IMG/VR virus record: IMGVR_UViG_3300047444_000303
Location: 1-41,783 of that record
DNA length: 41,783 bases
Source: a virus
Reading direction: 5' to 3' (one strand)
Of this stretch, positions 1 to 41,783 are shown in pieces. Under the pieces are notes generated by a model, which worked only from the letters and a program-made list of their open reading frames with translations, did not search any database and had not been told where the DNA came from. Within the stretch, counting starts at the first letter, position 1. Each line of letters starts with the position of its first letter. The position numbers were made by a program, and so were the translations under genes.

Positions 1-195
1 CGCCGCGCCGATGGCGTAGGCCGGCGTGAAGGTTCCGCCGACCGTCGAGCCGGAGGTCAGCGCGATCGCCTGCCCCAGCGATATTCGCCCCGCCAGCTTA
101 GGGCCGTCCGAGAGGATCGGCGCCCAGATCGAGCTGGCGTCAATGCCGGTGAGCGTGAACGTGCCATTGGCCGCCGACAGCGTGTAATTGGTCAT
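1..195 (-). CDS. Phage virion-type protein, N-terminal part only
   Basis: The ATG is at 193-195 and the frame is still open at base 1, so only the first 65 codons are present. The N terminus (MTNYTLSAANGTFTLTG) carries one copy of the short motif L-S-A-x-x-G-x-F-T-L-T-G that is repeated fifteen times in the gene at 4103-5446, so the two probably share a structural module. It is the last visible gene of the minus-strand structural operon, and a virion surface or tail role is inferred from that position. I cannot name a family. The start is the only in-frame ATG upstream of the motif. Confidence 0.7.
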   Translation of the reverse strand, partial: MTNYTLSAANGTFTLTGIDASSIWAPILSDGPKLAGRISLGQAIALTSGSTVGGTFTPAYAIGAA

Positions 196-229
196 GCGCC
201 CCGCCCTTCAAGGTCGTCAGCGGCGACCG

Positions 230-766
230 TTACGAGGAGGCCGCCGAAAACGCGTAGGTCAGCAACAGCTGGTCAGCGGTATAGACTACGCGCGAGGACG
301 CGAAGCGCGCCGCCGACATCAGCGTGCCGCCGGTGCCGTTGAGCGTCGAGCTGGACACCAAGAAGGCCCCGTAGAGCGTGCCGCCGGAGGTGAAGGTGAA
401 GGTCGCCTTGGAGGCGGTGTTGGTGATCAGCTGAGCGGTCGAGGTGACCGTCACGAAGGTCGGGCGCACGCCGCCGGAATAGGCGGTGAACTCCGAGGAG
501 TTGGTGGCGATGGTGGCGGCGGTGTCGGCGGCGACCGGGGTGTAATTGCCTTGGAACAGGCCGATATACCACGTCGTAATCTGCGACGCCGCGTTGAATA
601 CGACGTTAAGGGTTGAGTCGAGACCCTGATTGACCGTGATGTTGTCGAAGTCCCACTCGTCGACCGTCTGGCCGGCGCGGATCAGCTCGGCGTGGAAGGT
701 GCCGCCCAGCTTGTGTTTTGCCGGGACGAGAAGTCCGGCGGCGTTCGGTTCAAAATCGTCGTGCAT
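230..766 (-). CDS. Conserved phage virion-type protein
   Basis: 178 residues. I start it at the ATG at 764-766 because GAGGGGG lies about eight bases upstream; a longer frame opening at 820 adds 18 residues with no comparable site. The protein is rich in Thr, Ser, Ala and Gly with alternating hydrophobic residues, as in beta-rich virion proteins. The segment around GLDSTLNVVF and WYIGLFQGNYTP resembles small proteins found near tail genes of many phages; this is from memory, not a search. It lies between the gp10-like gene and the truncated gene at the window edge, in the same transcription direction. Exact function is unknown. Confidence 0.8.
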   Translation of the reverse strand: MHDDFEPNAAGLLVPAKHKLGGTFHAELIRAGQTVDEWDFDNITVNQGLDSTLNVVFNAASQITTWYIGLFQGNYTPVAADTAATIATNSSEFTAYSGGVRPTFVTVTSTAQLITNTASKATFTFTSGGTLYGAFLVSSSTLNGTGGTLMSAARFASSRVVYTADQLLLTYAFSAASS

Positions 767-827
767 ACCAGCCCCCTCAAAGGTGGAAACAACTATTACA
801 GGTTTATAGCAAATCCGCAACCAGACG

Positions 828-1901
828 TCACCTGTCGGCGGCGCGGATCAATTCAGTGTCGACATAGTCGCCGATGCAGGCCGAGGAGGCTGGATCGCCG
901 CCTGAGTTGAGCACCGCGACATATTGATGCACCCCGTATTGCTTGCGGTAGAAGGCGGCGGCCGACGTCGCGTCAGGGAACGCCACCTTTGACTCGGTGA
1001 GGTTGTAGCACACGCCGCCGTTCTGCCCGGCGCAATAGCCGTTATTGGTCATGAACAGCAGCGACACCGACACCGGCTGATCGGCGCCGAGATCGACCTG
1101 CGGCGGGTTGGCCATCTCGGCCGGCATATAGACCATCGAGCCGGGGATCACTGGAGAGTCGAGCACCCTCGTGCGCTTCAACTCCTTAATGTTCGAGCCG
1201 GACAAGAACCAGCAGCCCTCCTCGGTGCCGACATAGATGCCGTCGCCGACCGCTCCGACCATGGTGATCGGCGCCTCGAACGGGAAGAAATTGCGGGTCT
1301 TGTCAATCACATTGTAGAGATACAGCTCGGTGGCCCACAGCAGGCTGTCCTGCGCTAGATAGATGCGGCCGTTCCAGTAGGCGAGATTGGTGGCGAGCGG
1401 CGGCGAGCCGAGCAGCCGTCCGGCGATCGCCGGCAGTCCGGCGGTGGGGTTGATCACCGGCGACAGCCAGATGTCGGCGCTCGGCCCCCACGGCGCCACC
1501 GTCTCTCCGGCCTCGTCGATGATCCCGCACTCATTGGGAGAGGAGAAATAGATCTTGCCGCCGACCTGCACATAGGACAGCTGGGCCAGCGGCGGCTGCG
1601 CGCTGATCCCGGTCATGACCGGGACGAAGGTGTAGTCGGTGCGCACGAAGCCCAGCGTCTGGTTCTTGACGCAGATCAACTTGCCGCGGTCGGACACGAA
1701 CAAAGAGTGAAACTTGCCGGCTGACTTGAGCGTCTTGCCGCGGCGGCGATGGGCCTTGCCGGCATCGTCGAGGTCGATATTGATGGCGCGCTCCAGCTCG
1801 CGCGCCGTCAGGTTGGTGGCGTCGACGGTGTTCTTGAGCCCGGAGAAGCTGTCAAAGGCGACGGTGTCGGAGGGCGCGGGCTGGTCAGGCGGCTGAGGCA
1901 T
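828..1901 (-). CDS. Probable tail accessory / packaged-DNA stabilisation protein (P22 gp10-like)
   Basis: 357 residues. The start ATG (1899-1901) follows AAGGTG at five bases. The N terminus has FDSFSGLKNTVDATNLTARELERAINID and then many short beta-strand repeats (GKIYFSS, NGRIYLAQ, GDGIYVGT), as expected for a beta-propeller-like virion protein. In P22-type phages the tail accessory factor gp10 plugs the portal-gp4 channel after packaging. The P22-like portal and gp4-like adaptor elsewhere in this operon make that role plausible. The assignment rests on layout and repeat style, not on a database match. An alternative is a general tail protein. Confidence 0.6.
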   Translation of the reverse strand: MPQPPDQPAPSDTVAFDSFSGLKNTVDATNLTARELERAINIDLDDAGKAHRRRGKTLKSAGKFHSLFVSDRGKLICVKNQTLGFVRTDYTFVPVMTGISAQPPLAQLSYVQVGGKIYFSSPNECGIIDEAGETVAPWGPSADIWLSPVINPTAGLPAIAGRLLGSPPLATNLAYWNGRIYLAQDSLLWATELYLYNVIDKTRNFFPFEAPITMVGAVGDGIYVGTEEGCWFLSGSNIKELKRTRVLDSPVIPGSMVYMPAEMANPPQVDLGADQPVSVSLLFMTNNGYCAGQNGGVCYNLTESKVAFPDATSAAAFYRKQYGVHQYVAVLNSGGDPASSACIGDYVDTELIRAADR

Positions 1902-1910
1902 CTAACACCT

Positions 1911-2288
1911 TCACGGATTATGGCTAGGCCAAAAGTGGTTGATCGCCCACTGCCCGACGATGGCGAAACCGCTGCCGAAAGCTCCGGCGATGGTCAGTAA
2001 AACCGCCATGGCGCCTTTGCCGCGCTCGTCGCGACGCTCCAGCGCGGTCAGGCGCGCGTCAATCTTGTTCTCGTGCTGGGTCAGCTTCTCGGTCAGCATA
2101 TTCTGGCCGTAGCTGAGGTCATTGATCTTGGAGAGGATCAGCCCATTCTGCGCCGCGATGTCGCGCAAGGCGCTGATGCTCTCCCAGATGTCGCGGCGAT
2201 CACGTTTGCTGGCTTCGGACTGCTCCTTGAGCGCGCCGACGGCTTCCGCGTTGTCCCAGATGCGGTTCATGTCCTCGGGGGTGGTCAT
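1911..2288 (-). CDS. Coiled-coil protein with C-terminal membrane segment, lysis cassette
   Basis: 125 residues from the ATG at 2286-2288. That ATG sits one base after the stop of the holin gene and is preceded by GGGAAG, so translation is probably coupled; a longer frame from 2369 lies wholly inside the holin gene. Residues about 10-85 are charged and helical (SEASKRDRRDIWESISALRD, KLTQHENKIDARLTALERR). A single hydrophobic segment (AMAVLLTIAGAFGSGFAIVGQ) is near the C terminus. This resembles XhlA-type haemolysin/holin accessory proteins. With endolysin and holin directly upstream, a role in host lysis is likely but unproven. Confidence 0.75.
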   Translation of the reverse strand: MTTPEDMNRIWDNAEAVGALKEQSEASKRDRRDIWESISALRDIAAQNGLILSKINDLSYGQNMLTEKLTQHENKIDARLTALERRDERGKGAMAVLLTIAGAFGSGFAIVGQWAINHFWPSHNP

Positions 2289-2289
2289 G

Positions 2290-2835
2290 TCACTTCCCGC
2301 GCAGGCGAGAGACGACCTTGCCGATGGCTGGGGTGGCGACGCCCTTCCATTTCTCAAAGGTCCGCGCACCGATCAGCGTGGCGAGAACGCCAAGCGAGAC
2401 GTTGTAGACCGACACCTCCACCAGAGGCCCGTGGAAGATCGTCGCTCCCCATTGCCATGTGACCATCATGCCGAGCGACCAGCCAAGGGCGGGGCGCCAG
2501 CCGGCGATGAACAAGCCCGGGTTTTCGCTCTCCTTGGCGTTGGTGTCGGCTTGAAGGCGGGCGAAATCGAGCGCGTTGGCGATGTCGTCGGCGTGAGCCT
2601 GCGCCACCGCGTTGACCTTGGCGACGGCGTTGGGGTCGCTGGCGATGGCGCTGGCCAGCGCGTCGGGATCATCGGCCGAGGCGCCGAAGGCCGCTGACAG
2701 GCTGTTGATGACGGTGGAGGCGAGGAGGTTGGCGGGGAAGGGCAACACGGTCCCGACGATCTTGGATAGGATCGGCGCGCCGGCTTTCGCCAAGGCCTCG
2801 GCCACTGGGGCCAGTGTGGAAATGCTAAATGGCAT
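2290..2835 (-). CDS. Holin of the GTA three-TM family
   Basis: 181 residues from the ATG at 2833-2835. The C-terminal part has the signature N-P-G-L-F-I-A-G-W-R-P (106-116) followed by hydrophobic stretches at about 117-133 and 141-158 and ARTFEKWKG (157-165). This matches the family described as 'holin of 3TMs, for gene-transfer release'. Holins permeabilise the inner membrane so that endolysin reaches the cell wall. Two in-frame starts, each with a good ribosome binding site, are present: 2835 (AAAGGAG) and 2892 (AGGAGG). The longer form adds 19 residues beginning MAFDLSTLEATF, which looks like an echo of MPFSISTLAPVA. It lies between endolysin and the coiled-coil lysis protein. Confidence 0.85.
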   Translation of the reverse strand: MPFSISTLAPVAEALAKAGAPILSKIVGTVLPFPANLLASTVINSLSAAFGASADDPDALASAIASDPNAVAKVNAVAQAHADDIANALDFARLQADTNAKESENPGLFIAGWRPALGWSLGMMVTWQWGATIFHGPLVEVSVYNVSLGVLATLIGARTFEKWKGVATPAIGKVVSRLRGK

Positions 2836-2895
2836 GAGGCGAACTCCTTTGGGGACAAAAGTCGCCTCCAGAGTCGAGAGGTCGAACGCCATGGC

Positions 2896-3621
2896 TCAAC
2901 CCTCCTGCGCCGCCGCCGACAAGGCGGCTGCAGTCTGCTGGTGGCGGTAAATCATAAAGGCGAGGACGACCATGGCGGCGAGCGCGGCAACGATCAGCGC
3001 AGCAACGGCAACGGTCGGAACATGGCTTTGCATGGCTGGGTGGAGCCCGGGAAGGGACACACCGGCCGCCGAGCCGGAAGCAGCGGCGATCTTGCCCTTG
3101 GTCTTAGCCTTCCGGGCGTGCTCGCTGGCGGCGGTCTGCAGCTCCTTGGCGGCGAGCGCCGGAGAGCCGGACGCCCACCTGATCCCAAGCGCCAAGACCC
3201 GCGTCACGCGAGCGTTCCAGCCTCTGCCGAAATAGGCCCATGTCTTGAGACCGTGCAGGATCGACAGGCGGCGCGCGCAGATCGCCTTGACGCGCGGGAC
3301 GGGCGCAAGGGCTCCGGCGGCCACGAGCGCCTTCCTTGCCGCGCCGACGCCGCTGTTGACTGCGTAGTCGAACGCCGCCAGATCAACGCCGGGAGGCAGC
3401 GAGCCGCCGGCGATGGGCTTGAAATAGCCGTCGTTGTAAATATCGAGCAGAGTGGCATCGGAGATGTTGCGAAGATCAGCCGCTGTCGCTCCGGGACGAT
3501 AGCGCCGGAAGGTCGCCAGCGTGACGCCTTTCATGGTCGCGCCGCCGGGGTCGTGCGGATCATTTGCCCAGCCGCCCTCGGACGCCAGCGTGACCGGGAG
3601 GCATTTCGCCAAATCCCCCAT
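2896..3621 (-). CDS. Endolysin, glycoside hydrolase 108 type with C-terminal membrane anchor
   Basis: 241 residues. The N terminus holds the GH108 signature S-E-G-G-W-A-N-D-P-x-D-P-G-G-A-T-x-x-G-V-T (14-34) with the catalytic Glu at 15. The following region (about 80-170, with FDYAVNSGVGAA and AARRLS-like spacing) fits the peptidoglycan-binding domain that usually accompanies GH108. These enzymes cleave the glycan backbone of peptidoglycan. A strongly hydrophobic segment at about 202-225, followed by YRHQQ, suggests the enzyme is membrane-tethered, which is unusual for a simple endolysin. The ATG overlaps the stop of the small upstream gene (TGATG). A GTG three bases upstream is an alternative start. 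Confidence 0.9.
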   Translation of the reverse strand: MGDLAKCLPVTLASEGGWANDPHDPGGATMKGVTLATFRRYRPGATAADLRNISDATLLDIYNDGYFKPIAGGSLPPGVDLAAFDYAVNSGVGAARKALVAAGALAPVPRVKAICARRLSILHGLKTWAYFGRGWNARVTRVLALGIRWASGSPALAAKELQTAASEHARKAKTKGKIAAASGSAAGVSLPGLHPAMQSHVPTVAVAALIVAALAAMVVLAFMIYRHQQTAAALSAAAQEG

Positions 3622-3797
3622 CACACATCTCCCAAGAAGTCGAAATGCGCCTGCGCGTCGTCAGGAGCAGGCTCCTTGCCGAGCGCGCGCTTGAGCCGCG
3701 ACAACAGCACCAGCTCGACCGAGGACAGGTCCTTGGAGTTCTCCAGCCGTTGGACGATCTCCTCAGCCTCAACCTTGAAGATGCTAATGGTTGTCAT
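3621..3797 (-). CDS. Small hypothetical protein (58 aa)
   Basis: An ATG at 3795-3797 preceded by AGGAG at seven bases opens a 58-residue frame (MTTISIFKVEAEEIVQRLEN... ending FLGDV). Its TGA overlaps the ATG of the endolysin gene. The product is acidic and helical with no membrane segment. The ribosome site, the tight packing and the one-base overlap support a real gene that is below usual length cut-offs. Function is unknown; it may only couple endolysin translation to the gene before it. Confidence 0.7.
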   Translation of the reverse strand: MTTISIFKVEAEEIVQRLENSKDLSSVELVLLSRLKRALGKEPAPDDAQAHFDFLGDV

Positions 3798-3807
3798 GAT
3801 TAACTCC

Positions 3808-4098
3808 TCAGCCTGTGTTGGCGCTGTTGGCGATCAGCTCGAATGAACCCTGTGACGCAGCCTGCAGGCCGCCCCAGCAATGCGCCATCCAGTCGACGCG
3901 GCAGGGGACGGCGACAGTAGAGTCCCACGACGCCGACCAGATGGCGCCGGTCTGGGCCATGGCGATGGTCTGGGTCGCTGGCCCGGTTGGGGAGGTGTAG
4001 ACGATGACGACTTCGGCGTTGGCTGGCTGGGTGCCGGAACCGTCGGCGGCGATAAAGGAGCCGCTGATCACCAAAGCGTTTTTACGGACAAAGCGCAT
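3808..4098 (-). CDS. Hypothetical phage protein (96 aa), beta-rich
   Basis: Begins MRFVRKNALVISGSF and continues with short hydrophobic/Thr-rich strands (AEVVIVYTSPTGPATQTIAMA) and a Trp-rich patch (WSASWDS, VDWMAHCWGG). It sits between the repeat protein and the lysis genes with a ten-base gap downstream. No motif identifies it. Beta-rich composition and position suggest a small virion or tail-associated protein. Confidence 0.75.
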   Translation of the reverse strand: MRFVRKNALVISGSFIAADGSGTQPANAEVVIVYTSPTGPATQTIAMAQTGAIWSASWDSTVAVPCRVDWMAHCWGGLQAASQGSFELIANSANTG

Positions 4099-4102
4099 GG
4101 CG

Positions 4103-5446
4103 TCACACCTTCCAGTCGAATGTCGCGCAAGGGGCCACAGGCGCTACAGCCGCCGAGGCTTGTGCCTGCCATGTAAACCTTGCAATGGCTACGTTGTCAA
4201 TGGATACGCTGACAAAGGCGTCCGTCCCGGCCGGGATTTCTTCCTGCCATGCGAACATCGAGACCGCTGCGTCGGCGATGGTTATGTCGACAAAGGGGAC
4301 GCTCCACGCAAAACTAGAAGATCCGCTAGGCTCGTAATAGTAGACAGGGATGCCTGTCCATGTGAACACCCCGGTCTCAGCGTCGAGTGTGCGATGGCGG
4401 AGCAGCTTGGCTGAGTTGCCGGTCAGGGTGAAGGCGCCGGTCTGGGCGCTCAGTTCGTAGCGGAGCAGCAGTTGCGCCGGATTGCCGGTCAGGGCGAAGG
4501 CGCCCGGGGCGGCGGACAGCTTGCGGTTGGCCGTCAGCGTCGCCGCGCCGCCGGTCAGGGCGAAGGCGCCAGAGCCGGCAAACAGGATGTGCTGGCCCAC
4601 CAATATGTGGGTCAGCGTCGCGCTAACGCCGGTGAGGGTGAAGGCGCCGGTTCCGGCCGACAGGGTGCGGTTCTTATGAAGACCAGCGTTAACGCCGGTC
4701 AAGGTGAAGGCGCCAGCGGCGGCGGATAGCTTGCGGTTCTTGTACAGTCCGGCGTTAACGCCGGTGAGGGTGAAGGCGCCGGTTCCGGCCGACAGGGTGC
4801 GGTTCTTGTGAAGACCAGCGTTAACGCCGGTCAAGGTGAAGGCGCCGGTCCCAGCGGTGAGGGTGCGGTTCTTGTACAGTCCGGCGTTGACGCCGGTGAG
4901 GGTGAAGGCGCCGGTCCCGGCGGTCAGCTTATGATTGACTGTCAGCCCGGCGTTGACGCCGGTCAGAGTGAAGGCGCCGGTTCCGGCCGAGAGTATGTGG
5001 CTAACCGTCAGCCCGGCGTTGACGCCGGTGAGGGTGAAGGCGCCAGTCCCAGCGGTGAGGGTGTACACCACCGGCGTGAAGATCAGCCCGGCGTTGACGC
5101 CGGTCAGAGTGAAGGCGCCGGTTCCGGCCGAGAGTATGTGGCTAACCGTCAGCCCGGCGTTGACGCCGGTCAGGGTGAAGGCGCCAGTCCCAGCGGTGAG
5201 GGTGCGGTTCTTGTACAGTCCGGCGTTGACGCCGGTCAGGGTGAAGGCGCCAGTCCCAGCGGTGAGGGTGCGGTTCTTGTACAGTCCGGCGTTGACGCCG
5301 GTCAAGGTGAAGACGCCGGTCCCGGCCGAGAGAGTATGCAGGACCCCGCCAAATGCAAAATTGACTGCATGCGCCGAGGGCGGGGTGTAGGACCCGCCGC
5401 TGAACCCGAAGTTGACCGAGTGTCCTGAGGGCGGGGTGTAGCTCAT
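4103..5446 (-). CDS. Tandem-repeat surface/virion protein with fifteen ~22-residue repeats
   Basis: 447 residues. An N-terminal head has two copies of SYTPPSxHxVNFxF. From residue 39 a unit of 22 residues, consensus LSAGTGAFTLTGVNAGLYKN plus two residues, is repeated fifteen times (about residues 39-368). Most copies are 22 long; one is 25 and one 26. Copies in the N-terminal two thirds are almost identical and copies toward the C terminus diverge. The C-terminal 80 residues are non-repetitive and Trp-rich (FAWSVPF, MFAWQEE, RFTWQAQ). Such arrays usually form elongated beta-structures on phage or cell surfaces. Position among tail-type genes suggests a fibre or decoration role. No enzymatic motif is seen. 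Confidence 0.85.
   Translation of the reverse strand: MSYTPPSGHSVNFGFSGGSYTPPSAHAVNFAFGGVLHTLSAGTGVFTLTGVNAGLYKNRTLTAGTGAFTLTGVNAGLYKNRTLTAGTGAFTLTGVNAGLTVSHILSAGTGAFTLTGVNAGLIFTPVVYTLTAGTGAFTLTGVNAGLTVSHILSAGTGAFTLTGVNAGLTVNHKLTAGTGAFTLTGVNAGLYKNRTLTAGTGAFTLTGVNAGLHKNRTLSAGTGAFTLTGVNAGLYKNRKLSAAAGAFTLTGVNAGLHKNRTLSAGTGAFTLTGVSATLTHILVGQHILFAGSGAFALTGGAATLTANRKLSAAPGAFALTGNPAQLLLRYELSAQTGAFTLTGNSAKLLRHRTLDAETGVFTWTGIPVYYYEPSGSSSFAWSVPFVDITIADAAVSMFAWQEEIPAGTDAFVSVSIDNVAIARFTWQAQASAAVAPVAPCATFDWKV
4343..5332 (-). repeat. Array of ~66-bp tandem repeats inside the surface-protein gene
   Basis: DNA counterpart of the fifteen protein repeats. The unit is about 66 bp with a core (GCCGGCGTTGACGCCGGT and close variants on the plus strand) that is nearly unchanged in the first ten copies. 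The most alike copies are adjacent (for example the two ending near 5217 and 5283), the pattern expected from recent expansion and contraction by recombination. Every unit length is a multiple of three, so copy number can change without breaking the frame. Confidence 0.9.
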
Positions 5447-5447
5447 C

Positions 5448-6347
5448 TCAAGACGGCGTCAGCTGGTCGTAGACCTCAGCCTGATAGGTGGTCGGATCGA
5501 ACGCCACAGCAAAGACTTGCGTTCGGCCGAGGGCGTTGAGCGAAAAAGCGCCGGTTGAGGGGTCAGACATCATCATGTCCAGCAATTGCATGCTGGCCTG
5601 ATCGTAAATGCCGACCATCTTGGCGACATTCGCGCCGGTCTCGGTGATGACCCCGGCAATCGTCTTGCCAGACCCGCAGTCGCCAAGCGTTAGCCCGACA
5701 TATTGCGTCCCTGAGACGGCCGGCGCGCGACCGAGCGTCTGGGTGCCGTGATTTTCAGGATTGCTGCCTGACGCCTGCAAAGTATCCACGCTAGAAAAGC
5801 CGGTCGGGGCGGTGTAAGTCCAGTTGGCCGAGGCATATTTTTCGGTTGCCGACGAGGTCGTAGATCCGCCCCATGCCGGCGAAAGCGACCCAACAATCGC
5901 CGCAATCGAGATCCCTCCGACCCCGCCGACTGGGTTCTGGTTTCCGATAATGTCATTGTTCCAATTTCCGCCGTTGACGCGGAACCAGATCAACTGCAGG
6001 AACGGGTTTACCACCCATCCGACGTTGCTGCTGGTCGTATAGGTTGCGATGGTTGCCACGGTCGCATTGTTGATCTTGACGGTGCCGCCTGCATCATAAC
6101 CGACACCGTTATTGTCTACGCCAAGCAATCCAGTTAACACGAACGCCGAATTGCAGACCCCCACGCGCGCCGATCCAGTCAAGGTCGCGCCGATCACATA
6201 TTCCCCGTAGGTCAGGCCGCTGATGCGGTTGGAGCCGCGCACCGACCCCGTCCCGGCCGATGTCGTGGCGATGGTGTTGGACCCGGACAGCGTGACCGCT
6301 GCGCCCTTATTGACGGTGTCGAATGTCGAAGCAGCCGCGAAGCCCAT
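5448..6347 (-). CDS. Phage tail/surface protein with SPRY-like (concanavalin-fold) domain
   Basis: 299 residues. Residues about 60-140 (ARVGVCNSAFVL, GVGYDAGGTVKINN, PFLQLIWFRVNGGNWNND) have the layout of SPRY/lectin-like domains found in phage tail proteins, which often contact carbohydrate. The C-terminal third (TLQASGSNPENHGTQTLGRAP, AKMVGIYDQASMQLLDMMMSDPSTGAFSL) resembles a fibre tip or assembly domain. Its stop lies one base before the ATG of the repeat-protein gene, so translation of the two is probably coupled. Substrate specificity cannot be read from sequence. Confidence 0.7.
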   Translation of the reverse strand: MGFAAASTFDTVNKGAAVTLSGSNTIATTSAGTGSVRGSNRISGLTYGEYVIGATLTGSARVGVCNSAFVLTGLLGVDNNGVGYDAGGTVKINNATVATIATYTTSSNVGWVVNPFLQLIWFRVNGGNWNNDIIGNQNPVGGVGGISIAAIVGSLSPAWGGSTTSSATEKYASANWTYTAPTGFSSVDTLQASGSNPENHGTQTLGRAPAVSGTQYVGLTLGDCGSGKTIAGVITETGANVAKMVGIYDQASMQLLDMMMSDPSTGAFSLNALGRTQVFAVAFDPTTYQAEVYDQLTPS

Positions 6348-6350
6348 CGG

Positions 6351-7403
6351 TTAACTCCATGTGCTGGAGGTTTCGACGAAGATCTGCCCTAGGAACGCTG
6401 CGCTCGTAAATCCCATCATTCCTTGGCATAAAAGCGACTTTCCAGACATAGCTCCAGCGCCTGAGAATGTGTCGTTATGTCCAAGGGGCTGGGTATGAAG
6501 GGGCGCCCACAGCCCCTTGAAGTACCCTCTTACCGTCCCACTGTGATGCGCCCAGATCGGAGCCATATAAAGCCCGCCATCCGCGCCATTTGGGTAAGGA
6601 AATGATCCGGGGGCCGCATTGCCGACTATAATAGACACTGAGTTGCTGATGGCGGTTGTCCCAGTCAGTGAGGCTAGCGTGGTAATTGAATATCCGGCCT
6701 TGGTGTAATCTGTATGCTTCCCGATCATAATGGAGCCGCCAAGGCCTGTATAGGATTGCGCCATAAAGTGGCCTGCGAGCGTCCCATAAAGAATCGACGC
6801 GCCGGGAGGTAGAGACAGCTGACTCGCCTGTTCGACTGCGCCTGTTGCGATATTCACATTATTGCGGCCTACAATCATACAGCGATTGGGGTCCGATGAG
6901 GCGTAAGAGAAAATGTCTCCGAACCACAAAGACGATGTCCCTGTTGGGTTGGCGACATCGCCCGTCTCCATGAACAGATAAAATACCGTGTCATCGGCGA
7001 TCAGCGTCCAAGCGCGGGCCGTCGAGTCGGCCGTGTTCGATTTGCGCGCCACAACAGCCCCTGCCGGCGCGCTGCCCAGCCCCAACTGCGACGAGGTCGG
7101 GAACTGGCCGGTGCCGGTCGATATGGCCGACATGGTCTGAAAGCCGGTGCAGAAGGCTTCCTTGGCGCCGGCCGTGCCGCTCGCCGTGTCGTCCACGTTG
7201 AGATAATAGCCGGTGCCGTCCGTCGCTGAGTTGCGATAGGCGCGCTTATTGGTCGCGGTATAAGCGATGGTCCAGCCGGCCGCCGACTTCCCGGAATAGC
7301 CGTTGACGAGACAGGCGTCGAGCACCCCTGTCAACGCCCCGACCGCCCCGGTCAGGACCGGGGCCGATCCATCGGTGCTTCTGTAGACTATTACGGTGGT
7401 CAT
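6351..7403 (-). CDS. Conserved phage tail-type protein (350 aa)
   Basis: The N terminus MTTVIVYRSTDGSAPVLTG and the segment LDACLVNGYSGKSAAGWTIAY recall a widespread phage protein found near tail genes, usually annotated as hypothetical. Composition is Gly, Ser, Thr and Ala rich with many aromatic residues, as in beta-structured tail proteins. The central part (RAWTLIADDTVFYLFMETGD, FGDIFSYASSDP) and the C-terminal part (YFKGLWAPLHTQP) carry no catalytic motif that I recognise. It lies between the 143-aa virion protein and the SPRY-like protein with very short gaps. Confidence 0.75.
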   Translation of the reverse strand: MTTVIVYRSTDGSAPVLTGAVGALTGVLDACLVNGYSGKSAAGWTIAYTATNKRAYRNSATDGTGYYLNVDDTASGTAGAKEAFCTGFQTMSAISTGTGQFPTSSQLGLGSAPAGAVVARKSNTADSTARAWTLIADDTVFYLFMETGDVANPTGTSSLWFGDIFSYASSDPNRCMIVGRNNVNIATGAVEQASQLSLPPGASILYGTLAGHFMAQSYTGLGGSIMIGKHTDYTKAGYSITTLASLTGTTAISNSVSIIVGNAAPGSFPYPNGADGGLYMAPIWAHHSGTVRGYFKGLWAPLHTQPLGHNDTFSGAGAMSGKSLLCQGMMGFTSAAFLGQIFVETSSTWS

Positions 7404-7426
7404 GGCTCAGATCCCCGTCTGCATTA

Positions 7427-7858
7427 TCAGGCGTCGGTGAGCACACCGTTCGTGGCGTCAAACGCGACTTGGAACTGCTCGCCGATCGCCAGCGTGATCG
7501 AACTGCCATAGTCGTAATAGCCGATCAGCGGCTTGAGCGGCGACGTCGGGGTCGCGTTGTAGAGCACCGCGTAGCGGAAGGGGCCGATGGTGCCGCCGGA
7601 CGCGGTCCACGTCGCTGGGTTGCCCAAGATCAGCTTCAAGACGCCGCTGGTCTGGGTGCAGCTGGTGATCGACGCCGAGTTGCCGTTGGCGGTGTAGCCG
7701 TTGCCGCCGGAGATCTCGGTGATGTCGGACTTGATGGCGTTGGAGGCGGAGGGCGCGGTGTTGGTCAGCATGACCATCAGGGTGTCGGCGCTGAGGTTGT
7801 GGACCTTGCACGCCATGTCCTGCACGAACTGATTGAATTTGGAAAAAGCTACGGTCAT
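7427..7858 (-). CDS. Conserved phage virion-type protein (143 aa)
   Basis: Starts MTVAFSKFNQFVQDMACKVHNL, followed by TLMVMLTNTAPSA and ITEISGGNGYTANG. This pattern recalls small phage structural proteins seen near tail genes; the resemblance is from memory. It may be distantly related in style to the 178-aa protein at 230-766, which has the same run of short Thr/Ser-rich strands. It precedes the tail genes and follows the giant internal virion gene after a 57-base gap. Function is unknown. Confidence 0.75.
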   Translation of the reverse strand: MTVAFSKFNQFVQDMACKVHNLSADTLMVMLTNTAPSASNAIKSDITEISGGNGYTANGNSASITSCTQTSGVLKLILGNPATWTASGGTIGPFRYAVLYNATPTSPLKPLIGYYDYGSSITLAIGEQFQVAFDATNGVLTDA

Positions 7859-7915
7859 GGCGTGTTAGCTCCGTAATAGGTGATGGACCATACTATACGA
7901 CGTTAAGGGTTGCAA

Positions 7916-10900
7916 TCACGGCATGCCGCCTCCGAAGGCGCGCACTACCCGCATCGCGTCTTGGTCGCGTGGACTGACGCCATTGACGCCGAAGGCCTGC
8001 CCCATCTCCTGCATGCGCACGGCGCGTTGGATTGGGGCGCCGATCTCGTTGGCCAGCCACGGGTGGGTCTGGACATAGTCCATGGTGGCGTGTTGCGCCG
8101 CCTGCAGCGCCGCGGGATCGTGATGGTTGAAGGCGGACACCATGTTGGCGGCGAGGTTCTGGGTGACGATCTGGCGGCGGTCCTGCAAGCCGTGCAGCGC
8201 CTCGGTGGTCTCGTCATAAGCCGCCTTCTTGGCCGGAGTGATGCCAACCACCTGCATAGCGACGTCGGTGGCGCTGGGGTTGCCGATCGGCAATTTGTGG
8301 CCGCTCTCATCCTCATAGCCGTTGACGCCCATGCGATAGGCGCGGAACGGCGCCTTGGCGAAAGACGGCATTGCCTCCTGCATGCCCTTGAGGGTGCGTC
8401 CGGCATAAATGTCGGTGCCGCCCTTGATGACGTTGCTCATCATGGCGAACGGCGACCCCAGCGCCCGCAGCGCCCCGCTCTGGAATACGTCGTTCCACTT
8501 GCGTTTGTCGGTCAGCATGTCGGAGAAGGGCAGCAGGCGCTCCTCGCCGGCGTGCTCGGACAGATCCATGCCGAGCAGGCGCGGAACGCCCTTGGCGATC
8601 GCCTCCGCCGCCACCGGGCCGAAGGCGTCGGTGAGGTGCTGGCGATACCAGCGCTCAGCGTCATATTTGTCGTCGTCGGTCAGGAAATTGGCGAGCGAGG
8701 ACGCCGCCGACGCCATCACCGGCAGGATCGGCAGGCCGAGCGAGCCCGCCAACGTGGTCACCGCCGCCAGATGGCCGGCGAGGAATTTACGCGACGAGTC
8801 GCGCGTCGCCTTAATCTCCGCCGCAAGGTCTCCGGGTGCGATCTCGCCGCGCTCGACCCGCGCCGCCGACTCCTTGGCCGCCAGCGACCCGAAGGCGGTG
8901 TCGGCCTCGGTGTAGAGCTTGTTCATCAGCATGGTCTGGTAGGACATGAACTTGGTGACCAGCGGCGTGATCGGGCCGGCGAAGCCGCCGACGCCGAGAT
9001 GACGCGCCTGCATGTTGGTCTGCCAGTTGAACATCGACCCGCCGATCGACTTGTTGACATAGGTGTCGAGGTCCTTAACCCGCGCCTTGACGCCGTTGTC
9101 CGACTCATGCAGCGACTTGGCGGCGAGCGCCGCCAGCGCGCGGGGGAACACCTCCGAGGCGGTGGTCATGGTCGACGCCATCTGCATATACTTATTCTTG
9201 GCGATCGAAGGCGCGTCTGACAGCACCGCGTGGGTCCAGCCGCCGATCTCCAGCCCGCCGCCGTTGGCGACGCGCATAATGAAGTCGATCTTCTCCGGCG
9301 ACAGCCCGACTTTTCTTAGCGCCTCCGGGGTCAGCAACGCGTCGGCGCCGTGGCCTGACTGCAGCAACGCTCGGGTGACCTTGAAGGCGTCCGCCGTCGC
9401 GCCGGTCAGCGCCTTGGACGCCGGCATGTAGCCGTAGTCTCGCCCGAACTGCGGCAGCATCAACACCGGGATCTGCGTCGCCAGCTCGGCGGTGTAGACC
9501 GGAGACAGCGTCAGGTAGAAGGCGTGATTAAGGGCCAGCAGCGTCTGCATCGGGCCTTGTTGCGCCCGCCACGGCAGCCGCGTCTCGCGCCGGACCACCT
9601 CTTGCAACACGCGTTGGGCGGCGTCGCTGTCAGTCCCCGGCTGGGCCTTGAGTTCGTCGACCCGCTTGGCCATCCCCGCCATGGCGTTGTCGATCCGCGA
9701 CGCCTGCCACAGGGCCGAGGTCGCGAAGGCGTGGGCGTTGGTGTAGTGCTGGAACGAGGTCGCCATGTCCTTGTTGAAGCCGAGGGTGTTGTCGCGGTGC
9801 TGCTGGCTATGGGTCAGCGAGTCGCTTGGCAACAGGTCCATCATCACCGATCGCAGCTGCTGCTGGGCGGCGTCGCGCTCGGTCTTGCCGAGGTGCGAGA
9901 AGTCGATGTCGTCCATCAGCCGCTGCATGAAGCGCGGCGACATGCCGCGGACAATGTCGGCGCGGGCCTGATTGACTGGGCCGTCCTGCAGGCTGTAGCC
10001 AAGATCCGGCTTTTCGCCTGCCTGTGGCTCGGGCGCCGGCTCCAGCAGCCCCTTCGCCTTCATGTCGTCGCCGATGGCGCGGAAATTCCTGCGCTGGGTC
10101 GGGCTGTTGAACCGCGCGAACACCATGTTGTTCTCGGTGTTCTTATCGAGCACCATGCCGTTGAAGCCGGCCTTCTCCGCCGCCTGCTGCAGATAGGCTT
10201 GCGCCGCCGGGTCGATGCTGCCGTCCTGCAGCGTCTTGAGCCGCATCGACACAAAATGCTCGCCGGTGCGCCCGAAGCTGCTGTAGGGCAGCTGGTCGTC
10301 AGTGTTGAGCACCTCGCGATAGGTCTTGATTGCCGAGTCGAGCGTGTCGGCGTCCTTGGTCCAGCGCGGGAGTTCCGGCACGCCCTTGAGCAATTCCTTG
10401 GCCTGATCATTGAGCGCCTTGGCTCCAGCGGTGTCGCCTTGTTTGGCCAGCGCGTCGGCCTGATTGGTCAACGCCGATATCTTGTTGGCCTCCTCCAGAC
10501 CGCGTGCGGCCAAATCGTCGCGGTAGCCTTCCATACCCTTGAGTTTGGCCGCCATCGCCGCGCGCATGAACTCCAGCTTGTCGGCCGGGATGTCCATCAT
10601 CTTGGGGTGATTGACATAGTCGCGGATCTCGTCTTTCGCCGAGCCATCCGGGTTGACGAAGCCGTCGACCGGCTTGTCGGGATTGAGCCGGCGCATCATC
10701 TCGTTGAGTACGCCAACGCCATTGGTCAGCAGCGTCTGCTGGGCGGTGACGCGCTGGAGGTCATCCGCCTTGCCGAAGGTCGGCTCGATATTGCCCCAGC
10801 GCTGGCGGTCGCCGTTGAACGCATCGCGCTTGGACGAGGACCACTCCGCGAGGTCTCCAGCCCTCTTGGGCTGCTGGTCGATCGGCTTGCGGAAATCGTA

Positions 10901-13900
10901 GCCGTAGAAATTCGCGTTGGCGAGGATGTCGTCGTAGACAGCGCTGCCCTTGGGGTCGATCTTCGCCGCCGCATGGCGTTCGGTGGTCCACGGCTTCACC
11001 GCGCCCTGCTCGCGCTCGCGGATGGTGTTGCCGTCGCGCTTGGTGTCGCGATAGGCCGGAAGGTCGACCGGGAAGTAGTGACCGTCCTGCGCCACCATCG
11101 CGTCGTCGTTGCGCCAGCCAAGCGCCCATTTGTGCATCCGCGCCGCCGCCACGCTCATTACGTCGCCGACCGCGGTGTCGCTCTTGAGATCCTGCAGTCG
11201 CTGCTCGCCCCAGTCCTTGACGTCGTCGATCGACGGGATCAGCTTGGCCATGACGTCGAGCGACTGCGGCACCGAGCCGACGGTCGGCTCGCGGCCGGGG
11301 ACAGGGTCGCGGCCGTCGGTCAGCTTGAGCTGCTTGGCCTCGTCCATCACCCGCTTGGAGACGTCCATCACCTGATCGAAAGCGTTGCGCATCACCTTGT
11401 CGTTGACGCCCATCATGCGATAGTAGGCGTTCTTGACCTGCTGCCACACGCCGGGGCTCTGCGCCTTAAGATAGGCTTGCAGATCGCCGTTCGACCACGA
11501 CTCCGCCATGAACTCGCGAGCGCGCTGGTCCGCCACACGGGCGGCGTTGACGCGGTCGGACGCCTTGGGGTCGATGTTGGCCGGCGACTGAAAGGCGTAG
11601 CGCAGAGCCGGGTCGTTGTATTTGGCGTCAGGGACGTCGGCGACGATGTTGGAGAACAGCTTCTTGAACACGCGCCAGCCGGGGCTGTTGGCCTCGGCGG
11701 CGGCGTCGGCCAGCGGGTGCACCACTTCGTGCATGACGTCCTGCGACGCGCCCTCCGCGCGGCCGAGCTTGACCTCGTCAGTGCGGAAATTATAGCCGCC
11801 GACGGAAGTCCAGCCGGGGGCGGTGGGGACATCGCTGAGGTCGGTCTTGAGCGGCGAGGCGACGCCGGCGTCTTGGGCGCGCTCCAGCAGGTGTCCTGCC
11901 AATCCGCGCATCCCCGGGTCGGGGTGGGTCGAGGCGACATGGGCCAGCGCGTGCTGGACATTGCCGCCCGCTTGCGCCGCCGCCATGACGCCGCGATCGC
12001 TGTCCGCCTGCATGGCGGAGGCGTCAGCCGGCGTCATGCGCGGCGCAATCTCGCCGTTTTTGCGCGCCTGCGCCCGCGCCGCCAGCTTCTGCTTGAACTG
12101 CTCCGCCAGATCGCTTGCCGACAGCTTGTCGACCGGAGCGAGTGCGGTCGGCTGCAACGTGGCCTTGGCCGCCGCGACAGGATCGACTTGCGGGGAGTAG
12201 ATAGGGCGGCCCAGCGTCTGTTGGACCATGTTGTCGTGCTGCGCGCCGGCGACCTGCTGATCCTGCTGGACGCGGCTGGAGATGCCAGCCGCCTCAGCCT
12301 GCTTGTCAGCTAGAGCCTGCTCGCCGGACGTCTTCGGCGCAAGGCCCTCGGCGACAGCGTCGGAGGTCTTCGCCGCACGCATTTCGGCAGCCGCCTGCCG
12401 CAGACCATCAGAAAGGTTCTGCCCCATGGCTTCAGTCTTCGCGGACAGCGATAGTCTGCCCTGTATGCGCGGCGTTACCGGCTCCGCGGCCGGTGAGGCT
12501 TGGCTTTCGACAGGTGCCGGTGCTTCGGCTGCGCTTCGGACAGGCTCTTGGCCTTGGGCAGTGTCTTGGGCAAGCTCCGCTCGGGCAGGCTCGCTCCCTT
12601 GGGCGTCGCCTTCTCGAACTCCGGCGCGAGGTCCGGCCGGCTCTGGTGCATCCAGCGGCGCTGGGCCTCGCTCTTGAACGGCATCAGTCGTCTCCTTGGG
12701 TTGCTCGACGATCTTCCCGTCGCTGTCGAGAACGCCGAATTTGCGCCCGAGGGCTTCGATTTGCTTGCCAGCTGCGCCGTCCTGCAGGCGCTGGCGCACC
12801 GCTTCGGTCAACGCCTGCTCGTGCGTCAGGGCCGGATCAGCCTGCATCAAGCTGACCGACTCCTTGGCGATGTCGCCGATCATCTGCGTCGGCCGCACCT
12901 TGGCCTCTGTAAGGACAGATTTCTGCAGGTCCTTGACCACTTGAGGGTCTGGAGCCGCCGAGGCGGCAGGCGTAAGCGCAGGCGCGGGTTCAGGCGCGGG
13001 TTCAAGCGCTGGGGCGGCCTCGCCAAGACCCGCTTTCGCCTGCTGATTGATGTCGTAGGCGCCGAGGTTCTGCGCCACATCGCCTTGCGGGCCGGCGAAA
13101 CGCGGCTCACCGGGAGGCTGATAGGTGATCTGCTTCGGCGGCTCAGGCGCCTGAATTTCGTCCTGTCCGGTGCGCGCCTTGATCTCGTCGGCGTAGCGCC
13201 CCATCATGATCTCGTCTTGACGGGTCGCCGCCGGGCCTTTGGCGACCAGCCGCTCGTGAGCGGCGAGCAGGTCGAGCGCCGGCACATCGGCGAACGGTCG
13301 CGCCGCGCGGTCGGGCGTCGGCATCATGGCGTTGATCGGATCGACGCTGTCGCCAGCCGCTCCTTGACGCGGGAGCGAGGAAGCCGGGCCAATCGGCGCA
13401 TCCATGCCGGGCAGCATCGGCTGATTGTTCTGCGGGTCAGGGCGCTCGCCGACCAGCGGGCGCAGCTCGGACGACGGCGCCTCAGGACGTCCGACGTTGG
13501 GCGGGAAGCCCGGCAGCACCATCTGACCGTCTGGCTGATGATAGGCCTCGGGACCGGGAGGCGAAGCAGGCGCCTCAGCAGGCTGGGGCGGAGCCATAGA
13601 GTCGCGGCGTCCGCCGACCGCCGAGCCAGCGGCGCCGAACAGCCCGCCGACCGCCCCGCCGACCAGCGCGGAGTGGATGATGTTCTGGGCGCGGTCCTTG
13701 AAGGACATATTGGGGTCGTCGAACGGTTGGTTGAGCGCCGCCTGCAGGCCGGAGTTCACCATGCCCGCCGCGCCGGCCGAAGCGCCGCCGGTCAGCAGCC
13801 GCTTGGCGAGACCTCCGGCCAGACCGTTATCCGCGAGCGCGCGCAACTGCGCCGGCATCACCGCTCCGGCCGCCGCTTCGGGGACGCCCGCCGCAAGAGC

Positions 13901-14473
13901 GAGAGCGGCCTTGCCTTGGTCGGGGCCGCCGTTGGCGAGTTGTTGGTTGTAAGCGCCGCCGGCCATCACCGGGTAGCCGGCGATGCCGCCGCCAATCAGA
14001 TGCCGCGCCCAGTCCGAGCCGGCTTTTTCTGCGACTTCTCCGGCCGCGCCGCCGGCGCCGCCGAGCCAACGCGGCATGACGCGGCCGAGCGCCGCCATCG
14101 CTTCGGGCGCCTTGGCGGGAGCGAGGGCCTCGCCGCCAACCACCAGCCCGGCCATGGTCGGGATCGCCTTGGCGACCTGATAGCCCATGCCGCCGAGCGA
14201 CCACGGATCGGCGTCATATTTCGGCAACGCCGCCGCCTGCGAGCCTTGGCGGAACCAGTTGGCGAGCTTCTCGCCGCCCTCGGCCAGCGGGGCGATGCCG
14301 GTGGCGCGGCCGACCGCGCCGCCAAAACCGGCCAGCGAGGCGTCGAGATCGGCGGCGCCCGACATGAAGCCGGCCACCAGCGGGTTGGAGCCGAAGGTCG
14401 GCCCCTGCTGCTGGTCCGCGGTCGGAACGAGCTTGGGCAGCGAGGCGAAATAGGCGTCATCAAAACCAGCCAT
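7916..14473 (-). CDS. Giant internal virion / ejection protein (2185 aa) with HExxH motif
   Basis: Start at the ATG 14471-14473 (MAGFDDAYFASLPKL), preceded by GGGAG; the frame opens earlier only inside the upstream gene. The N-terminal ~330 residues are Ala/Gly rich with glycine-zipper-like hydrophobic stretches. Residues ~330-700 are a Pro/Ala/Glu-rich linker. A zinc-protease-type motif HEVVH is at 915-919. The C-terminal ~600 residues contain GVPRLLGMDLSEHAG and long amphipathic helices like the C-terminal domains of 'large polyvalent' and PLxRFG-type phage proteins. Such proteins are packaged in the head and ejected with DNA, as T7 gp16 and N4 RNA polymerase are. The size, position after the adaptor genes and lack of a tape measure support this. 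A 69-aa gene is nested in another frame at 12475-12684. Confidence 0.8.
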   Translation of the reverse strand: MAGFDDAYFASLPKLVPTADQQQGPTFGSNPLVAGFMSGAADLDASLAGFGGAVGRATGIAPLAEGGEKLANWFRQGSQAAALPKYDADPWSLGGMGYQVAKAIPTMAGLVVGGEALAPAKAPEAMAALGRVMPRWLGGAGGAAGEVAEKAGSDWARHLIGGGIAGYPVMAGGAYNQQLANGGPDQGKAALALAAGVPEAAAGAVMPAQLRALADNGLAGGLAKRLLTGGASAGAAGMVNSGLQAALNQPFDDPNMSFKDRAQNIIHSALVGGAVGGLFGAAGSAVGGRRDSMAPPQPAEAPASPPGPEAYHQPDGQMVLPGFPPNVGRPEAPSSELRPLVGERPDPQNNQPMLPGMDAPIGPASSLPRQGAAGDSVDPINAMMPTPDRAARPFADVPALDLLAAHERLVAKGPAATRQDEIMMGRYADEIKARTGQDEIQAPEPPKQITYQPPGEPRFAGPQGDVAQNLGAYDINQQAKAGLGEAAPALEPAPEPAPALTPAASAAPDPQVVKDLQKSVLTEAKVRPTQMIGDIAKESVSLMQADPALTHEQALTEAVRQRLQDGAAGKQIEALGRKFGVLDSDGKIVEQPKETTDAVQERGPAPLDAPEPAGPRAGVREGDAQGSEPARAELAQDTAQGQEPVRSAAEAPAPVESQASPAAEPVTPRIQGRLSLSAKTEAMGQNLSDGLRQAAAEMRAAKTSDAVAEGLAPKTSGEQALADKQAEAAGISSRVQQDQQVAGAQHDNMVQQTLGRPIYSPQVDPVAAAKATLQPTALAPVDKLSASDLAEQFKQKLAARAQARKNGEIAPRMTPADASAMQADSDRGVMAAAQAGGNVQHALAHVASTHPDPGMRGLAGHLLERAQDAGVASPLKTDLSDVPTAPGWTSVGGYNFRTDEVKLGRAEGASQDVMHEVVHPLADAAAEANSPGWRVFKKLFSNIVADVPDAKYNDPALRYAFQSPANIDPKASDRVNAARVADQRAREFMAESWSNGDLQAYLKAQSPGVWQQVKNAYYRMMGVNDKVMRNAFDQVMDVSKRVMDEAKQLKLTDGRDPVPGREPTVGSVPQSLDVMAKLIPSIDDVKDWGEQRLQDLKSDTAVGDVMSVAAARMHKWALGWRNDDAMVAQDGHYFPVDLPAYRDTKRDGNTIREREQGAVKPWTTERHAAAKIDPKGSAVYDDILANANFYGYDFRKPIDQQPKRAGDLAEWSSSKRDAFNGDRQRWGNIEPTFGKADDLQRVTAQQTLLTNGVGVLNEMMRRLNPDKPVDGFVNPDGSAKDEIRDYVNHPKMMDIPADKLEFMRAAMAAKLKGMEGYRDDLAARGLEEANKISALTNQADALAKQGDTAGAKALNDQAKELLKGVPELPRWTKDADTLDSAIKTYREVLNTDDQLPYSSFGRTGEHFVSMRLKTLQDGSIDPAAQAYLQQAAEKAGFNGMVLDKNTENNMVFARFNSPTQRRNFRAIGDDMKAKGLLEPAPEPQAGEKPDLGYSLQDGPVNQARADIVRGMSPRFMQRLMDDIDFSHLGKTERDAAQQQLRSVMMDLLPSDSLTHSQQHRDNTLGFNKDMATSFQHYTNAHAFATSALWQASRIDNAMAGMAKRVDELKAQPGTDSDAAQRVLQEVVRRETRLPWRAQQGPMQTLLALNHAFYLTLSPVYTAELATQIPVLMLPQFGRDYGYMPASKALTGATADAFKVTRALLQSGHGADALLTPEALRKVGLSPEKIDFIMRVANGGGLEIGGWTHAVLSDAPSIAKNKYMQMASTMTTASEVFPRALAALAAKSLHESDNGVKARVKDLDTYVNKSIGGSMFNWQTNMQARHLGVGGFAGPITPLVTKFMSYQTMLMNKLYTEADTAFGSLAAKESAARVERGEIAPGDLAAEIKATRDSSRKFLAGHLAAVTTLAGSLGLPILPVMASAASSLANFLTDDDKYDAERWYRQHLTDAFGPVAAEAIAKGVPRLLGMDLSEHAGEERLLPFSDMLTDKRKWNDVFQSGALRALGSPFAMMSNVIKGGTDIYAGRTLKGMQEAMPSFAKAPFRAYRMGVNGYEDESGHKLPIGNPSATDVAMQVVGITPAKKAAYDETTEALHGLQDRRQIVTQNLAANMVSAFNHHDPAALQAAQHATMDYVQTHPWLANEIGAPIQRAVRMQEMGQAFGVNGVSPRDQDAMRVVRAFGGGMP
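12475..12684 (-). CDS. Nested small phage protein (MPFKSEAQRRWM family), out of frame inside the giant virion gene
   Basis: 69 residues on the same strand as the giant gene but in a different frame, overlapping its codons ~597-667. The start ATG (12682-12684) follows AAGGAG at seven bases, an ideal ribosome binding site. The N terminus, MPFKSEAQRRWM then PDLAPEFEKATPKG and SLPER, matches a family of short phage proteins that I know as free-standing genes, usually with the form MPFKSEAQRR-W-M...TPKGK-LP. The host frame here encodes only a low-complexity Pro/Ala/Glu-rich linker. The C-terminal half is Lys/Arg/Pro rich. Function of the family is unknown to me. Confidence 0.7.
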   Translation of the reverse strand: MPFKSEAQRRWMHQSRPDLAPEFEKATPKGASLPERSLPKTLPKAKSLSEAQPKHRHLSKAKPHRPRSR

Positions 14474-14477
14474 GCGC

Positions 14478-15701
14478 TCAGCTCCCGCCGTTGCCGTTGC
14501 CGTAGGCCAGCATCTGGTTGATGAACATGAGTCGGCGACGCGCATCATTGAAGTTGGTCATGTATTGGTGGGTCAGCGCCTTGCCCTCGGCGTCAGGAGT
14601 TCCTTCTGGCAGGTGAAGGCTGCCTTCCTTGTCCATGAACAAGCCGGGGTGCTGAGCCTCCATGTTGCCCATGTTGTTCTGGGCGCTGACGATCGCCGAC
14701 TTGGACTGCCACACCGGGTCCGCCTCGTGCATCTGGTTCGGAGCATACACATGCGCCAGCTCCATCATCTGCGCGACGGTGGCTCCCTTCATCGCCTTGA
14801 TGGTCGCAGCCATCTGAGGGTGCATCCCCTTCAAATCCTCGTCGGTCAGCGCCGGACCCTGATGGGCTTGAATGGCTTGAGCAGCGGGACCTGCAGCTTG
14901 CGGGGCCGCCTGAGGTTGCGCCGCAGCCGCCTGCACCGCCGGATGGCCGGCGACCGCCGCCAGCACGTCGTGGTTGGTCGGGGGCGCGCTCCCAAGCGCC
15001 GGCAGCGCGCTCTGCTGCATGGCGGCGGTGCGCTGGTTCTCGTAGAGCTTAACCTGATGCTGAGCGCTGACGTCGCCGCGCGCGGCAGCAGTGAAGTCAG
15101 GCGCGGACATCGGCGCGGCGCCGGCGGCAGGGCTAGGGGCTACAGCGGCAGGCGACATCATGCTGGCGCCTCCGACGAGGGCCGCGGGAAGCATAGCTGC
15201 TTTGGCTATGGGAGCCGCGCCTACCGCGAAGTTCTTAATTCCATTGGCTGCGTCAGCTGCGCCGGACATCACACCGGACAAAGAGGGGAGCACGCTTCTC
15301 GTCGCAGGAAACGCCTCAGGAAATGCCGCAGCCATGCCGGGAGAGGCTGTGTAGCGCAGGGCGTTGCCTGTCGCAGCGATGGACCCTGCGGCTCCGCCAA
15401 TGTTCCCTATCATCGACGCAATCGGATACTGCTGCGCCCCCTGCGCAGTCTGGGCGGCTTGGTTCGCTGATCCTTGGCTATAGAGGTCGCCGAACGGCTT
15501 CGGGCTCCCGCTAATCGCGCCGTTCACAGCGTTGCTAAGGCCGGCGACCTGATTATTTCCGAACCACGATCGAGCGGTATCCGTCGCCGCCGTCAACGGC
15601 GAAGGCGGACGTAGATCCGCAACAGTGACCGGACCCGCCGGACGAGGAGAGGGCGGAGTAGTAATCCCGCTAATTATTGATTGCAGGAAGTCAGAGGCCA
15701 T
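14478..15701 (-). CDS. Probable internal virion / ejection protein (407 aa)
   Basis: I start it at the ATG 15699-15701 (MASDFLQSIISGI); the open frame extends further but that part overlaps the adaptor gene in another frame. The true start overlaps the adaptor's stop by 11 bases. The protein is rich in Ala, Gly, Gln and Pro, with Gln/Ala helical segments (SANQAAQTAQGAQQYP, AVQAAAAQPQAAPQAAG) and a hydrophobic Ala/Gly region. The C-terminal ~90 residues are more ordered (DLKGMHPQMAATIKAMKGA, RRRLMFINQMLAYGNG). It sits between the head-tail adaptor and the giant ejection protein, where P22- and T7-like phages encode ejection proteins. No enzyme motif is seen. Confidence 0.75.
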   Translation of the reverse strand: MASDFLQSIISGITTPPSPRPAGPVTVADLRPPSPLTAATDTARSWFGNNQVAGLSNAVNGAISGSPKPFGDLYSQGSANQAAQTAQGAQQYPIASMIGNIGGAAGSIAATGNALRYTASPGMAAAFPEAFPATRSVLPSLSGVMSGAADAANGIKNFAVGAAPIAKAAMLPAALVGGASMMSPAAVAPSPAAGAAPMSAPDFTAAARGDVSAQHQVKLYENQRTAAMQQSALPALGSAPPTNHDVLAAVAGHPAVQAAAAQPQAAPQAAGPAAQAIQAHQGPALTDEDLKGMHPQMAATIKAMKGATVAQMMELAHVYAPNQMHEADPVWQSKSAIVSAQNNMGNMEAQHPGLFMDKEGSLHLPEGTPDAEGKALTHQYMTNFNDARRRLMFINQMLAYGNGNGGS

Positions 15702-16464
15702 TGTTGTCACCCCAGCTCCAGCCGTTGCGGCCGAACCCATGTTGAAGTGGTGTGAATTGTTTGCGCAGCGCCAGCAGCCGCGCCTTGTGGGCATGGTCCT
15801 CGAACGACGCCTTGAACTCCTGCGCCCGCGCCACGTCGCCGAGGTCGTGGTCGACGATGCGCAGCGCCAGATAGGCCGCCCAGTCCAACAGCTCCAGATG
15901 GTGGCGCTCAGGCAGCTCAGGAATGTCATTGGGGTCGGACAGCGGGCCGGACGGCAGCCGCACCACCCGCATCTTGCCGACGATCCCGGCATAGGCGGCG
16001 GAGGGCGCGGGAAACAGCCGCAAGGTGATGGCTGAGACCGAGCCGGTGTTGGTCTCCGCTAAGCCCTCGTCGGTCGAGTAGGCCCGCGGCTTGCCCGGCT
16101 GGATGGTCGCGATCGCATTGGGGTCGAAATAGTTGAAGTCAGGGCGCGGCGTGACGTTGAACTCGGAGTGGCCGGCGCGGACCAAGTCGCCGCTGTCGCC
16201 GGTCATCTGCAACGAGATCACCGCCAGCACCGCAGGGTCGAGCACATATTGGTCGACGCCGGAACGGGTGATGAACTGGGTGAACTGCTGAGTGACGTTG
16301 TCGCGCAGGCACAGCGCCTCGGTGGCGAAGCGATAATAGGCCTGATTGATCATGGTGGTCAGATCGGCGTCGGACCACAGATAATCTGACGGGCCGCCGA
16401 TCTGCGCCGAGGTGTCGTGCAGGATGTTGTTGCGCAGGAAGCTGAGAAGATCGCCAAGGGTCAA
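15691..16464 (-). CDS. Head-tail adaptor protein (P22 gp4-like / phage adaptor family)
   Basis: 257 residues. Starts MTLGDLLSFLRNNILHDTS, then LWSDADLTTMINQAYYRFATEALCLR, a helical opening typical of phage adaptor proteins. The middle is beta-rich (LFPAPSAAYAGIVGKMRVVRLPSGPL). The C-terminal part, PELPERHHLELLDWAAYLALR followed by DHDLGDVARAQEFKASFEDH, is the usual closing helix. These proteins attach to the portal and close the head for tail assembly. The position, after capsid and before ejection proteins, fits. I assign the family from these motifs without a search. Confidence 0.75.
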   Translation of the reverse strand: MTLGDLLSFLRNNILHDTSAQIGGPSDYLWSDADLTTMINQAYYRFATEALCLRDNVTQQFTQFITRSGVDQYVLDPAVLAVISLQMTGDSGDLVRAGHSEFNVTPRPDFNYFDPNAIATIQPGKPRAYSTDEGLAETNTGSVSAITLRLFPAPSAAYAGIVGKMRVVRLPSGPLSDPNDIPELPERHHLELLDWAAYLALRIVDHDLGDVARAQEFKASFEDHAHKARLLALRKQFTPLQHGFGRNGWSWGDNNGL

Positions 16465-16487
16465 ACCAGCCTCCTGTTAACTCCGTA

Positions 16488-16823
16488 TCAGGTAATTACA
16501 CGATACGCGTATTTCTGTCGAGAGCGCCAGCCGGTGACCTGCTTGGTGGTCGGGTCGACCTGCGGCACGGTGATCACGGCGTGATCGAGAATTTCCTTGA
16601 GAAAGAGCGGGATGTCAACCTCCATGCCGGTGCGCAGCAGGTAGGGCCGTCCGTTGTGCTGGAGGAACAGCCCATTGGGCGGGATCTCATCGCTTTCTTC
16701 GAGTAAGATCTTGATGGTGTTCTTGGCGATCGCCTCGGGCGCAGCCTTTTTCTTAGGGGCCTTGGCAGGCTCGATGTCCAACAAGTTGCTCTCCAGTTCG
16801 TCCAATCCGGTGTCGTCGTTCAT
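16488..16823 (-). CDS. Conserved phage structural-region protein (111 aa)
   Basis: An acidic N terminus (MNDDTGLDELESNLLDIEP) is followed by a Lys-rich stretch and a conserved core, IKILLEESDEIPPNGLFLQHNGRPYLLRTG, with DIPLFLKEILDHAV and a basic aromatic end (RSRQKYAYR). I recall similar proteins at the same place, between capsid and adaptor, in other podoviruses; they are of unknown function. Its ATG overlaps the stop of the preceding small gene (ATGA), so the two are translationally coupled. Confidence 0.8.
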   Translation of the reverse strand: MNDDTGLDELESNLLDIEPAKAPKKKAAPEAIAKNTIKILLEESDEIPPNGLFLQHNGRPYLLRTGMEVDIPLFLKEILDHAVITVPQVDPTTKQVTGWRSRQKYAYRVIT

Positions 16824-17059
16824 TCGTCGTCGTCCTCTACTGACGCCTCGGCGAAAGCCGTGTCATACGACTTATCGGCGGGCAGTGCCTTGTCGAGATT
16901 GGTCTTCAACCACGACAGACATTCCTCGATGGTCTTGCACAGAATATCGACGTGAGGGTCCTTCCAAGAGGTCTTCGGCTTGCCGTTGGCCGCTACCACT
17001 TTTGGATCGCTCGCGTGGATGATGTAGCCGTTGGTCGCTCGCTCGATCCGCACGCCCAT
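16820..17059 (-). CDS. Small conserved phage protein (79 aa)
   Basis: I start it at the ATG 17057-17059 (MGVRIERATNGYIIHAS), preceded by GAGGAG at eight bases. The next part, WKDPHVDILCKTIEECLSWLKTNLDK, looks helical, and the C terminus is very acidic (ASVEDDDE). It is joined by an ATGA overlap to the 111-aa gene downstream. A hairpin that could act as terminator or attenuator lies immediately upstream. No function can be assigned. Confidence 0.75.
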   Translation of the reverse strand: MGVRIERATNGYIIHASDPKVVAANGKPKTSWKDPHVDILCKTIEECLSWLKTNLDKALPADKSYDTAFAEASVEDDDE

Positions 17060-17079
17060 AATGGTTCTCCTCAAAAGGT

Positions 17080-17105
17080 GGCGGAGGGATCGAAACCCCT
17101 CCGCC
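17080..17105 (-). terminator. Hairpin between capsid-region and connector genes
   Basis: Nine-base perfect stem, GGCGGAGGG with CCCTCCGCC, and an eight-base loop. On the minus strand it is followed by ACCTTTTGAGG, a short T run, so it could be a weak intrinsic terminator or attenuator that lowers expression of the connector genes relative to capsid. Confidence 0.5.
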
Positions 17106-17135
17106 TATCAACCGGCCGCCGGAGAGCCCAGCCGA

Positions 17136-17534
17136 TTAACACTCGATGGAATAGCACAGCACCGCGGAGCTGGCCGCCAGCGCCGCCGTGAGCGCGACGG
17201 TGGCGTTGCCGGCGTTGTCGGTGGTGACGACGATCGCCGAGGTGGTGTCGACCGTGCGGGTGCCGGCGGCCACCGTCTTGAAGACGTCGGTGGCCGGCAT
17301 GCCGCGGAACCACTCCCAAGAGATGTTGTTGGTGATGTCGAAGATTCCGACATAGGTCGGCAGCGTGCCGAGCGGGATGTTGGTGACGTTGCCGGCGCCG
17401 GTGAAATAGCCGGACACGCGGGTGGTGCCGCCGGTCGAGACCAGCGGGTTGCCGACCAGATTGCCGGGGCCGACGTAGCCCGAGGACGGGATCGCCGAGC
17501 CGTGGAAGTTGATGTCGATTACGTTGACGGTCAT
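17136..17534 (-). CDS. Capsid-associated protein, possible head decoration (132 aa)
   Basis: The start follows AGGAG. The protein is Gly/Thr/Ala rich and beta-like (MTVNVIDINFHGSAIPSSGY, YFTGAGNVTNIPLGTLPTYV), with a DITNNISWEWFRGMP centre and a hydrophobic Ala-rich C terminus ending in Cys. It lies directly after the major capsid gene and its terminator, where small decoration or head-completion proteins are often encoded. A decoration role is inferred from position only. Confidence 0.7.
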   Translation of the reverse strand: MTVNVIDINFHGSAIPSSGYVGPGNLVGNPLVSTGGTTRVSGYFTGAGNVTNIPLGTLPTYVGIFDITNNISWEWFRGMPATDVFKTVAAGTRTVDTTSAIVVTTDNAGNATVALTAALAASSAVLCYSIEC

Positions 17535-17564
17535 GGGGGGCTCCTAAAGCCTGAAAGGGGGCGA

Positions 17565-17587
17565 GAGAAAGGGGGCCAGAGGCCCCC
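17565..17587 (-). terminator. Intrinsic-type terminator after the major capsid gene
   Basis: Stem GGGGGCC/GGCCCCC with a three-base loop. On the minus strand it is followed by TTTCTCTC. It begins five bases after the capsid stop codon, so it may cap an abundant capsid message while allowing read-through. Confidence 0.6.
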
Positions 17588-17592
17588 AATCA

Positions 17593-18651
17593 TTACGCGG
17601 TGGCGCCGACTTCCAGTCGAGCCATGAAGGCGTCTTGCAGGATCACCGTGGCGGTCCACAGCTTCCAGCCGACCGTGCCGCGCTGACCGAGCGGATCGCC
17701 GGGCGACGGCTTGGGGTTGACCACCATCGGCGTCATCGCCGACTTGCCCTTGAGCGGCACGATGCCGAACGCATCGCGACCGAAATACAAGATCGGGTAG
17801 ACGTCGCAGGCGGTGTTGGCGGTGGTGTAGCGGAGGCCGTTGGTGACCGCCGTACCGCCCAAGTCCGCAAAGGGGGTGAAGATCGTGCTCGTCAGGTAGC
17901 GCACCTGTTCGACCGAGCCGATCTCACCCTCGAACGGCGAGGTGTGAGGGCCGTAGGAGGCGACCGGGATGAAGCCGGTCATGCCGCGGATGTCCGACTC
18001 AAGGTCGGGATGGACGATGGCCATGTAGGCCGCTTCGACCGATTTGGTGTTGAAGTCGGGGTTGGAGGCGACGACCGTCGAGATCTTGCGGGCGTTCTGG
18101 CGGTTGAGGCCAGTGGTGACGCGGCGCTGATCGGTCAGGGTGATCGCGGTGATCACCGAGGAGCGGCCGGCGACCTTATTGGCGTAGAACACGTTCGTGC
18201 CCGCCTTGAGGACGTTGAAGCGCAAGGTCTCAACCGTCGAAGCCGCCTGCTCGCCGAGGATATCGGTCATCTGCTGCAGCACGGGATCGGTGTGGGTGTC
18301 CTCGATCACGTCCGTCATGGTCATGAAGTCGCCGTACTGGTACAGCTGGACCGTGTAGTCCTGATTGGTCAGGACCGAGCCAGACGGCGTGACGCCTTCG
18401 ACCAGCGGCGTGATCGCCACCGGGATGCTGAACGAGGCCGAGCCGATCGAGTCGGGACCGGCGGAGCCGGTGGCGCCAACCATGTAATAGCGGCGGAACT
18501 TGGCGGTCTGCGTCGAGTTGGTCGGCAGCGGATAGGTCTGGCCGAACTTCTCGATGTGGAGGTAAGGCAGGGCGCGCTTGAGCATGCGCACGACGGAATA
18601 GGCGGCGACGGCAGGCGAGATGTCGCCATAGCTGGTGATGGCAGAGGCCAT
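17593..18651 (-). CDS. Major capsid protein, N4-gp56 type
   Basis: 352 residues. The start ATG follows TAGGAGCCTCAAA. The N terminus has YSVVRMLKRALPYLHIEKFGQ, with FRRYYMVGAT soon after. The central stretch is TVQLYQYGDFMTMTDVIEDTHTDP, characteristic of the N4-gp56 capsid family (HK97 fold). Further conserved-looking parts are RFNVLKAGTNVFYAN, YMAIVHPDLESDIRG and DVYPILYFGRDAFG. It forms the icosahedral head shell. It lies after the scaffold gene, has a 170-base upstream gap that contains a scaffold terminator, and is followed by its own terminator; this fits independent high expression. Length is normal for the family. Confidence 0.9.
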   Translation of the reverse strand: MASAITSYGDISPAVAAYSVVRMLKRALPYLHIEKFGQTYPLPTNSTQTAKFRRYYMVGATGSAGPDSIGSASFSIPVAITPLVEGVTPSGSVLTNQDYTVQLYQYGDFMTMTDVIEDTHTDPVLQQMTDILGEQAASTVETLRFNVLKAGTNVFYANKVAGRSSVITAITLTDQRRVTTGLNRQNARKISTVVASNPDFNTKSVEAAYMAIVHPDLESDIRGMTGFIPVASYGPHTSPFEGEIGSVEQVRYLTSTIFTPFADLGGTAVTNGLRYTTANTACDVYPILYFGRDAFGIVPLKGKSAMTPMVVNPKPSPGDPLGQRGTVGWKLWTATVILQDAFMARLEVGATA

Positions 18652-18786
18652 TTTGAGGCTCCTAAGATAGCGTTCACAGGGGGAGTGTGAGTGCTGACTT
18701 GAGCCATCGGAGGCGCCGCTTGTTTGGCCCGACGAGGCGGTTCAGTGCTTACATTACGGTGATAATAGTTAAAACATGCAGTGGTG

Positions 18787-18812
18787 TAAAGCCCCTCGGA
18801 ATTTCGAGGGGC
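18787..18812 (-). terminator. Intrinsic-type terminator after the scaffold gene
   Basis: Eight-base stem GCCCCTCG/CGAGGGGC with a six-base loop, followed on the minus strand by TTTACACC. It lies ten bases beyond the scaffold stop. The T run is short, so termination may be partial. Confidence 0.6.
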
Positions 18813-18821
18813 CTCACGTCG

Positions 18822-19682
18822 TTAGACCGCCTTAGCGAAGGCGTCGAAGGCGCTGGAGAAGTCCTCCGGCGCAGCGTCAACGGCGCCGGAGCGCGCCGAC
18901 TTGACCGGGGCCAAAGCCGCGGCGGCCTTGCGCACCTGCAGCGCCGGAGCGGCAGGTGCTACGATCGTAGCAGGCACGCCAGCCGACTGCTTGTAGCGCC
19001 CGACCAGATCGGCGATTTCGGCCGGGGTGCCCTGACGGGTGACCTGCTGGTAGGCGGCTTTGAGGTAGCCAGGCTGCTGCTCGACCCACTGCAGCACCGG
19101 ATCGCGGACCTGATCATAGTCCGGGATCAGCGAATAGAGGTCGTTGAGGTGCGACCGCGTCGACACGTCGCCGGTCTGCTGCTCCAGCGGCGCGATGCGC
19201 TGCGACACCTGATCGAACACATAGGCCAGCAGCTGATTGTATTCGGCGCGGCGGCGCAGGGCCTCGGCCTTGGCGACATCCGGCCAATCCTTCTCGTAAG
19301 CCTCCAGCTCCTTGAGTTCGGAAGCGGAGAACAGCGGCGCGGATTGGGTGGGAGCGGACGCCGCAGGCGTCTGAGCCTGCGGAGCCGGCTGCTCGCGCAC
19401 GATCTGGGCGAAGCGCGACAGCAGGTCAGCGTCGTTGAGGCGCTGCGGCTCGACATATTCCTCTGCCGAAGTGGATTCACCAGCTAACTCCTCTGTTTCT
19501 GCAGGAGTTTCTGGCGTTTCCGCCGAAGTGGATTCACCCTGATTTTCAGGCGTCTCCGCAGGCGTCTCGCCTACGACAACCGGCGCCGGCTCCTCGACCG
19601 GCTTGAGCGGCGTCGGCTCGTCGCCGAGCTTGGCCAGATCCTCGAACATTTTGGAAAATTCGTCGTCGTTGTCATCAGCCAT
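18822..19682 (-). CDS. Scaffolding-like protein
   Basis: 286 residues, very acidic in the N-terminal third (MADDNDDEFSKMFEDLAKLG) with Pro/Glu/Thr repeats that include GESTSAE twice. The middle and C-terminal parts are helical (SASELKELEAYEKDWPD, RRRAEYNQLLAYVFDQ) and the end is PEDFSSAFDAFAKAV. Scaffold proteins guide procapsid assembly and are then lost. The gene order portal, scaffold, major capsid is the standard one, and composition fits. Its start is coupled to the stop of the 80-aa gene (one-base gap) and has GGAGAG upstream. Confidence 0.8.
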   Translation of the reverse strand: MADDNDDEFSKMFEDLAKLGDEPTPLKPVEEPAPVVVGETPAETPENQGESTSAETPETPAETEELAGESTSAEEYVEPQRLNDADLLSRFAQIVREQPAPQAQTPAASAPTQSAPLFSASELKELEAYEKDWPDVAKAEALRRRAEYNQLLAYVFDQVSQRIAPLEQQTGDVSTRSHLNDLYSLIPDYDQVRDPVLQWVEQQPGYLKAAYQQVTRQGTPAEIADLVGRYKQSAGVPATIVAPAAPALQVRKAAAALAPVKSARSGAVDAAPEDFSSAFDAFAKAV

Positions 19683-19683
19683 G

Positions 19684-19926
19684 TTAGCTCTCCGTCTTGG
19701 CCGTAATATCGGGGTAGTTGTTGGTCAGCATGGCCAGCAGCATGCGCAGCGCCCGCGCGCCGCCCTGCAGCCGCGGCGTGTCCGCCGCCAGCGCGCCGAT
19801 CAGCTTGTCCTTGGCGTCCTCAAGCTCGATCTCAAGGAACTGGCGCATCATGTTAAGCTCCGCTGTTTGGCGGTGCCGGTGAATTTCCTTGATCAGCTCC
19901 GCTCTCCGCACTCGGCTGTTGTCCAC
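19684..19926 (-). CDS. Small helical protein overlapping the portal gene (80 aa)
   Basis: Starts with GTG at 19924-19926, preceded by GGGAGG at five bases. The first 74 bases overlap the 3' end of the portal gene in another frame. The product is helical and charged (MDNSRVRRAELIKEIHRHRQ, FLEIELEDAKDKLIGALAAD). Its stop is one base before the scaffold ATG. It may be an assembly accessory protein. No family is recognised. Confidence 0.7.
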   Translation of the reverse strand: MDNSRVRRAELIKEIHRHRQTAELNMMRQFLEIELEDAKDKLIGALAADTPRLQGGARALRMLLAMLTNNYPDITAKTES

Positions 19927-22015
19927 CTTGACCTCCCATGGCGTCGTCGACGCCTGATTTCACAATATCCAACGCGACGTTGATCTGCTCGGCGTCGGCC
20001 TTGGCGTCGTGCAGCTGCGCCGAGGCGGTGTTCTTGATGACGTCCGACTCCAGCTTCTTGATCTGGGCCTGCTGCAGCTCCTGCTGCGCCTGCTGCGCTT
20101 GCTGCATCGCGGCGTCGGATTGCGCCTTGTCGCGCGCCACCTCCTCCTCGGACTTGAGCAGGTCGTCGAGGTCGCGCACCTTGAAGCGCTCGCGGGCGAA
20201 TTTGCGCATGTCGACGTTGGCCTTCTCCTCGTCGGTGAGGGTCTGGGCGAGCTGGTCCATCTGGGCGCCGCGCACCTCCTTGGCCATCAGCGAGGTGGCG
20301 CCGCGGCAGATCACGTTGTAATCGCCCTCCGGGGCCTTATCGGGGTTGAACTTCTTGTTGAACATCACCAGCGACTGGATCACCGAGGCGGTGAAGGCGT
20401 CGAAGGAGCGGATGATGTCCTTGAACGGCAGCGCCTGATCGCCGCGCAGCATCGAGGCGCCGGCGGCGGTGCGCATGGGCTCGGATGGCCCTTGGCTCAT
20501 GTCGCCGCCGGTGGCCGGGCCGACAAAAGTTTCTTGGTCGGCGAACTTCATCCACAGGTCGATGATCTGCTGCAGCTCGTTGAGATGCGAGTCGAGCTGG
20601 ACGCTGCGCACCGCCGGCCACTGAGCGGTCAGGCCGTCGTCGTCGCGATACCAGTTGCGGTAGGCGACGATCGCCGTCAGGTCCTGATCAGGGCGCAGCA
20701 GGGTGGTGTTGATCTCCAGCTGCGGGCCGCACACGATCGAGGCGTTGTCCATCAGCATGCGCGCCGCGGCGCACACCGCCATCTGCGAGTCGCGCATGAT
20801 GTTGGGCAGGCCCTGTCCGACCGGCGAGGTGTCGTCCTCGTCGAACAGGAAGGTGTGGATGGTCTTGACGTCGACCCCCAGCTCTTTCCACGGGTTCATC
20901 ACGCATTTGATGACATTCTGGTCGACCATCCACACCTCGGCGTCGAGGTCGTCAGCGATCTTGTCCTGCGGGACATCGACGCCGGCGGCTTCCAAAGCCG
21001 AGCCGGAGATCTTGCCGTGCCAGATGATCGCCTCGTATTTCGACGACTCGGTCTTGAGTTCGTTGACGTTGGCCTTGACGCCCATGGCGCGCAGCTCGGT
21101 CTCATGGATGCGGGCGCGGTAGTTGCCCTCGCGGTGGGCCTTGAGATAGTCCTTGATCACCTTGCCGAAGAAGTCGGAGCGGTCGGCGAGCTTACGCAGC
21201 TGCGAGCGCGTCATCACCTTGCGCCAGTAGTGGCCCTCGCCATCCTCCAGCGTCTTGGCGCCGAGATCGGGATACCAGTCCCACACCGAGCCGAACTCGA
21301 ACAGCGGCTTGTACTCGATCTTGGGCATCGGCATGATCTGCCCCGACATCGGCTCGATCTGCCACGCCGTCGACTTGACCTCGCGGACATAGGGGCCAAG
21401 CAGCACGCCGGGACCGTAGGTCAAGCCGCTTTTCAGCACCTTGCGGTTCATCGACACATAGTCCGCCGACTGGTCGCCGCCGATCTCCTCCAGCTGGTCG
21501 AGGATCAGGGTCGAGAGCTGCTCGGCGCGCTTGTCGGCCAGCACTTGGATGGCGGAGAGGGCGTAGTCGACGTCGACCTGCGGCTGAATGCCGGCGGCCT
21601 GATCCTTCTTGACTGCGTCGGCCACCGCTTGCTTGATGTCGTCCGGGCTCATGTCCGGGCTTGGCGAGGCCTTGAGGGTCCAGTTCTTGTCGTTGCCGGG
21701 GAACATTAAGTTCATAATACGTGATAGGACGCTGATGACCTTGACCCGGGTCAGGCGCGGGTAGACCCGCGAGCGGGTCGCCGACAGCTCCTTGTCGATG
21801 TCGGGGTCGTAGAGGCCGAGATATTGGCGTTGGTTGCGCAGCCAGCGCTGCTCGACGATCACCCGGTCGGCGGCGTATTGCTGGAACTGGCGGTCGAGGT
21901 TCTGGCCGAGCGTCTTCAACTCGTCCGGCTTGATGGCCTTGATCGGCGCGTCGGTGGCGTCGTCCACCTTGACGGCGGGAGGGCTGAGTTCGGCCAAGGC
22001 GACAGCTTGCGGCAT
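19853..22015 (-). CDS. Portal protein, P22-like
   Basis: 720 residues from the ATG at 22013-22015, which has GAGGA upstream; a TTG six codons earlier is a weaker alternative. P22 gp1 is 725 residues, so the length matches. The N-terminal third contains QFQQYAADRVIVEQRWLRN and KVISVLSRIMNLMFPGNDKN. A stem/crown-like middle (WYPDLGAKTLEDGEGHYWRK) follows, and a Gln/Ala-rich coiled-coil C terminus (AMQQAQQAQQELQQAQIKKL) resembles the barrel of P22-type portals. The dodecameric portal is the DNA entry and exit channel. It is followed at once by the 80-aa gene and scaffold. Confidence 0.9.
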   Translation of the reverse strand: MPQAVALAELSPPAVKVDDATDAPIKAIKPDELKTLGQNLDRQFQQYAADRVIVEQRWLRNQRQYLGLYDPDIDKELSATRSRVYPRLTRVKVISVLSRIMNLMFPGNDKNWTLKASPSPDMSPDDIKQAVADAVKKDQAAGIQPQVDVDYALSAIQVLADKRAEQLSTLILDQLEEIGGDQSADYVSMNRKVLKSGLTYGPGVLLGPYVREVKSTAWQIEPMSGQIMPMPKIEYKPLFEFGSVWDWYPDLGAKTLEDGEGHYWRKVMTRSQLRKLADRSDFFGKVIKDYLKAHREGNYRARIHETELRAMGVKANVNELKTESSKYEAIIWHGKISGSALEAAGVDVPQDKIADDLDAEVWMVDQNVIKCVMNPWKELGVDVKTIHTFLFDEDDTSPVGQGLPNIMRDSQMAVCAAARMLMDNASIVCGPQLEINTTLLRPDQDLTAIVAYRNWYRDDDGLTAQWPAVRSVQLDSHLNELQQIIDLWMKFADQETFVGPATGGDMSQGPSEPMRTAAGASMLRGDQALPFKDIIRSFDAFTASVIQSLVMFNKKFNPDKAPEGDYNVICRGATSLMAKEVRGAQMDQLAQTLTDEEKANVDMRKFARERFKVRDLDDLLKSEEEVARDKAQSDAAMQQAQQAQQELQQAQIKKLESDVIKNTASAQLHDAKADAEQINVALDIVKSGVDDAMGGQGGQQPSAESGADQGNSPAPPNSGA

Positions 22016-22025
22016 CAGGTGATCC

Positions 22026-22151
22026 TCAACCAATAACTACGTGGTGACAGATCCACTCTATCACCGCCGCCACGATGACGGATATGCCTGCAATGATAAG
22101 CGCAATCCGAAAAATATCAATCATCAGCGCTTCGACGATACATCTGAACAT
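22026..22151 (-). CDS. Micro-membrane protein (41 aa) upstream of portal
   Basis: A short frame from the ATG 22149-22151, preceded by AGGAG at seven bases: MFRCIVEALMIDIFRIALII followed by a hydrophobic run and a polar end (EWICHHVVIG). Its stop lies ten bases before the portal ATG and the portal ribosome site overlaps it, so the two are likely coupled. A single membrane span is predicted by eye. Function is unknown. It is one of several such micro-proteins in this genome. Confidence 0.65.
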   Translation of the reverse strand: MFRCIVEALMIDIFRIALIIAGISVIVAAVIEWICHHVVIG

Positions 22152-22169
22152 GCCTGCGCTCCTGTTGTT

Positions 22170-22191
22170 GGGCGCGGATCGCTCCGCGCCC
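22170..22191 (-). terminator. GC-rich intercistronic hairpin without T run
   Basis: Nine-base perfect stem GGGCGCGGA/TCCGCGCCC with a TCGC loop between the 107-aa gene and the micro-protein gene. No T run follows on the minus strand, so it is more likely an mRNA-stabilising or processing hairpin than a strong terminator. Confidence 0.4.
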
Positions 22192-22204
22192 TTATTGACT
22201 TAGA

Positions 22205-22528
22205 TCAAGCCGCCGGCGCGGCCGGGGGAGCGACCGCGGCGGTCAGAGCGGCGGCCTGCGCGTTGAGCGCGGTGACTGCGGCTTCGATCGCGGCCGGGTC
22301 GCTGGCGGCGTTGGCGGCGGAAATGTCGGCCGTCAGCTTCTGGATGTCAGCCACCGCGGCGGCGACAGCGGAGGAGATGGCGGCGACGGAGGCGTTGAGG
22401 TCGTCAATGGCGGTCATGATGTGGTTCACCTTGGTTACGAGGGTAGTCAGGAGGGCGAGTGTGCTCCTCGCCGTCTTTTCGCTGGACTCAGCGAAAGCTT
22501 CAAACTGGTGCAAGTCAATCCTGTCCAT
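22205..22528 (-). CDS. Coiled-coil protein between terminase and portal genes (107 aa)
   Basis: Starts MDRIDLHQFEAFAESSEKTA after a GAGG; an internal ATG at 22417 is an alternative. It has heptad-like hydrophobic spacing (LLTTLVTKVNHIMTAIDDLN, AVAAAVADIQKLTADIS) and an Ala/Pro-rich C terminus. It is Ala-rich and probably helical. The position suggests a packaging or assembly accessory, but nothing in the sequence proves this. Confidence 0.7.
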   Translation of the reverse strand: MDRIDLHQFEAFAESSEKTARSTLALLTTLVTKVNHIMTAIDDLNASVAAISSAVAAAVADIQKLTADISAANAASDPAAIEAAVTALNAQAAALTAAVAPPAAPAA

Positions 22529-22536
22529 AGCCGCCT

Positions 22537-24024
22537 CTAGCGTTGGTGGTAGGTGTTGCCATAGCTGGCGGGCGGCGTAAAGCGTTTCTGCGCGCGGGCG
22601 GCGCCGGGACCGCCCAGACCGTAGCGCGCCTCGCGCTCGGTGCCGCGGTGATAGTAGCGGCAGAGATAGCCAAAGCCGTCGCCGGGGTGGGAGTAGGGGT
22701 TGGCCTTGTCGACCTCAGCCGCCACCGCGTCGGTGCTCTGATTAACCTTGTAGCGCCAGCCGCCGCGCAGCGCCCGGCACACCACCGGGCAGTGCTTCTC
22801 GTCGATACGCAGCGCCGGCCGTCCGGCGATCATGCGGTTGGCGAAGAAGTCGATGGCGTCGAGGCGCAGCGGAAAGCGGTTATTGGTCTCACAATCGACG
22901 CGAAAATGCAGTTTTACCCGGTTTACGACGGTCTTCTCGTCGGTTCCGCTGCGATTATTGGCGGCCGGATCGGCGGCGATAATGAACTCATTGAGGTCGA
23001 AATCCGGCCATCTGGCCTTCAAATAGGGCCTCAGCCGCTCATTCATCAGCCGATCCGCACCGTATCCGGTCTGCACCAGCTCGCCGAGCACGTTGAGATA
23101 GCCCTCAAGGTCGAGCTGGCCGAAGATCAGCGCCGAGCCGCCGAGCCCGGGATCGAAACCGGCCACCAGCGGCAGCCGCGGGTTGAGCATCAGCCCCTTG
23201 ACGAAGTGGACGTCGGGGCGGATCGAGGTCACCACCGCCTTGCCGGAGGCCGAAAAGCCCCACTCGGCGTCGATGAACTGCTTGATCCACGCCTCGGCCT
23301 TGCCCTGCATCTGCGAGATGTAATATTTGCGCTCGCCGGGCAGGTTCTCAAGGTTCTCAGCGTCCTTGGACATGCCGGACGGCTGGAGGAAATAGGTGGC
23401 GCAGTCCGGCAGGTTCTGGTTGGGGTCGTCGCAGCGCTTGTGCAGATAGTCGAACCACCAGTTATCCTCGGTCGAGGGGTTGGAGGAGCCCCACATCCCC
23501 CAGTTGGTGGCGCCGCCGTCGTTCTTGGCGGGGAAGCGGCCACAACGGGCGGCCAGCGCCTCGATGATCTTGCGCGGGATCTGCACGAACTCGTCGATGA
23601 TGGCGAAGGTGATCTCCAGCGACAGCACCCGGGCGACGTCGTCCTCGGTGTCGAGCGGCCGGAACAGCACCTCGCACTCGACCAGATCGCCGCTGGTCTT
23701 GTCCTTGAAGCGCAGGGTGAAGGTCTTGTTGGTCTTCTGCCACGTCCCAGCCTGCCCCTCCTTGAACCAATAGTTCCACGACACCATGGTGGTGTCGTTG
23801 AGCTGGGGGGCGGTGTTGCGGACGATCACCGCCCGGGTGCGGCGGACGCCGTCGCGTCCGGGCTTCTGCAGCTTGGCCATGTGCGCCAGCTTCATGAACA
23901 GGCCGGTGGTCTTGCCGGAGCCGACCGGCCCGACGATCCAGTCGTAGAACAGCTCCCCCGGGCGATAGTCGCGGATAAACGCCCTGACGGTCTTGGGGGG
24001 AGTGTAGACGATGACCTCAGCCAT
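22537..24024 (-). CDS. terL: Terminase large subunit
   Basis: 495 residues from the ATG at 24022-24024. The ATPase domain has Walker A G-P-V-G-S-G-K-T (32-39), Walker B IIDE (142-145) and the coupling motif region WGSSNP (178-183). The nuclease domain has FDPG with Asp 291, and AADPAANN with Asp 352, the expected metal-binding acids of the RNase H-like fold. It translocates DNA into the procapsid and cuts the concatemer. The start overlaps the stop of the HNH-like gene by eight bases; an upstream ATG at 24051 lies inside that gene. All key residues appear present. Confidence 0.95.
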   Translation of the reverse strand: MAEVIVYTPPKTVRAFIRDYRPGELFYDWIVGPVGSGKTTGLFMKLAHMAKLQKPGRDGVRRTRAVIVRNTAPQLNDTTMVSWNYWFKEGQAGTWQKTNKTFTLRFKDKTSGDLVECEVLFRPLDTEDDVARVLSLEITFAIIDEFVQIPRKIIEALAARCGRFPAKNDGGATNWGMWGSSNPSTEDNWWFDYLHKRCDDPNQNLPDCATYFLQPSGMSKDAENLENLPGERKYYISQMQGKAEAWIKQFIDAEWGFSASGKAVVTSIRPDVHFVKGLMLNPRLPLVAGFDPGLGGSALIFGQLDLEGYLNVLGELVQTGYGADRLMNERLRPYLKARWPDFDLNEFIIAADPAANNRSGTDEKTVVNRVKLHFRVDCETNNRFPLRLDAIDFFANRMIAGRPALRIDEKHCPVVCRALRGGWRYKVNQSTDAVAAEVDKANPYSHPGDGFGYLCRYYHRGTEREARYGLGGPGAARAQKRFTPPASYGNTYHQR

Positions 24025-24523
24025 GCAGCGGCCGGTAGTGCGCCTGAGCATGCGCCCGCTTGTGGTCGGCCTCCGCCTTGCGCAGCTGGCGCTCGCGCTC
24101 GATGGCGCGCTGGACGGTGGAGAAGGCGAACTTGAGGCGCTTGGCGATGTCGGTGATGCGCACCCTTTCCTCGAAGCGCAGGCGGTAAGCCTCGCGCTGC
24201 TCCGGCGCGGTCATGTAATAGCGGGTGCGGCCCTCATGCAGCCCGTTGATCCGCACGTTGGTGCTGGGGTCGTCGGTCAGGTGGTCGATGCAGCAGCAGC
24301 CCACCGTGCGGCAGGTGGTGCGCAGGTAGCGGCTGGGGGTCTCGCCATAGGCCAGCATCCACGTCGCGCGACGCAGGCTCAGCCGCGGCCCATCCTCGGT
24401 GACCTTGACGGTCGCGGTCTTGTTACGCGGCGTCAGGCAGCCGTCGCCGACCGGGCGCAGCCACTCCACGAGTTGCCGGCAGACCGCGAGACGCAGCGCC
24501 GGCGTCAATTCGCAGGCTTTCAC
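24017..24523 (-). CDS. HNH-endonuclease-like protein with C-terminal helix-turn-helix, probable packaging factor
   Basis: 168 residues from GTG 24521-24523; this GTG overlaps the stop of the upstream micro-protein (GTGA) and has GGAGAG seven bases upstream. An alternative ATG at 24538 has no good site. Residues ~47-96 follow the layout of HNH homing-endonuclease-type domains (RRATWMLAYGETP then C-x4-C-x4-H in TCRTVGCCCIDHL). The usual general-base His two residues before the first Cys is Thr here, so nuclease activity is doubtful. Residues ~118-145 (ERVRITDIAKRLKFAFSTVQ) look like a helix-turn-helix. It directly precedes the large terminase, so a DNA-recognition role in packaging is plausible. 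Small terminase is an alternative label. Confidence 0.65.
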   Translation of the reverse strand: MKACELTPALRLAVCRQLVEWLRPVGDGCLTPRNKTATVKVTEDGPRLSLRRATWMLAYGETPSRYLRTTCRTVGCCCIDHLTDDPSTNVRINGLHEGRTRYYMTAPEQREAYRLRFEERVRITDIAKRLKFAFSTVQRAIERERQLRKAEADHKRAHAQAHYRPLHG

Positions 24524-24600
24524 TGATGCACTCTCCATATGATCGCGGCGAGGAAGGCGGCGATCAAGGCGACAGAAATGATTAGTCCGATGGTGTCCAT
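24520..24600 (-). CDS. Micro-membrane peptide (26 aa)
   Basis: MDTIGLIISVALIAAFLAAI then IWRVHQ. The ATG at 24598-24600 follows AGGAG at seven bases. It is almost entirely one transmembrane helix with a short basic tail. Its TGA overlaps the GTG of the next gene by four bases (GTGA), supporting both as real. Confidence 0.6.
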   Translation of the reverse strand: MDTIGLIISVALIAAFLAAIIWRVHQ

Positions 24601-24650
24601 GCGTTGCTCCTGTCGCGCCCAGCGCTTGAGGGATTGATCGAGGTCAGGGC

Positions 24651-24896
24651 TCACAGCTTGACCCCATCGACATAAGTATTCCGGCGGGTGGAGTGGATCG
24701 TGACGTGGCGCACCGGCTCGCTGATTGGCGTCAGCTCCTCCGCCAAATAGCTGTGGAACGCGATGTCGTACTCCACCTGCTCCTCCGATGTCGGCTTGCC
24801 GTGCCACGCCCAGAAGCACTCCAGCTGATGGTCACGGCTGCGTTCAAGACCCGACGGCCGCTGGACCGCGCGCCGGTGGCCTTTGTCGCCCTTCAT
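24651..24896 (-). CDS. Small hypothetical protein (81 aa), paralogue of upstream gene
   Basis: The start overlaps the previous stop (ATGA) and follows AGGA. The core (KPTSEEQVEYDIAFHSYLAEEL) is similar to LTPEQQSEFNFAFDTHVVDDL in the gene upstream (24893-25231), so the two look like diverged duplicates. A basic N terminus (MKGDKGHRRAVQRP) and WAWHG precede the core. No function is recognised. Confidence 0.7.
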   Translation of the reverse strand: MKGDKGHRRAVQRPSGLERSRDHQLECFWAWHGKPTSEEQVEYDIAFHSYLAEELTPISEPVRHVTIHSTRRNTYVDGVKL

Positions 24897-25231
24897 GGCT
24901 TGGCTTCCTCGATCAGCTGCTCCAGCATCCTGTTGAGATTGGCTTGGAGGCCGATCGCCACCTTGGTCGAGCGATCAAGCTCCATCTCCGCCAACTTCAT
25001 GCCGGCCCGAGCGCGCCGCTCGAACTGCTTGGCGATATTCAGCTCGCGGGCGATGACGCGCATGCGTCCGGCGAGGTCGTCCACAACGTGGGTGTCGAAG
25101 GCGAAGTTAAACTCGCTCTGCTGCTCCGGCGTCAGCGGCAGGTCGACCGGGGTGTCCTGCCAGATCTTCGCAGACCCTTCCAGCGGACCTGTGATCACCC
25201 GCCCATCATCGTCGAACTGCAGCTCGGTCAT
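24893..25231 (-). CDS. Hypothetical protein (112 aa) with helical C terminus
   Basis: I start it at the ATG 25229-25231, which overlaps the previous stop (ATGA). MTELQFDDDGRVITGPLEGS leads to a core shared with the 81-aa gene downstream, then a long amphipathic helix (NIAKQFERRARAGMKLAEME and NLNRMLEQLIEEAKP). It sits in the chain of small genes before the terminase. Function is unknown. Confidence 0.75.
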   Translation of the reverse strand: MTELQFDDDGRVITGPLEGSAKIWQDTPVDLPLTPEQQSEFNFAFDTHVVDDLAGRMRVIARELNIAKQFERRARAGMKLAEMELDRSTKVAIGLQANLNRMLEQLIEEAKP

Positions 25232-25452
25232 AGCCACTTCCCAAAGTCGATGCCGTCCTGCAGCACCCGCATGAAGCGCGCCTCAGCCTTGTAGCCGTGG
25301 TTGGAGGCGATGCTGCTCTGCAGATAGCGCGCCTTGGCCGCCAGCGCGTCGTGGACGCTATGAGGGGCGACCATCCGGGCGAGCTGCACCAGCAGCGCCA
25401 TGGACGGGTAGAGCGGGTCAGGCTGACCCTCGATCTCAGCGACTTCAACCAT
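25228..25452 (-). CDS. Hypothetical protein (74 aa)
   Basis: Started at the ATG 25450-25452 (MVEVAEIEGQPDPLYPSMAL), which has GGAGAG six bases upstream. A longer frame to 25488 would run over that site. The rest is helical (LARMVAPHSVHDALAAKARY). It is joined by ATGA to the next gene. No motif is recognised. Confidence 0.7.
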   Translation of the reverse strand: MVEVAEIEGQPDPLYPSMALLVQLARMVAPHSVHDALAAKARYLQSSIASNHGYKAEARFMRVLQDGIDFGKWL

Positions 25453-25466
25453 TATGCTCTCCAGCG

Positions 25467-25553
25467 TCAAGTGAATAGGAGCACCCACACGATGCCGACG
25501 ATCGTCGTCACGGCGGCGGCGCAGACTAGGCCTAAAGTGATCGTCTCAAGCAT
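25467..25553 (-). CDS. Micro-membrane peptide (28 aa)
   Basis: MLETITLGLVCAAAVTTIVG then IVWVLLFT: essentially one hydrophobic helix. The ATG at 25551-25553 follows GGAGA. It lies between the probable small terminase and the 74-aa gene with short gaps on each side. Its size and make-up match the 26-aa and 41-aa micro-proteins in the same operon. Confidence 0.55.
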   Translation of the reverse strand: MLETITLGLVCAAAVTTIVGIVWVLLFT

Positions 25554-25573
25554 TACGTTCTCCGGGTTTGAGA

Positions 25574-26011
25574 TCAAAGATTGATCTGGATCTGGAAGGC
25601 GTTGGCCATGCCGGCGCCGGGGTCGGCGCTCTTGTCGTGGCCAGAGCATTTCCATGTGTATTTGATCAGGTCGGCCTTGACCGCCGCGGGGGTGTCGGGA
25701 TCGTGGATGATCTTCCACGACTTCTGCAGCAGGGCCTCCGACTGCAGCTGGGCTTTCAGCTTGAACCCCATGCCTTCGGTCTTGAGCTGCTCAGCATACT
25801 TGACCACCGCCGACTGGAAGCCGGGGTCCTTGCGCAGACGCTCCCATTGACCAGCGTCAACACCGTAGGAGGCGCAGACGTCCGGCACCGGGTGCTCGCG
25901 CAGGGCGATCTCCAGCGGGAGGCTTGGCGGCCAGCCAAGCGATGCGGGGTCGCCGCCGCGGGTTATGGCGGGGAGGCCAGCATGTTCCTCAAGGTCGTAG
26001 TCGTTGTCCAT
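25574..26011 (-). CDS. Probable small terminase / DNA-packaging protein (145 aa)
   Basis: The core runs LPLEIALREHPVPDVCASYG, then VDAGQWERLRKDPGFQSAVV, a long helix (EGMGFKLKAQLQSEALLQKS) and DPDTPAAVKADLIKYTWKCSG. This order (a helix-turn-helix-like start that skips to a long helix, then DPDTP-AVKADLIK) is one I associate with small-terminase-type proteins that recognise the packaging start. It lies upstream of the large terminase in the same operon, separated by small genes. The family call is from motif memory. The HNH-like gene next to terL is the rival candidate. Confidence 0.6.
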   Translation of the reverse strand: MDNDYDLEEHAGLPAITRGGDPASLGWPPSLPLEIALREHPVPDVCASYGVDAGQWERLRKDPGFQSAVVKYAEQLKTEGMGFKLKAQLQSEALLQKSWKIIHDPDTPAAVKADLIKYTWKCSGHDKSADPGAGMANAFQIQINL

Positions 26012-26050
26012 CAGCTGAACCTACGCAAGAAGGAAGTTTTTGTCTAGCGG

Positions 26051-26287
26051 CTAATTTGCCGCCTTGACAGTTGCGGCGTTATTGTTGCTGCGATGACACA
26101 GGGTCTTGATGTAGATGCCGTCCGACTCGTCCTTGAGCGCGCCGCGGGCGATCATCTCCTGCCAGCCATGGACACAGCCCAGCTCCGAGGCCACCTGCGT
26201 CGACGTCACCTCGATGGCGTTGCTCTCGTTGCACAAGCTGGCGGGGGTGGTGGAGAGCTGGCACACCAGCAGGACGGCGGTGAACAT
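26051..26287 (-). CDS. Small exported protein (78 aa)
   Basis: The first ~18 residues (MFTAVLLVCQLSTTPASLC) look like a short signal peptide or lipoprotein-like leader. The rest contains two more Cys (LGCVHGW, KTLCHR) that could form a disulfide, plus ARGALKDESDGIYIKTLC. The start is two bases after the neighbouring stop region. A periplasmic or envelope role is inferred. No family is named. Confidence 0.6.
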   Translation of the reverse strand: MFTAVLLVCQLSTTPASLCNESNAIEVTSTQVASELGCVHGWQEMIARGALKDESDGIYIKTLCHRSNNNAATVKAAN

Positions 26288-26290
26288 GGG

Positions 26291-26491
26291 CTAGTCTCTC
26301 GCTTTGCTGCGCATCGGCTTGATAATCGGCATCGAGCCGCGCTCGTATTGGACGATGCAGTAGGAGCCCTCTCTAGGGAGGAACATCTTCCGGCCGCTGG
26401 GCAGCTCCCAGCACAGGCCGTTAGGGATGTCCGCCTCCGGGAAGCGCGCCCAGCCGAAGCTGTGCGGAAACCCCATGCGCGGGTAGTCCAT
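26291..26491 (-). CDS. First gene of the minus-strand operon (66 aa), unknown
   Basis: MDYPRMGFPHSFGWARFPEA and GLCWELPSGRKMFLPREGSY: rich in aromatic and Pro residues, ending with a basic tail. The ATG at 26489-26491 follows AGGAGG at five bases; a GTG two codons upstream is less likely. A sigma70-type promoter (26522-26549) lies about 30 bases upstream, so this is the first gene of the leftward structural transcript. Function is unknown. Confidence 0.7.
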   Translation of the reverse strand: MDYPRMGFPHSFGWARFPEADIPNGLCWELPSGRKMFLPREGSYCIVQYERGSMPIIKPMRSKARD

Positions 26492-26521
26492 CCCCACCTC
26501 CTATTACGAACGTGGAGGTTG

Positions 26522-26549
26522 AGTGTAGCCAGCTGGGGATGGGTGTCAA
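26522..26549 (-). promoter_or_regulatory. Leftward sigma70-type promoter for the structural arm
   Basis: Minus strand: TTGACA (26544-26549), 16-base spacer, TACACT (26522-26527). The expected start is near 26515, just before the 66-aa gene. It is a near-consensus housekeeping-type promoter, suggesting host RNA polymerase transcribes the whole minus-strand block. Confidence 0.7.
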
Positions 26550-26554
26550 GGGAG

Positions 26555-26631
26555 TGGCTGGCCGATTGGGACTCGAACCCACGTCTTCCGCTGCGTCCAG
26601 CAGCTGCTCTTGCCTTTTGAGCTAACGACCA
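26555..26631 (-). tRNA. tRNA-like gene 1 (isotype uncertain, encoded CCA)
   Basis: 77 bases including CCA. On the minus strand it has a 7-base acceptor stem (one T-T mismatch at the inner pair), T8-A9, D-stem GCTC/GAGC with GG in the loop, and a T-arm with loop TTCGAGT. Discriminator G and CCA are encoded. The anticodon arm is irregular: the best stem GCTGC/GCAGC leaves only a 5-base loop (TGGAC). A 4-bp stem would give a 7-base loop with U33 and anticodon GGA but without the long variable arm of tRNA-Ser. So it is clearly tRNA-derived, but the decoding identity is uncertain. Confidence 0.7.
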
Positions 26632-26636
26632 ATAGC

Positions 26637-26705
26637 CCCTGAGGGAGGGATTTGCACCCCCATCCTGCCGCGAGACGCTGCGCTCTGCTGTTGAGCTACC
26701 TCAAG
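26637..26705 (-). tRNA. tRNA-like gene 2, short (69 bases, no CCA)
   Basis: On the minus strand: acceptor CTTGAGG/CCTCAGG with all seven pairs formed (one G-T), T8-A9, D-stem GCTC/GAGC with a 7-base loop, T-stem five pairs with loop TGCAAAT. No CCA follows. The anticodon arm is compact: GCAGC/GCGGC with one mismatch around a 5-base loop (GTCTC), and base 26 is missing. It lies five bases from tRNA-like gene 1 and has its own promoter. Isotype cannot be called; it could be non-decoding. Confidence 0.6.
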
Positions 26706-26716
26706 GACGTCTGAGC

Positions 26717-26745
26717 ATCATAGGGAGCGCGGGGAGCGGCGTCAA
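26717..26745 (-). promoter_or_regulatory. Leftward sigma70-type promoter for the tRNA-like genes
   Basis: Minus strand: TTGACG (26740-26745), 17-base spacer, TATGAT (26717-26722). The predicted start is near 26710, a few bases before tRNA-like gene 2. The good match and exact spacing argue that the tRNA-like genes are expressed. Confidence 0.7.
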
Positions 26746-26831
26746 GCGAGATGCCTTTTAAGGGGTGTAGCCCAAGGGAAGGGAGGCGGGCCTCCAAACC
26801 GGCGGCATCCTCACGAGCCGCGTCATCTCGC
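26746..26831. ncRNA. Cloverleaf-like element 3, strand unresolved
   Basis: Closed by a perfect 8-base stem GCGAGATG/CATCTCGC. Inside are GCGGC/GCCGC with a 10-base loop, and a GC-rich arm (GCCGG/CCCGC with one mismatch) whose loop reads CTCCAAA on the plus strand, like tRNA-Trp. The plus-strand 5' part from 26761 (AGGGGTGTAGCCCAAGGG) resembles the first half of tRNA-Trp, but no normal T-loop is present. On the minus strand its 5' end coincides with the predicted start of a promoter at 26837-26865. It may be a decayed tRNA or a structured small RNA. Confidence 0.4.
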
Positions 26832-26836
26832 CAAGC

Positions 26837-26865
26837 AGGCTAAGGAAGACTGAGCGCGGCGTCAA
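26837..26865 (-). promoter_or_regulatory. Possible leftward promoter upstream of element 3
   Basis: Minus strand: TTGACG (26860-26865), 17-base spacer, TAGCCT (26837-26842). The -10 match is weak. The -35 and following CCG are identical to the promoter of the tRNA-like genes, suggesting a duplicated unit. Confidence 0.4.
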
Positions 26866-26870
26866 GTTTG

Positions 26871-26916
26871 GGCCGCCGGAAATAACCAGAAATAGTTTTA
26901 GGCTTTTCCGGCGGCC
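26871..26916. terminator. Large hairpin at the divergent boundary
   Basis: Perfect 12-base arms GGCCGCCGGAAA and TTTCCGGCGGCC around a 22-base AT-rich loop. No T run follows on either strand, so it is a boundary hairpin of uncertain role. It separates leftward promoters from the rightward 303-aa gene. Confidence 0.45.
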
Positions 26917-27087
26917 GTTGAAGGGCTGGGAGGGTTAAGTAATGGAGGTTGGGGTTGGAGGTTATAGGAAGTAGAATTTTGGCAAAATTTATGTGAGCGA
27001 CGGTCGAGCTTCGAGCATCGCGCCCCCGCCCCCCCTCGCCCCCCTAGTACCGGCAAGCAATCTTTCAACCCAGACCTTCCTTTAGGC
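26917..27087. other. Gene-free divergent spacer with G-rich and C-rich tracts
   Basis: No gene is seen here. It holds a G-rich stretch (26921-26970), a small palindrome AATTTTG-G-CAAAATT (26975-26989), and a C tract at 27023-27044 with runs of 5, 7 and 6 C that could form a G-quadruplex on the minus strand. It lies just upstream of the first 18-bp palindrome and rightward promoter. Confidence 0.5.
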
Positions 27088-27105
27088 TTGTTAAGTACTT
27101 AACAG
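27088..27105. promoter_or_regulatory. 18-bp palindrome copy 1, next to a -35 box
   Basis: TTGTTAAGTACTTAACAG; the inner 16 bases are a perfect palindrome. It ends eight bases before the -35 of the 303-aa gene's promoter, where a bound protein could activate or repress. Confidence 0.8.
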
Positions 27106-27112
27106 GCGCGCC

Positions 27113-27141
27113 TTGACATACGCCTATTACATTCGTACACT
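27113..27141 (+). promoter_or_regulatory. Rightward sigma70-type promoter of the 303-aa gene
   Basis: TTGACA (27113-27118), 17-base spacer, TACACT (27136-27141). The leader to the ATG is about 55 bases and includes AAGCCAAAAGGG. The -10 is the same as in the leftward structural promoter. Confidence 0.8.
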
Positions 27142-27203
27142 TTGATTGTTGGCATATAGCCAATGAGCGCGGCAATCCGCCGCAAGCCAAAAGGGTTAAG
27201 ACT

Positions 27204-28115
27204 ATGACCGCTAAGAAACTGAACACCAAGACCGCCGCCAAAGTCGCGACGCCGGTCGATGCCGCTCCGGTCGTCGCTCCGGTCGCCGCTCAGGCCGCCG
27301 CCCTCGCCACTGAGCAGGCGCGCCTCGCCAAGGAGGCTCAAGACAAGGCTGAACGCCATGCGGCCTTTGTGCTGGCGATCGAGACCGCCGCCTCGACCGA
27401 GGGCAAGCGCGACAAGGAGCGCGCGTCTGTAGTCGCCACCATCGCCGCCTCCATCCCCGAGGAGACGCGCGCCTTGACCGCATGGGCTTTTGAGAATTGG
27501 AAGCGCGACGTCAAGGCGCATTACATCGCCGCTTATATGACAGCGCGGGGCTATGCGGCGACTTTCGCCGCCGTCCGGGCTTTGATGCCGATCAACTTTG
27601 CCGACAAGGCGAATGATACCAAGGGCATCGTCGCCAAAGAATGGGGCAAGCGTCTCGCCCCGTCCGGAACCAATGATCTCGATGACTGGCTGGATGCAGC
27701 CGACAAGGGCGGCGGATGCGCCCGCGTGTTGATTACCTACGCCTTCAAAGACGCCAAGATCGACATTGGCACCGCCGGCCCGTTGGTCGACAAGCCCAAG
27801 GGCGCCAATGACCGCGCGACCGATAAGCCGGACGCGCGCAAGGCTGCATTAACCGACGCCGATAAAGTGGCGGGCGCGACCATCCACATCCCGACCGCGC
27901 GCGAAACCATCGCCACGGCTCCAGCGGTCGACATCGCCGACGCGCTGGGTGAAATGGATACCGCGACGCTGTTCCGCATCTTCATGGACACGTCGCGCAA
28001 GGTAGCCGCCAATAAATCGACCAAAGGCGTCAAACGCACCATTGACGAAATTGACGTCGCCAAGCGTGTGCTCGAAATCATCGCCGGATATAACATGCTG
28101 CACACCGAGGGCTGA
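27204..28115 (+). CDS. 303-aa phage protein, independently transcribed, unknown function
   Basis: The N terminus is Ala/Lys rich (MTAKKLNTKTAAKVATPVDA) with a coiled-coil-like stretch (ATEQARLAKEAQDKAERHAA). A more ordered middle follows (ALTAWAFENWKRDVKAHYIA, GYAATFAAVRALMPINFADK, EWGKRLAPSGTNDLDDWLDA), and the C terminus is helical (DIADALGEMDTATLFRIFMD, EIDVAKRVLEIIAGYNMLH). I do not recognise a family. It has its own promoter, palindrome copy 1 and a strong terminator, which is unusual in this polycistronic genome and suggests a product needed in quantity or under separate control. DNA-binding or nucleoid-like roles are possible from composition but unproven. Confidence 0.85.
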   Translation: MTAKKLNTKTAAKVATPVDAAPVVAPVAAQAAALATEQARLAKEAQDKAERHAAFVLAIETAASTEGKRDKERASVVATIAASIPEETRALTAWAFENWKRDVKAHYIAAYMTARGYAATFAAVRALMPINFADKANDTKGIVAKEWGKRLAPSGTNDLDDWLDAADKGGGCARVLITYAFKDAKIDIGTAGPLVDKPKGANDRATDKPDARKAALTDADKVAGATIHIPTARETIATAPAVDIADALGEMDTATLFRIFMDTSRKVAANKSTKGVKRTIDEIDVAKRVLEIIAGYNMLHTEG

Positions 28116-28135
28116 CGCCTCGCCTCTCACCATCT

Positions 28136-28165
28136 CCCGCCAGTCGAAAGACTGGCGGGCTTTTT
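28136..28165 (+). terminator. Strong intrinsic terminator of the 303-aa gene
   Basis: CCCGCCAGTC-GAAA-GACTGGCGGG, a ten-base perfect stem with a GAAA tetraloop, followed by CTTTTT. A textbook rho-independent terminator. Confidence 0.9.
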
Positions 28166-28173
28166 GTTGCCTT

Positions 28174-28202
28174 GCGCCCGGCGTCGAAAGACGACCGGGC
28201 GC
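28174..28202. terminator. Second GAAA-loop hairpin
   Basis: GCGCCCGG + CGTC-GAAA-GACG + CCGGGCGC with one bulged A. It shares the GTCGAAAGAC core with the terminator just before it but has no T run. It may back up termination or protect RNA ends. Confidence 0.5.
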
Positions 28203-28209
28203 ATTGCGT

Positions 28210-28228
28210 TTGTTAAGTCGCTTAACAA
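28210..28228. promoter_or_regulatory. Palindrome copy 2 (19 bp)
   Basis: TTGTTAAG-TCG-CTTAACAA, eight-base perfect arms. It is the only copy with no gene close downstream; it marks the left edge of the gene-free, repeat-rich region. Confidence 0.8.
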
Positions 28229-28350
28229 CCATTACGAAGTTAATAGTTGATTGGATCGGGCGGTCGCCATGTGGGTGCGCGCCAGCGTCACATGGTAGTT
28301 GTAACCGCAATTGTGACAACAAAAATCGCTAAGTCATTGATATTGCTCAC

Positions 28351-28687
28351 GTGTCCACCCTCGTGTCCAATAACTTTGAGCCCAAGTGGTTCGTAAGTGA
28401 TTGAAAACAAACCTAAAACCCTAGGTGTCCTAAACATCCTAAATATTTTTATATAAGAGGGGGGTTTTTTTTCGGTGAAATGGTTAGGAGCCTAACGAAC
28501 GCGCTATGCCCGCCCCCATTCATGTTTAACATTATAGTAGCTCATTGCAGACTTTCTATAGGACCCCCTCTTATATCTGGAAAACTAGGACAAAGTGGAC
28601 ACGCGCGACACACCATTCAATATCAATCACTTACGCGAGGCTTGCGTGTCCAGTGTTATGGTCAAATGTGGACACGAGGGTGGACAC
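28351..28687. repeat. 19-bp perfect inverted repeat built from GTGTCCA boxes
   Basis: GTGTCCACCCTCGTGTCCA at 28351-28369 is the exact reverse complement of 28669-28687. Each arm holds two GTGTCCA boxes 12 bases apart. The arms are 299 bases apart. Confidence 0.85.
28451..28576. repeat. 13-bp perfect inverted repeat
   Basis: ATATAAGAGGGGG (28451-28463) and CCCCCTCTTATAT (28564-28576). The left arm runs into G6T8, an abrupt strand-asymmetric tract. A looser palindrome GTTAGGAGCCTAAC lies between the arms at 28483-28496. Confidence 0.8.
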
Positions 28688-28732
28688 GGTTCACACCTAA
28701 ACCAAATACTCTGTAACATTAGACAAAATATG

Positions 28733-28837
28733 GTTCACATTCGTACCATCCAAACTATAAACGTCGCCTATAACCTCGCCTCGCTTTGCGTCTGCTTATG
28801 GTCTGAGGATGGTAGTTTGGGTAGTACGAATGTGAAC
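28733..28837. repeat. 25-bp inverted repeat (23 of 25 paired)
   Basis: 28733-28757 begins GTTCACATTCGTAC and ends CCAAACTA; the reverse complement of 28813-28837 is the same at 23 of 25 positions. The arms are 55 bases apart, so a long hairpin or cruciform is possible. Confidence 0.85.
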
Positions 28838-28946
28838 TATCTCGATGCGCCGTCGCTCAAATCGAGGGCGCAAAATTCTAACTCACCAAGCCGCAGAAAA
28901 AATCTTTGTTCGGCGCGAACTATTTTTGTTGGCGGGGAAACGTCTA

Positions 28947-28975
28947 TTGACTTATGACTATAACTTTGGTATTAT
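28947..28975 (+). promoter_or_regulatory. Rightward sigma70-type promoter of the early-type operon
   Basis: TTGACT (28947-28952), 17-base spacer, TATTAT (28970-28975), in AT-rich DNA. It lies 105 bases before the first gene of the right arm and upstream of palindrome copy 3, so a bound protein could block elongation there. Confidence 0.7.
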
Positions 28976-29039
28976 AACAATCAGACGTAATGCGTCTACG
29001 TTTTGCTGCCAGCCTGTCGCTGGTGGCGTCACCCGCCGC

Positions 29040-29057
29040 TTGTTAAGGACTTAACAA
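29040..29057. promoter_or_regulatory. Palindrome copy 3
   Basis: TTGTTAAGGACTTAACAA, 22 bases before the ATG of the 71-aa gene and downstream of the promoter at 28947. Confidence 0.85.
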
Positions 29058-29079
29058 GGGCAAGCTGAAAGAAAATACG

Positions 29080-29295
29080 ATGGCTACGTTTGAACAGTTC
29101 CTCGCTATGGACGCTGAGATCATTGATGAGCAGCGCAACGCAATTCTCAAGAGTAACACCTACGACCTGCGCCGCGCGTTGGTGCTGGCGATGTGGACGG
29201 TGGACAACCTGAGCGATGAGGACTTGGACGGCTGCGACATCATCGCCCGCCTCAAGGAGGTCGTCGCCGACGCTCTGACCGATGCGAGGCTCTGA
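29080..29295 (+). CDS. First gene of the right arm (71 aa), unknown
   Basis: MATFEQFLAMDAEIIDEQRN then a helical middle (YDLRRALVLAMWTVDNLSDE) and an acidic C-terminal helix (ARLKEVVADALTDARL). Small, acidic and probably all-helical. It is read from the promoter at 28947. Phage genes at this place often encode host-takeover factors, but nothing here proves that. Confidence 0.7.
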   Translation: MATFEQFLAMDAEIIDEQRNAILKSNTYDLRRALVLAMWTVDNLSDEDLDGCDIIARLKEVVADALTDARL

Positions 29296-29296
29296 C

Positions 29297-29389
29297 GTGG
29301 CGCGCAACATCCTGCCTCTCGCCGCGTCCCTGCTGATGGGCGTGGCGATCGCCCTGCCCTTCGTCGCAGCGATCATCCGCTGCATCTAA
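29297..29389 (+). CDS. Micro-membrane protein (30 aa)
   Basis: GTG one base after the previous stop, with GAGG about eight bases upstream: MARNILPLAASLLMGVAIAL followed by PFVAAIIRCI. An ATG at 29282 in the same frame gives 35 residues. One hydrophobic helix with basic N-terminal flank. Too short to assign. Confidence 0.5.
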   Translation: MARNILPLAASLLMGVAIALPFVAAIIRCI

Positions 29390-29401
29390 TCAACCATTAC
29401 G

Positions 29402-29419
29402 TTGTTAAGGAGTTAACAG
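29402..29419. promoter_or_regulatory. Palindrome copy 4, containing a ribosome binding site
   Basis: TTGTTAAGGAGTTAACAG. Its centre AAGGAG is the ribosome site for the GTG start directly after it at 29420. Protein binding or RNA folding here would directly control that start. Confidence 0.8.
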
Positions 29420-29617
29420 GTGGCCTATGACCCATCCAAGGACACTGCGCTGGCTATCCTGCGCGAGTTCGTCGCTGACTGTCTGGCGGTTGGCAACAAT
29501 GATCCGGCGCAGACGTTCGACCAGCTCTCGCTGGTGCAGGACTGGCCAGACCTCGCCATCACGTTCGAGCGCGCTTATGCGTTCGTTGAATATGCCGACC
29601 GCCACGGCGGTTGTTAA
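29420..29617 (+). CDS. Small hypothetical protein (65 aa)
   Basis: Starts with GTG seven bases after the AAGGAG inside palindrome copy 4. MAYDPSKDTALAILREFVAD then SLVQDWPDLAITFERAYAFV; acidic and helical. The last codon and stop (TGT TAA) lie inside palindrome copy 5. No family recognised. Confidence 0.7.
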   Translation: MAYDPSKDTALAILREFVADCLAVGNNDPAQTFDQLSLVQDWPDLAITFERAYAFVEYADRHGGC

Positions 29618-29629
29618 CTACTTAAACAA
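29611..29629. promoter_or_regulatory. Palindrome copy 5 (19 bp, one extra A)
   Basis: TTGTTAACTACTTAAACAA. It supplies the TAA of the previous gene. The next ATG is 35 bases on, after AAGCCAAAGGAG. Confidence 0.75.
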
Positions 29630-29663
29630 CGCCGCCCTGTGCGGCAAGCCAAAGGAGATTGAT

Positions 29664-30026
29664 ATGCTCAATAGATGCAAGGGAGGCTATGAAGTCTCCG
29701 ACCCTGACACTGGCGCCACCGCTGACGTGTGGACACGCGAGGACGGAAGCTGGTCGATCTGGTCGGTGTTCACGCCTCGCGATGGACGTGGCAAGGGCGG
29801 AGCGGCCCGCATGATGCAGGAGATCACCGCGCTGCTCGATGAGCACGGCGTCGAGGCTCATCTTGGGGCGAAGGCGTTCCAACGCTACGAAATTCTTGGG
29901 GAGCCTGCTGTCGAGCCGTCACTGACGACGCCTGAGCTGGCTAAGTTCTACGCTAAGTTCGGCTTCGTCGTCCATCACGAGAACTACGGCGAGATCCACA
30001 TGCGCCGCCCAGCCAAGGGAGCCTGA
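29664..30026 (+). CDS. GNAT-like N-acetyltransferase (120 aa)
   Basis: Start ATG after AAGCCAAAGGAGATTGAT. The middle has DGRGKGGAARMMQEITALLD, matching the acetyl-CoA-binding R/Q-x-x-G-x-G/A motif of GNAT enzymes, and the C-terminal part has ELAKFYAKFGFVVHHENYG, the usual second half of the fold. The N terminus is beta-like (YEVSDPDTGATADVWTREDG). It would transfer an acetyl group to an amine; the acceptor could be a host protein, tRNA or small molecule and cannot be read here. It lies directly upstream of the LuxR-type gene (one-base gap), so the two are co-translated. Shorter than typical GNATs. Confidence 0.7.
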   Translation: MLNRCKGGYEVSDPDTGATADVWTREDGSWSIWSVFTPRDGRGKGGAARMMQEITALLDEHGVEAHLGAKAFQRYEILGEPAVEPSLTTPELAKFYAKFGFVVHHENYGEIHMRRPAKGA

Positions 30027-30027
30027 C

Positions 30028-30243
30028 ATGGCCAACCTGACCAAAGCCGAGACCAAGGTGATCGCGCTGCTGGCGCATGGCGAGCCGAACAAGGTGATCG
30101 CCTATCGCCTCGGCCTGTCCGAGAACACCGTGGGCAAGCATGTCGCCCGCATCTTCTGCAAGCTGGGCGTGACCAACCGCGTGCAGGCCGCACTGGACTG
30201 GCATCGGATCGGCTGGCGCGACAACCAGTTGTTAACCGCTTAA
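30028..30243 (+). CDS. Stand-alone LuxR-type (GerE) helix-turn-helix regulator
   Basis: 71 residues that are almost only a LuxR-type DNA-binding domain: LTKAETKVIALLAHGEPNKV (4-23), then IAYRLGLSENTVGKHVARIF (24-43) with the recognition helix, and CKLGVTNRVQAALDWHRIG. No receiver or ligand domain is attached. LuxR-type domains dimerise and bind palindromes of about 18-20 bp. The last codons TTG TTA ACC GCT TAA are themselves part of palindrome copy 6, so it may regulate itself and the genes that follow. Binding to the palindromes is my inference. GGGAG precedes the ATG. Confidence 0.85.
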   Translation: MANLTKAETKVIALLAHGEPNKVIAYRLGLSENTVGKHVARIFCKLGVTNRVQAALDWHRIGWRDNQLLTA

Positions 30244-30246
30244 CAA
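30229..30246. promoter_or_regulatory. Palindrome copy 6, inside the 3' end of the LuxR-type gene
   Basis: TTGTTAACCGCTTAACAA encodes the last four residues (LLTA) and the stop. It is followed by AAGCAAGCCAAAGGA, the leader of the next gene. Confidence 0.85.
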
Positions 30247-30267
30247 AGCAAGCCAAAGGAAACTGAC

Positions 30268-30480
30268 ATGCACATCGACACCACCAACCAACTCGCCGCC
30301 AGCTATCGCGTCGCCCATCTGCGGGACATGGAGGAGAGCGAGGCCATGGTCTGCGCTGAGCTGATCCGCGACCTGATTAAGGAGACCAACGCCCTGCGCA
30401 TATCTGGCGACCCGGAGTACCGCGCCTATCTGCGCTTCTGCGCTGGCACGGCCGATGATAACCTCGTGACGATGTATTGA
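30268..30480 (+). CDS. Hypothetical protein (70 aa)
   Basis: Start after AAGCCAAAGGAAACTGAC. MHIDTTNQLAASYRVAHLRD, then helical ESEAMVCAELIRDLIKETNA and a polar end (AGTADDNLVTMY). No motif is recognised. It precedes the first of two paralogous SH3-like genes. Confidence 0.7.
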   Translation: MHIDTTNQLAASYRVAHLRDMEESEAMVCAELIRDLIKETNALRISGDPEYRAYLRFCAGTADDNLVTMY

Positions 30481-30490
30481 GGAGAGCGTC

Positions 30491-30751
30491 ATGATCCCTA
30501 CAACCTTAAAGCCCGGAGCCAAGGTGCGCTGCGTCGCGCGCACATCTGGACTGGTCGACGGCCAGATCTACACCGTGATCGGCTACAACCCGAACTGCGG
30601 CTATGGCGGCGAGCGCACGAGCGTGCTGCTCGCCGATGTCAAGACCGCTCACACCACCGGCGACCGCGGCTGGATGCGCTACCGCTTCGAGGTGGTCAGC
30701 GACGGCGACGGCTCCGACTACCAAGGGCCAGACGACGTGGACTTAAACTGA
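30491..30751 (+). CDS. SH3/KOW-like small protein A (86 aa)
   Basis: MIPTTLKPGAKVRCVARTSG, QIYTVIGYNPN, then RTSVLLADVKTAHTTGDRGW and DGSDYQGPDDVDLN. The pattern L-K-P-G-A-K-V-R-C...Y-T-V is that of a small barrel (SH3/KOW-like). It is clearly paralogous to the 103-aa gene at 31184: same opening and identical ending DGSDYQGPDDVDL. Such domains bind nucleic acid or proteins. The stop abuts palindrome copy 7. Confidence 0.75.
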   Translation: MIPTTLKPGAKVRCVARTSGLVDGQIYTVIGYNPNCGYGGERTSVLLADVKTAHTTGDRGWMRYRFEVVSDGDGSDYQGPDDVDLN

Positions 30752-30769
30752 TTGTTAACCTCTTAACAA
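30752..30769. promoter_or_regulatory. Palindrome copy 7
   Basis: TTGTTAACCTCTTAACAA, starting one base after the stop of the SH3-like gene and 15 bases before the next ATG. Confidence 0.85.
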
Positions 30770-30783
30770 AGGGAAAGACTGCA

Positions 30784-30939
30784 ATGAAAGACATGAGCAT
30801 CACACTGGCGCTGTTGAGCGCCATGACCACCGGCCTGCTGGCGCTGGTGGTGTCCGAGGTCCGCTACTGGCTGCGCCATCGCCGCTTCGTGCGCCACCTC
30901 AGCCGCCGCCTGCCCACCCACAATTTTGACAAGGAGTGA
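30784..30939 (+). CDS. Small membrane protein (51 aa) with basic tail
   Basis: MKDMSITLALLSAMTTGLLA then LVVSEVRYWLRHRRFVRHLS and RRLPTHNFDKE. One membrane span at about 5-23 followed by a very basic helix that would face the cytoplasm. GGGAAAGACTGCA precedes the ATG. Its 3' end AAGGAG is the ribosome site of the next gene. Function unknown. Confidence 0.65.
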   Translation: MKDMSITLALLSAMTTGLLALVVSEVRYWLRHRRFVRHLSRRLPTHNFDKE

Positions 30940-30944
30940 CGACC

Positions 30945-31187
30945 ATGACCAGTGAAGTGATCTTTGACGGCTACGAGCTGCGACTGTCCGACGCCGACGT
31001 CATCATGCACATCATGCCGCCGCAGTTGGCGATCGAGCTGCAGCGCTCCAAGTCCTGCGCTCTGGTGTCTGACGCCATGCGCGACTTCACCGCGGCCTAT
31101 GCCGCCGAGCGCCTGTCCAAGCCGGCTTATCTGGCGGTGATCGGCGCGCTGGCCGACCTGCTCGCCACCGAGGGGAGGCCGCAATGA
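30945..31187 (+). CDS. Hypothetical protein (80 aa)
   Basis: I start it at the ATG 30945, eight bases after AAGGAG; a GTG at 30936 overlaps the previous stop. MTSEVIFDGYELRLSDADVI, then helical MPPQLAIELQRSKSCALVSD and AAYAAERLSKPAYLAVIGAL. ATGA overlap with the next gene. No family named. Confidence 0.75.
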   Translation: MTSEVIFDGYELRLSDADVIMHIMPPQLAIELQRSKSCALVSDAMRDFTAAYAAERLSKPAYLAVIGALADLLATEGRPQ

Positions 31188-31495
31188 TCCCGAGCGATCT
31201 CAAGCCCGGCGCTAAGGTGCGCTGCATCAGGAGCGCAAACAGATGGCTGAAAGAGGGCGAGGTCTACACCGTGCTTGGTGGTGACGGTCCAGAGTTTGTC
31301 ACCATCGTCGAAGCCAACCCGTCAGGTGGAGGATGGTATCGCGACCGCTTCGTGGTCTGCGCCAACGCCGACGGCTCCGACTACCAAGGGCCGGACGACG
31401 TCGATCTACAATGCGACACGCCGACGGTGCGTGAGCGCGCGGCTCAAGACCTCGCTTCCGGCCGCGCGTGGCGTAACGTCTATAACGGTGAGTGA
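31184..31495 (+). CDS. SH3/KOW-like small protein B (103 aa), paralogue of A
   Basis: MIPSDLKPGAKVRCIRSANR, EVYTVLGGDGPEFVTIVEAN, WYRDRFVVCANADGSDYQGP: the same small-barrel pattern and ending as the 86-aa gene at 30491, then a 25-residue C-terminal extension (RERAAQDLASGRAWRNVYNG). A duplicated gene in a small phage region suggests a function selected for dosage or divergence. The start overlaps the previous stop (ATGA) after GGAGG. The stop is one base before palindrome copy 8. Confidence 0.75.
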   Translation: MIPSDLKPGAKVRCIRSANRWLKEGEVYTVLGGDGPEFVTIVEANPSGGGWYRDRFVVCANADGSDYQGPDDVDLQCDTPTVRERAAQDLASGRAWRNVYNGE

Positions 31496-31496
31496 C

Positions 31497-31514
31497 TTGT
31501 TAACCACTTAACAA
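31497..31514. promoter_or_regulatory. Palindrome copy 8
   Basis: TTGTTAACCACTTAACAA, identical to copy 9. It starts two bases after a stop codon; the next ATG is at 31550. Confidence 0.85.
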
Positions 31515-31549
31515 CGCCCACGCGATGGGCAAGCCAAATGGAGATTGAG

Positions 31550-31801
31550 ATGAAGACCTACGACGAAGCCATCGACCGCCTGCGCCTCGGCGCGCTGGGG
31601 TGCCTGCTCAAGGCGCAGATCACTCGCCCAAATGAACTGGTCCAATGCCGCCGATGGGCAGAGCTGTCAGAGGATTGTGAGACTGAGCGCATGCAGCTCG
31701 ACGCTGCGAGCATCTACCTTATCCACGAGACCGTCATCATCAACGCCTGCGGCGCGACCGCGCCGTCGGCCTCGGACCAGTATGACAGGAGGCAGGCATG
31801 A
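31550..31801 (+). CDS. Hypothetical protein (83 aa)
   Basis: Started at the ATG 31550 after AAGCCAAATGGAGATTGAG. MKTYDEAIDRLRLGALGCLL, then CRRWAELSEDCETERMQLDA and a hydrophobic IYLIHETVIINACGA. It may be a small helical DNA- or protein-binding factor; nothing specific is seen. ATGA overlap with the next gene. Confidence 0.7.
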   Translation: MKTYDEAIDRLRLGALGCLLKAQITRPNELVQCRRWAELSEDCETERMQLDAASIYLIHETVIINACGATAPSASDQYDRRQA

Positions 31802-31992
31802 AAGTCTACATCGTCGAGAGCGACCCGGACCAGTGGGTCGGCGGGTCGATCCACGGCATCTTCTCCACGCGGGAGGACGCTGACAACTACATTGCGTCGC
31901 GTCCTCCGGCCACGCACCCGGCCGACTACACCATTATCACTGAGCGGACGGTGACACCCGCTGGCTGCTCTACACCTGTGGACGAAGACTGA
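31798..31992 (+). CDS. Hypothetical protein (64 aa)
   Basis: MKVYIVESDPDQWVGGSIHG then IFSTREDADNYIASRPPATH and DYTIITERTV. The beta-helix-beta layout (strand, ED-A-helix, strand) is common in small phage proteins of unknown role. It resembles the start of the 784-aa protein (MPNEVYYILIAP...RDDAGAAAVLL) in layout. The stop is two bases before palindrome copy 9. Confidence 0.7.
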   Translation: MKVYIVESDPDQWVGGSIHGIFSTREDADNYIASRPPATHPADYTIITERTVTPAGCSTPVDED

Positions 31993-31993
31993 C

Positions 31994-32011
31994 TTGTTAA
32001 CCACTTAACAA
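31994..32011. promoter_or_regulatory. Palindrome copy 9
   Basis: TTGTTAACCACTTAACAA, identical to copy 8. It starts two bases after the previous stop and 17 bases before the next ATG. Confidence 0.85.
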
Positions 32012-32027
32012 CATGAGGAGATGTGAG

Positions 32028-32210
32028 ATGCGTCTAAGATATGTCGTCGTGCTTTCCAGAGCGATAGAGGTGGAGGGCAGATACATGGTCAGCGTCTTAG
32101 GACCATTCAAGACAGTCGAATTGGCAAGCAAGTGCGGCCTGAAAGTCATGCAGGAGAACATCAAGGTTTTAGACCTCACGCATACTGTCGAAGCGATGTG
32201 CGCCAACTAA
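32028..32210 (+). CDS. Hypothetical protein (60 aa)
   Basis: Started at the ATG 32028, seven bases after AGGAG; an ATG at 32013 would place that site inside the gene. MRLRYVVVLSRAIEVEGRYM, SVLGPFKTVELASKCGLKVM, ENIKVLDLTHTVEAMCAN. The layout is the same beta-helix-beta type as its neighbour at 31798. Confidence 0.65.
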   Translation: MRLRYVVVLSRAIEVEGRYMVSVLGPFKTVELASKCGLKVMQENIKVLDLTHTVEAMCAN

Positions 32211-32232
32211 CAACACGATCTGGAGAGATCAC

Positions 32233-34587
32233 ATGCCAAATGAAGTCTATTACATCCTTATTGCGCCCAAGTCTGGTGAGACCCACAAGGTCGACGGCGC
32301 CGCCAAGCTTTACTCGTCCCGCGACGACGCTGGCGCAGCCGCCGTGCTGCTGCAAGTAGCCAACCCTGACGCGGTCTATCTGGTCGAGGGGCCGCACACC
32401 AAGGACAAGCTGGACTGGAAGGCGCGAGAGCTGGCGCGGCTGATGGACAAGTCCCATCAGCCGCTGATCCCTGAGCTGCAGCTGCATTGCCTGCCCGATC
32501 ACTTCGCCCATGTCGCCAAGGGCGACCCGCGCAGCTTGGCCTACACCAAGAACGAGGCCGATGGTGTGCGCGACATCCAGAAGCGCATGAGCGTCGAGGC
32601 CTATCTCAAGCTCTATGCGCCCCATGTCGGCAGCTATGACGCGCAAGTGCTGGCGAGCAAGCACCAAGCCATGGCCAGCGCCGCCGACCTCAAGATCGCG
32701 ACCACGGCTGAGGACATCATCGAGGTCTACACCAACCACGTGTCGAGCGGCGGGGTGGCGTCGAGCTGCATGCGCCACGACCTCGGATACTTCCAAGGCT
32801 CCGAGCACCCGGTTGCCGCCTATGGCGGCAGTGATCTGGCGGTGGCCTATGTCACTGACGACCGGGACCGCACCGCGGCGCGCGCCATCGTGTGGCCGGA
32901 GAAGAAGGTCTACTCGCGGATGTACGGCAACGAGCGTTCGACGCCGGAGCTGCAGCGGCTGATGCTGGCGGCGGGTTACCGGCCGAGCAAGGGCTATTAC
33001 GGCGGCGCCAGCAATGTCTCTGAGCACTCGCTGGTCGGAGCGCGGCTGCGGGCGGTCAAGGACGAGAACGAAAAGGGTCGGCTGATCGTGCCTTACCTCG
33101 ACGAGGGTAACTTCGGTGTGCTCGACCCGACGCGCCAGTGGATCACCATCGTCGATGCGCAGCCCGCCGAGGGGCGGATGGTCTGTCTCAAGGACACCGG
33201 CGGGGTAAGCCATGTGACTGGCCCGCGCTGCCCGACATGCAACAACAACCGCACCGATGGCGTGACGATGGTCAGAGCCTACGCCACCTATCCGATCGAC
33301 GAGGATCTGGTGTCGACCCACTGCCCGCACTGCTTAAGCTCCTACACCTTCGTCTGCGCCGGGACCGGGCTTCGCTTCAACCGCAACGCGGTCGATCGCG
33401 CATACGCCAACGGACAGGCCTACGCCCGTCTCTGGGCCGAGGCCAACCTGCCGATGTGCGGCTACTGCCACATCTTCCAGCCATCAGGGGCGAGCTTGCT
33501 CCCAGCGCGACTGACGCTGGGTGGTGAGCCGACAAGGATCTGCCATAGCTGCGCCAGCCGTGACGCCTTCTGGTGCGAGGACGCCGGCATGCTGACTCAC
33601 AACAACCTGCGGGCGCTTGACGTCGGACGGCGTAAGAAGGTCGACTTCGACGGTCAGGTCCGGCTGATCGACCGCGGCCACAGCGTGCTGTCGAGACGAG
33701 CGTCCAACCACCCAGACTGGGCGGGGCTGCACGCCATCGCCAAGCGGGAGGCGGAGCATGGCGCAGTCTGGCTCTGCTCGATCCATCGCATCACTGGCGT
33801 TCCGGTGTCGCGCAGCAATGGGCGGGAGGTCGAGCGCTTCCTCGGCGTCGTTCAGGCGTTGCGCTATCTGTCGCCCAACCACGAGGTCGTGGTCTACAGT
33901 GACGAGATCGCGGCGCGGCTGCCGCGAGTCGGCGACTGGGTGAGCCTGTCAGGCTCGTTGCATCTGGACGTGAAGGGAGCGGTCGGGCAGATCACTGCGG
34001 TGGACGGGCCTGAGCACAGCCCGTTCGCGGTGACGTTGCCCGATGGCCGCGTGGCCTATTGCTCGTCGGCGCAGATCGCCAAGATCGCCGACCCGCAGGT
34101 GGTGATGCGCCCGCGGCCGGCGCCGCAGGTGGGTGACGCCGTGATGTTCTACCATCCGGCCAGCCCGCGCTTTGGTCAGTCAGGCGTGGTCGAGAGCATC
34201 GAGGACGGGATCTACGCCGTCCGCATGGCGCGAGGCGAGCTGCGCCGAGCCAACGCCTCCCGGCTGCAGTCGGTCGGACCAGTGACAGAGCCGGAGGCGG
34301 TGCTGCCGGGGCTGGAGCGAACGGTCGTGGACCTGCGACCGGCGGAGCCTGCGACTACCATGCCAACGCGCGTGTGGCGGGTCGGCGACCGCTGCCGACT
34401 GCTGCCGAATTGCCGAGACATCTCCGTCAGGAGAGAGGACATAAACGGTCTGGCGACTGTGACGAGAGTAAACGCCCGAGGGATAGTCTCATCAGTAGAC
34501 AGCGACTCAGGCTATAATTGGGCGGTGAGCAACTACAACGTCGAGCCAGTCGACGATAACGGCGTGTCGGTCGAGGCCGCCGAGTAA
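32233..34587 (+). CDS. Large right-arm protein (784 aa) with zinc ribbons and SH3/KOW-like C terminus
   Basis: An N-terminal beta-helix-beta module (1-55) is followed by a conserved-looking block at ~120-235 (VSSGGVASSCMRHD, EHPVAAYGGSDLAVAYV, RTAARAIVWPEKKVYSRMYG), a pattern I recall in large phage early proteins of unknown role. Two treble-cleft or ribbon-type zinc sites follow: C333-x2-C336 with C364-x2-C367, and C409-x2-C412 with C437-x2-C440. The C-terminal ~220 residues hold three small-barrel repeats (PRVGDWVSLSG, QVGDAVMFYHPASPRFGQSG, RVGDRCRLLPNCRDIS). Zinc ribbons and KOW-like barrels suggest binding to nucleic acid or RNA polymerase. No catalytic motif is seen. Confidence 0.85.
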   Translation: MPNEVYYILIAPKSGETHKVDGAAKLYSSRDDAGAAAVLLQVANPDAVYLVEGPHTKDKLDWKARELARLMDKSHQPLIPELQLHCLPDHFAHVAKGDPRSLAYTKNEADGVRDIQKRMSVEAYLKLYAPHVGSYDAQVLASKHQAMASAADLKIATTAEDIIEVYTNHVSSGGVASSCMRHDLGYFQGSEHPVAAYGGSDLAVAYVTDDRDRTAARAIVWPEKKVYSRMYGNERSTPELQRLMLAAGYRPSKGYYGGASNVSEHSLVGARLRAVKDENEKGRLIVPYLDEGNFGVLDPTRQWITIVDAQPAEGRMVCLKDTGGVSHVTGPRCPTCNNNRTDGVTMVRAYATYPIDEDLVSTHCPHCLSSYTFVCAGTGLRFNRNAVDRAYANGQAYARLWAEANLPMCGYCHIFQPSGASLLPARLTLGGEPTRICHSCASRDAFWCEDAGMLTHNNLRALDVGRRKKVDFDGQVRLIDRGHSVLSRRASNHPDWAGLHAIAKREAEHGAVWLCSIHRITGVPVSRSNGREVERFLGVVQALRYLSPNHEVVVYSDEIAARLPRVGDWVSLSGSLHLDVKGAVGQITAVDGPEHSPFAVTLPDGRVAYCSSAQIAKIADPQVVMRPRPAPQVGDAVMFYHPASPRFGQSGVVESIEDGIYAVRMARGELRRANASRLQSVGPVTEPEAVLPGLERTVVDLRPAEPATTMPTRVWRVGDRCRLLPNCRDISVRREDINGLATVTRVNARGIVSSVDSDSGYNWAVSNYNVEPVDDNGVSVEAAE

Positions 34588-34622
34588 CAGTCACGACCCG
34601 TGGCGGGACGCCCCGCCACGGC

Positions 34623-34640
34623 TTGTTAACAACTTAACAA
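34623..34640. promoter_or_regulatory. Palindrome copy 10
   Basis: TTGTTAACAACTTAACAA, directly followed by the leader AGCCAAAGGATAAGTC and the ATG at 34657. The unit is nearly identical to that of copy 13. Confidence 0.85.
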
Positions 34641-34656
34641 AGCCAAAGGATAAGTC

Positions 34657-36423
34657 ATGTCAGAAGAACGCAACACCACCGCCGTCGTCGAGACCTCCAC
34701 CGCCACCGCCATGGTCGAGCCGGAGGAGCGGCTAACCCTCCGCGACGTCACCAAGACCAAGGGCGAGCATCGCGCCTTCGTCGATCTGCTTGGCATGTTC
34801 AGCCACTGCCGGCCGCATGACACCAAGGCCACTGTCGACTTCGCCAAGAAGTGGCTCAAGCCGCTCGGGGCCAAGATGGACAAGCGCGGCAACTGGCGGC
34901 TGCGCATCGGCGACGACTCCAAAGTGCTGTGGTCGAGCCACATCGACACGGTCGACTGGCGCGAAGGCGCCAAGAAGCTGACCCTCAACAGCTCGACCGG
35001 GGTGCTGCGGCTGTCGGACAAGGACAGCAACTCGTCATGCTTGGGCGCTGACTGCACCACCGGGGTGTGGATCATGCGCGAGATGGCGCTGGCCAAGGTG
35101 CCGGGGCTGTACATCTGGCATGAGGCCGAGGAGGCCGGCGGCATCGGCTCTAGCTGGATCAAGAACAACGACAGCGGCATCCTCAAAGGAATGAACGCCG
35201 CCATCGCCTTCGACCGCAAGGGCTTCGACAACATCATCACCGAGCAGTCGGGCGGCCAGTGCTGCTCGAACGAGTTCGCTGCGGCGCTGGCGCTCCAGCT
35301 CCCCGACACCAATTACAAGGCGGACCCGACTGGAACCTTCACCGACACCGCCAACTACACCCACATCATCCCTGAGTGCACCAACCTGTCGGTCGGCTAC
35401 TTCAACCAGCACTTCAAGGGCGAGACCCAGAACGTGATCTTCGCCATGCTGCTGCGGGCGGCGATGCTGCGCTTCGACGAGACCAAGCTGGTGATTAAGC
35501 GCAAGCCCGGCGAGGGCAAGCGCACCTACAACTACGCCAGCTGGAGCGGCATGGATGACTGGGACGGCGGCTCCTATGGCGGCTACAAGAGCGCTGAATA
35601 CTATGTCCGCAACTACGTCATCATCGGCGACACCGTCAAGATCCTCGCCTCGGCCTTTGGCCAAGGCGCGCTCGACACCGACATCGGACGGCAGGGCAAG
35701 GTCATGAGGGTCGGCTACGCCGGCTCGGCGCGCACCCTCAACATCAAGTTCGCCGATGACGGCGACTGGATCGAGAACCTCAAGGACTATCATGTCAAGC
35801 GGGTGGTGCCTGAGACCAAGGTACCGGAACGAAAGGTGACCTATTACAACAAGGGCGACCGTGTCCGCATCGCCGAGGCCGGTCGCGCTGATCTGACGAG
35901 GCGCGCCATGGGCACCATGATCATCGACAACCTCATCGGCAGCGAGGGCGTCATCGCCGACGTGGTGCTGCGCAACAACACCGCCGATATCCAGCTCGAC
36001 AGCGGGCGCATGCTGTGGGGCTTCGACGGCAAGGGCTTCGAGCTGGTCAAGGCCGTGGAGGAGAAGAAGGAGCCGGCCAAGAACGCCAAGGGCAAGGTCA
36101 AGGACTACAGCAAGACCCGCTGCGGCGGGCTGTGCGCCGGCAAGTGTCAAGGCATGTGCGCTGACCCGGTCAAGCTCGACATGCTCAAGCGGCTGGCGGC
36201 GCAGGTCGACAAGGCCCAGAAGGAGCCCAAGGTCTCGACCCAGCGCAGCCCGTCCGGCCGCGCCGTCAAGGTCTACGATTACGAGGATGACGGTTGCGGA
36301 ACGCGCTCGTGCAAGACCCTGCACGACTTCGTCGTCACCTACCCCGACCACCTCGTCGACATGATCGAGCAGTGGGGCTTGACCTTGAAGGATCTCTACG
36401 ACAGCTATCCTGACTGTCTGTAA
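34657..36423 (+). CDS. M20/M28-like zinc metallopeptidase fused to SH3/KOW-like domains (588 aa)
   Basis: Residues ~35-260 carry the metal-site series of M20/M28/M42 peptidases in order: SHIDT (His95, Asp97), LGADCTTG (Asp132), HEAEEAGGIGSS (Glu158/Glu159), AFDRKG (Asp186) and TANYTHIIPE (His236). All expected ligands and the catalytic Glu are present, so a two-metal aminopeptidase or related amidohydrolase is likely. After it come two small-barrel domains (IIGDTVKILAS...GRQGKVMRVG; NKGDRVRIAEAG) and a Cys cluster C-x3-C-x3-C-x3-C near residue 490-502. The substrate could be a host peptide, a modified protein or a small molecule. It is expressed from the right-arm operon after palindrome copy 10, not with the lysis genes. 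Confidence 0.8.
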   Translation: MSEERNTTAVVETSTATAMVEPEERLTLRDVTKTKGEHRAFVDLLGMFSHCRPHDTKATVDFAKKWLKPLGAKMDKRGNWRLRIGDDSKVLWSSHIDTVDWREGAKKLTLNSSTGVLRLSDKDSNSSCLGADCTTGVWIMREMALAKVPGLYIWHEAEEAGGIGSSWIKNNDSGILKGMNAAIAFDRKGFDNIITEQSGGQCCSNEFAAALALQLPDTNYKADPTGTFTDTANYTHIIPECTNLSVGYFNQHFKGETQNVIFAMLLRAAMLRFDETKLVIKRKPGEGKRTYNYASWSGMDDWDGGSYGGYKSAEYYVRNYVIIGDTVKILASAFGQGALDTDIGRQGKVMRVGYAGSARTLNIKFADDGDWIENLKDYHVKRVVPETKVPERKVTYYNKGDRVRIAEAGRADLTRRAMGTMIIDNLIGSEGVIADVVLRNNTADIQLDSGRMLWGFDGKGFELVKAVEEKKEPAKNAKGKVKDYSKTRCGGLCAGKCQGMCADPVKLDMLKRLAAQVDKAQKEPKVSTQRSPSGRAVKVYDYEDDGCGTRSCKTLHDFVVTYPDHLVDMIEQWGLTLKDLYDSYPDCL

Positions 36424-36442
36424 CCTTCACGAGAATGTGATT

Positions 36443-36460
36443 ATGTTAAGCACTTAACAA
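36443..36460. promoter_or_regulatory. Palindrome copy 11
   Basis: ATGTTAAGCACTTAACAA, 19 bases after the peptidase stop. The 51 bases to the next ATG end in AAGCCAAAGGAGAGTGAG. Confidence 0.8.
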
Positions 36461-36511
36461 ACTGTACGCTCGCAGTATTTGCGAGCGTAGCCCAAGCCAA
36501 AGGAGAGTGAG

Positions 36512-36706
36512 ATGGCCTACCCCCGAAAACATTCCGACCGCCCTGTCCACAAGGGCCGCGCCAAGCGCTTCGAGACATGGCTGCGCCACGCTGACGCCGC
36601 CACCCTCGACAAGACCTACGCGCAGGCGGTCAAGACCTACAATGCGTATCAGAAGGACGCCATCGTCGCCGAGCTGCGCCGTCGCGAGCTGGAGGACTGC
36701 GCATGA
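36512..36706 (+). CDS. Small basic protein (64 aa)
   Basis: MAYPRKHSDRPVHKGRAKRF then WLRHADAATLDKTYAQAVKT and KDAIVAELRRRELEDCA. A basic N terminus and helical rest suggest nucleic-acid contact. ATGA overlap with the next gene. Leader AAGCCAAAGGAG present. Confidence 0.7.
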   Translation: MAYPRKHSDRPVHKGRAKRFETWLRHADAATLDKTYAQAVKTYNAYQKDAIVAELRRRELEDCA

Positions 36707-36906
36707 GCGGCCTCCCCTCCGAGTTCGACCTGTTCTTTGACCTCAAGCAACGCGAGCAGCTCACATCATGGCTGATTGACCGCGCTTCTGACGTCTCGCT
36801 CGCGGTCGGCATGATGCTGCTCCACAAGACCCCTCTGACTGAGGACGAGACGTCCGAACTCGCCAAGCTCAAGGCGGTGATCTCTAAGCTGGAGGATGTG
36901 AGATGA
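36703..36906 (+). CDS. Hypothetical helical protein (67 aa)
   Basis: MSGLPSEFDLFFDLKQREQL, TSWLIDRASDVSLAVGMMLL and TSELAKLKAVISKLEDVR. Acidic and helical. Both ends overlap neighbours by ATGA. Function unknown. Confidence 0.7.
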   Translation: MSGLPSEFDLFFDLKQREQLTSWLIDRASDVSLAVGMMLLHKTPLTEDETSELAKLKAVISKLEDVR

Positions 36907-37124
36907 CTTACTATATCGCAGGCGGTCGAGCATGGGGCGATGATGAAGCGGTCTCCATCGTCATCAGAGCCATCAACTCTACGGAGGCGGCGCGCAAGTT
37001 CAGAGAGAGCTTCAAGAGCTACGACCCGACCGTCGAGGATGGGCCGGGCATCGTCTATATCGACTTCATCTTCGATTGCGGAGGCCACAAGCCAACCTAC
37101 ACTACGTGGAGGGACGAACGATGA
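36903..37124 (+). CDS. Hypothetical protein (73 aa)
   Basis: MTYYIAGGRAWGDDEAVSIV, AINSTEAARKFRESFKSYDP, GPGIVYIDFIFDCGGHKPTY. Beta-helix-beta layout like several other small genes in this arm. ATGA overlaps at both ends. Confidence 0.7.
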   Translation: MTYYIAGGRAWGDDEAVSIVIRAINSTEAARKFRESFKSYDPTVEDGPGIVYIDFIFDCGGHKPTYTTWRDER

Positions 37125-37330
37125 CCCGCATCCGTAAGGTCTGCGCCCATTGCGGCTCAGAAGACATCACCTACGACGCCCTCGTGTGCTGGGACGTGGA
37201 CCTCCAAGACTGGACGTTCTCCACCTTGCTCGACGCGGGAGCCTGCGAGAACTGCGGCGCGGAGCTGTGGGAGAAAGACATCCGCGATGAGGAGATCGTC
37301 GAAGATCAAGCCAAAGGAGATCAGCCATGA
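37121..37330 (+). CDS. Small zinc-ribbon protein (69 aa)
   Basis: Started at the ATG that overlaps the previous stop (ATGA). MTRIRKVCAHCGSEDITYDA ... ACENCGAELWEKDI: two C-x2-C-G knuckles about 36 residues apart form a classic zinc ribbon, followed by a very acidic C terminus. A nucleic-acid or protein adaptor role is likely. Its last bases hold the AAGCCAAAGGAG leader of the next gene. Confidence 0.75.
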   Translation: MTRIRKVCAHCGSEDITYDALVCWDVDLQDWTFSTLLDAGACENCGAELWEKDIRDEEIVEDQAKGDQP

Positions 37331-37539
37331 CGCTCGACCCCAACCTACTGTTCACCAAGGACATGATCGCGAAGGTGCGCAAGCTGCGCCACCTCGCTGA
37401 CGGCCAACGTATCGACGTGATCGAGCGCGACGTGATCGCGCCTGAGATGGCGAACATCGACAAGATCACAGGGCAGGAGAACCATCCCCGCTACATGGCC
37501 TACCTGATCGACCACTTGGTCGCCAGCGGAAAGTTGTGA
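37327..37539 (+). CDS. Hypothetical protein (70 aa)
   Basis: MTLDPNLLFTKDMIAKVRKL, DGQRIDVIERDVIAPEMANI, HPRYMAYLIDHLVASGKL. Helical. ATGA overlap with the zinc-ribbon gene. The stop is two bases before palindrome copy 12. Confidence 0.7.
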   Translation: MTLDPNLLFTKDMIAKVRKLRHLADGQRIDVIERDVIAPEMANIDKITGQENHPRYMAYLIDHLVASGKL

Positions 37540-37540
37540 G

Positions 37541-37558
37541 TTGCTAAATAGTTAACAA
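37541..37558. promoter_or_regulatory. Palindrome copy 12, imperfect
   Basis: TTGCTAAATAGTTAACAA: the left arm has one change (C for T) and the centre differs. It is followed by AGCCAAAGGAGAGCACCT and ATG. Confidence 0.7.
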
Positions 37559-37576
37559 AGCCAAAGGAGAGCACCT

Positions 37577-37762
37577 ATGACCAAACTTAAGAAGTACCGC
37601 GTCACCATCGAGGAGACAGTGATCTATGACGTCGAGGTCGAGGCCGAAGATAGGCGTGGCGCTGAGACGGTAGCGGTCGACCGTCTCATTGACGCCGACA
37701 ACAACAGATATTTCACCGCCGTCACTGAGCGCGACGTCACGAGAGTCAAGGAGCTGAAATGA
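37577..37762 (+). CDS. DpnD/PcfM-like small protein A (61 aa)
   Basis: MTKLKKYRVTIEETVIYDVE, VEAEDRRGAETVAVDRLIDA: strand-strand-helix layout with the Y-x-V-x-I-E-E-T...V-E-A-x-D-x-x-x-A pattern of DpnD/PcfM-type domains. It is similar in layout to the gene at 38164. ATGA overlap with the next gene. The function of such domains is not established. Confidence 0.7.
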   Translation: MTKLKKYRVTIEETVIYDVEVEAEDRRGAETVAVDRLIDADNNRYFTAVTERDVTRVKELK

Positions 37763-37971
37763 CTCGTCTGTTCCAGCACCGCCACTACGCGGTGATCGCC
37801 GACGCGCTGGCTGAGCACAGCGACTTCTACCCAGATCTCGAACCAGTCGTCGACAGCCTCGTCTACCGCTTCAAGAAGGACAACTCAGCGTTCGACGAGG
37901 AGCGCTTCCGCGCCGCCTGCAACGACCGACCCACCACCAAGGACGCGCGCAGCGGCAAGGCATTGAGATGA
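37759..37971 (+). CDS. Conserved phage protein (70 aa)
   Basis: MTRLFQHRHYAVIADALAEH then DLEPVVDSLVYRFKKDNSAF and DEERFRAACNDRP. The pattern HY-x-x-IA...L...F-x-x-DN-x-x-F-x-x-x-RF-x-x-AC recurs in many phages as a short protein of unknown role (from memory). ATGA overlaps on both sides. Confidence 0.75.
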   Translation: MTRLFQHRHYAVIADALAEHSDFYPDLEPVVDSLVYRFKKDNSAFDEERFRAACNDRPTTKDARSGKALR

Positions 37972-38144
37972 AGCGAGAGGACGATTACTTCGACGCCGAG
38001 TCCTACGCCGAATGGTCTCGCGACTGCGACGACCTGTGGGATCGGCCGGTCGACTACAGCCTAGTCTGGGTCGTCCTCGGCCCTATCCTGCTCTTGCTAG
38101 GAGCTATCGCTATCTGCGCGATTTTAGGTCTGTTAACCACTTAA
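37968..38144 (+). CDS. Small tail-anchored membrane protein (58 aa)
   Basis: MKREDDYFDAESYAEWSRDC, DDLWDRPVDY, then a C-terminal membrane helix (SLVWVVLGPILLLLGAIAIC). An acidic cytoplasmic head and one tail anchor. The start overlaps the previous stop (ATGA). The last codons CTG TTA ACC ACT TAA are part of palindrome copy 13. Confidence 0.7.
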   Translation: MKREDDYFDAESYAEWSRDCDDLWDRPVDYSLVWVVLGPILLLLGAIAICAILGLLTT

Positions 38145-38147
38145 CAA
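38130..38147. promoter_or_regulatory. Palindrome copy 13, forming the 3' end of a membrane-protein gene
   Basis: CTGTTAACCACTTAACAA encodes LLTT and the stop. AGCCAAAGGACAAGTC and ATG follow, a near-copy of the unit at 34623. Confidence 0.85.
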
Positions 38148-38163
38148 AGCCAAAGGACAAGTC

Positions 38164-38349
38164 ATGCCCAAGTACAAAATCACTGTCACCGAGACCTGCG
38201 AGTACAGCTTTGAAATCGACGCCGACGACGCGGAGCAGGCCCATGATCGGGCGCTGCCCGAGTTTCTCAAGGCGTTCCCGTTCGACGGGGACGAGGACTA
38301 CGGCATCAACATTCTCAATCGGTTCGTCGAAGTCGAAACCACCCAGTAA
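38164..38349 (+). CDS. DpnD/PcfM-like small protein B (61 aa)
   Basis: MPKYKITVTETCEYSFEIDA then DDAEQAHDRALPEFLKAFPF: the same strand-strand-helix pattern as the gene at 37577, so the two are likely paralogues. The C terminus is acidic (DGDEDYGINILNRFVEVE). Leader AAGCCAAAGGACAAGTC. Confidence 0.7.
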   Translation: MPKYKITVTETCEYSFEIDADDAEQAHDRALPEFLKAFPFDGDEDYGINILNRFVEVETTQ

Positions 38350-38365
38350 CGAGGAGGAGTATCCC

Positions 38366-39112
38366 ATGAGCATCGCCGAGAAGGCGCTGGTCGTCCACAT
38401 GACGGTCGGCGTGTGGACTGGCGCCAAGGTCGACCACGATCGGTCGACCGACCACCAACTGGTTCACAAGCAGGTCGTCCCCAAGAGCGCGCTCGCGGGA
38501 GTGATCAAGGCCCTCGGCGCGCTGCGCACCCACTTCTACGTTCACACCGCGCCGTGGAAAGACAACGGCGACCGGCTGCTGCCGGTCGTCACGCTGGTCG
38601 AGTTCTTGCGTGAGCACACCCGCTTGCGTAAGGCCTTCCAGACACAAGCGGAGGCCTTCGCCGCCAAGCATGACTGCGACCGCGACCGCTTCTACGTCAA
38701 GCTGTCGTTCGACATGGTGTGCAATCCCGCCTGTCTGGCGCTGGCCGGCGTCGACGGCGAACGTCTGGAGACCGTCCGCGGCAAGCTCAATGCTGAGCTG
38801 GCCGAACGCACCACCCGCGCCCAGCGCTTCTTGTGGGAGAAGCTGGAGCAGGCGGTGGGCCACTACGCTGAACGGCTGCTGTCGGGCGCGGTGTTCCGCG
38901 ACTCGACGGTCGACAACCTGCAGCAGGCGATCCGGCTGGCGCCGGCGCTCAACTTCTTGGATGACCCCGAGCTGGACTCGCTGATCGAGATCGAGCTGAG
39001 CCAGCTGCTCAGCGTCACCCCGGCCCAGATCCGCAAGGAGCCGCAGGTCAGGGTGATGGCCGGCGCCGGGGCGCAGTCCTGCCTCGCACAGATAAGGAGG
39101 AAACTACGTTGA
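38366..39112 (+). CDS. Conserved phage early protein (248 aa)
   Basis: Started at the ATG 38366 after GAGGAGGAG; the open frame upstream is in another gene. MSIAEKALVVHMTVGVWTGA and DHQLVHKQVVPKSALAGVIK are followed by LRTHFYVHTAPWKDNGDRLL and VVTLVEFLREHTRLRKAFQT. The order SIAEKA-L-V-x-L-x-I...W-x-G-x-K...H-Y-x-x-T-x-PW-x-D-x-GDRLL is one I know from phage proteins of unknown role. The C-terminal half is helical (RAQRFLWEKLEQAVGHYAER). No catalytic motif is seen. Confidence 0.8.
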   Translation: MSIAEKALVVHMTVGVWTGAKVDHDRSTDHQLVHKQVVPKSALAGVIKALGALRTHFYVHTAPWKDNGDRLLPVVTLVEFLREHTRLRKAFQTQAEAFAAKHDCDRDRFYVKLSFDMVCNPACLALAGVDGERLETVRGKLNAELAERTTRAQRFLWEKLEQAVGHYAERLLSGAVFRDSTVDNLQQAIRLAPALNFLDDPELDSLIEIELSQLLSVTPAQIRKEPQVRVMAGAGAQSCLAQIRRKLR

Positions 39113-39135
39113 CAACCTAAACATTCAGCTATAAC
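39109..39135 (+). promoter_or_regulatory. Possible internal promoter
   Basis: TTGACA (39109-39114), 15-base spacer, TATAAC (39130-39135). The spacer is short. It overlaps the previous stop and lies 30 bases before the 88-aa gene, where no palindrome is present. Confidence 0.4.
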
Positions 39136-39164
39136 GTCGCAACCGTAACCTAGAGAGTAGCCAA

Positions 39165-39431
39165 ATGAAATTGACCCGAAGTCCTGACCCCGTCATCAAC
39201 GAAATCCTCGACCGCTCGCGGCGGATCGAGAGCCGGCTGACCAGCTTTATCAACAAGTCTGGGTTCACCGTGCTCAACAAGAAGCCGGTATGGGACGGCC
39301 ATATGCTGTCCGTCACCGTCCCCAGCCGTGAGGTCTCGCTCGACGAGGTCCTCGCCGCCATCCCTGCGGGGGTCCTTGACGACGTCATGGTGATCTTCGC
39401 CGGCAAGACCTATTGCATCATATCCCTCTAA
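39165..39431 (+). CDS. Hypothetical protein (88 aa)
   Basis: MKLTRSPDPVINEILDRSRR, IESRLTSFINKSGFTVLNKK, VWDGHMLSVTVPSREVSLDE, VMVIFAGKTYCIISL. Helical first half and beta-like second half. It does not carry the AAGCCAAAGGA leader but has a possible promoter upstream. Function unknown. Confidence 0.7.
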   Translation: MKLTRSPDPVINEILDRSRRIESRLTSFINKSGFTVLNKKPVWDGHMLSVTVPSREVSLDEVLAAIPAGVLDDVMVIFAGKTYCIISL

Positions 39432-39456
39432 TCAACTGCAACTGGAGAGTAACGCC

Positions 39457-39729
39457 ATGTCCAAGACCATCACCAAGACCCTGACCCGCACCACCAAGCG
39501 CGGCGGCAAGGTCGTCAAGCGCTACCGCAAGGTCACCAAACTCACCACCCGCCGGATCAAGGTCCGCAAGGCGTCGCCGTTGGTTGAGTCGCTGGCTCTC
39601 GATGCTGCTTTGGTTGCAGCGCACACTGCGCACGGCGTGGCCCGCCCGGTAGCGAACCACATGCCGTTCGACGCTATCGAGCCATCAGGCAGCGCCATCT
39701 CGCGCACCGCCGCCATCCGAAAGTCCTAA
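39457..39729 (+). CDS. Basic protein (90 aa), likely nucleic-acid binding
   Basis: The N-terminal 40 residues are extremely Lys/Arg/Thr rich (MSKTITKTLTRTTKRGGKVV, KRYRKVTKLTTRRIKVRKA), like ribosomal or DNA-compacting tails. The rest is Ala-rich and less charged. It precedes a winged-helix-like gene. The composition suggests nucleic-acid binding; nothing more specific can be read. Confidence 0.7.
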   Translation: MSKTITKTLTRTTKRGGKVVKRYRKVTKLTTRRIKVRKASPLVESLALDAALVAAHTAHGVARPVANHMPFDAIEPSGSAISRTAAIRKS

Positions 39730-39748
39730 GCCAAAAGGAGTAACGCAG

Positions 39749-40180
39749 ATGAAATTTTTGATTCGCTTCACAGTCGGCGAGGCCGCGGTCGGGCCGGTGC
39801 TGGCCGCCCTCAACTCTCATCCCGGCGTGGTGTTCGACCACCTCGCCATCGAGCCGCTGGAGTTGAAGAAGACTCCCGAGGCCCCTGACACCGCTCCGGC
39901 CAAGGTCACAGGCAAGGCGGCGCCGGCCAAGAAGCCTCACAAGCGGGCGGAGCCGACGGCGCTGACCGCGCAAGCCCACGTCCTGCGCATCCTGTCGGAC
40001 GGCAACCCGCGCCGCTTCACTGACATCGAGACCGTGATGAAAAGTCTCGGCTTCAAGAGTTGTGGGTCGACCATGCGCAACCTGCTCGACAAAGGCTTGG
40101 CGGGCAAGACCCCCGACGGACTGTGGCAGACCACCAACCAGCGACAGATCCCTGCCCCGACGCTCGTGAAGGAGGCTTGA
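39749..40180 (+). CDS. Winged-helix-like protein (143 aa)
   Basis: Leader AAGCCAAAAGGAG, start MKFLIRFTVGEAAVGPVLAA. The first 50 residues are a beta-helix-beta module, then comes a Lys/Ala/Pro linker. Residues ~73-125 (LTAQAHVLRILSDGNPRRFT, DIETVMKSLGFKSCGSTMRN, LLDKGLAGKTPDGLWQ) look like a winged helix: three helices and a beta wing. A DNA-binding role is likely. Its target is unknown. Confidence 0.7.
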   Translation: MKFLIRFTVGEAAVGPVLAALNSHPGVVFDHLAIEPLELKKTPEAPDTAPAKVTGKAAPAKKPHKRAEPTALTAQAHVLRILSDGNPRRFTDIETVMKSLGFKSCGSTMRNLLDKGLAGKTPDGLWQTTNQRQIPAPTLVKEA

Positions 40181-40183
40181 TCC

Positions 40184-40438
40184 ATGTCAATGAAGTTCTA
40201 CAAATCCTACAGCTTCGTCGACAAGGACCCGGCGATCGACTTCGCTCGCACCGCCATCCAAGACAGCGGCCTCACCTATCAGCAGGTATCGGAGCTGTCG
40301 GATGTCAGTGTCGGCACCATGATCGGCTGGTTCCACGGCAAGACCCGCCGCCCGCAATACGCCACCATAATGGCGGTGATGCGCGGCATCGGCTACGAGC
40401 AACGCTGGACCAAGGCGCGCGCCAAGCGCAGCGCTTGA
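40184..40438 (+). CDS. XRE-like helix-turn-helix protein (84 aa)
   Basis: Start after AGGAGG. MSMKFYKSYSFVDKDPAIDF, ARTAIQDSGLTYQQVSELSD and VSVGTMIGWFHGKTRRPQYA follow the Cro/C1-type pattern (LTYQQVSELSDVSVGTMIGW as helix-turn-helix). TIMAVMRGIGY follows the usual dimer region. It is a candidate repressor, and it directly precedes palindrome copy 14, so it is a rival to the LuxR-type protein for binding the palindromes. Confidence 0.8.
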   Translation: MSMKFYKSYSFVDKDPAIDFARTAIQDSGLTYQQVSELSDVSVGTMIGWFHGKTRRPQYATIMAVMRGIGYEQRWTKARAKRSA

Positions 40439-40443
40439 TCCTC

Positions 40444-40461
40444 TTGTTAAGTTGTTAACAA
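40444..40461. promoter_or_regulatory. Palindrome copy 14
   Basis: TTGTTAAGTTGTTAACAA, six bases after the stop of the XRE-like gene. The next ATG is 45 bases further (40506). Confidence 0.85.
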
Positions 40462-40505
40462 ACGGCCGAGGCGTCCTGCCTCGGCCACCATTCGGGAGAA
40501 CAATC

Positions 40506-40961
40506 ATGATGCAAGACAAAGCCCTCGACACTGTCACCGCCCTGCTGTGGAAGGGCATCACCGACGCCCGCGCCAAGATGACCGACCAGCTGCAAGGCGA
40601 TGGCATGCGCGACGCAGCGACCCTTCACGACACCATCGACGAGATCCAAGCCTATATCGCCGCGATCGACATCGTGCGCGGCACGCCTGAGCAAGCCCTT
40701 GCGGGGCCGGTCGCCGCCCCTGAGGTCGTCGAGCAGGCGTCTCCTCCGGTGTCTCCCCAACCCGCCGCCTTCATCGCGGCGACGGCGTTCACTCCGCCGC
40801 TGGCTGCGTCTCCGGCGCCGGTCCTTTCGGCTATGGCAGTTCCGCCTCCTCTACCGACGGCGACGATGCCGCTCGTGACGCCCAGCGCTGAGGACGTCAA
40901 GCGGTCGATCTTCACCACGGTGGCCGACGACATCAACTCGATCACCCGCGGGTTCTTGTGA
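40506..40961 (+). CDS. Hypothetical protein (151 aa) with Pro/Ala-rich linker
   Basis: MMQDKALDTVTALLWKGITD, then ARAKMTDQLQGDGMRDAATL and DEIQAYIAAIDIVRG (helical), a long Pro/Ala/Val-rich linker (65-130), and a C-terminal helix (DVKRSIFTTVADDINSITRG). GGGAGAACAATC precedes the ATG. The linker suggests two interaction ends. No family recognised. Confidence 0.75.
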   Translation: MMQDKALDTVTALLWKGITDARAKMTDQLQGDGMRDAATLHDTIDEIQAYIAAIDIVRGTPEQALAGPVAAPEVVEQASPPVSPQPAAFIAATAFTPPLAASPAPVLSAMAVPPPLPTATMPLVTPSAEDVKRSIFTTVADDINSITRGFL

Positions 40962-40971
40962 CTACCATGCC

Positions 40972-41006
40972 AAAAAAAGACCCCGCCGACATCGCTGTCG
41001 GCGGGG
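40972..41006 (-). terminator. Intrinsic terminator for leftward transcription
   Basis: Eleven-base perfect stem CCCCGCCGACA/TGTCGGCGGGG with a 4-base loop. On the minus strand it is followed by TCTTTTTTTGG, a T7 run; on the plus strand no T run follows. So it stops transcription coming from the right, although the genes around it are plus-strand. Confidence 0.75.
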
Positions 41007-41078
41007 CGCAGTACGGCCTAAGCCGCGGGTGCAAGGAGTAACGCAATCCCTTTGTATCAGAGACAACGAGGCACGGCA

Positions 41079-41354
41079 ATGGTCGAGGCGCACACCAACG
41101 TAAAACTTCCCAAGAGGGCCAGCGGCGCGCGTAACCGCTATCCTCTCGGCTCCATGGCGGTGGGGGCGTTTTATTTCCTCCCCGGCAAGACCACCAAGAA
41201 TGTCGCGCCGCACGTCTCGACGCGCGGCAAACATCTCAACCGCCGCTTCGCCACCCGCGCCTGCTTCATGATGGAGCAGATTGACGGCTACGTGGAGGTC
41301 CCGGCAGATCATCCCTACGCCATCAGAGGCGTCGGGGTATGGAGGATCAAATGA
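41079..41354 (+). CDS. Hypothetical basic protein (91 aa)
   Basis: Started at the ATG 41079 after GAGG. MVEAHTNVKLPKRASGARNR, YPLGSMAVGAFYFLPGKTTK, HVSTRGKHLNRRFATRACFM, then YAIRGVGVWRIK. Basic with aromatic beta-like segments. The layout may fit a small nucleic-acid-binding protein. ATGA overlap with the next gene. Confidence 0.7.
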   Translation: MVEAHTNVKLPKRASGARNRYPLGSMAVGAFYFLPGKTTKNVAPHVSTRGKHLNRRFATRACFMMEQIDGYVEVPADHPYAIRGVGVWRIK

Positions 41355-41783
41355 CGGACGACAAATCTTACCTGTCCCGGCTATCAGAGCGGTACAACTT
41401 GCTGCAGACCGCTTACTGGCGGCTGGACGAGGAGGTCACCGCAACCGCGCGCGTGCTCGGAGACTTCATGCTCGTCCCGCCAGACGGAGGCGATCTGAAA
41501 TTGCACGAAGGCGCGCAGGCGATGAAAGACGCGCTCGACGCGGCCATTGCCGAGCGGGATGAACTGCGATCCGCCCTTGAAATGACACGACGCGCCGCTG
41601 GATTTCCCCAAGATGCTCTCACCAACGACATCCGCGCCGAGCGCGACGCGGTCTTCGCCGAGCGGGACAAACTTCGCCAAATCCTCAGTGGCGACGAAGG
41701 CGCAAAAGCCGTGTTCGACAAGTACGCCAGCGACATTCAGGCGTATGCGGATGCTGCCGACGCGGCCATTGCCGGGCGGGATG
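41351..41783 (+). CDS. Coiled-coil protein, 3' end outside the window
   Basis: Starts with ATG overlapping the previous stop (ATGA) after GGAGGATCAA. MTDDKSYLSRLSERYNLLQT, WRLDEEVTATARVLGDFMLV, then a helical part with the motif DAAIAERDELR, AERDAVFAERDKLR and DAAIAGRD repeated. The frame is still open at the window end. Charged heptads suggest a long coiled coil. Function unknown. Confidence 0.7.
   Translation, partial: MTDDKSYLSRLSERYNLLQTAYWRLDEEVTATARVLGDFMLVPPDGGDLKLHEGAQAMKDALDAAIAERDELRSALEMTRRAAGFPQDALTNDIRAERDAVFAERDKLRQILSGDEGAKAVFDKYASDIQAYADAADAAIAGRD
41537..41783 (+). repeat. 25-bp direct repeat in the coiled-coil gene
   Basis: The bases GACGCGGCCATTGCCG at 41537-41552 and 41759-41774 start two 25-base copies (to 41561 and 41783) that differ at one position. 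They encode DAAIA-x-RD. The second copy ends at the window edge. Confidence 0.75.

Follow-up and report, generated by a model that had tools for sequence, protein, structure and literature searches.

The stretch of DNA analysed here in full, referred to as the window (G000), is the IMG/VR record IMGVR_UViG_3300047444_000303 with a length of 41,783 bases. The genes of its left arm lie on the minus strand and encode terminase, portal, capsid and tail proteins; those of its right arm lie on the plus strand and encode numerous small proteins. Since relatives with the same capsid reach 61-67 kb, the window is probably a genome fragment, with roughly 20 kb missing. The capsid protein, N4-gp56-like according to the annotation of its relative Y3, has 115 relatives in IMG/VR, and distant named relatives of it occur in Pseudomonas phage Rollin, Pseudoalteromonas phage vB_Pun_Y3 and Stenotrophomonas phage StenR_269. 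A prophage lifestyle found little support: an integrase is present in only 1 of 27 records and no capsid relative was found in 84,980 species genomes, so lysogeny seems unlikely and the phage group is apparently lytic.

In the first-pass annotation, fourteen copies of the palindrome TTGTTAA-n4-TTAACAA had been listed across the right arm, and all of them were recovered (Table 1). With up to three mismatches allowed, the n4 form matches the window 13 times, compared to 0.12 matches expected by chance, and this number was reached in none of 100 shuffles of the window; the fourteenth copy, at 28210, has a centre of five bases. The structural arm, left of 27088, had been described as free of the palindrome and indeed contains no copy with up to two mismatches in a scan with spacers of 0-8 bases. 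The arms of the palindrome, described as almost invariant, are both perfect in 8 of the 14 copies, but the copy at 29611 (TTGTTAACTACTTAAACAA, 19 bases) is imperfect. Similarly, the centre had been called variable, but in the n4 form its first and fourth bases are G or C in nearly all cases, so that the actual unit is close to TTGTTAAS-nn-STTAACAA. About 12 copies, instead of the 13 proposed, lie upstream of a gene: the copy at 27088 abuts a -35 box, as noted before, but the one at 28210 is not directly gene-upstream and sits in a non-coding stretch, 94 bases beyond the end of the first early gene and about 850 bases from the next gene. In the copies at 29611, 30229 and 38130, the stop codon of the preceding gene falls inside the palindrome. 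An intrinsic terminator or a known RNA element was rejected as an explanation, as there is no G+C-rich stem with a T run (the arms are A+T-rich and have no T run behind them) and Rfam matched a tRNA alone.

Table 1 Palindrome sites, predicted promoters and the first early gene (FEG) in the right arm of the window.
Feature	Position	Strand	Remarks
Site 1	27088..27105	.	TTGTTAAGTACTTAACAG; 7 bases 5' of the P1 -35 box
P1, predicted sigma-70 promoter of the first early gene	27113..27141	+	TTGACA-n17-TACACT, score 15.2
FEG, 303 aa, candidate palindrome-binding regulator	27204..28115	+	flanked by sites 1 and 2; covaries with the motif
Site 2 (n5)	28210..28228	.	94 bases past the FEG stop
P2, predicted sigma-70 promoter of the main early operon	28947..28975	+	TTGACT-n17-TATTAT, score 16.3
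Site 3	29040..29057	.	at about +57 relative to the predicted start site of P2; ATG 29080 follows after 22 bases
Site 4	29402..29419	.	abuts GTG 29420
Site 5 (imperfect)	29611..29629	.	holds stop of 29420-29617
Site 6	30229..30246	.	holds stop of 30028-30243; upstream of 30268
Site 7	30752..30769	.	upstream of 30784
Site 8	31497..31514	.	upstream of 31538/31550
Site 9	31994..32011	.	upstream of the 32013-34587 unit
Site 10	34623..34640	.	upstream of 34657 (588 aa); G001 and G002 have a site at this boundary too
Site 11	36443..36460	.	upstream of 36512
Site 12	37541..37558	.	upstream of 37577
Site 13	38130..38147	.	holds stop of 37968-38144; upstream of 38164
Site 14	40444..40461	.	upstream of a 169-aa frame ending at 40961

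Palindromes of the related phages

A search of all IMG/VR for the exact palindrome plus AGCCAAAG gave no other contig and, among 30 long related records, the exact motif was found in G002 only. The first impression that the palindrome is absent from the relatives was overturned by a de novo palindrome search, according to which the relatives carry multi-copy palindromes of other sequence; the exact motif matched 1 of the 30 relatives because each phage type has its own palindrome. By anchoring the loci on the terminase small subunit, the comparison was extended to dozens of early arms, and 28 palindrome classes were distinguished among 35 phages, with the same layout and up to 17 copies per phage. 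The palindromes are 14-23 bp long and have centres of 0-9 bases, in many phages of 0 or 1 base. Examples are TGTGAAC-n2-GTTCACA, TTGATACG-n3-CGTATCAA and GATTAAC-n2-GTTAATC, further ones are GGTGTTACAT-n1-ATGTAACACC, CGTCAGAT-n1-ATCTGACG, TTTGTGACA-n2-TGTCACAAA and ATCTGGGTAGCTACCCAGAT. Several early arms that seemed empty hold degenerate or low-copy palindrome families; in the relatives G019, G021, L159, L225 and L226 no clear family was found. Several of the motifs resemble the CRP-type site TGTGA-n6-TCACA, with spacings ranging from n5 to n7.

A lack of the palindrome at the same gene boundaries of related phages had been named in the first-pass annotation as an argument against a phage-wide control system. 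Instead, comparable places in the relatives are occupied by palindromes that differ in sequence. The boundaries before the units of the 784-aa and the 588-aa gene carry a palindrome in three phages, and some of the gene boundaries, not every one, are exactly conserved across G000, G001 and G002. The cultured, distant relative StenR_269 has ten exact copies of TTTAACGTTAAA; palindromes are not mentioned in the publication on this phage (PMC10747016), and no report of these palindromes was found in the literature.

Position of the sites relative to genes and promoters

In almost every early arm, the FEG has a palindrome on each side and none inside. The copies downstream of it are mostly located 15-30 bases before a start codon with a ribosome-binding site, and a start codon plus ribosome-binding site is found within 60 bases at 115 of 217 sites versus 7-30% of random positions, depending on the phage. 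The ribosome-binding sites next to the palindromes are of the AAGCCAAAGGA type, and this vicinity would suit elements of the early-gene leaders that act as RNA hairpins or in translation initiation. We regard such a role as very unlikely, since no signal of compensatory pairing was obtained: the departures from consensus comprise 128 changes in one arm, 90 of which break the pair and 38 of which give G-U, and 12 compensatory ones. In addition, site 1 precedes P1 and is not part of the transcript made from it, and centres of 0 or 1 base are common. Judged from the sequences, the low number of compensatory changes, the location of site 1 and the range of centres from 0 to 9 bases favour sites that are bound as double-stranded DNA by a dimer.

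The most telling feature of the layout is the promoter geometry. Counting sigma-70 promoters with a score of at least 13 as strong, the early arms contain 43 of them in the direction of the early genes and 2 in the opposite direction. At about ten promoters of first genes, the palindrome lies 6-17 bases 5' of the -35 box, while at 22 of the other 33 strong promoters it begins at +24 to +57, compared to 4.8% of random positions; the first-gene promoters of G001 and G023 have the site downstream instead (+24 and +26, respectively). The site upstream of the -35 box at P1 is in no classic position for repression and, in many phages, the centre of site 1 is 16-23 bases before the -35 box, where activators can act; in such a reading, the bound protein would recruit the polymerase of the host to the early promoters and to gene groups. 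We nevertheless consider activation quite unlikely, because the position of +24 to +57 at the other strong promoters is typical of a block, because the early promoters are near-consensus and thus should need no activator, and because many sites, at 15-30 bases before a start codon, leave no room for a promoter downstream. About 60% of the later sites have no strong promoter nearby, so a stoperator-like action is assumed for these.

The sites could also be hairpin promoters of an N4-type virion RNA polymerase (vRNAP), in agreement with the N4-gp56-like capsid and with the guess that a big virion protein of StenR_269 is a vRNAP (PMC10747016), or partition (parS-like) sites. Both possibilities appear highly improbable: the guess was based on the size and helicity of the protein, the only match of the 2210-aa virion protein in Pfam and PHROGs is to a PHROG of unknown function, the sites accompany sigma-70 promoters, and no partition genes were seen among the annotated conserved families.

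Covariation of the palindrome with the first early gene

The FEG product is basic (median pI 9.4), alanine-rich and hypervariable. Searches of Pfam and PHROGs, as well as sequence and fold searches of the PDB, returned nothing convincing, and there was no match in named phages. For the FEG product of the relative L171, the AlphaFold model (pLDDT 84) shows a confidently predicted helical N-domain that a linker connects to a separate C-terminal hairpin of two helices, while the model of the window's own product was unusable (pLDDT 39); to our eye, the N-domain looks similar to a helix-turn-helix (HTH). In L182, L184 and L215, the first gene is unrelated to FEG.

For the comparison of FEG with the palindrome, we used pairs of phages with a similarity of the terminase small subunit of at least 0.65. 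The FEG similarity was 0.40-0.94 in the pairs with the same palindrome (n=19) versus 0.06-0.17 in the pairs with different palindromes (n=13). The pair L200/L216, coded as different at first, was counted as same-motif once inspection had shown that a single degenerate motif underlies the sites of both phages. As the same-motif pairs come from three clades and thus provide few independent contrasts, the covariation is strong, not proof. The similarity of the neighbouring early genes does not track the palindrome: L177 and L223, which have the same motif, share within 10 kb only FEG and one small ORF, whereas G000 and G002, with a different motif geometry, have four other early genes in common (up to 53% over 801 columns) and no detectable match between their FEGs. 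Furthermore, the FEG cluster correctly predicted the motif of four short loci (L169, L180, L202 and L194), for which the multi-copy scan had yielded either no family or not the motif in question.

Some pairs bear on the part of the protein that may be concerned. L189 and L204 have terminases that are 0.91 alike and different palindromes; the C-terminal parts of their FEG products are identical at 30 of 68 positions and the N-terminal parts are unrelated, as if the specificity resided in the N-domain. In the pairs L185/L196 and G000/G001, however, the similarity of the N-domain is kept despite different motifs. The half-sites of G000 and G001 differ by one base at equal geometry, and their N-domains are identical at 67 of 187 positions; between G002 and G000, the half-sites are equal with one base less between them in G002, and the N-domains are unrelated. 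Since copies dispersed over more than 13 kb could not be swapped together with FEG in one recombination, their parallel change suggests, on comparative grounds, that FEG product and palindromes are in contact.

Phage-wide control by a dimeric DNA-binding protein had been proposed in the first-pass annotation, and the comparative evidence points in this direction. The two HTH proteins named there as possible binders are not supported: the LuxR-type ORF at 30028-30243 has no detectable homologue in any relative compared, and the 84-aa protein encoded at 40184-40438 has a counterpart of 77% identity in G001, a phage with a different palindrome. The 303-aa FEG product, which had not been named, appears to be the better candidate. 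Alternatively, the palindromes may be operators of another phage-encoded dimer, for example one from the missing 20 kb or so, with FEG merely evolving fast. The incompleteness of G000 relative to its relatives of 61-67 kb and the fact that FEG belongs to no recognisable DNA-binding family would be in line with this, but FEG tracks the motif while its neighbours do not and is enclosed by sites in almost every arm, and HTH_3 proteins, rejected as the common binder, are not universal in the group. Another binder is therefore rather unlikely.

A candidate early repressor and related systems

Based on these comparisons, we propose that the FEG product is probably a dimeric repressor that acts in a stoperator-like manner: bound to the palindromes, it would block both the initiation and the elongation of transcription in the early arm. 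The palindromes would be operators, recognised as double-stranded DNA by this phage-encoded protein, whose dimerisation may be mediated by the C-terminal helical hairpin. FEG would be made first, from the host-dependent P1, as soon as the DNA enters the cell. Its product would then occupy site 1 beside P1 and site 2 past its own gene, and in this way control its own supply, and would also occupy the copies about 25-60 bases downstream of other strong early start sites and those just before later gene groups. The bound protein would hinder promoter escape and elongation of the host polymerase, as stoperators do, so that the early arm would be turned off after a short pulse, which would constitute the early-to-late switch. 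Silencing would extend to any incoming sibling phage that carries the same palindrome. More tentatively, and with some doubt on our side, we envisage a previously undescribed family of lytic-phage proteins that acts as Cro- or stoperator-like regulator with at least two dozen distinct DNA specificities; recurrent switching of the specificity, for which 8-17 dispersed sites have to be rewritten, might be driven by exclusion in co-infections, leading to immunity groups without lysogeny.

The proposed lowering of early transcription by an early protein via palindromic operators resembles the action of lambda Cro-type repressors. Cro, however, has a known HTH fold, belongs to a temperate phage and acts at few operators, which are located at promoters only, whereas the phages studied here are apparently lytic, have many sites and encode a candidate without known fold. 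Closest in kind are the cluster A stoperators and the cluster K extended start-associated sequences (ESAS), from which, as claimed initially, the palindromes differ in sequence and layout. The stoperators of L5, Bxb1 and TipsytheTRex are 13-bp asymmetric, oriented sites bound by the monomer of a known HTH repressor in temperate phages (PMC6550527, PMC9283540). In both systems, the non-structural arm has numerous sites, placed in promoter regions and in short gaps between genes, and each phage type has one motif, which diverges together with the regulator or, here, the candidate regulator. In contrast, the sites described here are symmetric palindromes, the candidate regulator matches nothing in Pfam, PHROGs or the PDB and is no HTH repressor of the L5 type, and an integrase is rare. 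The ESAS consist of two imperfect 17-bp repeats with a spacer of 4-13 bases, tied to a constant 13-bp start-associated sequence (SAS), GGGATAGGAGCCC; their consensus varies by subcluster and their function is unverified (PMC3203893, PMC12699233). They share with our palindromes the inverted repeats directly upstream of translation starts, the confinement to the non-structural half and the subgroup-specific sequence. Unlike the ESAS, the palindromes lack a constant SAS (no constant companion element appeared in the oriented consensus of any phage), vary far more in their motif, and have an identified covarying gene.

If the proposed mechanism is true, genome-wide operator control would not be confined to temperate mycobacteriophages but would also occur in a large group of podoviruses, most of them uncultivated. 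The approximately 28 motif classes, together with their candidate proteins, form a natural series in which the joint change of a regulator and its dispersed sites can be studied and, since the ESAS are similar in layout, the system could open their long-unexplained function to testing. Should exclusion play a part, immunity groups would exist among lytic phages.

Relatives with other first genes

In StenR_269 (OR838459), a cultured, distantly related Stenotrophomonas phage, the TTTAACGTTAAA palindrome was found in 10 exact copies, which the genome paper does not mention (PMC10747016), and no likeness was seen between its first early genes and FEG, the first early gene of the window and candidate palindrome-binding regulator. 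The early arms of three related uncultivated phages (L182, L184 and L215) start with an unrelated protein of 220-227 aa; in these arms the palindrome searches showed no clear family.

The gap behind the first early gene

Site 2, the palindrome copy after the FEG stop, is separated from P2, the predicted promoter of the main early operon, by an A+T-rich, apparently non-coding stretch of ~0.7 kb, which contains the inverted repeat GTGTCCACCCTCGTGTCCA / TGGACACGAGGGTGGACAC (near 28352 and 28668) and is possibly a replication origin or an RNA. A first gene followed by a gap is also present in several relatives.

Repeats, conserved genes and duplicated genes

The CCGGCG inverted repeats in the 447-aa ORF, spaced mostly by 66 bases, are a coding tandem repeat. 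For the 71-aa LuxR-type ORF, no homologue was found among the relatives compared. An early module of a DUF3150-like family (weak likeness), a metallopeptidase/VWA protein (DUF2201) and an ATPase is conserved in the group. The members of two evident paralogue pairs have similar N-termini and lie in separate gene groups bounded by palindromes, which suggests that cassettes were duplicated.

Coordinates of the features (window unless a locus is named)
Feature	Position	Strand	Remark
447-aa ORF	4103-5446
CCGGCG repeats	4749-5286
tRNA-Ser (gga)	26555-26631	minus	where the two arms meet
Site 2 to P2	28229-28946
71-aa ORF	30028-30243		LuxR/GerE DNA-binding domain makes up nearly the whole ORF
Paralogue pair 1	30491-30751; 31184-31495
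Paralogue pair 2	37577-37762; 38164-38349
Conserved early module	38366-39112; L098:1509-2723; L103:9366-10448
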